From a virus: a stretch of 20,878 nucleotides of DNA. The stretch's first letter is position 1. Each line of letters begins with the position of its first letter. Positions 1 to 20,878 of this stretch are shown here, piece by piece. The DNA lies in IMG/VR virus record IMGVR_UViG_3300041964_000177, positions 1-20,878 of that record; one strand, given 5' to 3'. The notes beneath the pieces are model-generated. The model saw nothing but the letters and a program-made list of their open reading frames with translations, had not been told where the DNA came from and searched no databases. A program made the position numbers and the translations under genes.

Positions 1-802
1 AGCAGCTACTTACAGTAAAGCTTTCCTTTTACATGGCATCGCTAACGAGGCGCTTTTTAGTTTCACTCCCCCATGGTGGTCGAAAATCACTCACCCCCCC
101 GCTTCGCCGCTGGCGCTCGGTGCTCCTTTTGTGGTCCTGGCCGGCTCCCGCCCCCTCATCACAAGACCCTTGTTTTTTCTGTTTGCCCGTGAGGGTTTCT
201 TTCCGTGCCCCATATCCTCAACCAAGCACGCCAGGACGGGCTATGACGCGCAGATGTTGTTCACGGTGCTTCCTCGCGTGGGCGTGGCGCGCATCTCTAT
301 GGACAGCATGCCCATCGACCGGCAGGGCGCACGGCACGGCTATTGGGTTTGCGTCATTGCAAGGCATCCGGCACGGGCGGAGTGGGTCTCGTCATAGGAG
401 CGCACAGTCGCCATGACCTAAGCACCTCGTCGCGACCACCTCACACGCCACTCGCCCTGCGTGAACTTTGCGGCCAAGGTCGGCGGCAACCCCCCTGCCT
501 GCTGCAAGGTGTCGCCCGTTTTCGCATGGCTGCACGTCGCGTACCGGGGGACTGTTGAACACGCCGCGGCGGAAACCGGCTGGGTCCGCTCCACAAGGCT
601 TTTTGATGCCGGCGGCGGGTAGCACCACCCCGACCTCTCAAAGCCGCTCTGCGGCGATCCACGGCGAAAGCGCCTCCGTGTCCCACATGTCCGGGCTAGA
701 ACCCCGTACCCGCGTATGCCTTTCCAAAGCTCGCGTGCGAGCGAGAGTCGCACCGGCCAGGCGGGCGCGGCCCGATAGCTTCGTGATTTGATTGGCAAAC
801 AT
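1..802 (-). pseudogene. Helix-turn-helix Rep-like gene, frameshifted copy
   Basis: This is the unit 1 copy of the gene intact at 10414-11232. Its start codon is at 802 (SD-like AGGGG just upstream), and across the circular join its end would lie near 20850. The reading frame is interrupted many times by one- and two-base insertions and deletions relative to unit 2, so recognisable pieces (SLARELWK, FRRGSPQSGF-like shadows, LPPTLAAKFTQGE) fall in different frames. Indels in short runs look like unpolished contig-end sequence rather than natural decay. Decay of a redundant copy in a real dimer cannot be excluded. Confidence 0.7.
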
Positions 803-845
803 TCCCCTGCCCTTCTATGCCGAGGACGCGGGTCAGGTCGGCCGT

Positions 846-894
846 CGCTGAAATCACTTTCAGCGTTGACACGGTCAGCGAATTTGGAGATCAT
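846..894 (+). promoter_or_regulatory. Plus-strand promoter with upstream palindrome (unit 1)
   Basis: CGCTGAAA-TCAC-TTTCAGCG (846-865) abuts a -35 box TTGACA (866-871), a 17-base spacer and GATCAT (889-894). The same promoter parts occur in unit 2 at 11274-11323 with a different palindrome loop and spacer, so the boxes and stem are conserved while the rest varies. It would drive the short RNA at about 901-964. Confidence 0.6.
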
Positions 895-900
895 CGAGGT

Positions 901-964
901 GCTGAGTTTTCGACGATCTCATTCCAAAGGCCCTGAAGCTTCCGGCTTCGGGGCCTTTCCTTGT
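901..964 (+). ncRNA. Candidate counter-transcribed RNA (unit 1 allele)
   Basis: A short transcript is predicted from the promoter at 866-894 to the terminator at 926-958. It is antisense to the leader of the HTH gene, which begins at 802. The terminator differs from that of unit 2 in both arms yet still pairs (AAAGGCCC with GGGCCTTT, with an inner GAAGC/GCTTC stem). The ends are estimates, and no transcript data are available here. Confidence 0.5.
926..958 (+). terminator. Intrinsic-type terminator of the candidate ctRNA (unit 1)
   Basis: AAAGGCCC (926-933) pairs with GGGCCTTT (951-958), enclosing GAAGC-TTCCG-GCTTC. The 3' side ends TTTCC, a weak T tract. Read on the minus strand the same hairpin could end the parA-RHH transcript. 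Confidence 0.55.
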
Positions 965-1105
965 TCAGCGTTCCGCCGTGTTCATTCCTCCGTCGAATCG
1001 TTGTCGATTGCGGGCTGATTTGCCCGGCAAGTCAAACGGCGCAGCGCCGTAGCCGGCGCCGTAATTCTGTATTGTCGTAAGGGCGTAATGCCGTTGATAC
1101 GGCAC

Positions 1106-1340
1106 CTACTCCGGCGGGAACTGCTCCGCCAGACGGCGCGGAGCACGTCGGACATCGGCTTGCCCTGCTTCACGCAGTAAATCTTCATCCGCGAATGCAG
1201 CTCTCCGTCCACGTCGAGTGTGAACCTGACCATCCGCTTCGCGGTGCCGCCGGAGAGGGGCTCATGTCCTTGCCGCTCTCGATCCACGCATCGGCATTCG
1301 CCGGGGGTGTTGGTCGCTTGAACGCGACGGTCTTCTTCAT
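1106..1340 (-). pseudogene. Ribbon-helix-helix partition gene, frameshifted copy
   Basis: Unit 1 copy of the gene at 11536-11772, two bases shorter. One base is missing in the codons before [10 protein letters not shown] (GCGGTGCC against GCCGGTGCC), and another near the C terminus (CAGACGG against CAGAACGG). The DNA-binding core [19 protein letters not shown] is still readable between the two lesions. The start (1340) overlaps the parA stop (1337) as ATGA. Confidence 0.75.
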
Positions 1341-1983
1341 GCTGCCGCTCTCCGCTGATTTTGTAGGAGGGTTATGGCGAGGCCAAGCGAACGCACCTCA
1401 CGAGATGCTTCGCTGTTTGGATCGACCTCAAGGACGGTGAGTCCCTGCGCTGCGGACTCCGCAAATGTGACCCGCTGCGACAATGGCGTGGGAAGCACGG
1501 AGAAGGCGGAGCCGGCGAAAGGCATCGCAACATCGCGCCCGATTGCCGTATTCACGACCTTGCGGTTCACCGTAAACACGGCTCGGATGTTGTCTTTGAA
1601 CTGCTGAGCTTCCTTCACAAGCTGGACGGTCTGGTCCGCTGCCCATACGTCGAACGGTGAGGGCGTGATCGGGATGATGACTAGGTCGCTGGCCAGGATG
1701 GCGCTGCGGCCGAGATCGTTGACCCGTGGTGCGCCGTCGATCAGCGTCACCGCATAATCGGCAGCAACGGACGGAAGATCACGGTGCAGCGTCGGCGTTG
1801 CCATGCCGATAACCGGAAAGAGTGGAGCAGCTTCCCTGGCCGATGACCACGACATAGCACTTGCTTGGGATCGGCATCGACAACGAGGGTACGGAAGCCC
1901 TCACGGGCGAAGTAGGCGGCCAGATTGAGGGTCACTGTCGTTTTGCCGACGCCGCCCTTCTGGTTCAGCAATCCAATGATCAT
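1337..1983 (-). pseudogene. parA: parA, copy with a single-base frameshift
   Basis: Unit 1 copy of the gene at 11769-12416. One A is missing near 1864 (CTTGGGATC against CTTGAGGATC), just after the VVDADP motif, which separates the Walker A part from the rest. Elsewhere it differs from unit 2 mainly by third-position changes (for example GACGGAAGATCACGG against GACGGGAGGTCTCGG) and DVAMPF against DVAEAF. Silent changes like these are a sign of a real second allele, unlike the lone deletion. Confidence 0.85.
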
Positions 1984-2007
1984 GCCGGGGTCCCGACTCG
2001 CCGTGGC

Positions 2008-2124
2008 TACGAGCTTACGGCGATACGGTGCCGGTGAAGTGGTTAACAAAAACTTTCCGGCTGTGGCTTTGCGGTCATCGCAGCCGCGTAATTGCGGTTT
2101 TACGGTGCCACGACGATACGGCGC
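2008..2124. promoter_or_regulatory. TACGG octad clusters upstream of parA (unit 1)
   Basis: Two clusters of three 8-base repeats, at 2008-2031 (TACGAGCT, TACGGCGA, TACGGTGC) and 2101-2124 (TACGGTGC, CACGACGA, TACGGCGC). They lie between divergent parA and the 158-codon gene and are identical in unit 2 (12442-12558, annotated there). Confidence 0.5.
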
Positions 2125-2163
2125 TAAGGATCAACATCGCTGATTGAATGAGAGGGTTGCAGA

Positions 2164-2640
2164 TTGGCTACTACACTGCTGGACAGCATTTTATCTGCCC
2201 ATCTAAGTCCGAACGAGTGGTTCGATTATTTTGGTACTCTTACAGCTAAAGAATTTGAAAATACTCTCGATGAAGTAGTAGCATCAAAGAAATTTCATTC
2301 TAATTTATATGTAGGTTTCGCCAGAAAGCTCCACGAATATGGGAATTTCCAAGAAGGTCTATCCGAAGAATATCGTTTGGCACTTATTTTGGAAGCCGAA
2401 GTAATTATGAAGGTTGTGATCGCGAACATTAATGAAGAGCATAGACAAGATATTATAACAGAATGGGCCGCGTCACAGGATTATGCGGAACGGTTCGGCT
2501 ATAGAAGCGGGTCCCTTTATGGGACCTTAGAGCCCCGTCACGTATTCAAGAATGAAGTGCCCGATTTAACCAATCATTCAAATTGTATTCAGATGCACCC
2601 CTCCCCTGTGCGATCCCTGGTGGGGAGGAGATTGAGATGA
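2164..2640 (+). CDS. AT-rich accessory gene, 158 residues, unknown function (unit 1)
   Basis: Same protein as 12598-13074; one silent C/T difference is visible (GGGTCCCTT against GGGTCTCTT). The frame opens with TTG at 2164 behind GAGAGG. It stays intact within the noisy half of unit 1. Full description is under the unit 2 copy. Confidence 0.75.
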   Translation: MATTLLDSILSAHLSPNEWFDYFGTLTAKEFENTLDEVVASKKFHSNLYVGFARKLHEYGNFQEGLSEEYRLALILEAEVIMKVVIANINEEHRQDIITEWAASQDYAERFGYRSGSLYGTLEPRHVFKNEVPDLTNHSNCIQMHPSPVRSLVGRRLR

Positions 2641-2807
2641 GTGAAGCCCAGGAATCTCGGCCCTACCTGCACCGACTCTCCGACGCAACGTGGCATTTAT
2701 CTCTGACAATTCTCGTCGCCGCTTTGGCCATCTTGGCGTGCGCGGCTGTCGGGGGTTTTTGGTGGCTATTCTTCTGGGGGATTGGTCATCTATTCGGTGC
2801 GTGGTGA
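2637..2807 (+). CDS. Single-helix membrane peptide, 56 residues (unit 1)
   Basis: Identical to the product at 13071-13241. ATG at 2637 overlaps the stop of the upstream gene as ATGA and is preceded by GGGGAGGAGATTGAG, so this start is preferred over the longer in-frame opening at 2583. Confidence 0.7.
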   Translation: MSEAQESRPYLHRLSDATWHLSLTILVAALAILACAAVGGFWWLFFWGIGHLFGAW

Positions 2808-2817
2808 CGTTGCATGG

Positions 2818-2958
2818 CTAGGCTAGAAGGTCCGCCATCTTCCATATCGCAAGTGCCCAGATAGCTATCGTAAAGAACCCCACGCCAGAGAAGACCAGGA
2901 TAGTTTCTGCGGCGCTTTCATAAGTTCTGCGATTTTCCACGATCCGAGGAACTCGCAT
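2818..2958 (-). CDS. Small membrane peptide, 46 residues (unit 1)
   Basis: Reads MRVPRIVENRRTYES, then a hydrophobic helix ILVFSGVGFFTIAIWALAIW, then KMADLLA. It begins 8 bases after a very strong SD (AAAGGAGAGG). Unit 2 carries N in place of T at residue 12, and GTTATG in place of GTGATG at the start. A longer open frame runs upstream to 3354 but has no family features and is broken in unit 2. Convergent with the 56-residue gene, 10 bases away. Confidence 0.6.
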   Translation of the reverse strand: MRVPRIVENRRTYESAAETILVFSGVGFFTIAIWALAIWKMADLLA

Positions 2959-3070
2959 CACCTCTCCTTTGCCCGACTCATCGCTTGTAAGCCGGTGAAG
3001 TGAACTTCGGTTCCTTGTCGCATCCAAGCGGATTTTTGTCGCTGGCTGTATACTGGCTCGCCGTGTCAGG

Positions 3071-3116
3071 GGGTCTGAGCCTAACTCCCCGAGCGCGGGG
3101 CTCCTATTGAGGCCAC
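3071..3116. repeat. Interspersed repeat A (unit 1)
   Basis: GGGTCTGAGCCTAACTCC, a CCCCGAGCGCGGGG hairpin, then CTCCTATTGAGGCCAC. Its partner B lies at 3905-3953. Together the two flank the structured RNA and the 71- and 73-residue genes. Confidence 0.75.
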
Positions 3117-3154
3117 CGCAAAGGCTGGAACCTCGCGCACCAACAGTCGTTTTG

Positions 3155-3273
3155 CCTGTGTCCCTGCCGCGCCCCCGAAGCGATATTCGGCAGGACAGGC
3201 CGCGCTCGATAAACCTTGAACGAGCAATGTGAGCCACTGGCCGCCCGGTGTAACGCTTGGCGGCCTTTTCTTT
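3155..3273 (+). ncRNA. Structured RNA ending in an intrinsic terminator (unit 1)
   Basis: Same structure as 13588-13706, described there. In this copy the long stem is 3155-3199, a small GCTCG/CGAGC stem follows, and the terminator GGCCGCC / GGCGGCC sits at 3239-3265, followed by TTTTCTTT. Confidence 0.5.
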
Positions 3274-3294
3274 GCCCATGGTAGGCTGCGACGA

Positions 3295-3510
3295 ATGACT
3301 GAACCCCGCCGCTTCCCGCCGCCCTGGTCCGTCCAGCGCACTGTAGGCGACCACTTCAAGGTTCAGGACGCGAACGGGCTAGATTTGGCTTGGGTTTACG
3401 TGAAGGCGGCCGGGGCTGGCGTGGCCGGGCTCACGGAAGACGAGGCACGAAGGATCGCGGCAAATATCGCTAGGCTGCCGGAGCTGCTGAAGCGCCAGGA
3501 TGCAGGATGA
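3295..3510 (+). CDS. Small Bradyrhizobium-type conserved protein, 71 residues (unit 1)
   Basis: Identical to the product of 13728-13943. ATG at 3295 is preferred over the frame opening at 3229 because the latter lies inside the terminator hairpin and the family's usual start is MTEPRRFPPPW. Confidence 0.8.
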   Translation: MTEPRRFPPPWSVQRTVGDHFKVQDANGLDLAWVYVKAAGAGVAGLTEDEARRIAANIARLPELLKRQDAG

Positions 3511-3728
3511 CGCTGTTCCACGTCACACGCTATGACAAGGACGGCAGGGTGACGACCGCCGTTGTTCCCGTCGAGGCTGAATCGAAATCAGCAGCGGCCG
3601 AAAAGGTCTGCGGCTTCGCTGTCGCCAGCGACGTGAAACCCGGTCGCGCTACGGCCAGTGTCCTCGCATTGGGTGAGCCCGCGGGTGATCGGGAATACTT
3701 CCGCCGCGCCAGTGAGGGAAAGGGTTAG
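3507..3728 (+). CDS. Small hypothetical protein, 73 residues (unit 1)
   Basis: Identical to the product of 13940-14161. Starts at ATG 3507, overlapping the preceding stop as ATGA. Confidence 0.7.
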   Translation: MTLFHVTRYDKDGRVTTAVVPVEAESKSAAAEKVCGFAVASDVKPGRATASVLALGEPAGDREYFRRASEGKG

Positions 3729-3904
3729 CGCCGCGTGCCACGATGCAAGCGCGGATTCGCATAACGTGCAGTCTGGAACGCGATTTTAAGTTCTCAGATA
3801 GCATTCCTGGCCGAGTTCCGCATGTGGAACAGACAAGGCTAGAACAGGCCCAGCAAAACCCCGACGAAAGCGCCCCATGAGGCATGCCGCGAATACTTTA
3901 ACTT

Positions 3905-3953
3905 GGGTCTGGGGCCTAACTCCTCCCCAAGCGCGGGACTCCTATTGAGGCGA
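3905..3953. repeat. Interspersed repeat B (unit 1)
   Basis: GGGTCTGGGGCCTAACTCC, TCCCCAAGCGCGGGA, CTCCTATTGAGGCGAC; partner of repeat A at 3071-3116. The rest of 3729-4040 shows no gene I can support. A minus-strand frame ending AFVGVLLGLF at about 3840 has no start codon and is shifted by one base in unit 2. Confidence 0.75.
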
Positions 3954-4040
3954 CGCTGAGCAAGCCGAGCCGCTAGGTTGACTCGACCGCTGCCACTCGC
4001 GTGAATGCAGGGGCTGGGGACATCCTAAGGAGCTGCCCAG

Positions 4041-4364
4041 GTGAAGCTATGGATTTTCATCGGGGTGCTGATCGTCGCCGGAGTATTCTACGCAAGAAGC
4101 GACCTCAACAAACCACCACCTGTTGTTCGAACTGACATGCCCTTTCCGGAAGAGCAGCGCCGCGCGGCAACAGAAGCCATCCAAGCGGCGGGGTTTAATT
4201 GTCCAGAGGCTAAGCTCGCCTATGCGAGAGGGCAGGATCCCATCGGCAACGTTACTCGCATTCATTGCGGGCCCGAAGGAGGCGATAGTGTTTATGAAAA
4301 AGCGGTGTTTCGCCTGACCTTTCGGCCAAATGGAACCTACGTTGTGGGGCCTTGGGAAGACTAG
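4041..4364 (+). CDS. Membrane-anchored extracytoplasmic protein, 107 residues (unit 1)
   Basis: Identical to the product of 14473-14796. GTG start at 4041, with AAGGAG 9 bases upstream. Confidence 0.75.
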   Translation: MKLWIFIGVLIVAGVFYARSDLNKPPPVVRTDMPFPEEQRRAATEAIQAAGFNCPEAKLAYARGQDPIGNVTRIHCGPEGGDSVYEKAVFRLTFRPNGTYVVGPWED

Positions 4365-4474
4365 ACGGGGCTGCTGGTCATCAGGTCACCTCAGGAATTC
4401 AAAAACGCTCAGCGAGAAGTTTGAGTGACCCGCCGGTGGAAACCCCTTCGAAGCCTGACTCAAAAATCGCATTG

Positions 4475-4711
4475 CTAGGCGTGTCCAGCCGCACCGGCGC
4501 TCAGAACGTCGATTTCGGCGACGCGCTTGATGCAACGGGTGAGGAACCGCTCCGCATTCCGAAGCTGCTCATCTTCCGTCATTGCCGGATACTCGGCGCA
4601 GACCATGGCCGCATAGTTCTTCGTCATGGCCATGAGGACAGATGGCCGGTTCTCCGGGTGCAGCGGGCAGACCAGCATCGCCACGGCATCGAAGATTTCG
4701 TCGGGTGTCAT
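4475..4711 (-). CDS. Last gene of the virion operon, 78 residues (unit 1)
   Basis: Identical to the product of 14906-15142; start ATG at 4711. In this copy one missing G at about 4732 opens the frame upstream into the 59-residue gene, giving an apparent 138-residue fusion that is absent from unit 2. Confidence 0.6.
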   Translation of the reverse strand: MTPDEIFDAVAMLVCPLHPENRPSVLMAMTKNYAAMVCAEYPAMTEDEQLRNAERFLTRCIKRVAEIDVLSAGAAGHA

Positions 4712-4712
4712 T

Positions 4713-4891
4713 TCACAGCTTCGTGAACGGGGCGCCAGCCGCGCAAAGCCAGCGCCCCGTTCTGTTTGTGAGCCCTTCGCGCATGGAGCGTGCGCCGGTG
4801 CTCGCGACCTTTCCGCACCTTGACCCCTATCGCTGGGTGCCGGGGAGGCGTGGTTCCCGTTGTCGGACGGGGCCGCTAACCGCCCTCTCAT
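4713..4891 (-). pseudogene. 59-residue gene, frameshifted copy
   Basis: Copy of 15144-15323 lacking one G (CTTCGTGAAC against CTTCGGTGAAC). Its frame therefore runs into the next gene rather than stopping. ATG at 4891 overlaps the portal stop. Confidence 0.4.
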
Positions 4892-6131
4892 GAGCTGGCA
4901 CCCATGTTCGTGGCAGCCGCGTTCGGCCGCATGTATTGGTCACCGCCGGGATCCGGTTGAGGCCCTCCCAGACCCGCGCATCGTTCGGTGACATGAAGCC
5001 CGCCTCTATGCCGGTTCGGTAAGCCGCGAAGCGTGCGGCAGGTCGCCGCGGAGCAACCCGGTCAGGTCGTGTTCCAGCACATATTGGCGCCGGCCTTCAT
5101 CGGTCAGGAGGGCGAGCTGTAGCTGTGCTTCGACGCGGCGGGCCCATGGTGCGAAGCAGTTCTGCACAAGCGCTCGGCTCTCTTCGGTCAGGCTCCATAG
5201 CTGGCATTTTTGCCCAGCCCGACGACAGAGAGCGGCACGCCGTAGATGCGGGCGATGTCCTCTAGTCCTAGGACCCGCGCCTCGTGGAACTGCGCTTCAC
5301 GCCCCGGCGTCCCCAGCGCATTGGCCTTCAGGCCGGCCTCGAGGAGCAGCGGGGCGACACCGGAGCGCATCCGGCCGACACGCTCGGACAGCTGCGCCTT
5401 CAAACGCTGGAACGCCGTGTCGGCAAGTTCACCTTGGAAGCTCGCGTCGGTCTCAAAGCTCAAGTCTGGAACAAAGCCGCGGTCGACCTGACCTTGCGCC
5501 AATTCGGATTGAGCCATGGCGAGACCCACGGCGCCGCCGGCCCAGGCCAAAGGTCCGACGCCAATCATCCCATCGCGTGAGGCGTATTTGAGATGGCAGA
5601 CTTCATCGGCAAGGTAGACCCGTGAGGCCCCGGAGCCGTCACTAACCTGATAGCGCAGGCGGCCGCTCTGGAGCCTCTCTGGAGCCACGGAGCGGGCCGG
5701 GAGGTAGTGTAGGGCGGAGACCTGCCCTCGGGCGTCATGAGCGATGTGAGCGTACGCATTGCCGGCCATGCATAAATCCCGAAGCAGCAGGTCCCTAAGC
5801 TCGAACGCGCTCATGCCGGGCGCCGCCACTTCATTGAGGATCCGCTGGATTGGGTGCCGCTCAACGAGTTCACGCCCGCCATCAGGAAGGCGTTTGTAAA
5901 TCGACAGCGCAAGGCGGCTAAGCCTTCAGAAATTAACGAGACGCACCTTGCCGCGACGGCCAGGGTGTTGACCGCAGCCTCGGGCGTCGTGAAGCCGCCG
6001 CCGGTCCGATAGGTGACCAGATTTCTGGCCCAGTTGTCGCCGTCGGAATAGGCCGCGGTCGGCCAATTCATGACGCCCAAGGGCGTAACCTCGCGGCGCT
6101 CAATTCCGAATAGACGCGCCAAGCGGCCCAC
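4888..6131 (-). pseudogene. Portal gene, frameshifted and allelically distinct copy
   Basis: Copy of the portal gene at 15320-16567 with four one-base deletions, near 4950, 5020, 5200 and 5905, that break the frame. Between roughly 5450 and 5960 it also carries dense substitutions. These keep the protein portal-like (ADEVCHLKYASRDGMIGVG here, ADEIAHLRYASKDGQIGIG in unit 2), which sequencing error would not do. It starts at 6131, two bases after the protease stop. Confidence 0.85.
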
Positions 6132-6133
6132 GT

Positions 6134-6673
6134 TCAGGCTCTCAGCGTGTCGAGAAACGCCAACTCCAGCGCAAAACGCCCGGCGCGATGGCCTTCAAGG
6201 TGACGCCGCGCCACCGTAGCGTCGACATAAGCCGGCTGGGGCGTGATGGCGATGTCGTGGAGGTCGAGGTCTATCAGCTCGCGTAAGTTCTCGCCGTCGA
6301 CCTTGCTCCAGCGCTCTTCCCTAACCCGAAAGGCGAAGCTTGCGCCGCTGACATCGCCCCTGCCGACCATTTCCAAAACGTCGCGACCGATTGCGGTTTT
6401 CGCTACGTCGAGCTGAAAATTTAAGCCCCTGCGGTCCTCTCTCAGTCGCAATGTGCCCGATTTCGTGCGGCCTAGGACGCCCTCAACGTTGTGGTTCCAG
6501 AGTGCCAAAACGTCGGGCTTGTCCAGTAAACAGCGGCGGAACGCCCCCGGCCGCACGGTTTCGTAAAAGCCGCCAAGGTCGGCGGACCGAACGTCAAAGA
6601 CGGCCGCGTAGCCGTCCAGCATGTTACCGAACGTGTGAAGCTCCGGACTTGCACGGCGCTCGATTTCGCTCAT
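6134..6673 (-). CDS. HK97-family prohead protease (unit 1)
   Basis: Identical to the product of 16570-17109, 179 residues. The start at 6673 forms an ATGA overlap with the upstream gene; the frame is open further upstream to 6799, but only as a shadow of that gene. Confidence 0.9.
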   Translation of the reverse strand: MSEIERRASPELHTFGNMLDGYAAVFDVRSADLGGFYETVRPGAFRRCLLDKPDVLALWNHNVEGVLGRTKSGTLRLREDRRGLNFQLDVAKTAIGRDVLEMVGRGDVSGASFAFRVREERWSKVDGENLRELIDLDLHDIAITPQPAYVDATVARRHLEGHRAGRFALELAFLDTLRA

Positions 6674-6996
6674 TGCGCACCGTCCCGGCGTGCGAGCTCG
6701 TCCTTGATGACCTGGTCCGCGGCCGGAGCCGACTTGGGCCGTTCGCCTGACAAGGCTTCTGCGAGCCGGATCCGGCGCAAGTAGTGCTGGCCGCTCCAAT
6801 CCTCGGGTATTTCGACCAGCTTAACCGGCTCGGGCTCTGCACTGACCACCTCGGCCGTTTCCGGCTTCTGGTCCGTCCAGCCTGCCGCGCGATAAGCCTT
6901 GGCGAGACGCTCGGGCAGGTCGTGAACCCCCGGCCCAAACGAGTGGTTGCCGTCGGTGACTTGGCGGAGGAGCGTGACCTTCACCATTTGGCTCAC
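6670..6996 (-). CDS. Small capsid-operon protein, 108 residues (unit 1)
   Basis: Identical to the product of 17106-17432. ATGA overlaps both with the capsid gene before it and with the protease gene after it. Confidence 0.75.
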   Translation of the reverse strand: MSQMVKVTLLRQVTDGNHSFGPGVHDLPERLAKAYRAAGWTDQKPETAEVVSAEPEPVKLVEIPEDWSGQHYLRRIRLAEALSGERPKSAPAADQVIKDELARRDGAQ

Positions 6997-8162
6997 GCCG
7001 TAATCGCGCCGAAGGTGCCGTAGATCAGCCCTGTCGGCATCCGGATTGCCAAGGCGATGCGTTCTTCACAACGCACCATGAGCAAGTTTCTGGCGAAGAA
7101 ATCGGAGTGCTCAGAACTTATTTGGACCTCGCTCTGGAGCCTGTCGTAAAGAGTCACAGCACTCTGGAAATCGCCAACCAAGAATGACCCTGCAGCAATA
7201 GCCGGTGTTGCTACAACCGGGACACCCCACAGCCTCGGCTGGTCGACGTTTCCGAACGGGCCTTGGCTGATATATCTGCCATCAGCGTCCTTCATCTCAA
7301 CCATGCGAGAAAAGTCTGCGAGGTTTAGGACGATAGCGGAGGCCGCCAGGCCAATGTCGGCAAGCTGCGCAATGGCGTGGTGGATGACATCAACGCGCTT
7401 GTCGCCGGCCTGATTTCTGGCCACGTCATATCCGCTCGCGACGCCAATCATGCCCTGAAGATTCGGGGCCGTGCCATTGCCGCTTAAGAGCTGGATCTCT
7501 TCGACCAGGCCAAGGCCGAGACGAAGCTGGCCGTCAATGAACGCACGGAGCTGGTCGAGGTCGTCAAGGGATTGGCGCGAGACCGGCAGGAGGTGGGCTA
7601 TCACGCGGGCTGGAGCCGTATAGGTCGACAGCGTCATGTCAGACTCGGGCTTCAACGCGCCCTCAGCGACCGTCGCGGCATTGTTCACGAAAGCCGACTG
7701 CCTGATGTATTCGACTGTGCTTGAGGTCGTGCGGGCCTGCGGGAGAATGTCGCGAACGGTGAGACGTCGTTGCGGCAGAGCAATAATGCCGGGGCGCCTG
7801 TCCGCGGCAACCACGCTTCCCAAGCTGGTCAAGGCGCGCAACTCGAAGCGTGTAGAACCGCGTGCACCACCCTCGACGAAGCTCCGGATTTCCGGTGCCG
7901 CGATGGCTTGCTCGCCCCAAGTCTTCGGCTGCTCGTTGCCGTTCGCCAGTATCGGCACGGCGGTGGCACGGCGCTCCAAATCGGCAACCGTCTCGGCCTG
8001 ACCAATCGTGTTTTCGAGGCTCAGGGCCTCGGCCTTGAACGAGTCGAAATGGCCCTGCTCGGTCTCGTTCAGGCTGCGGTTTTCCGTGCCGGCGCGGTCA
8101 AGCAAAGCCCTCATTTTGGCGACGAGTACGCCGCGTTTTTCTCTGAGGTCGGCGAGTTTCAT
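6993..8162 (-). CDS. HK97-fold major capsid protein (unit 1)
   Basis: Identical to the 389-residue product of 17429-18598, with SD AGAAGGA upstream of ATG at 8162. Confidence 0.95.
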   Translation of the reverse strand: MKLADLREKRGVLVAKMRALLDRAGTENRSLNETEQGHFDSFKAEALSLENTIGQAETVADLERRATAVPILANGNEQPKTWGEQAIAAPEIRSFVEGGARGSTRFELRALTSLGSVVAADRRPGIIALPQRRLTVRDILPQARTTSSTVEYIRQSAFVNNAATVAEGALKPESDMTLSTYTAPARVIAHLLPVSRQSLDDLDQLRAFIDGQLRLGLGLVEEIQLLSGNGTAPNLQGMIGVASGYDVARNQAGDKRVDVIHHAIAQLADIGLAASAIVLNLADFSRMVEMKDADGRYISQGPFGNVDQPRLWGVPVVATPAIAAGSFLVGDFQSAVTLYDRLQSEVQISSEHSDFFARNLLMVRCEERIALAIRMPTGLIYGTFGAITA

Positions 8163-8218
8163 GGAAGTGTCCTTCTAAGGGTCTGGGGCGCTTCACAGCG
8201 GCCGTTGGGTGGTGCGCT

Positions 8219-8875
8219 TTATGCGAGCGCTGACTGTCGGGTTCGAGGCTTCAGTCGGCTGATAATTCCCTGCGCTCTGATGGAAAGGGCTTCGCCCATG
8301 GCGAATGCCTGAAACGCGAGGTTCAAGAGGCTGTCGTCGTCGGACTCCGACGCATCCTGTTCTGCTTGGTCGGGCAAGCTCGCCTGCCCCGCTTCTGGCA
8401 GGTCTTTCAGCGACCGAAGAACCGCAGCAGCATCCACGGTGACCAGCAGCGGCGGCCGGTCCAGACGACCGGGGCGCAGCATGGCCTCGAATTCAGCGCC
8501 GCTTTGTCCGGGAAGCCGGTTAGCGACAACCCCGCTCCAGTCGCCCGCACTGTCGCGCCAAGCGCAAATCAACGTCTCGCCTTCCGCGAATAGGCCAGAG
8601 GGCGCCCGTTGCCCGTGAACGCCGTTATAGGCGAAGCGCCCCGCGAGCGGCGCTGCGACCGCGAGCGGGACCGCGTCCGCCAGCATCGCGATAGCGGCGA
8701 TGTGAACGGCACGGGAGCGCGTGATTAGCATGGCGACACCGGCCTTGGGAGCGCGCTGGTCGCCTCGTTCGCCTGCCGGGATAAGCCCGGTGTTCAGCCA
8801 ACCACGAATGGTGCCGAGCCGCTTGTCGAAGCGGTCAGGGTCGATTGCTCGTGCGACGTCTGAAAGCCGATACAT
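8219..8875 (-). CDS. MerR-like HTH protein at the head of the virion operon (unit 1)
   Basis: Identical to the 218-residue product of 18655-19311; SD AGGTGG upstream of ATG at 8875. Confidence 0.75.
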   Translation of the reverse strand: MYRLSDVARAIDPDRFDKRLGTIRGWLNTGLIPAGERGDQRAPKAGVAMLITRSRAVHIAAIAMLADAVPLAVAAPLAGRFAYNGVHGQRAPSGLFAEGETLICAWRDSAGDWSGVVANRLPGQSGAEFEAMLRPGRLDRPPLLVTVDAAAVLRSLKDLPEAGQASLPDQAEQDASESDDDSLLNLAFQAFAMGEALSIRAQGIISRLKPRTRQSALA

Positions 8876-8894
8876 CCCATTCCACCTGAGCCTG

Positions 8895-8931
8895 CAATGT
8901 TCATTGTAGGATATCGTGAACGGAATAGCAA
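8895..8931 (-). promoter_or_regulatory. Virion-operon promoter with operator (unit 1)
   Basis: On the minus strand, TTGCTA (8926-8931), a 17-base spacer and TACAAT (8903-8908). The inverted repeat CAATG-TT-CATTG (8895-8906) covers the -10 box. Same as 19331-19367. Confidence 0.6.
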
Positions 8932-9034
8932 CCGCCGCAGCAGGTCAGAAAATTTAATCGGCTTCGCGCGCGATGTTGGGCCACAGCCGGCACGACATCT
9001 CCGGCGATTCCGATGACGAGGACGACGAGCCCCC

Positions 9035-9745
9035 TTAGGAATTAATCGTTTCTCGGAAAGCTGCGAGCCGGGCGTCTGCTCTCGCTATTTCCTCAGGAGT
9101 AGGGCCTTTGTGGTCCTGCAGTTGGTAGTTAGGGGCATTGAGAATTGAGGGCTTCTCAACCTCTTCTTCTTCCATGCCCGCCTGCTTCTTTAGATTGGTG
9201 TTTTGATAAGTATTTATATGCTTCCCGGACGGGCGGGAAACTGGTGTCGCGGACGTATGGGAAACTCTCTCCCGGACGTGCGGGAAATTGAGCGGGTATC
9301 GAGCGGCCAATTCCTCCCAGTTTCCCGGACGGTCGCGGAACTGCCAATTTGCGGGCATGGCGAGGGTGATTATCAATGGTCCGGAAAAGACCTTCCGCGT
9401 GATGATGAAGCCCCTCTTGCGAATGGCAGGAACAGCCTCTTCGACCGCCCTGGTCGTCAGGCCACCTGCGCCCGCATAGGCGGGGTATCCGGCAAACGCG
9501 GTCCCGAAATATGGCTTGTCCGGCTCCGTGTTGATGAACTCGGCGATGACTTGGGCCACCAGCTTTTCATTCGCCGTGGGCGCGATTTCTCGTCGGAAGT
9601 CCCGAGCCCATTGAAAGCGGTCGGCGTCGGGCGCTAGAGCCACCGCCGGTACTTGTTCGATCTTCCCCGGCACCCCGCGTGTGAATTTAACAAGCCCGGC
9701 AGGTTTCCCTTTCGGTCTTGAACCGCCCGGCGGCTTATCGCTCAC
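9035..9745 (-). CDS. Lambda O-like replication initiator (unit 1)
   Basis: Identical to the product of 19471-20181. The second of two tandem GTG codons (9745) overlaps the upstream stop as GTGA and is the preferred start. The origin iterons lie inside the gene. Confidence 0.65.
   Translation of the reverse strand: MSDKPPGGSRPKGKPAGLVKFTRGVPGKIEQVPAVALAPDADRFQWARDFRREIAPTANEKLVAQVIAEFINTEPDKPYFGTAFAGYPAYAGAGGLTTRAVEEAVPAIRKRGFIITRKVFSGPLIITLAMPANWQFRDRPGNWEELAARYPLNFPHVRERVSHTSATPVSRPSGKHINTYQNTNLKKQAGMEEEEVEKPSILNAPNYQLQDHKGPTPEEIARADARLAAFRETINS
9189..9342. other. Candidate replication origin: four iterons plus AT-rich tract (unit 1)
   Basis: Iterons at 9224-9242, 9248-9266, 9271-9289 and 9324-9342; AT-rich tract at 9189-9222. 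Identical to unit 2 (19625-19778), where it is described. Confidence 0.65.
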
Positions 9746-9870
9746 CACGGGAGTGGTACCGTTGCCGGATCCGATCCGGGCGTGTAGTCTCCTAGTGCTT
9801 CCTGAAGATTACCCAGGCCGTCCCGATTAGCCCTCGGGGCGGCTTCTTCGTCTGGCGGCCTCACTCTCAT
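9742..9870 (-). CDS. 42-residue peptide of the early operon (unit 1)
   Basis: Identical to the product of 20178-20306. It is linked by an ATGA overlap to the gene before and a GTGA overlap to the initiator after. Confidence 0.5.
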   Translation of the reverse strand: MRVRPPDEEAAPRANRDGLGNLQEALGDYTPGSDPATVPLPW

Positions 9871-10112
9871 GCACCACCCCCGTCCAGCGCCGCCACGCGC
9901 TCCAGGAAGGCGGGTTCCGCATCCGCCCGCAGGAATGCGAGCAGTTGGTGCCGAGCCGCTGCAGCCTCGAAATATGCGTCGGGGCTGCCCCGTGCGCAGA
10001 TATCATCCCGCATGTAGGCGTCGGCCAGGTGCTCGCCCTGCTTGCGCGCCCATTCGACCATTGCTGGGGTGAAGCCGGCGGTCATGCGGCTGGGTTCTTG
10101 GTTCTTGCTCAT
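9867..10112 (-). CDS. 81-residue early-operon protein (unit 1)
   Basis: Identical to the product of 20303-20548; overlaps the HTH gene upstream as ATGA. Confidence 0.65.
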   Translation of the reverse strand: MSKNQEPSRMTAGFTPAMVEWARKQGEHLADAYMRDDICARGSPDAYFEAAAARHQLLAFLRADAEPAFLERVAALDGGGA

Positions 10113-10315
10113 CCCCCCGCGTGAGTCTCCGCAAGGAAAAAGGCCCGCAATTTTCCGGACTCAGCTACCCATCGGCCGCCGACTTTGCGTGCAGGAAGCT
10201 TCCCGCTCTCGAGCAGGCGAAAGGCGAGACGAGGCTTGATGCCGATAGCTTCAGCAATTCGAGCCGCGCCCCAAAGAAGGGCAAAATCATCATCTTTCTG
10301 AGGGGTGTGTGACAC
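10109..10315 (-). CDS. Excisionase/AlpA-like HTH protein (unit 1)
   Basis: Same 68-residue protein as 20545-20751 except for one residue (GGRWV here, GGRWA in unit 2) caused by the A/G difference at 10168. Confidence 0.75.
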   Translation of the reverse strand: MSHTPQKDDDFALLWGAARIAEAIGIKPRLAFRLLESGKLPARKVGGRWVAESGKLRAFFLAETHAGG

Positions 10316-10342
10316 CGGAACCGCTCCATTCTGATAGCTGGT

Positions 10343-10380
10343 CCGGGCAATAGACCCGGCCTTCCATTACTCGAAATGGA
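10343..10380. promoter_or_regulatory. Two inverted repeats upstream of the early operon (unit 1)
   Basis: CCGGG-N7-CCCGG (10343-10359) and TCCATT-ACTCGA-AATGGA (10363-10380), 28 to 65 bases upstream of the HTH start codon. These are candidate operators. I see no convincing -35/-10 pair here. Confidence 0.35.
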
Positions 10381-10413
10381 TGATTCCGCGCCTATTTTCA
10401 AGTTTAGAGCCTG

Positions 10414-11232
10414 TTATTCTATCGCACTGCCCTCATGAATAAAGCAGCTACTTACAGTAAAGCTTTCCTTTACTTGGCATCGCTCATCGAGGCGCTTTTT
10501 AGGTTTCCACTCGCCCCATGGTGGTCGAAAATCACTCACCCCCCGCTCGCCGCGGCGCTCGGTGCTGCCATGGGTTGTGGTCCTGGCCGGCTCCCGCCCC
10601 CTCTTCTCAAGACCCTTGTTTTTCTGTTTGCCCGTGGGGTTTCTTTCCGTGCCCCCTATCCTCAACCAAGCACGCCAGGACGGGTCTATGACGCGCAGGA
10701 TGTTGGTCAGGTGCTTCCTGCCGGGGCGTGGCCGCATCTCTATGGACAGCAGGCCCATACGACCGGCGAGGCGCACGGCACGTCTTGCCAGCGTCCTGCA
10801 GCATCCGGCACGGGCGGCGAGCTCGTCATAGGAGCGGTCACAGCCGCCATGACTACGCACCTCGTCGGCGACCACCTTCAGCACGGCCAGCTCGCCCTGC
10901 GTGAACTTTGCGGCCAAGGTCGGCGGCAACCCCCCTGCCGCTGCAAGGTGTCGGCGCCGTTCCATGCTGCGGCGTCTGTCCGGGGACTGTTGAACACGCC
11001 GCGGCGGAAACCGGCTGGGGCCGCTCCACAAGGGCTTTTGAGTTCCGGCGGCGGGTAGCACCACCCCACCTCTCAAAGCCGCTCTGCGGGCCTCCAGCGC
11101 GGCGGAAAGCGCCTCCGTATCAGCATCGGGTAGAACCCCTCCCGCGTAAGCTTTCCAAAGCTCTCTTGCGAGCGAGTCGCAACTGGCCAAGCTGGCGCGG
11201 CCAATAGCTTCGGTGATTTGATTGGCAAACAT
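10414..11232 (-). CDS. Winged helix-turn-helix protein, RepC-position replication/control gene
   Basis: Intact 272-residue copy, reading across the unit junction. Residues 1-55 are helical (MFANQITEAIGRASLAS, LARELWKAY). Residues 56-100 are Arg/Pro-rich. Residues about 104-190 look like a winged helix: LPPTLAAKFTQGELAVLKVVADEV, a recognition region YDELAARAGCCRTLARRAVR (about 135-154), and a wing with RPGRKHLTNILRV. Residues after 190 are low-complexity and basic. I recall similar winged-helix proteins on plasmids of Methylobacterium and Bradyrhizobium relatives, with unknown function. Its place after parA and an RHH gene, behind a candidate antisense RNA, is the place of repC in repABC plasmids. 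It may therefore be a second initiator or a copy-control regulator; that role is inferred. A possible SD-masking hairpin (11236-11268) lies just before the start at 11232. The long tail could be shortened in reality if a frameshift remains. Confidence 0.65.
   Translation of the reverse strand: MFANQITEAIGRASLASCDSLARELWKAYAGGVLPDADTEALSAALEARRAALRGGVVLPAAGTQKPLWSGPSRFPPRRVQQSPDRRRSMERRRHLAAAGGLPPTLAAKFTQGELAVLKVVADEVRSHGGCDRSYDELAARAGCCRTLARRAVRLAGRMGLLSIEMRPRPGRKHLTNILRVIDPSWRAWLRIGGTERNPTGKQKNKGLEKRGREPARTTTHGSTERRGERGVSDFRPPWGEWKPKKRLDERCQVKESFTVSSCFIHEGSAIE
10456..10474. repeat. Inverted repeat in the 3' part of the HTH/Rep-like gene
   Basis: AGTAAAG-CTTTC-CTTTACT, a perfect 7-base stem around a HindIII-like centre. 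It lies within the last 20 codons of the gene and is damaged in unit 1. No T tract follows, so it is not an obvious terminator; it could be a protein-binding site. Confidence 0.3.
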
Positions 11233-11235
11233 TTC

Positions 11236-11268
11236 CCCTGCCCTTGTTAGGGCGGACGCAAGGCAGGG
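11236..11268 (-). promoter_or_regulatory. SD-sequestering hairpin in the HTH/Rep leader
   Basis: On the minus-strand message, CCCTGCC (11268-11262) can pair with GGCAGGG (11242-11236), which contains the only SD-like bases of the HTH gene (CAGGGGAAATG). Folding would hide the ribosome site. This is the type of control known for repC leaders, where an antisense RNA decides the fold. In unit 1 the pairing is imperfect. Confidence 0.5.
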
Positions 11269-11273
11269 CCGTT

Positions 11274-11323
11274 CGCTGAAATGCGTTTCAGCGATTGACA
11301 GGCTCCGGAATTTTGGAGATCAT
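11274..11323 (+). promoter_or_regulatory. Strong plus-strand promoter with upstream palindrome
   Basis: Palindrome CGCTGAAA-TGCG-TTTCAGCG (11274-11293), then -35 TTGACA (11295-11300), a 17-base spacer and GATCAT (11318-11323). It points away from the HTH gene and towards the RHH gene, opposite to both. The -35 box is a consensus match and the -10 a fair one. The palindrome next to the -35 box is a likely operator, or a stem in the opposing mRNA leader. Confidence 0.65.
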
Positions 11324-11346
11324 CAAGTGTGCTTCTTTGATGATCT
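11317..11346. promoter_or_regulatory. Perfect inverted repeat with compensatory changes between copies
   Basis: AGATCATCAA and TTGATGATCT pair around a 10-base loop. The unit 1 counterpart (887-920) has GAGATCATCGA and TCGACGATCTC: a base pair has changed on both sides, and one remaining A-C mismatch becomes a G-U pair if the minus strand is transcribed. That favours an RNA structure in the HTH/Rep leader over a DNA site only. Confidence 0.55.
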
Positions 11347-11396
11347 GCTTTTCCAAAAGGGCTTTGCGGCGCCAACCGCGAGGCCCTTTTCCTTTT
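11330..11396 (+). ncRNA. Candidate counter-transcribed (antisense) RNA controlling the Rep-like gene
   Basis: Predicted RNA of about 65 bases from the promoter at 11295-11323 to the terminator at 11355-11390. It lies wholly inside the parA-RHH to HTH intergenic region, on the opposite strand, so it would be complementary to the leader of the HTH/Rep-like mRNA. In repABC plasmids a ctRNA with this position and direction sets repC expression and incompatibility. No similarity to a named RNA is claimed; the call rests on promoter, hairpin, terminator and position. Confidence 0.55.
11355..11390 (+). terminator. Intrinsic terminator of the candidate ctRNA
   Basis: AAAAGGGC (11355-11362) pairs with GCCCTTTT (11383-11390), with an inner GCGG/CCGC stem and a following CCTTTT. 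It has A-rich and T-rich flanks and so could also stop minus-strand transcripts coming from parA-RHH. Confidence 0.7.
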
Positions 11397-11535
11397 AGCG
11401 TTCCGCCGTTTCAGTCACTCCCAAGTCCGAATCGTTGTGGATTGCGGGCTGATTTGCCCGGCAAGTCAAACGGCGCAGCGCCGCGGCGCCGTAATTCTGT
11501 ATTGTCGTAAGGGCGTAATGCCGTCGATACGGCAC

Positions 11536-11772
11536 CTACTCCGGCGGGAACTGCTCGGCCAGAACGGCGCGGAGCACGTCGGACATCGGCTTGCCCTGCT
11601 TCACGCAGTAAATCTTCATCCGCGAATGCAGCTCTCCGTCCACGTCGAGTGTGAACCTGACCATCCGCTTCGCCGGTGCCGCCGGAGAGGGGCTCATGTC
11701 CTTGCCGCTCTCGATCCACGCATCGGCATTCGCCGGGGGTGTTGGTCGCTTGAACGCGACGGTCTTTTTCAT
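11536..11772 (-). CDS. Ribbon-helix-helix partition/repressor protein, ParG-like
   Basis: A 78-residue protein whose start overlaps the parA stop as ATGA. The first 33 residues are Pro/Ala/Ser-rich and probably flexible. Residues 35-44 ([10 protein letters not shown]) form the DNA-binding strand, followed by helices [16 protein letters not shown] and [13 protein letters not shown] mobile N-tail plus a C-terminal RHH fold, next to a small parA, is the layout of ParG-type centromere-binding proteins. These load ParF on the plasmid and repress their own operon. Likely binding sites are the TACGG octads at 12442-12558. A plain CopG-type repressor is the main alternative. Confidence 0.8.
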
Positions 11773-12416
11773 GCTGCCGCTCTCCGCTGATTTTGTAGGA
11801 GGGTTATGGCGAGGCCAAGCGACCGCACCTCACGGGATGCTTCGCTGTTTGGATCGACCTCAAGGACGGTGAGTCCCTGCGCTGCGGACTCCGCAAATAT
11901 GACCCGCTGCGACAATGGCGTGGGAAGCACAGAAAAGGCGGAGCCGGCGAAGGCTTCCGCAACATCGCGCCCAATTGCCGTATTTACGACCCTGCGGTTT
12001 ACCGTAAACACGGCTCGGATGTTGTCTTTGAACTGCTGAGCTTCCTTCACAAGCTGGACAGTCTGATCCGCTGCCCATACGTCGAACGGCGAGGGCGTGA
12101 TCGGGATGATGACTAGGTCGCTGGCCAGGATGGCGCTGCGGCCAAGGTCGTTGACCCGTGGTGCCCCGTCGATCAGCGTCACAGCATAATCGGCAGCTAC
12201 GGACGGGAGGTCTCGGTGCAGCGTCGGCGTTGCCATGCCAATAACCGGAAAGAGCGGTGCAGCTTCCCGTGCCGATGACCACGACATAGCACTTGCTTGA
12301 GGATCGGCATCGACAACGAGGGTGCGGAAGCCCTCTCGGGCGAAGTAGGCGGCCAGATTAAGGGTCACTGTCGTTTTACCGACGCCGCCCTTCTGGTTCA
12401 GCAATCCAATAATCAT
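11769..12416 (-). CDS. parA: ParA-family partition ATPase, small ParF type
   Basis: A 215-residue protein. It has the deviant Walker A motif at residues 9-16 (KGGVGKTT with signature Lys9), the A' motif VVDADPQ at 34-40, and Walker B VTLIDGAP around 79-86. It lacks an N-terminal HTH domain, as in type Ib systems, where a separate RHH protein is the repressor. ParA ATPases of this kind move plasmid copies over the nucleoid so that both daughter cells inherit one, and parA on this element says it is maintained as a replicon. No strong SD precedes ATG at 12416. A weak minus-strand promoter (TTGTTA at 12483-12478, GTATCG at 12460-12455, 17 bases apart) overlaps the octad repeats, which would allow autoregulation. 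Confidence 0.93.
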
Positions 12417-12441
12417 ACCGGAGGCCCCGACTCGCCGTGGC

Positions 12442-12558
12442 TACGAGCTTACGGCGATACGGTGCCGGTGAAGTGGTTAACAAAAACTTTCCGGCTGTGG
12501 CTTTGCGGTCATCGCAGCCGCGTAATTGCGGTTTTACGGTGCCACGACGATACGGCGC
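12442..12558. promoter_or_regulatory. TACGG octad clusters: candidate centromere and operators
   Basis: Cluster 1 (12442-12465) is TACGAGCT, TACGGCGA, TACGGTGC; cluster 2 (12535-12558) is TACGGTGC, CACGACGA, TACGGCGC. Each is three repeats at an exact 8-base period. RHH partition proteins bind arrays of short boxes with 7-8 base spacing. Cluster 1 covers the candidate parA -10 region. Cluster 2 lies 40 bases before the plus-strand accessory gene and overlaps a weak TTGCGG / GATACG pair. Between them is CCGC-GTAATT-GCGG. Confidence 0.55.
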
Positions 12559-12597
12559 TAAGGATCAACATCGCTGATTGAATGAGAGGGTTGCAGA

Positions 12598-13074
12598 TTG
12601 GCTACTACACTGCTGGACAGCATTTTATCTGCCCATCTAAGTCCGAACGAGTGGTTCGATTATTTTGGTACTCTTACAGCTAAAGAATTTGAAAATACTC
12701 TCGATGAAGTAGTAGCATCAAAGAAATTTCATTCTAATTTATATGTAGGTTTCGCCAGAAAGCTCCACGAATATGGGAATTTCCAAGAAGGTCTATCCGA
12801 AGAATATCGTTTGGCACTTATTTTGGAAGCCGAAGTAATTATGAAGGTTGTGATCGCGAACATTAATGAAGAGCATAGACAAGATATTATAACAGAATGG
12901 GCCGCGTCACAGGATTATGCGGAACGGTTCGGCTATAGAAGCGGGTCTCTTTATGGGACCTTAGAGCCCCGTCACGTATTCAAGAATGAAGTGCCCGATT
13001 TAACCAATCATTCAAATTGTATTCAGATGCACCCCTCCCCTGTGCGATCCCTGGTGGGGAGGAGATTGAGATGA
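12598..13074 (+). CDS. AT-rich accessory gene, 158 residues, unknown function
   Basis: I do not recognise the family. The product is soluble, mostly helical and acidic in its first two thirds (LLDSILSAHLSPNEWFDYF, EFENTLDEVVASKKF, EEYRLALILEAEVIMKVV), with no membrane segment. Codon use is plainly AT-rich (GAATTTGAAAATACTCTC, CATTCTAATTTATATG), unlike every neighbour, which points to recent acquisition. The last 20 residues return to high GC and may be a read-on into older sequence. TTG at 12598 follows GAGAGG; no in-frame ATG is available upstream. It is translationally coupled to a membrane peptide gene. In satellites, such a foreign-looking gene beside the replication block is often an anti-phage, superinfection or maintenance gene. 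That is a guess here. Confidence 0.75.
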   Translation: MATTLLDSILSAHLSPNEWFDYFGTLTAKEFENTLDEVVASKKFHSNLYVGFARKLHEYGNFQEGLSEEYRLALILEAEVIMKVVIANINEEHRQDIITEWAASQDYAERFGYRSGSLYGTLEPRHVFKNEVPDLTNHSNCIQMHPSPVRSLVGRRLR

Positions 13075-13241
13075 GTGAAGCCCAGGAATCTCGGCCCTAC
13101 CTGCACCGACTCTCCGACGCAACGTGGCATTTATCTCTGACAATTCTCGTCGCCGCTTTGGCCATCTTGGCGTGCGCGGCTGTCGGGGGTTTTTGGTGGC
13201 TATTCTTCTGGGGGATTGGTCATCTATTCGGTGCGTGGTGA
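13071..13241 (+). CDS. Single-helix membrane peptide, 56 residues
   Basis: Starts at ATG 13071 with a strong SD (GGGGAGGAG) and an ATGA overlap with the gene before. Residues 1-20 are polar (MSEAQESRPYLHRLSDATWH). Residues 21-54 are hydrophobic and aromatic (LSLTILVAALAILAC, then GGFWWLFFWGIGHLF), enough for one helix or a tight hairpin. The Trp/Phe-rich end resembles small phage membrane effectors and toxin-like peptides in composition only. Coupling to the 158-residue gene suggests a two-component cargo, for example sensor plus membrane effector; this is inferred. Confidence 0.7.
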   Translation: MSEAQESRPYLHRLSDATWHLSLTILVAALAILACAAVGGFWWLFFWGIGHLFGAW

Positions 13242-13251
13242 CGTTGCATGG

Positions 13252-13392
13252 CTAGGCTAGAAGGTCCGCCATCTTCCATATCGCAAGTGCCCAGATAGCT
13301 ATCGTAAAGAACCCCACGCCAGAGAAGACCAGGATAGTTTCTGCGGCGCTTTCATAATTTCTGCGATTTTCCACAATCCGAGGAACTCGCAT
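13252..13392 (-). CDS. Small membrane peptide, 46 residues
   Basis: ATG at 13392 follows AAAGGAGAGGTT, one of the best ribosome sites in the window. The peptide has a charged N-terminus (MRVPRIVENRR), a single membrane helix (residues about 20-39), and KMADLLA at the end. It converges on the 56-residue membrane gene with a 10-base gap, so the two messages could overlap at their 3' ends. Function unknown. Unit 1 has the same frame with one residue changed, which supports coding. Confidence 0.6.
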   Translation of the reverse strand: MRVPRIVENRRNYESAAETILVFSGVGFFTIAIWALAIWKMADLLA

Positions 13393-13504
13393 AACCTCTC
13401 CTTTGCCGACTCATCGCCTTGTAAGCCGGTAAAGTTAACTTCGGCTCCTTGTCGCATCCAAGCGGATTTTTGTCGTGGCCTGTAACTGGCTCGCCGTGTC
13501 AGGG

Positions 13505-13550
13505 GGGTCTGAGCCTAACTCCCTGAGCGCGGGGGCTCCTATTGAGGTCA
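13505..13550. repeat. Interspersed repeat A
   Basis: GGGTCTGAGCCTAACTCCC...GAGCGCGGG...CTCCTATTGAGGTCAC, with a small GC hairpin in its centre. Partner B is at 14337-14385. Read on the minus strand, both carry CAATAGGAG followed by the hairpin. The shared outer blocks CCTAACTCC and CTCCTATTGAGG are conserved while the hairpin differs. Confidence 0.75.
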
Positions 13551-13587
13551 CCGCAAGGCTGGAACCTCGCGCACCAACAGTCATTTG

Positions 13588-13706
13588 CCTGTGTCCCTGC
13601 CGCGCCCCCGAAGCGATATTCGGCAGGACAGGCCGCGCTCGATAAACCTTGAACGAGCAATGTGAGCCACTGGCCGCCCGGTGTAACGCTTGGCGGCCTT
13701 TTCTTT
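13588..13706 (+). ncRNA. Structured RNA / leader with intrinsic terminator
   Basis: Three hairpins in a row. The first is a 12-pair stem (CCTGT plus CCTGCCG against CGGCAGG plus ACAGG, with a 3-base bulge), whose arms enclose CCGAA-GCGATA-TTCGG. The second is GCTCG-N12-CGAGC. The third is a clear intrinsic terminator, GGCCGCC (13672-13678) with GGCGGCC (13692-13698), followed by TTTTCTTT. No gene ends just before it on this strand. It is either an independent small RNA or a leader with an attenuator for the 71-residue gene, whose ATG comes 22 bases after the T tract. I see no convincing promoter upstream and match no known riboswitch. Confidence 0.5.
13672..13706 (+). terminator. Intrinsic terminator
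   Basis: Seven-pair all-GC stem GGCCGCC / GGCGGCC, 13-base loop, then TTTTCTTT. It is the best terminator in the window and is identical in unit 1 at 3239-3273. Confidence 0.8.
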
Positions 13707-13727
13707 GCCCATGGTAGGCTGCGACGA

Positions 13728-13943
13728 ATGACTGAACCCCGCCGCTTCCCGCCGCCCTGGTCCGTCCAGCGCACTGTAGGCGACCACTTCAAGGTTCAGG
13801 ACGCGAACGGGCTAGATTTGGCTTGGGTTTACGTGAAGGCGGCCGGGGCTGGCGTGGCCGGGCTCACGGAAGACGAGGCACGAAGGATCGCGGCAAATAT
13901 CGCTAGGCTGCCGGAGCTGCTGAAGCGCCAGGATGCAGGATGA
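13728..13943 (+). CDS. Small Bradyrhizobium-type conserved protein, 71 residues
   Basis: MTEPRRFPPPWSVQRT opens the protein, then a strand-rich middle (DHFKVQDANGLDLAWVYVK), and a helical end LTEDEARRIAANIARLPELLKR. I recall this start-and-end pattern from many copies of an uncharacterised small protein in Bradyrhizobium and related genomes, hence its use as a host clue; the function is unknown. It is soluble, with no catalytic motif. It follows the intrinsic terminator closely and is coupled by ATGA to the next gene. The cassette it forms with that gene is flanked by repeats A and B. Confidence 0.8.
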   Translation: MTEPRRFPPPWSVQRTVGDHFKVQDANGLDLAWVYVKAAGAGVAGLTEDEARRIAANIARLPELLKRQDAG

Positions 13944-14161
13944 CGCTGTTCCACGTCACACGCTATGACAAGGACGGCAGGGTGACGACCGCCGTTGTTC
14001 CCGTCGAGGCTGAATCGAAATCAGCAGCGGCCGAAAAGGTCTGCGGCTTCGCTGTCGCCAGCGACGTGAAACCCGGTCGCGCTACGGCCAGTGTCCTCGC
14101 ATTGGGTGAGCCCGCGGGTGATCGGGAATACTTCCGCCGCGCCAGTGAGGGAAAGGGTTAG
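13940..14161 (+). CDS. Small hypothetical protein, 73 residues
   Basis: MTLFHVTRYDKDGRVTTAVVPVEAESKSAAAEKVCGF looks like a small beta-alpha unit: two strands, then an Ala/Glu/Lys helix. The C-terminal half is GDREYFRRASEGKG. No family is recognised. Such small proteins that present an XXVTRYDXXG strand followed by an EAESKSAAAEKV helix are common in Rhizobiales, but I cannot name a function. The start overlaps the previous stop as ATGA, so the pair is co-translated. Confidence 0.7.
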   Translation: MTLFHVTRYDKDGRVTTAVVPVEAESKSAAAEKVCGFAVASDVKPGRATASVLALGEPAGDREYFRRASEGKG

Positions 14162-14472
14162 CGCCGCGTGCCACGATGCAAGCGCGGATTCGCATAACGT
14201 GCAGTCTGGAACGCGATTTTAAGTTCTCAGATAGCATTCCTGGCCGAGTTCCGCATGTGGAACAGACAAGGCTAGAACAGGCCCAGCAAACCCCGACGAA
14301 AGCGCCCCATGAGGCATGCCGCGAATACTTTAACTTGGGTCTGGGGCCTAACTCCTCCCCAAGCGCGGGACTCCTATTGAGGCGACGCTGAGCAAGCCGA
14401 GCCGCTAGGTTGACTCGACCGCTGCCACTCGCGTGAATGCAGGGGCTGGGGACATCCTAAGGAGCTGCCCAG
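14162..14472. other. Gene-poor stretch holding repeat B
   Basis: A 311-base gap between the 73- and 107-residue genes. It contains repeat B (14337-14385) and an open plus frame at 14176-14391 that is broken by one base in unit 1 and shows no protein-like features. Nothing else is supported. Confidence 0.5.
14337..14385. repeat. Interspersed repeat B
   Basis: GGGTCTGGGGCCTAACTCC, TCCCCAAGCGCGGGA, CTCCTATTGAGGCGAC. Same orientation as repeat A, about 830 bases downstream. The segment between the two carries the structured RNA and the 71/73-residue pair. Confidence 0.75.
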
Positions 14473-14796
14473 GTGAAGCTATGGATTTTCATCGGGGTGC
14501 TGATCGTCGCCGGAGTATTCTACGCAAGAAGCGACCTCAACAAACCACCACCTGTTGTTCGAACTGACATGCCCTTTCCGGAAGAGCAGCGCCGCGCGGC
14601 AACAGAAGCCATCCAAGCGGCGGGGTTTAATTGTCCAGAGGCTAAGCTCGCCTATGCGAGAGGGCAGGATCCCATCGGCAACGTTACTCGCATTCATTGC
14701 GGGCCCGAAGGAGGCGATAGTGTTTATGAAAAAGCGGTGTTTCGCCTGACCTTTCGGCCAAATGGAACCTACGTTGTGGGGCCTTGGGAAGACTAG
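14473..14796 (+). CDS. Membrane-anchored extracytoplasmic protein, 107 residues
   Basis: GTG start at 14473, 9 bases after AAGGAG. Residues 3-17 (LWIFIGVLIVAGVFY) form a signal anchor with no clear signal-peptidase site. The rest (RSDLNKPPPVVRTDMPF onward) would lie outside the cytoplasm. Two cysteines (54 and 76) in the GFNCPEAK and IHCGPEGG segments could form a disulfide, and the C-terminal FRLTFRPNGTYVVGPW looks like a beta hairpin. No family is recognised. It is the last plus-strand gene and converges on the virion operon. A host-surface change such as superinfection exclusion would suit a phage satellite, but is only a suggestion. Confidence 0.75.
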   Translation: MKLWIFIGVLIVAGVFYARSDLNKPPPVVRTDMPFPEEQRRAATEAIQAAGFNCPEAKLAYARGQDPIGNVTRIHCGPEGGDSVYEKAVFRLTFRPNGTYVVGPWED

Positions 14797-14852
14797 ACGG
14801 GGCTGCTGGTCATCAGGTCACCTCAGGAATTCAAAACGCTCAGCGAGAAGTT

Positions 14853-14898
14853 TGAGTGACCCGCCGGTGGAAACCCCTTCGAAGCCTGACTCAAAAAT
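14853..14898. terminator. Weak inverted repeat between convergent genes
   Basis: TTTGAGT pairs with ACTCAAA about 30 bases later, between the end of the plus-strand 107-residue gene and the end of the minus-strand virion operon. The right arm is followed by AA and not by a T tract, so its role as a terminator is doubtful. Confidence 0.25.
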
Positions 14899-14905
14899 CG
14901 CATTG

Positions 14906-15142
14906 CTAGGCGTGTCCAGCCGCACCGGCGCTCAGAACGTCGATTTCGGCGACGCGCTTGATGCAACGGGTGAGGAACCGCTCCGCATTCCGAAGCTGCT
15001 CATCTTCCGTCATTGCCGGATACTCGGCGCAGACCATGGCCGCATAGTTCTTCGTCATGGCCATGAGGACAGATGGCCGGTTCTCCGGGTGCAGCGGGCA
15101 GACCAGCATCGCCACGGCATCGAAGATTTCGTCGGGTGTCAT
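14906..15142 (-). CDS. Last gene of the virion operon, 78 residues
   Basis: MTPDEIFDAVAMLVCPLHPENRPSVLMAM is followed by helices NYAAMVCAEYPAMTEDEQLRNAERFLTRC and VAEIDVLSAG. It is all-helical, soluble and slightly acidic, with three cysteines and no motif I can name. A small helical protein after the portal might be a head-tail connector, a scaffold-size factor, or a factor that redirects a helper phage. None of these can be chosen from sequence. ATG at 15142 lies one base after the stop of the 59-residue frame. A longer opening upstream to 15250 (VRKGREHRRTL) overlaps that frame and is less likely. Confidence 0.6.
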   Translation of the reverse strand: MTPDEIFDAVAMLVCPLHPENRPSVLMAMTKNYAAMVCAEYPAMTEDEQLRNAERFLTRCIKRVAEIDVLSAGAAGHA

Positions 15143-15143
15143 T

Positions 15144-15323
15144 TCACAGCTTCGGTGAACGGGGCGCCAGCCGCGCAAAGCCAGCGCCCCGTTCTGTTTG
15201 TGAGCCCTTCGCGCATGGAGCGTGCGCCGGTGCTCGCGACCTTTCCGCACCTTGACCCCTATCGCTGGGTGCCGGGGAGGCGTGGTTCCCGTTGTCGGAC
15301 GGGGCCGCTAACCGCCCTCTCAT
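15144..15323 (-). CDS. 59-residue basic, disordered protein (tentative)
   Basis: Opens at ATG 15323, overlapping the portal stop as ATGA. It ends one base before the next start, so it fills the gap exactly. The product is rich in Ala, Arg, Pro and Ser (MRGRLAAPSDNGNHASPAPS, RLAPRSPKL) and predicted to be unstructured. I recognise no family, and the composition alone could come from non-coding GC-rich DNA. The tight spacing is the main support. Confidence 0.4.
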   Translation of the reverse strand: MRGRLAAPSDNGNHASPAPSDRGQGAERSRAPAHAPCAKGSQTERGAGFARLAPRSPKL

Positions 15324-16567
15324 GAGCTGGCACCCATGTTCGTGGCAGCCGCGTTCGGCCGCATGTATTGGTCACCGCCGGGGATCCGGTTGAGGCCCTC
15401 CCAGACCCGCGCATCGTTCGGTGACATGAAGCCCGCCTCGATGCCGGTTCGGTAAGCCGCGAAGCGTGCGGCCAGGTCGCCGCGGAGCAACCCGGTCAGG
15501 TCGTGTTCCAGCACATATTGGCGCCGGCCTTCATCGGTCAGGAGGGCGAGCTGTAGCTGTGCTTCGACGCGGCGGGCCCATGGTGCGAAGCAGTTCTGCA
15601 CAAGCGCTCGGCTCTCTTCGGTCAGGCTCCCATAGCTGGCATTTTTGCCCAGCCCGACGACAGAGAGCGGCACGCCGTAGATGCGGGCGATGTCCTCTAG
15701 TCCTAGGACCCGCGCTTCGTGGAACTGCGCTTCACGCCCCGGCGTCCCCAGCGCATTGGCCTTCAGGCCGGCCTCGAGGAGCAGCGGGGCGACACCGGAG
15801 CGCATCCGGCCGACACGCTCGGACAGCTGCGCCTTCAAACGCTGGAACGCCGTGTCGGCAAGTTCACCTTGGAAGGCCGCGTCGGTTTCAAAGCTCAAGT
15901 CTGGAACAAAGCCGCGGTCGACCTGACCTTGCGCCAATTCGGATTGCGCCATGGCCAGGCCTACGGCACCTCCAGCCCATGCCAGCGGGCCAATGCCGAT
16001 CTGCCCGTCTTTGGATGCGTAACGTAGATGCGCGATTTCGTCGGCCAGGTAGACCCGTGAGGCCCCGGAGCCATCACTGACCTGATAGCGCAGGCGACCG
16101 CTCTGGAGCCTCTCAGGAGCCACGGAGCGGGCCGGGAGGTAGTGCAGGGCGGCGACCTGCCCACGGGCGTCATGGGCGATGCAGGCATAGGCATTGCCCG
16201 ACGTGCATAGGTCTCGAAGTAGCAGGTCACGAAGCTCGAAGCCCGACATGCCGGGCGCGGCCACTTCATTGAGGATCCGCTGAATCGGATGTCTCTCAAC
16301 CAGTTCACGCCCGCCGTCAGGAAGGCGTTTGTAAATCGACAACGGCAAGGCGGCGAGGCCCTCGCTAATCAAGCTGACGCACCGTGCCGCGACGGCCAGG
16401 GTGTTGACCGCTGCCTCGGGCGTCGTGAAGCCGCCGCCGGTCCGATAGGTGACCAGATTTCTGGCCCAGTTGTCGCCGTCGGAATAGGCCGCGGTCGGCC
16501 AATTCATGACGCCCAAGGGCGTAACCTCGCGGCGCTCAATTCCGAATAGACGCGCCAAGCGGCCCAC
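15320..16567 (-). CDS. HK97-family portal protein
   Basis: A 415-residue protein, normal length for HK97 gp3-type portals, which form the twelve-fold ring at one capsid vertex through which DNA enters and leaves. Typical segments are TTPEAAVNTLAVAARCVSLIS with ALPLSIYKR (residues about 48-80), HPIQRILNEVAAPGMSGFELR, GNAYACIAHDARGQVAALHYLP, and the C-terminal pair YGSLTEESRALVQNCFAPW and GFMSPNDARVWEGLNRIPGGD. It starts two bases after the protease stop. Order in the operon is capsid, protease, portal, the reverse of the usual portal, protease, capsid. A functional portal implies that DNA is packaged, yet no large terminase gene is present. Confidence 0.95.
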   Translation of the reverse strand: MGRLARLFGIERREVTPLGVMNWPTAAYSDGDNWARNLVTYRTGGGFTTPEAAVNTLAVAARCVSLISEGLAALPLSIYKRLPDGGRELVERHPIQRILNEVAAPGMSGFELRDLLLRDLCTSGNAYACIAHDARGQVAALHYLPARSVAPERLQSGRLRYQVSDGSGASRVYLADEIAHLRYASKDGQIGIGPLAWAGGAVGLAMAQSELAQGQVDRGFVPDLSFETDAAFQGELADTAFQRLKAQLSERVGRMRSGVAPLLLEAGLKANALGTPGREAQFHEARVLGLEDIARIYGVPLSVVGLGKNASYGSLTEESRALVQNCFAPWARRVEAQLQLALLTDEGRRQYVLEHDLTGLLRGDLAARFAAYRTGIEAGFMSPNDARVWEGLNRIPGGDQYMRPNAAATNMGASS

Positions 16568-16569
16568 GT

Positions 16570-17109
16570 TCAGGCTCTCAGCGTGTCGAGAAACGCCAAC
16601 TCCAGCGCAAAACGCCCGGCGCGATGGCCTTCAAGGTGACGCCGCGCCACCGTAGCGTCGACATAAGCCGGCTGGGGCGTGATGGCGATGTCGTGGAGGT
16701 CGAGGTCTATCAGCTCGCGTAAGTTCTCGCCGTCGACCTTGCTCCAGCGCTCTTCCCTAACCCGAAAGGCGAAGCTTGCGCCGCTGACATCGCCCCTGCC
16801 GACCATTTCCAAAACGTCGCGACCGATTGCGGTTTTCGCTACGTCGAGCTGAAAATTTAAGCCCCTGCGGTCCTCTCTCAGTCGCAATGTGCCCGATTTC
16901 GTGCGGCCTAGGACGCCCTCAACGTTGTGGTTCCAGAGTGCCAAAACGTCGGGCTTGTCCAGTAAACAGCGGCGGAACGCCCCCGGCCGCACGGTTTCGT
17001 AAAAGCCGCCAAGGTCGGCGGACCGAACGTCAAAGACGGCCGCGTAGCCGTCCAGCATGTTACCGAACGTGTGAAGCTCCGGACTTGCACGGCGCTCGAT
17101 TTCGCTCAT
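16570..17109 (-). CDS. HK97-family prohead maturation protease
   Basis: A 179-residue protein. These proteases act inside the prohead, cutting the capsid delta domain and then themselves. The fold is shown by GYAAVFDVRSADLGGFYETVRPGAF (residues 21-45), the likely catalytic His61 in ALWNHN, the likely catalytic Ser112 in DVSGASFAF, and the conserved strand DLHDIAITPQPAYVDATV near 138-154. Length is normal for the family. ATG at 17109 overlaps the stop of the preceding gene as ATGA. It sits between the 108-residue gene and the portal gene, in the same transcript as its capsid substrate. Confidence 0.93.
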   Translation of the reverse strand: MSEIERRASPELHTFGNMLDGYAAVFDVRSADLGGFYETVRPGAFRRCLLDKPDVLALWNHNVEGVLGRTKSGTLRLREDRRGLNFQLDVAKTAIGRDVLEMVGRGDVSGASFAFRVREERWSKVDGENLRELIDLDLHDIAITPQPAYVDATVARRHLEGHRAGRFALELAFLDTLRA

Positions 17110-17432
17110 TGCGCACCGTCCCGGCGTGCGAGCTCGTCCTTGATGACCTGGTCCGCGGCCGGAGCCGACTTGGGCCGTTCGCCTGACAAGGCTTCTGCGA
17201 GCCGGATCCGGCGCAAGTAGTGCTGGCCGCTCCAATCCTCGGGTATTTCGACCAGCTTAACCGGCTCGGGCTCTGCACTGACCACCTCGGCCGTTTCCGG
17301 CTTCTGGTCCGTCCAGCCTGCCGCGCGATAAGCCTTGGCGAGACGCTCGGGCAGGTCGTGAACCCCCGGCCCAAACGAGTGGTTGCCGTCGGTGACTTGG
17401 CGGAGGAGCGTGACCTTCACCATTTGGCTCAC
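17106..17432 (-). CDS. Small capsid-operon protein, 108 residues
   Basis: Residues 1-40 (MSQMVKVTLLRQV, GNHSFGPGVHDLPERLAKAYRAAGW) match the general pattern of short phage proteins next to capsid genes: a strand, then XFXPGXXXDLPEXXAXXXXXAGW. The Pro/Glu/Val-rich middle is probably flexible, and the end is helical. The function of that type is mostly unknown; head decoration or completion is possible. The gene has ATGA overlaps on both sides (with capsid and protease), so it is firmly part of the virion transcript. Met4 is an alternative start. Confidence 0.75.
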   Translation of the reverse strand: MSQMVKVTLLRQVTDGNHSFGPGVHDLPERLAKAYRAAGWTDQKPETAEVVSAEPEPVKLVEIPEDWSGQHYLRRIRLAEALSGERPKSAPAADQVIKDELARRDGAQ

Positions 17433-18598
17433 GCCGTAATCGCGCCGAAGGTGCCGTAGATCAGCCCTGTCGGCATCCGGATTGCCAAGGCGATGCGTTC
17501 TTCACAACGCACCATGAGCAAGTTTCTGGCGAAGAAATCGGAGTGCTCAGAACTTATTTGGACCTCGCTCTGGAGCCTGTCGTAAAGAGTCACAGCACTC
17601 TGGAAATCGCCAACCAAGAATGACCCTGCAGCAATAGCCGGTGTTGCTACAACCGGGACACCCCACAGCCTCGGCTGGTCGACGTTTCCGAACGGGCCTT
17701 GGCTGATATATCTGCCATCAGCGTCCTTCATCTCAACCATGCGAGAAAAGTCTGCGAGGTTTAGGACGATAGCGGAGGCCGCCAGGCCAATGTCGGCAAG
17801 CTGCGCAATGGCGTGGTGGATGACATCAACGCGCTTGTCGCCGGCCTGATTTCTGGCCACGTCATATCCGCTCGCGACGCCAATCATGCCCTGAAGATTC
17901 GGGGCCGTGCCATTGCCGCTTAAGAGCTGGATCTCTTCGACCAGGCCAAGGCCGAGACGAAGCTGGCCGTCAATGAACGCACGGAGCTGGTCGAGGTCGT
18001 CAAGGGATTGGCGCGAGACCGGCAGGAGGTGGGCTATCACGCGGGCTGGAGCCGTATAGGTCGACAGCGTCATGTCAGACTCGGGCTTCAACGCGCCCTC
18101 AGCGACCGTCGCGGCATTGTTCACGAAAGCCGACTGCCTGATGTATTCGACTGTGCTTGAGGTCGTGCGGGCCTGCGGGAGAATGTCGCGAACGGTGAGA
18201 CGTCGTTGCGGCAGAGCAATAATGCCGGGGCGCCTGTCCGCGGCAACCACGCTTCCCAAGCTGGTCAAGGCGCGCAACTCGAAGCGTGTAGAACCGCGTG
18301 CACCACCCTCGACGAAGCTCCGGATTTCCGGTGCCGCGATGGCTTGCTCGCCCCAAGTCTTCGGCTGCTCGTTGCCGTTCGCCAGTATCGGCACGGCGGT
18401 GGCACGGCGCTCCAAATCGGCAACCGTCTCGGCCTGACCAATCGTGTTTTCGAGGCTCAGGGCCTCGGCCTTGAACGAGTCGAAATGGCCCTGCTCGGTC
18501 TCGTTCAGGCTGCGGTTTTCCGTGCCGGCGCGGTCAAGCAAAGCCCTCATTTTGGCGACGAGTACGCCGCGTTTTTCTCTGAGGTCGGCGAGTTTCAT
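17429..18598 (-). CDS. HK97-fold major capsid protein
   Basis: A 389-residue protein. Residues 1 to about 70 are a charged coiled-coil delta domain (LADLREKRGVLVAKMRALLDRAG, LNETEQGHFDSFKAEALSLENTI) that serves as built-in scaffold and would be removed by the protease encoded downstream; cleavage probably falls near residues 95-110. The fold is marked by VRDILPQARTTSSTVEYIRQ, AATVAEGALKPESDMTL, the spine helix region around LDDLDQLRAFIDGQLRLGLGLVEE with LLSGNGTAPNLQG, and the C-terminal LWGVPVVATPAI, FARNLLMVRCEERIALAI. It is preceded by AGAAGGA and a 56-base gap from the HTH gene. It is the first structural gene of the operon. Confidence 0.96.
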   Translation of the reverse strand: MKLADLREKRGVLVAKMRALLDRAGTENRSLNETEQGHFDSFKAEALSLENTIGQAETVADLERRATAVPILANGNEQPKTWGEQAIAAPEIRSFVEGGARGSTRFELRALTSLGSVVAADRRPGIIALPQRRLTVRDILPQARTTSSTVEYIRQSAFVNNAATVAEGALKPESDMTLSTYTAPARVIAHLLPVSRQSLDDLDQLRAFIDGQLRLGLGLVEEIQLLSGNGTAPNLQGMIGVASGYDVARNQAGDKRVDVIHHAIAQLADIGLAASAIVLNLADFSRMVEMKDADGRYISQGPFGNVDQPRLWGVPVVATPAIAAGSFLVGDFQSAVTLYDRLQSEVQISSEHSDFFARNLLMVRCEERIALAIRMPTGLIYGTFGAITA

Positions 18599-18654
18599 GG
18601 AAGTGTCCTTCTAAGGGTCTGGGGCGCTTCACAGCGGCCGTTGGGTGGTGCGCT

Positions 18655-19311
18655 TTATGCGAGCGCTGACTGTCGGGTTCGAGGCTTCAGTCGGCTGATA
18701 ATTCCCTGCGCTCTGATGGAAAGGGCTTCGCCCATGGCGAATGCCTGAAACGCGAGGTTCAAGAGGCTGTCGTCGTCGGACTCCGACGCATCCTGTTCTG
18801 CTTGGTCGGGCAAGCTCGCCTGCCCCGCTTCTGGCAGGTCTTTCAGCGACCGAAGAACCGCAGCAGCATCCACGGTGACCAGCAGCGGCGGCCGGTCCAG
18901 ACGACCGGGGCGCAGCATGGCCTCGAATTCAGCGCCGCTTTGTCCGGGAAGCCGGTTAGCGACAACCCCGCTCCAGTCGCCCGCACTGTCGCGCCAAGCG
19001 CAAATCAACGTCTCGCCTTCCGCGAATAGGCCAGAGGGCGCCCGTTGCCCGTGAACGCCGTTATAGGCGAAGCGCCCCGCGAGCGGCGCTGCGACCGCGA
19101 GCGGGACCGCGTCCGCCAGCATCGCGATAGCGGCGATGTGAACGGCACGGGAGCGCGTGATTAGCATGGCGACACCGGCCTTGGGAGCGCGCTGGTCGCC
19201 TCGTTCGCCTGCCGGGATAAGCCCGGTGTTCAGCCAACCACGAATGGTGCCGAGCCGCTTGTCGAAGCGGTCAGGGTCGATTGCTCGTGCGACGTCTGAA
19301 AGCCGATACAT
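18655..19311 (-). CDS. MerR-like HTH protein heading the virion operon; possible small-terminase analogue
   Basis: A 218-residue protein. Residues 1-35 (MYRLSDVARAIDP, TIRGWLNTGLIPAGE) form a MerR/gpNu1-like winged helix start. Residues 45-80 are hydrophobic Ala-rich helices. Residues 95-150 are strand-rich (GLFAEGETLICAWRDSAGDW, LLVTVDAAAVLRSL). An acidic linker follows (residues 170-181, AEQDASESDDDS), then a helical end LLNLAFQAFAMGEALSI. A DNA-binding head, acidic linker and C-terminal interaction segment, placed where a small terminase gene normally sits, would suit a packaging-recognition protein that docks onto a helper's large terminase. A transcription regulator of the operon is equally open. 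SD AGGTGG lies before ATG at 19311. Confidence 0.7.
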   Translation of the reverse strand: MYRLSDVARAIDPDRFDKRLGTIRGWLNTGLIPAGERGDQRAPKAGVAMLITRSRAVHIAAIAMLADAVPLAVAAPLAGRFAYNGVHGQRAPSGLFAEGETLICAWRDSAGDWSGVVANRLPGQSGAEFEAMLRPGRLDRPPLLVTVDAAAVLRSLKDLPEAGQASLPDQAEQDASESDDDSLLNLAFQAFAMGEALSIRAQGIISRLKPRTRQSALA

Positions 19312-19330
19312 CCCATTCCACCTGAGCCTG

Positions 19331-19367
19331 CAATGTTCATTGTAGGATATCGTGAACGGAATAGCAA
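19331..19367 (-). promoter_or_regulatory. Virion-operon promoter with overlapping operator
   Basis: On the minus strand: -35 TTGCTA (19367-19362), exactly 17 bases, -10 TACAAT (19344-19339), and a start point expected near 19332, about 20 bases before the first codon. The perfect inverted repeat CAATG-TT-CATTG (19331-19342) covers the -10 box and start point, so a bound protein would block transcription. Candidates are the operon's own MerR-like product or the excisionase-like HTH protein. Confidence 0.6.
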
Positions 19368-19470
19368 CCGCCGCAGCAGGTCAGAAAATTTAATCGGCTT
19401 CGCGCGCGATGTTGGGCCACAGCCGGCACGACATCTCCGGCGATTCCGATGACGAGGACGACGAGCCCCC

Positions 19471-20181
19471 TTAGGAATTAATCGTTTCTCGGAAAGCTGC
19501 GAGCCGGGCGTCTGCTCTCGCTATTTCCTCAGGAGTAGGGCCTTTGTGGTCCTGCAGTTGGTAGTTAGGGGCATTGAGAATTGAGGGCTTCTCAACCTCT
19601 TCTTCTTCCATGCCCGCCTGCTTCTTTAGATTGGTGTTTTGATAAGTATTTATATGCTTCCCGGACGGGCGGGAAACTGGTGTCGCGGACGTATGGGAAA
19701 CTCTCTCCCGGACGTGCGGGAAATTGAGCGGGTATCGAGCGGCCAATTCCTCCCAGTTTCCCGGACGGTCGCGGAACTGCCAATTTGCGGGCATGGCGAG
19801 GGTGATTATCAATGGTCCGGAAAAGACCTTCCGCGTGATGATGAAGCCCCTCTTGCGAATGGCAGGAACAGCCTCTTCGACCGCCCTGGTCGTCAGGCCA
19901 CCTGCGCCCGCATAGGCGGGGTATCCGGCAAACGCGGTCCCGAAATATGGCTTGTCCGGCTCCGTGTTGATGAACTCGGCGATGACTTGGGCCACCAGCT
20001 TTTCATTCGCCGTGGGCGCGATTTCTCGTCGGAAGTCCCGAGCCCATTGAAAGCGGTCGGCGTCGGGCGCTAGAGCCACCGCCGGTACTTGTTCGATCTT
20101 CCCCGGCACCCCGCGTGTGAATTTAACAAGCCCGGCAGGTTTCCCTTTCGGTCTTGAACCGCCCGGCGGCTTATCGCTCAC
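19471..20181 (-). CDS. Lambda O-like replication initiator
   Basis: A 236-residue protein, counted from the second of two tandem GTG codons because that one overlaps the preceding stop as GTGA. Residues 44-130 form a winged-helix region (FQWARDFRREIAPTANEKLVAQVIAEFI, LTTRAVEEAVPAIRKRGFIITRK, LIITLAMP). Residues 135-190 are a linker, encoded by the iterons and AT-rich tract. The acidic C-terminal end (MEEEEVEKPS, TPEEIARADARLAAFRE) could contact a helicase loader. In lambda, O protein binds iterons within its own gene through an N-terminal winged helix and recruits the helicase through its C-terminus. The same order is seen here. No helicase or loader gene is present, so host or helper proteins would be needed. 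The alternative is a plain DNA-binding regulator. Confidence 0.7.
   Translation of the reverse strand: MSDKPPGGSRPKGKPAGLVKFTRGVPGKIEQVPAVALAPDADRFQWARDFRREIAPTANEKLVAQVIAEFINTEPDKPYFGTAFAGYPAYAGAGGLTTRAVEEAVPAIRKRGFIITRKVFSGPLIITLAMPANWQFRDRPGNWEELAARYPLNFPHVRERVSHTSATPVSRPSGKHINTYQNTNLKKQAGMEEEEVEKPSILNAPNYQLQDHKGPTPEEIARADARLAAFRETINS
19625..19778. other. Candidate replication origin: four iterons plus AT-rich tract inside the initiator gene
   Basis: Four 19-base elements lie at 19660-19678 (CCCGGACGGGCGGGAAACT), 19684-19702, 19707-19725 and 19760-19778, the first three at 23-24 base spacing. The three best are interrupted palindromes of the form TCCCG-N6-CGGGA with GGAC fixed. Directly beside the first is an AT-rich tract (19625-19658, with GATAAGTATTTATATG) suited to strand opening. 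Number of iterons, their length, interrupted-palindrome form, placement in the middle of the initiator gene and the AT-rich block on the 3' side all match the plan of the lambda origin, though the bases do not. Confidence 0.7.
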
Positions 20182-20306
20182 CACGGGAGTGGTACCGTTG
20201 CCGGATCCGATCCGGGCGTGTAGTCTCCTAGTGCTTCCTGAAGATTACCCAGGCCGTCCCGATTAGCCCTCGGGGCGGCTTCTTCGTCTGGCGGCCTCAC
20301 TCTCAT
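20178..20306 (-). CDS. 42-residue peptide of the early operon
   Basis: MRVRPPDEEAAPRANRDGLG, then NLQEALGDYTPGSDPATVPLPW. The start overlaps the previous stop as ATGA and the stop overlaps the initiator start as GTGA, so it fills the 118-base gap exactly and links four genes into one coupled series. It is acidic and probably unfolded; the function is unknown. It may serve mainly to carry ribosomes to the initiator start, which has no SD of its own. Confidence 0.5.
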   Translation of the reverse strand: MRVRPPDEEAAPRANRDGLGNLQEALGDYTPGSDPATVPLPW

Positions 20307-20548
20307 GCACCACCCCCGTCCAGCGCCGCCACGCGCTCCAGGAAGGCGGGTTCCGCATCCGCCCGCAGGAATGCGAGCAGTTGGTGCCGAGCCGCTGCAG
20401 CCTCGAAATATGCGTCGGGGCTGCCCCGTGCGCAGATATCATCCCGCATGTAGGCGTCGGCCAGGTGCTCGCCCTGCTTGCGCGCCCATTCGACCATTGC
20501 TGGGGTGAAGCCGGCGGTCATGCGGCTGGGTTCTTGGTTCTTGCTCAT
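20303..20548 (-). CDS. 81-residue early-operon protein
   Basis: Helical protein: FTPAMVEWARKQGEHLADAYMRDDI, then SPDAYFEAAAARHQLLAFLRADAEPAFLERVAAL. I do not recognise a family. The repeated helix with small and aromatic residues suggests a compact helical bundle or dimer. ATG at 20548 overlaps the HTH stop as ATGA; Met10 is an alternative start. Lying between an excisionase-like gene and the initiator, it may act in control of replication or induction. Confidence 0.65.
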   Translation of the reverse strand: MSKNQEPSRMTAGFTPAMVEWARKQGEHLADAYMRDDICARGSPDAYFEAAAARHQLLAFLRADAEPAFLERVAALDGGGA

Positions 20549-20751
20549 CCCCCCGCGTGAGTCTCCGCAAGGAAAAAGGCCCGCAATTTTCCGGACTCAG
20601 CTGCCCATCGGCCGCCGACTTTGCGTGCAGGAAGCTTCCCGCTCTCGAGCAGGCGAAAGGCGAGACGAGGCTTGATGCCGATAGCTTCAGCAATTCGAGC
20701 CGCGCCCCAAAGAAGGGCAAAATCATCATCTTTCTGAGGGGTGTGTGACAC
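20545..20751 (-). CDS. Excisionase/AlpA-like HTH protein
   Basis: A 68-residue protein. LLWGAARIAEAIGIKPRLAFRLLESGKLPARKVGGRW (residues 13-49) is the classic winged-helix pattern of excisionase and AlpA-type proteins: a scaffold helix, a recognition helix with RLAFRLLESG, and a KVGGRW wing. In satellites such proteins often switch on early functions or excision. No integrase is present, so here a regulator of the replication operon it heads is more likely. It is the first gene of the coupled early operon, and the inverted repeats at 20779-20816 are possible targets. Confidence 0.8.
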   Translation of the reverse strand: MSHTPQKDDDFALLWGAARIAEAIGIKPRLAFRLLESGKLPARKVGGRWAAESGKLRAFFLAETHAGG

Positions 20752-20778
20752 CGGAACCGCTCCATTCTGATAGCTGGT

Positions 20779-20816
20779 CCGGGCAATAGACCCGGCCTTC
20801 CATTACTCGAAATGGA
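20779..20816. promoter_or_regulatory. Two inverted repeats upstream of the early operon
   Basis: CCGGG-CAATAGA-CCCGG (20779-20795) and TCCATT-ACTCGA-AATGGA (20799-20816), between the early operon and the end of the HTH/Rep-like gene. These are candidate operators. The promoter itself is not clear to me. Confidence 0.35.
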
Positions 20817-20878
20817 TGATTCCGCGCCTATTTTCAAGTTTAGAGCCTGTTATTCTATCGCACTGCCCTCATGAATAA

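What the first reader, a model, noticed from the sequence alone, without database searches (positions are those of the whole stretch)
4888..20751. A self-replicating plasmid with its own capsid, protease and portal but no terminase, tail or lysis genes
Seen: HK97-type major capsid, prohead protease and portal genes on a 10.4 kb circle that also has parA, an RHH partner and a lambda O-like initiator with an internal origin. Not seen: large terminase, tail, holin/lysin, integrase or relaxase. Known: capsid-forming phage-inducible islands make their own heads and take tails and other parts from a helper, but they are integrated chromosomal islands. Inferred: this is a satellite of the same strategy that lives as a partitioned plasmid and must borrow the packaging motor as well.
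Basis: partly seen in the sequence, partly recalled or inferred. Interest (0 to 1): 0.9.

Follow-up and report, generated by a model that had tools for sequence, protein, structure and literature searches.

The report
Head-coding plasmid satellite without packaging motor
A 10.4-kb bacterial plasmid carries genes to build a virus head but none that could be recognised for the DNA-packaging motor, tail or cell lysis, and it belongs to a little-known family of small head-coding elements that probably travel by borrowing missing parts from a helper virus or virus-like machine.

Summary
The 20,878-bp window is two head-to-tail copies of a ~10,434-bp circle. It carries HK97-type capsid, S78 protease and portal genes, ParA, an RHH partner, a plasmid Rep, and a second initiator-like gene with internal iterons. 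No large terminase (TerL), tail or lysis gene was found. The two copies are natural variants; portal and ParA differences are mostly synonymous, so both look selected, not decaying. Replication genes point to an alphaproteobacterial host, probably Hyphomicrobiales.

The head genes belong to a large, mostly integrase-bearing family of ~10-11-kb elements with the unusual order (TerL)-capsid-protease-portal. A circular sibling with the same Rep family keeps TerL (L170). Several relatives, two of them circular, also lack TerL. So the best reading is a capsid-forming satellite plasmid that borrows motor and tail. Packaging, helper and transfer are untested.

It is not categorically new: capsid-forming satellite plasmids (cf-PISPs, with terminases) were published from Vibrio in April 2026. 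New here are the lineage, the gene order and recurrent TerL absence. The closest relative found, also without a TerL of its own, sits inside a gene transfer agent (GTA) cluster near the GTA's TerL, which hints, from few loci, where the motor might come from.

The parts
1..20878 (.). Two head-to-tail copies (about 1-10446 and 10447-20878) of a ~10,434-bp circular element, as two allelic variants
   Evidence: Direct repeats at 10,430-10,446 spacing; alignment of copies
11769..12416 (-). parA, 215-aa ParA-family partition ATPase (copy 2; copy 1 interrupted by indels)
   Evidence: phrog_164 2.6e-46; dN 0.011, dS 0.198 between copies
11536..11772 (-). 78-aa RHH/ParG-like partner of ParA, overlapping parA by 4 bp
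   Evidence: PF09274 ParG 2e-4
10414..11232 (-). 272-aa plasmid Rep; same family beside ParA-type genes on Hyphomicrobiales plasmids
   Evidence: phrog_15967 2e-62; 72 plasmid records; Methylocystis, Methylosinus plasmids
20545..20751 (-). 68-aa HTH/excisionase-like protein (copy 1: 10109-10315)
   Evidence: PF12728 0.002, phrog_1840 0.004, both weak
19471..20184 (-). 237-aa protein Y, probable replication initiator with internal origin (copy 1: 9035-9748)
   Evidence: no family hit; internal iterons; initiator genes of L170, L130, L173 hold internal repeats too
19658..19779 (.). Four ~22-nt iterons with dyad symmetry inside the Y gene: probable origin
18655..19311 (-). 218-aa protein X, possible N-terminal HTH, directly upstream of capsid (copy 1: 8219-8875); ORFs of 166-265 aa lie in or near that place in 10 of 10 relatives inspected, but those aligned are only 13-24% identical to X, so homology is not shown
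   Evidence: fold of low confidence
17429..18598 (-). 389-aa HK97-fold major capsid protein (copy 1: 6993-8162, identical)
   Evidence: PF05065 8e-46; phrog_10 1e-68
17106..17432 (-). 108-aa head-operon protein of unknown role (copy 1: 6670-6996)
   Evidence: no significant family hit; homologue in L251 between protease and portal (42% local; 35% over all)
16570..17109 (-). Prohead protease (S78), 179 aa from the ATG overlapping the 108-aa gene; a longer TTG start at 17235 is less likely (copy 1: 6134-6673)
   Evidence: PF04586 7e-42; invariant His and Ser in alignment (their catalytic role is recalled)
15320..16567 (-). 415-aa portal (intact in copy 2; copy 1 at about 4888-6131 is frameshifted)
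   Evidence: PF04860 4e-76; dN 0.032, dS 0.195 between copies
12598..15250 (.). Small cargo ORFs of unknown function (158, 74, 93, 73, 107 aa on +; 114 aa on -)
   Evidence: no family with a stated function above weak scores; the 93-aa ORF matches a Bradyrhizobium plasmid (5e-5)

Best explanation
This is a capsid-forming satellite plasmid of an alphaproteobacterium, probably Hyphomicrobiales. Between infections it is kept as a low-copy plasmid by ParA/RHH and Rep (inferred from homology). When a helper is active, the second initiator Y may amplify it from its internal iterons (inferred). The head operon makes a small HK97-type prohead with its own protease and portal (gene functions by homology). 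A large terminase from the helper then fills the prohead, and helper tails and lysis complete and release a chimeric particle (inferred). The ~10-kb size of most family members with known ends fits a fixed small head (inferred). The terminase donor is unknown: a co-resident tailed phage, a TerL-bearing sibling satellite, or the host's gene transfer agent.
For: Head genes intact and portal under purifying selection between the two natural variants. The head module, in the order capsid-protease-portal, occurs in 98 of 125 loci with all three genes on one strand, plus 2 circular records cut inside the module; 24 have the standard order. Most of these loci came from searches with this family's own portal and protease, so the ratio is not a frequency in nature. 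Size: window ~10,434; circles L170 10,657 and L173 10,040, L328 9,833 (9,960 minus its 127-bp end repeat); att-bounded L123 10,210, L124 11,005, L130 10,095. In the members whose ORFs I scanned in part (L124, L127, L130, L170, L173) no convincing tail gene appeared except a lone tape measure in L130. Siblings: L170 is a circle with the same Rep family, head genes and TerL, no integrase hit; L316 has a similar gene set whose order suggests a circle, though no end repeat was found. TerL-free relatives: of 48 family loci with at least 5.5 kb upstream of capsid or circular (window not among them), the script counted 40 TerL+ and 8 TerL-; L251's TerL proved to be that of the adjacent GTA, giving 39 and 9. 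As a contrast 23 of 24 standard-order loci had TerL. L173 is a circle whose junction joins the two ends of the integrated L130 type, so a TerL-free type excises. TerL absence needs at least 5 changes on the portal tree (with L251 unlabelled).
Against: No virion, helper, packaging site or transfer is shown. The record's sample is hidden, so no helper could be sought there. No ParA hit (1e-4) was seen in the 76 loci or the 91, so the ParA-plasmid form is known from the window alone. The closest relative found, L251, is about 12.3 kb, outside the size range (L246, about 10.9 kb, is within it). L342 and L343, near the window's branch, look decayed, and L129 may be. Some TerL- calls (L277, L278, L306) rest on contigs whose ends may be trimmed. 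Without its own TerL, a foreign TerL must dock on this portal, which is not known to happen. Only two Pfam terminase families, PHROGs on selected ORFs and my own HMM were used; an unknown motor among the small cargo ORFs is not excluded but is unlikely, the largest being 158 aa.
Confidence: 0.62

Rival explanations
1. The head proteins are weapons or decoys. The plasmid makes capsid, protease and portal to spoil a helper's assembly and protect its host, and is not itself packaged.
For: No packaging motor found. The Vibrio PISP in PMC13230959 is proposed to act by head disruption with capsid and protease.
Against: A portal is kept under purifying selection; total length stays near 10 kb in TerL-free L130, L173, L328 and the window although a ~1.6-kb gene is missing.
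Confidence: 0.16
2. Decaying remnant: a plasmid-type satellite like L170 that lost TerL and is on its way out.
For: TerL-bearing sibling L170 with the same Rep family; decayed relatives L342, L343; copy-1 portal and ParA frames broken.
Against: Copy-1 breaks are single-base indels against an intact copy 2, with synonymous-biased differences; the TerL-free state recurs on several branches including two circles.
Confidence: 0.14
3. Assembly artefact joining a plasmid and an unrelated prophage fragment.
For: The two copies are variants, so the contig is a composite.
Against: The same gene order occurs in both copies; L170 and L316 independently join the same Rep family to the same head module.
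Confidence: 0.04
4. Ordinary phage-plasmid whose terminase and tail genes lie elsewhere on the true molecule.
For: Phage-plasmids with ParA are common (recalled; also PMC4490671, abstract and passages).
Against: The unit repeats on itself at ~10.43 kb, and the nearest family is small, with no tail set found in the members scanned.
Confidence: 0.04

Closest known systems
[quoted passage not shown]
   Same: Extrachromosomal circle with parA and repA; capsid, portal and protease; no tail; proposed to take tails from a helper
   Different: TG54 is 15.8 kb with HNH, terminases, adaptor and closure genes in conserved cf-PICI order, reported in Vibrio only; the window is ~10.4 kb, probably alphaproteobacterial, with order capsid-protease-portal and no terminase found
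[quoted passage not shown] features partly recalled, partly
   Same: Own head genes, no tail, small size
   Different: cf-PICIs are integrated and carry terminases; here plasmid, no integrase, no TerL
PISP, Vibrio TG93
   Same: 11.1-kb plasmid with capsid and protease and no integrase
   Different: Capsid protein E family, small terminase present; no portal mentioned in the section read
Alphaproteobacterial capsid-protease-portal elements (among loci L123-L174 and L244-L330; not named in the papers I searched)
   Same: Head module and its order, ~10-11 kb where bounded; some lack TerL
   Different: Many carry an integrase and none showed a ParA hit; most with enough sequence carry TerL
Roseomonas mucosa plasmid pTT14-8, CP099479.1
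   Same: 16.9-kb circular alphaproteobacterial plasmid with portal, protease, capsid and no annotated tail
   Different: Has TerL; standard portal-protease-capsid order
Helper-embedded PICI (HE-PICI), PMC10111431 (passages read)
   Same: Satellite sitting inside helper late genes, as L251 and L246 sit in GTA clusters
   Different: HE-PICI helpers are prophages; the window itself is a plasmid

Membership tests
cf-PISP | Extrachromosomal circle with plasmid maintenance genes (parA, rep) | tested here: met
   Tandem repeat of the unit, ParA, RHH, Rep
cf-PISP | Own capsid, portal and maturation protease | tested here: met
cf-PISP | Terminases and HNH endonuclease | tested here: not met
   TerL; no HNH or small-terminase family hit (X as a small terminase remains open)
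cf-PISP | Conserved cf-PICI gene order (the standard head-gene order is recalled; that it is conserved in cf-PISP is) | tested here: not met
   Window order is capsid-protease-portal; compare
cf-PISP | Induction by, and tails from, a helper phage | not testable with these tools
   No sample or host identity given
cf-PICI | Chromosomal integration with integrase | tested here: not met
   No integrase family in the window ORFs scanned
Alphaproteobacterial capsid-protease-portal element family | Capsid-protease-portal order with a portal of this clade | tested here: met
   Portal 61% identical to L251, up to 43% to the earlier set
Alphaproteobacterial capsid-protease-portal element family | Size near 10-11 kb | tested here: met
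   L251 at ~12.3 kb is an exception
Phage-plasmid | Own packaging, tail and lysis genes | tested here: not met
Gene transfer agent | GTA structural cluster with tail genes | tested here: not met
   No tail family; relatives' portals are only 25-30% identical to the GTA portal

The most novel reading that the evidence does not exclude
The window belongs to a branch of head-coding satellites that parasitise host gene transfer agents: they supply their own small heads and portals and use the GTA's large terminase and tails. Basis: its closest relative found (L251) is a head module without its own TerL, inserted with a serine recombinase at the 3' end of a GTA portal gene, downstream of the GTA TerL; a tyrosine-integrase lineage (L246, and L174 by its flank) also sits in GTA clusters, though L246 has its own TerL.
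Probability: 0.14. Interest if true: 0.93.

Novelty: new variant of a known kind. Interest (0 to 1): 0.74.

Why it matters
The described satellites that bring their own heads also carry their own terminase (recalled for cf-PICIs; for cf-PISP). A plasmid-borne head module without a motor, in a family where that absence recurs, implies either that a terminase can load foreign proheads or that viral heads serve a purpose other than packaging. Either answer can be tested. If the motor donor is a GTA, GTAs would have parasites of their own.

Tried and rejected
Single-protein scans of viral contigs with the window capsid and Rep found no relative, and with the protease one distant locus. A nine-sequence capsid alignment was too diverse to search. 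The capsid scan returned 80 loci (best 80 of a capped list) at 38-48% identity; where TerL and portal were both seen they came in the order TerL-portal-capsid, so the capsid is a poor family marker. The window capsid shares mainly its N-terminal ~70-97 residues with family capsids, so it may be a recombinant. X as a small terminase: considered because it lies beside the capsid and may have an HTH; the fold was too poor to judge (mean pLDDT 52.6), no structure search was run, and ORFs in the same place occur in TerL-bearing members too; left open. The PHROG scan of 74 ORFs from TerL-free candidates shows only the 25 commonest of 89 families, so it cannot exclude a single terminase; two searches were used instead. 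Charybdis elements (PMC12324425, outline and abstract), the Streptomyces satellites Mulch and Flayer (PMC10690885, outline and abstract) and the glacial satellite phage-plasmids (PMC4490671, abstract and passages) were set aside as different systems. Attachment sites: no repeat found for L125, L126, L128, L129, and only 16 bp for L127, below the longest of 180 random controls (18 bp); L130's 18 bp only equals that control and rests on its place in a tRNA gene and on the L173 junction; none of 12 bp or more for L246. Rfam gave nothing.

Literature: statements that something is not in print rest on the listings only, a library without most subscription papers or bioRxiv preprints. PMC11389934 was seen as passages.
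Full report
1. What is there. The window is an IMG/VR record of 20,878 bp made of two head-to-tail copies of a ~10,434-bp unit (commonest exact spacings 10,431-10,436). Copies 1 and 2 are 96.3% identical; the 393 differing columns cluster in Rep, ParA and part of the portal, while about 4 kb over capsid and initiator is identical. Between copies the portal has dS 0.195 and dN 0.032, ParA 0.198 and 0.011; the Rep values (0.133 and 0.096) are distorted by misaligned indels. So the contig most likely walks twice round a circle through two natural variants. Single-base indels break portal and ParA frames in copy 1; intact versions are in copy 2.

2. Gene map, minus strand, in order along the circle: ParA (11769-12416), RHH/ParG-like (11536-11772), Rep (10414-11232), HTH (10109-10315, repeated at 20545-20751), 81 aa, Y (19471-20184), X (18655-19311), capsid (17429-18598), 108 aa (17106-17432), protease (16570-17109), portal (15320-16567). 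Capsid, 108-aa gene and protease overlap by 4 bp at each join, which suggests translational coupling. The plus strand holds small unknown ORFs (12598-14796). Coordinates are, families.

3. Replication. Rep is a plasmid protein: 72 plasmid records match, 42 of them Methylobacterium, none at 60% identity or more; on a Methylocystis plasmid it sits with an AAA ATPase and an RHH protein, on a Methylosinus plasmid with ParA. One 93-aa cargo ORF matches a Bradyrhizobium plasmid. Host: alphaproteobacterial, probably Hyphomicrobiales (inference). Y has no family hit, but holds four ~22-nt iterons with dyads; initiator genes of L170, L130 and L173 also hold internal repeats, those of L173 as pairs only; exact 9-mers repeated three times were found in L170 but not in L130 or L173.

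4. Missing genes. No TerL by six-frame HMM, PF03237 or PF03354 (L170, L253 and L156 rang as positive controls), and no terminase, tail or lysis family in the 49 ORFs given; the 20 gave only a chance-level tail hit (E 0.38).

5. The family. The window portal against 397 genomes of the order of Microvirga sp. 3-52 gave matches in 190, with a distinct top group of 9 at 38-44% identity; 8 of the 9 had the protease directly upstream. Of those 8 neighbourhoods 5 showed TerL by tblastn (L123, L124, L126-L128). L124 runs primase, helicase, TerL, a 278-aa ORF, capsid, protease, portal and tyrosine integrase; in L123, L124 and L130 the integrase-family gene lies next to a tRNA gene. Attachment repeats bound L124 (51 bp, 11,005 bp) and L123 (25 bp, 10,210 bp). 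A portal-alignment scan of IMG/VR gave 76 loci, 41 of them (L134-L174) at 36% identity or more; 9 of 298 genomes of one family and a protease scan (best 80 of a capped list) added more. Of 125 loci with all three head genes on one strand, 98 have capsid-protease-portal, 24 the standard order and 3 neither; 2 of the 3 are circular records cut inside the module. Loci without hits to all three queries were dropped before that count, which removes most standard-order phages, so the ratio reflects the search.

6. Circular members. L170 (end repeat 127 bp, 10,657-bp circle) has the window's Rep family (36%), an initiator-like gene with iterons, HNH-type genes, TerL and the head module, without an integrase hit. 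L316 has a similar gene set but no end repeat. L173 (10,040-bp circle) lacks TerL and has a Rep initiator, two ORFs that look like an AAA ATPase and partner (by inspection), the head module and an integrase; its junction aligns to both ends of the integrated, TerL-free L130. L328 is another TerL-free circular record. No ParA hit was seen in them.

7. TerL absence. Of 48 family-order loci with at least 5.5 kb upstream of capsid or circular, 40 were scored TerL+ and 8 TerL- (L328, L173, L249, L277, L278, L306, L129, L130) (window not included). L251's score came from the GTA beside it, so 39 and 9 is the corrected count. In the other 52 loci the upstream was too short to judge (30 still showed TerL). 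Of 24 standard-order loci 23 had TerL. IMG/VR contig ends may be trimmed, so absence in L277, L278 and L306 is weaker than in the circles. On the portal tree of 49 rows the TerL-free label needs 6 changes, at least 5 forced by well-supported branches; L277 and L328 are long branches of unsure place. In an earlier tree without L251 the window was a long lone branch.

8. Closest relative and the GTA. In 397 genomes of G934's family, only G1146 (partial portal, no capsid or protease hit) and perhaps G1097 (fragment with a stop) looked closer to this branch than to the rest. Comparison with the GTA-type cluster of G243 (Terminase_6, capsid, connector, DUF2460, Gp84_N/BR0599; the link of these families to GTAs is recalled) shows that L251 is a ~12.3-kb insertion between the 3' end of the GTA portal gene and the next GTA gene, with a large serine recombinase. 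L246 lies between a GTA TerL and a GTA portal and has its own TerL and integrase. L174 carries satellite portal, integrase and then a GTA portal. That is 3 of 105 loci or stretches examined, most of which have no flanks; among whole-genome loci with flanks it is 2 of about 14 (my tally, not a call). G243, host of TerL-free L130, has its single PF03237 match in that cluster and no PF03354 match; L130 itself lies far from it.

9. How it may work. Shown by sequence: tandem unit, gene content, selection on portal and ParA, family membership, recurrent TerL absence. Inferred: plasmid maintenance by ParA/RHH/Rep, amplification by Y, head assembly, borrowing of motor and tail. Size is compatible with a fixed small head; L246 (~10.9 kb) fits, L251 (~12.3 kb) does not.

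10. Known systems. PMC13230959 (passages and section 10 read) names cf-PISP and PISP; [quoted passage not shown] The window differs in lineage, order and absence of terminases, so it fails features tested and is not filed as a cf-PISP, although it probably works like one. I found no paper on such elements in Alphaproteobacteria or on satellites inside GTA clusters in the listings, within the limits of the library.

11. Verdict. Observation confirmed; interpretation partly supported; new variant of a known kind.

Noticed in passing
L251:3963-16293 (G934); L246:2017-12955 (G988); L174:1634-3803: Head-coding satellites inserted in GTA gene clusters, with a serine recombinase (L251) or tyrosine integrases (L246, L174): a possible GTA counterpart of helper-embedded PICIs.
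   Followed up: partly
L130:3686-6118: TerL-free integrated element carries an 810-aa tape-measure protein (PF06791 3e-16) but no other tail gene seen; it might set or disturb a helper's tail length.
   Followed up: no
L173:2071-4030: Circular TerL-free element carries two ORFs that look, by inspection only, like an AAA-ATPase and partner of a defence cassette.
   Followed up: no
L008 (CP099479.1): Roseomonas mucosa plasmid pTT14-8, 16.9 kb, has portal, protease, capsid and TerL but no annotated tail: cf-PISP-like outside Vibrio.
   Followed up: partly
L331:10047-11408 (G243): The GTA-type portal reading frame appears split by an in-frame stop in the genome that hosts TerL-free L130.
   Followed up: no
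L343:9115-9603 and L342:9229-11669: Portal fragments 84% and 69% identical to the best of the family portal queries (L251/window branch), one with a stop codon: decayed relatives in two more genomes.
   Followed up: partly
L005 (pAU40rrn): Aureimonas sp. AU40 plasmid pAU40rrn carries a Rep of the same family as the window (34% identity).
   Followed up: no

Follow-up and report, generated by a model that had tools for sequence, protein, structure and literature searches.

A candidate lambda-type origin within the O-like initiator gene of a satellite-like element carrying HK97-type head genes

The locus described here raises the question of whether a putative replication initiator gene also houses, within its own coding sequence, the origin at which its product would act, as in phage lambda. 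A preliminary description of the window (i.e., the whole stretch of 20,878 bases that was analysed) had proposed such an origin in a winged-helix gene at positions 19625-20181, an interval that covers only part of the gene: the full open reading frame extends from 19471 to 20184 on the minus strand, has a GTG start and encodes 237 amino acids. We report that the data as a whole are best explained by an O-like initiator gene, assigned as such by profile match, in which the linker-coding DNA is itself the origin, a reading to which we give a probability of roughly 0.82.

Organisation of the element

The window consists of two head-to-tail copies of a unit of ~10,436 bases (positions 1-10442 and 10443-20878) with 97% identity overall, and presumably two rounds of a circular element were read, which is the simplest explanation. 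Positions 19400-20400 are letter-identical to 8964-9964 in the other tandem unit (copy-to-copy comparison), so the region of the in-gene repeats is present twice; being identical, the two copies provide no independent or evolutionary information on the repeats. Differences between the copies mostly fall within the initial ~1 kb of copy 1, the ParA gene and part of the portal gene. Specifically, many indels and substitutions within positions 1-1000 break the gene for a 272-aa protein in copy 1, and the portal gene is also partly different; the copy 1 differences resemble noise from the assembly or a mix of variants.

The genes on the minus strand encode, in order, a 68-aa helix-turn-helix (HTH) protein, an 81-aa protein, the focal 237-aa protein, a 218-aa protein, an HK97-type capsid protein, a 108-aa protein, a protease and a portal protein, and beyond the portal gene the unit carries ParA, a ParG-like protein and the 272-aa winged-helix protein; that is, a plasmid module (ParA, ParG and a second winged helix) is joined to a capsid-protease-portal module. 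The HTH protein (20545-20751) is possibly excisionase/AlpA-like, with weak matches to a PHROG excisionase (0.0038) and Pfam HTH_17 (0.0023, below the cut-off), and the 81-aa open reading frame between the HTH and initiator genes (20303-20548) matched no family in PHROGs or Pfam. The 218-aa protein (18655-19311) is described by its position directly upstream of the capsid gene and has no family match; satellite relatives (see below) likewise carry an unassigned gene directly upstream of capsid, and the best-matching region in a homologue search with the 218-aa protein was unrelated. The major capsid protein (17429-18598; Pfam Phage_capsid, 7.8e-46), the prohead protease (16570-17235; Peptidase_S78, Pfam 7.4e-42) and the portal protein (15320-16567; Pfam Phage_portal, 3.9e-76) are all encoded on the minus strand. 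In the direction of transcription these head genes (15320-18598) follow the order capsid, protease, portal, which is the reverse of the usual HK97-type order portal-protease-capsid, and the same reversed order is present in most of the satellite relatives. No match to a terminase (TerL) or an integrase was found within the window, and without a terminase of its own the unit would need the enzyme of a helper for packaging. Downstream of the portal gene there is a small minus-strand ORF (14906-15250) without convincing family match, and plus-strand genes at 12598-13241 have a low GC content and several stretches of at least 70% AT, possibly representing recent cargo.

The ParA partition ATPase (11769-12416, minus strand; PHROG 164, 2.6e-46) shares 68% identity with proteins of Methylobacterium plasmids, an indication of a host among the Hyphomicrobiales. 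Its ParG-like partner (11536-11772, minus strand) was assigned through tblastn to the gene beside ParA in related contigs, and the best plasmid ParA match spans a ParG annotation. The 272-aa protein (10414-11232, minus strand), a candidate initiator for plasmid maintenance on the basis of a winged-helix profile match and its plasmid homologues, has such homologues on about 70 plasmids, mostly from Hyphomicrobiales. One of these, Methylocystis pSS37A-Re-6, carries a ParA-type ATPase, an RHH protein and the 272-aa homologue in that order and no other annotated initiator. Since this arrangement is common to plasmids of this kind, a second replicon for maintenance is likely, and with a second winged-helix candidate beside ParA/ParG the iteron origin need not be the sole replicon. 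The surroundings of the 272-aa gene showed no iteron array. Just upstream of parA (12449-12558) there are repeats with the cores TACGGTGCC / TACGGCGC, possibly a ParG operator or a centromere. The small alphaproteobacterial plasmid of the preliminary description is, more correctly, a satellite-like element with HK97 head genes that is present twice in the contig.

A portal search revealed a distinct group in Hyphomicrobiales genomes, mostly at 42-44% identity and followed by a drop to 32%, and a profile-guided scan of IMG/VR gave about 60 contigs with the same genes, many of them 9.5-12.5 kb. These satellites, a family comprising our loci L224-L231 and L268-L329 from Hyphomicrobiales genomes and IMG/VR contigs, carry TerL, capsid, protease, portal and integrase genes. 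The order in the Hyphomicrobiales loci is TerL - (variable genes) - capsid - protease - portal - tyrosine integrase; in one island, most of the genes of which were scanned against PHROGs, no tail genes were detected. The replication modules vary, with primase/helicase genes in some satellites and an O-like gene, matching "replication initiation O-like" PHROGs, in others. One 10.8-kb satellite contig (L323, IMGVR_UViG_3300045282_000255) that looks circularly permuted, and apparently is circular, has TerL and head genes, an O-like gene whose coding sequence includes four repeats (spacing 33/24/21) and a homologue of the 272-aa plasmid protein, i.e., the two-initiator design that it has in common with the focal unit.

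Repeats, AT-rich tract and winged helix of the focal gene

Four 22-nt repeats are present in the focal gene (19658-19679, 19682-19703, 19705-19726 and 19758-19779) with the consensus GTTTCCCG-N6-CGGGAAAC, palindromic across 8-bp arms. Numbered in the direction of the gene (minus strand), iteron 1 (19758-19779) is the 5'-most, set 53 nt apart and with one degenerate arm; iteron 2 (19705-19726) is an exact TCCCG-N6-CGGGA; iteron 3 (19682-19703) has degenerate arms; and iteron 4 (19658-19679) is a perfect 6-6-6 palindrome, TTCCCG-N6-CGGGAA. Four palindromes of the TCCCG-N6-CGGGA type had been described, and this form is exact in the copies at 19658 and 19705 and degenerate in those at 19682 and 19758. 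The spacing is 53/23/24 nt in gene direction (24/23/53 on the plus strand), and the repeats begin near codons 135, 153, 160 and 168 in frames 0, 2, 1 and 1, such that the array occupies codons 135-176, just after the winged helix. The copies being distributed over three reading frames, it is the DNA that is repeated, and a peptide repeat as the source of the array is ruled out.

A weight matrix built from the four copies detected no further copy in the unit, only the tandem duplicate at 9222-9343, and an exact two-iteron pattern was absent from the viral contigs searched. Allowing three mismatches, an 18-nt pattern was found 17 times in the whole window (15.4 expected), which is not significant alone; the clustered register of the repeats, by comparison, was reached by 0 of 1000 synonymous-codon shuffles of the focal gene. 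The significance rests on clustering and register and not on the loose pattern. Adjoining iteron 4 is an AT-rich tract (19619-19661; at least 70% AT over 30 bp), the predicted and likely melting site, whose best 33-bp window comes second among the 10,403 of the unit; over 40 nt, the DNA on the 3' side of the last iteron is 70% AT. The presence of four repeats and an adjoining AT-rich tract in the linker-coding part of the gene, as first described, is thereby confirmed. With respect to DnaA boxes, the window has one match, far from the focal gene and expected by chance.

The 237-aa protein had no match in Pfam, PHROGs, NCBIfam or among PDB sequences, and tblastn detected no relatives in plasmids, phages, viral contigs or GTDB contigs. 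A family-level search of 298 Hyphomicrobiales genomes likewise gave no match at E ≤ 0.001. Weak matches in 397 Hyphomicrobiales genomes were noise-like, and the three loci inspected contained unrelated genes. An O-like profile was built from 24 Hyphomicrobiales initiators, most of them identified via PHROG 391 and three taken from satellites, and aligned using hhalign with residues 42-116 of the focal protein (score 35.5, E 2e-5), where the best of 200 shuffles scored 16.3 (0/200). A satellite-only O profile gave a score of 32 (best shuffle 15.8). The other proteins of the unit scored at most 16.3 against the O-like profile, except the 272-aa winged helix at 39.8; consequently, the match identifies a winged helix of a broad kind, and it is the repeats that single out the focal gene. 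Since the direct PHROG scan was negative and the 272-aa protein also matches, the relation of the focal protein to O-like initiators (PHROG 391 and relatives) is a distant one, seen by profile.

The predicted winged-helix DNA-binding domain spans residues ~40-131 (19792-20067, minus strand), as suggested by the hhalign match and an AF2 model. For residues 38-140, AF2 predicted the order helix-helix-strand-helix-helix-strand-strand, which is that of a winged helix, in a modest model (pLDDT 64, pTM 0.57). The structure prediction proposed in the preliminary description thus points to a winged helix by profile alignment, with which AF2 agrees at modest confidence. An AF2 model of the whole protein from one sequence was unusable alone (pLDDT 42). 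Foldseek and VIA-align gave no significant single structural match to the AF2 model; among the weak top rows are winged-helix proteins, including plasmid initiators (5kbj, 4pt7, pPS10 RepA and RepE), which is consistent with a winged helix but is no proof of it.

Arrays in O-like relatives, proposed mechanism and alternatives

At least three repeats spaced by 20-25 nt were present in 10 of 24 O-like genes, i.e., in fewer than half, compared with 15 of 286 control ORFs (Fisher p = 2e-6, indicative only, because the array criteria were set after the first results had been seen). The O-like genes were sampled via PHROGs; a few frames that were wrong or truncated are not counted, and some short fragments remain included. 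The arrays are mostly situated just after the winged helix, each gene having its own repeat sequence. Their repeats follow one another at 21-25 nt, often preceded by a further repeat 35-54 nt upstream (44/24/24, 37/23/23, 39/23/23 and 43/23/23 are typical), and in most genes the DNA after the array is AT-richer. The 53/23/24 spacing and the 70% AT of the focal gene fit this O-like pattern. In the satellite initiator genes the array likewise directly follows the winged helix: L224/L289 has eight CCCCGTCC-N4-GGACGGGG copies, L286 four ACGTCGCA-N4-TGCGACGT copies and L229 three GTGACA-N6-TGTCAC copies, and in L294, L300, L321 and L323 there are four or five repeats per gene, not all of them clearly palindromic. 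Hence, relatives within this initiator class have retained an array in the corresponding position, each with repeats of its own sequence. Together, the profile match, the recurrence in relatives and the unique iterons support the suggestion that the focal gene represents an O-like system with its own iteron specificity.

By analogy with lambda, we infer that the N-terminal winged helix, probably as dimers, binds the four interrupted-palindrome iterons, that the bound iterons form a nucleoprotein complex resembling the lambda O-some, and that the adjoining AT-rich tract (19619-19661) melts, whereupon the host DnaB helicase would be loaded at the melted tract. No helicase-loader gene was recognisable in the unit, so helicase recruitment would be direct, via the ~50-residue tail, or go through a host loader. 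Since the origin is carried along by the gene, a joint drift of protein and iterons is possible, by which each relative would come to have its own iteron sequence. Most likely, the in-gene origin, in the block of regulatory, replication and head genes, serves satellite amplification and the ParA/ParG/272-aa module serves maintenance.

Alternatively, the repeats might be operator sites to which a winged-helix regulator binds inside its own gene, with the 272-aa protein driving replication. The 272-aa protein is indeed common on Hyphomicrobiales plasmids, pSS37A-Re-6 has no other annotated initiator, and the focal protein has no direct family match. However, the array ends in an AT-rich tract, its spacing and position are common to O-like initiator genes, no iteron array surrounds the 272-aa gene, and an O-like gene with repeats inside it is present in chromosomal satellites that have these head genes; we consider the operator explanation improbable. 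An in-gene origin of RepC type, where the AT-rich tract alone would melt and the repeats be incidental, finds a parallel in a repABC plasmid from the same bacterial order with oriV inside repC, AT-rich and without iterons (PMC3155836), but the repeats of the focal gene are clear, occupy three frames and are unmatched by synonymous shuffles, and searching Pfam with the focal protein up to E = 1 gave no family, RP-C included; this explanation is very improbable. That a packaging or recombination site (cos/pac or resolution) lies by chance in the focal gene is equally hard to credit, given that the unit yielded neither a terminase nor an integrase gene and that the repeat geometry follows that of initiator genes, even if the portal, protease and capsid genes imply that the DNA may be packaged by some terminase.

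With the O-like initiator gene and its in-gene origin as the preferred explanation, the element as a whole can tentatively, at somewhat less than even odds, be seen as a satellite/plasmid hybrid having a ParA/ParG/272-aa replicon for maintenance and an O-like replicon for amplification, with co-drifting iterons, and belonging to a little-described Hyphomicrobiales lineage that includes L323. In-gene origins force initiator and binding site to evolve together, and as the alphaproteobacterial O-like genes combine the same geometry with different iteron words, the winged-helix recognition code might be deduced by comparison. If the hybrid interpretation is true, these elements would offer many natural protein-iteron pairs for reading the specificity code of O-type initiators. 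Moreover, the data favour the view that origins within genes are a general trait of phage and satellite replication beyond the lambdoid phages; they also point to satellites of Hyphomicrobiales that encode a capsid and form a lineage, part of which apparently exists as small plasmids.

Comparison with known replication systems

Lambda O is a winged-helix initiator. In lambda, four iterons and an AT-rich region are located in the middle of the O gene (PMC7466680); processed in the same way as the focal gene, lambda O gave a spacing of 20/24/23 over codons 116-144, followed by about 78% AT. The lambda origin and the focal gene both have four in-gene interrupted-palindrome iterons of the form TCCC...GGGA with about 23-nt spacing, and in both the AT-rich tract is on the 3' side of the array, i.e., the annotated iterons of lambda show the geometry of the focal array, in line with the likeness noted at the outset. 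They differ in that the lambda iterons have the form ATCCCTCAAAACGAGGGA, spacer and arms being unlike those of the focal repeats, in that one focal iteron is set apart by 53 nt, and in that no P-type loader gene was recognised: none was found adjacent to the focal gene, where the next genes encode the 218-aa protein and the capsid. Lambda O did not match the alphaproteobacterial O-like profile. The focal gene has the anatomical features of a lambda-type in-gene origin, its product being the probable initiator, and by the lack of both a match and a P gene the focal protein is placed outside the lambda O sequence family. The PHROG 391-type O-like proteins of Hyphomicrobiales prophages and satellites have the same winged-helix profile and repeat geometry after the helix, although the focal protein has diverged too far to give a direct HMMER match and its iterons are unique.

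The repABC plasmids resemble the focal unit in having an alphaproteobacterial initiator gene that holds the origin and an AT-rich region; in the plasmid studied, oriV is part of repC and has an AT-rich region but lacks iterons (PMC3155836). RepC acts in cis, and repC is without iterons, unlike the focal gene. The order repA-repB-repC is absent from the unit, where ParA is located elsewhere with a ParG-like partner and the 272-aa protein. Judged from its sequence, the focal protein is not a RepC, since it lacks an RP-C domain and the studied repABC origin lacks iterons.

With respect to the element, cf-PICIs (capsid-forming satellites) are similarly small; like the focal unit, they encode a capsid of HK97 type, a protease and a portal of their own, together with an AlpA-like HTH, and have a gene for replication. 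They are reported mainly from Enterobacteriaceae and several Gram-positive groups, and the hosts listed do not include Alphaproteobacteria (PMC10803314). The focal unit differs from them in being plasmid-like and without terminase or integrase, both of which its chromosomal relatives have; the unit has no known helper. Phage P1, finally, has a lytic replicon (RepL/oriL) and also a plasmid-type replicon with ParA. P1 is a complete phage of 94 kb, unlike the ~10.44-kb focal unit, but like that predicted for the latter its lytic origin would be situated in an initiator gene, on an element with a further, plasmid-type replicon. This origin has been postulated to form part of repL, where a stretch rich in AT is essential (PMC9948254). 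In layout, P1 represents the closest functional analogy to the focal element.
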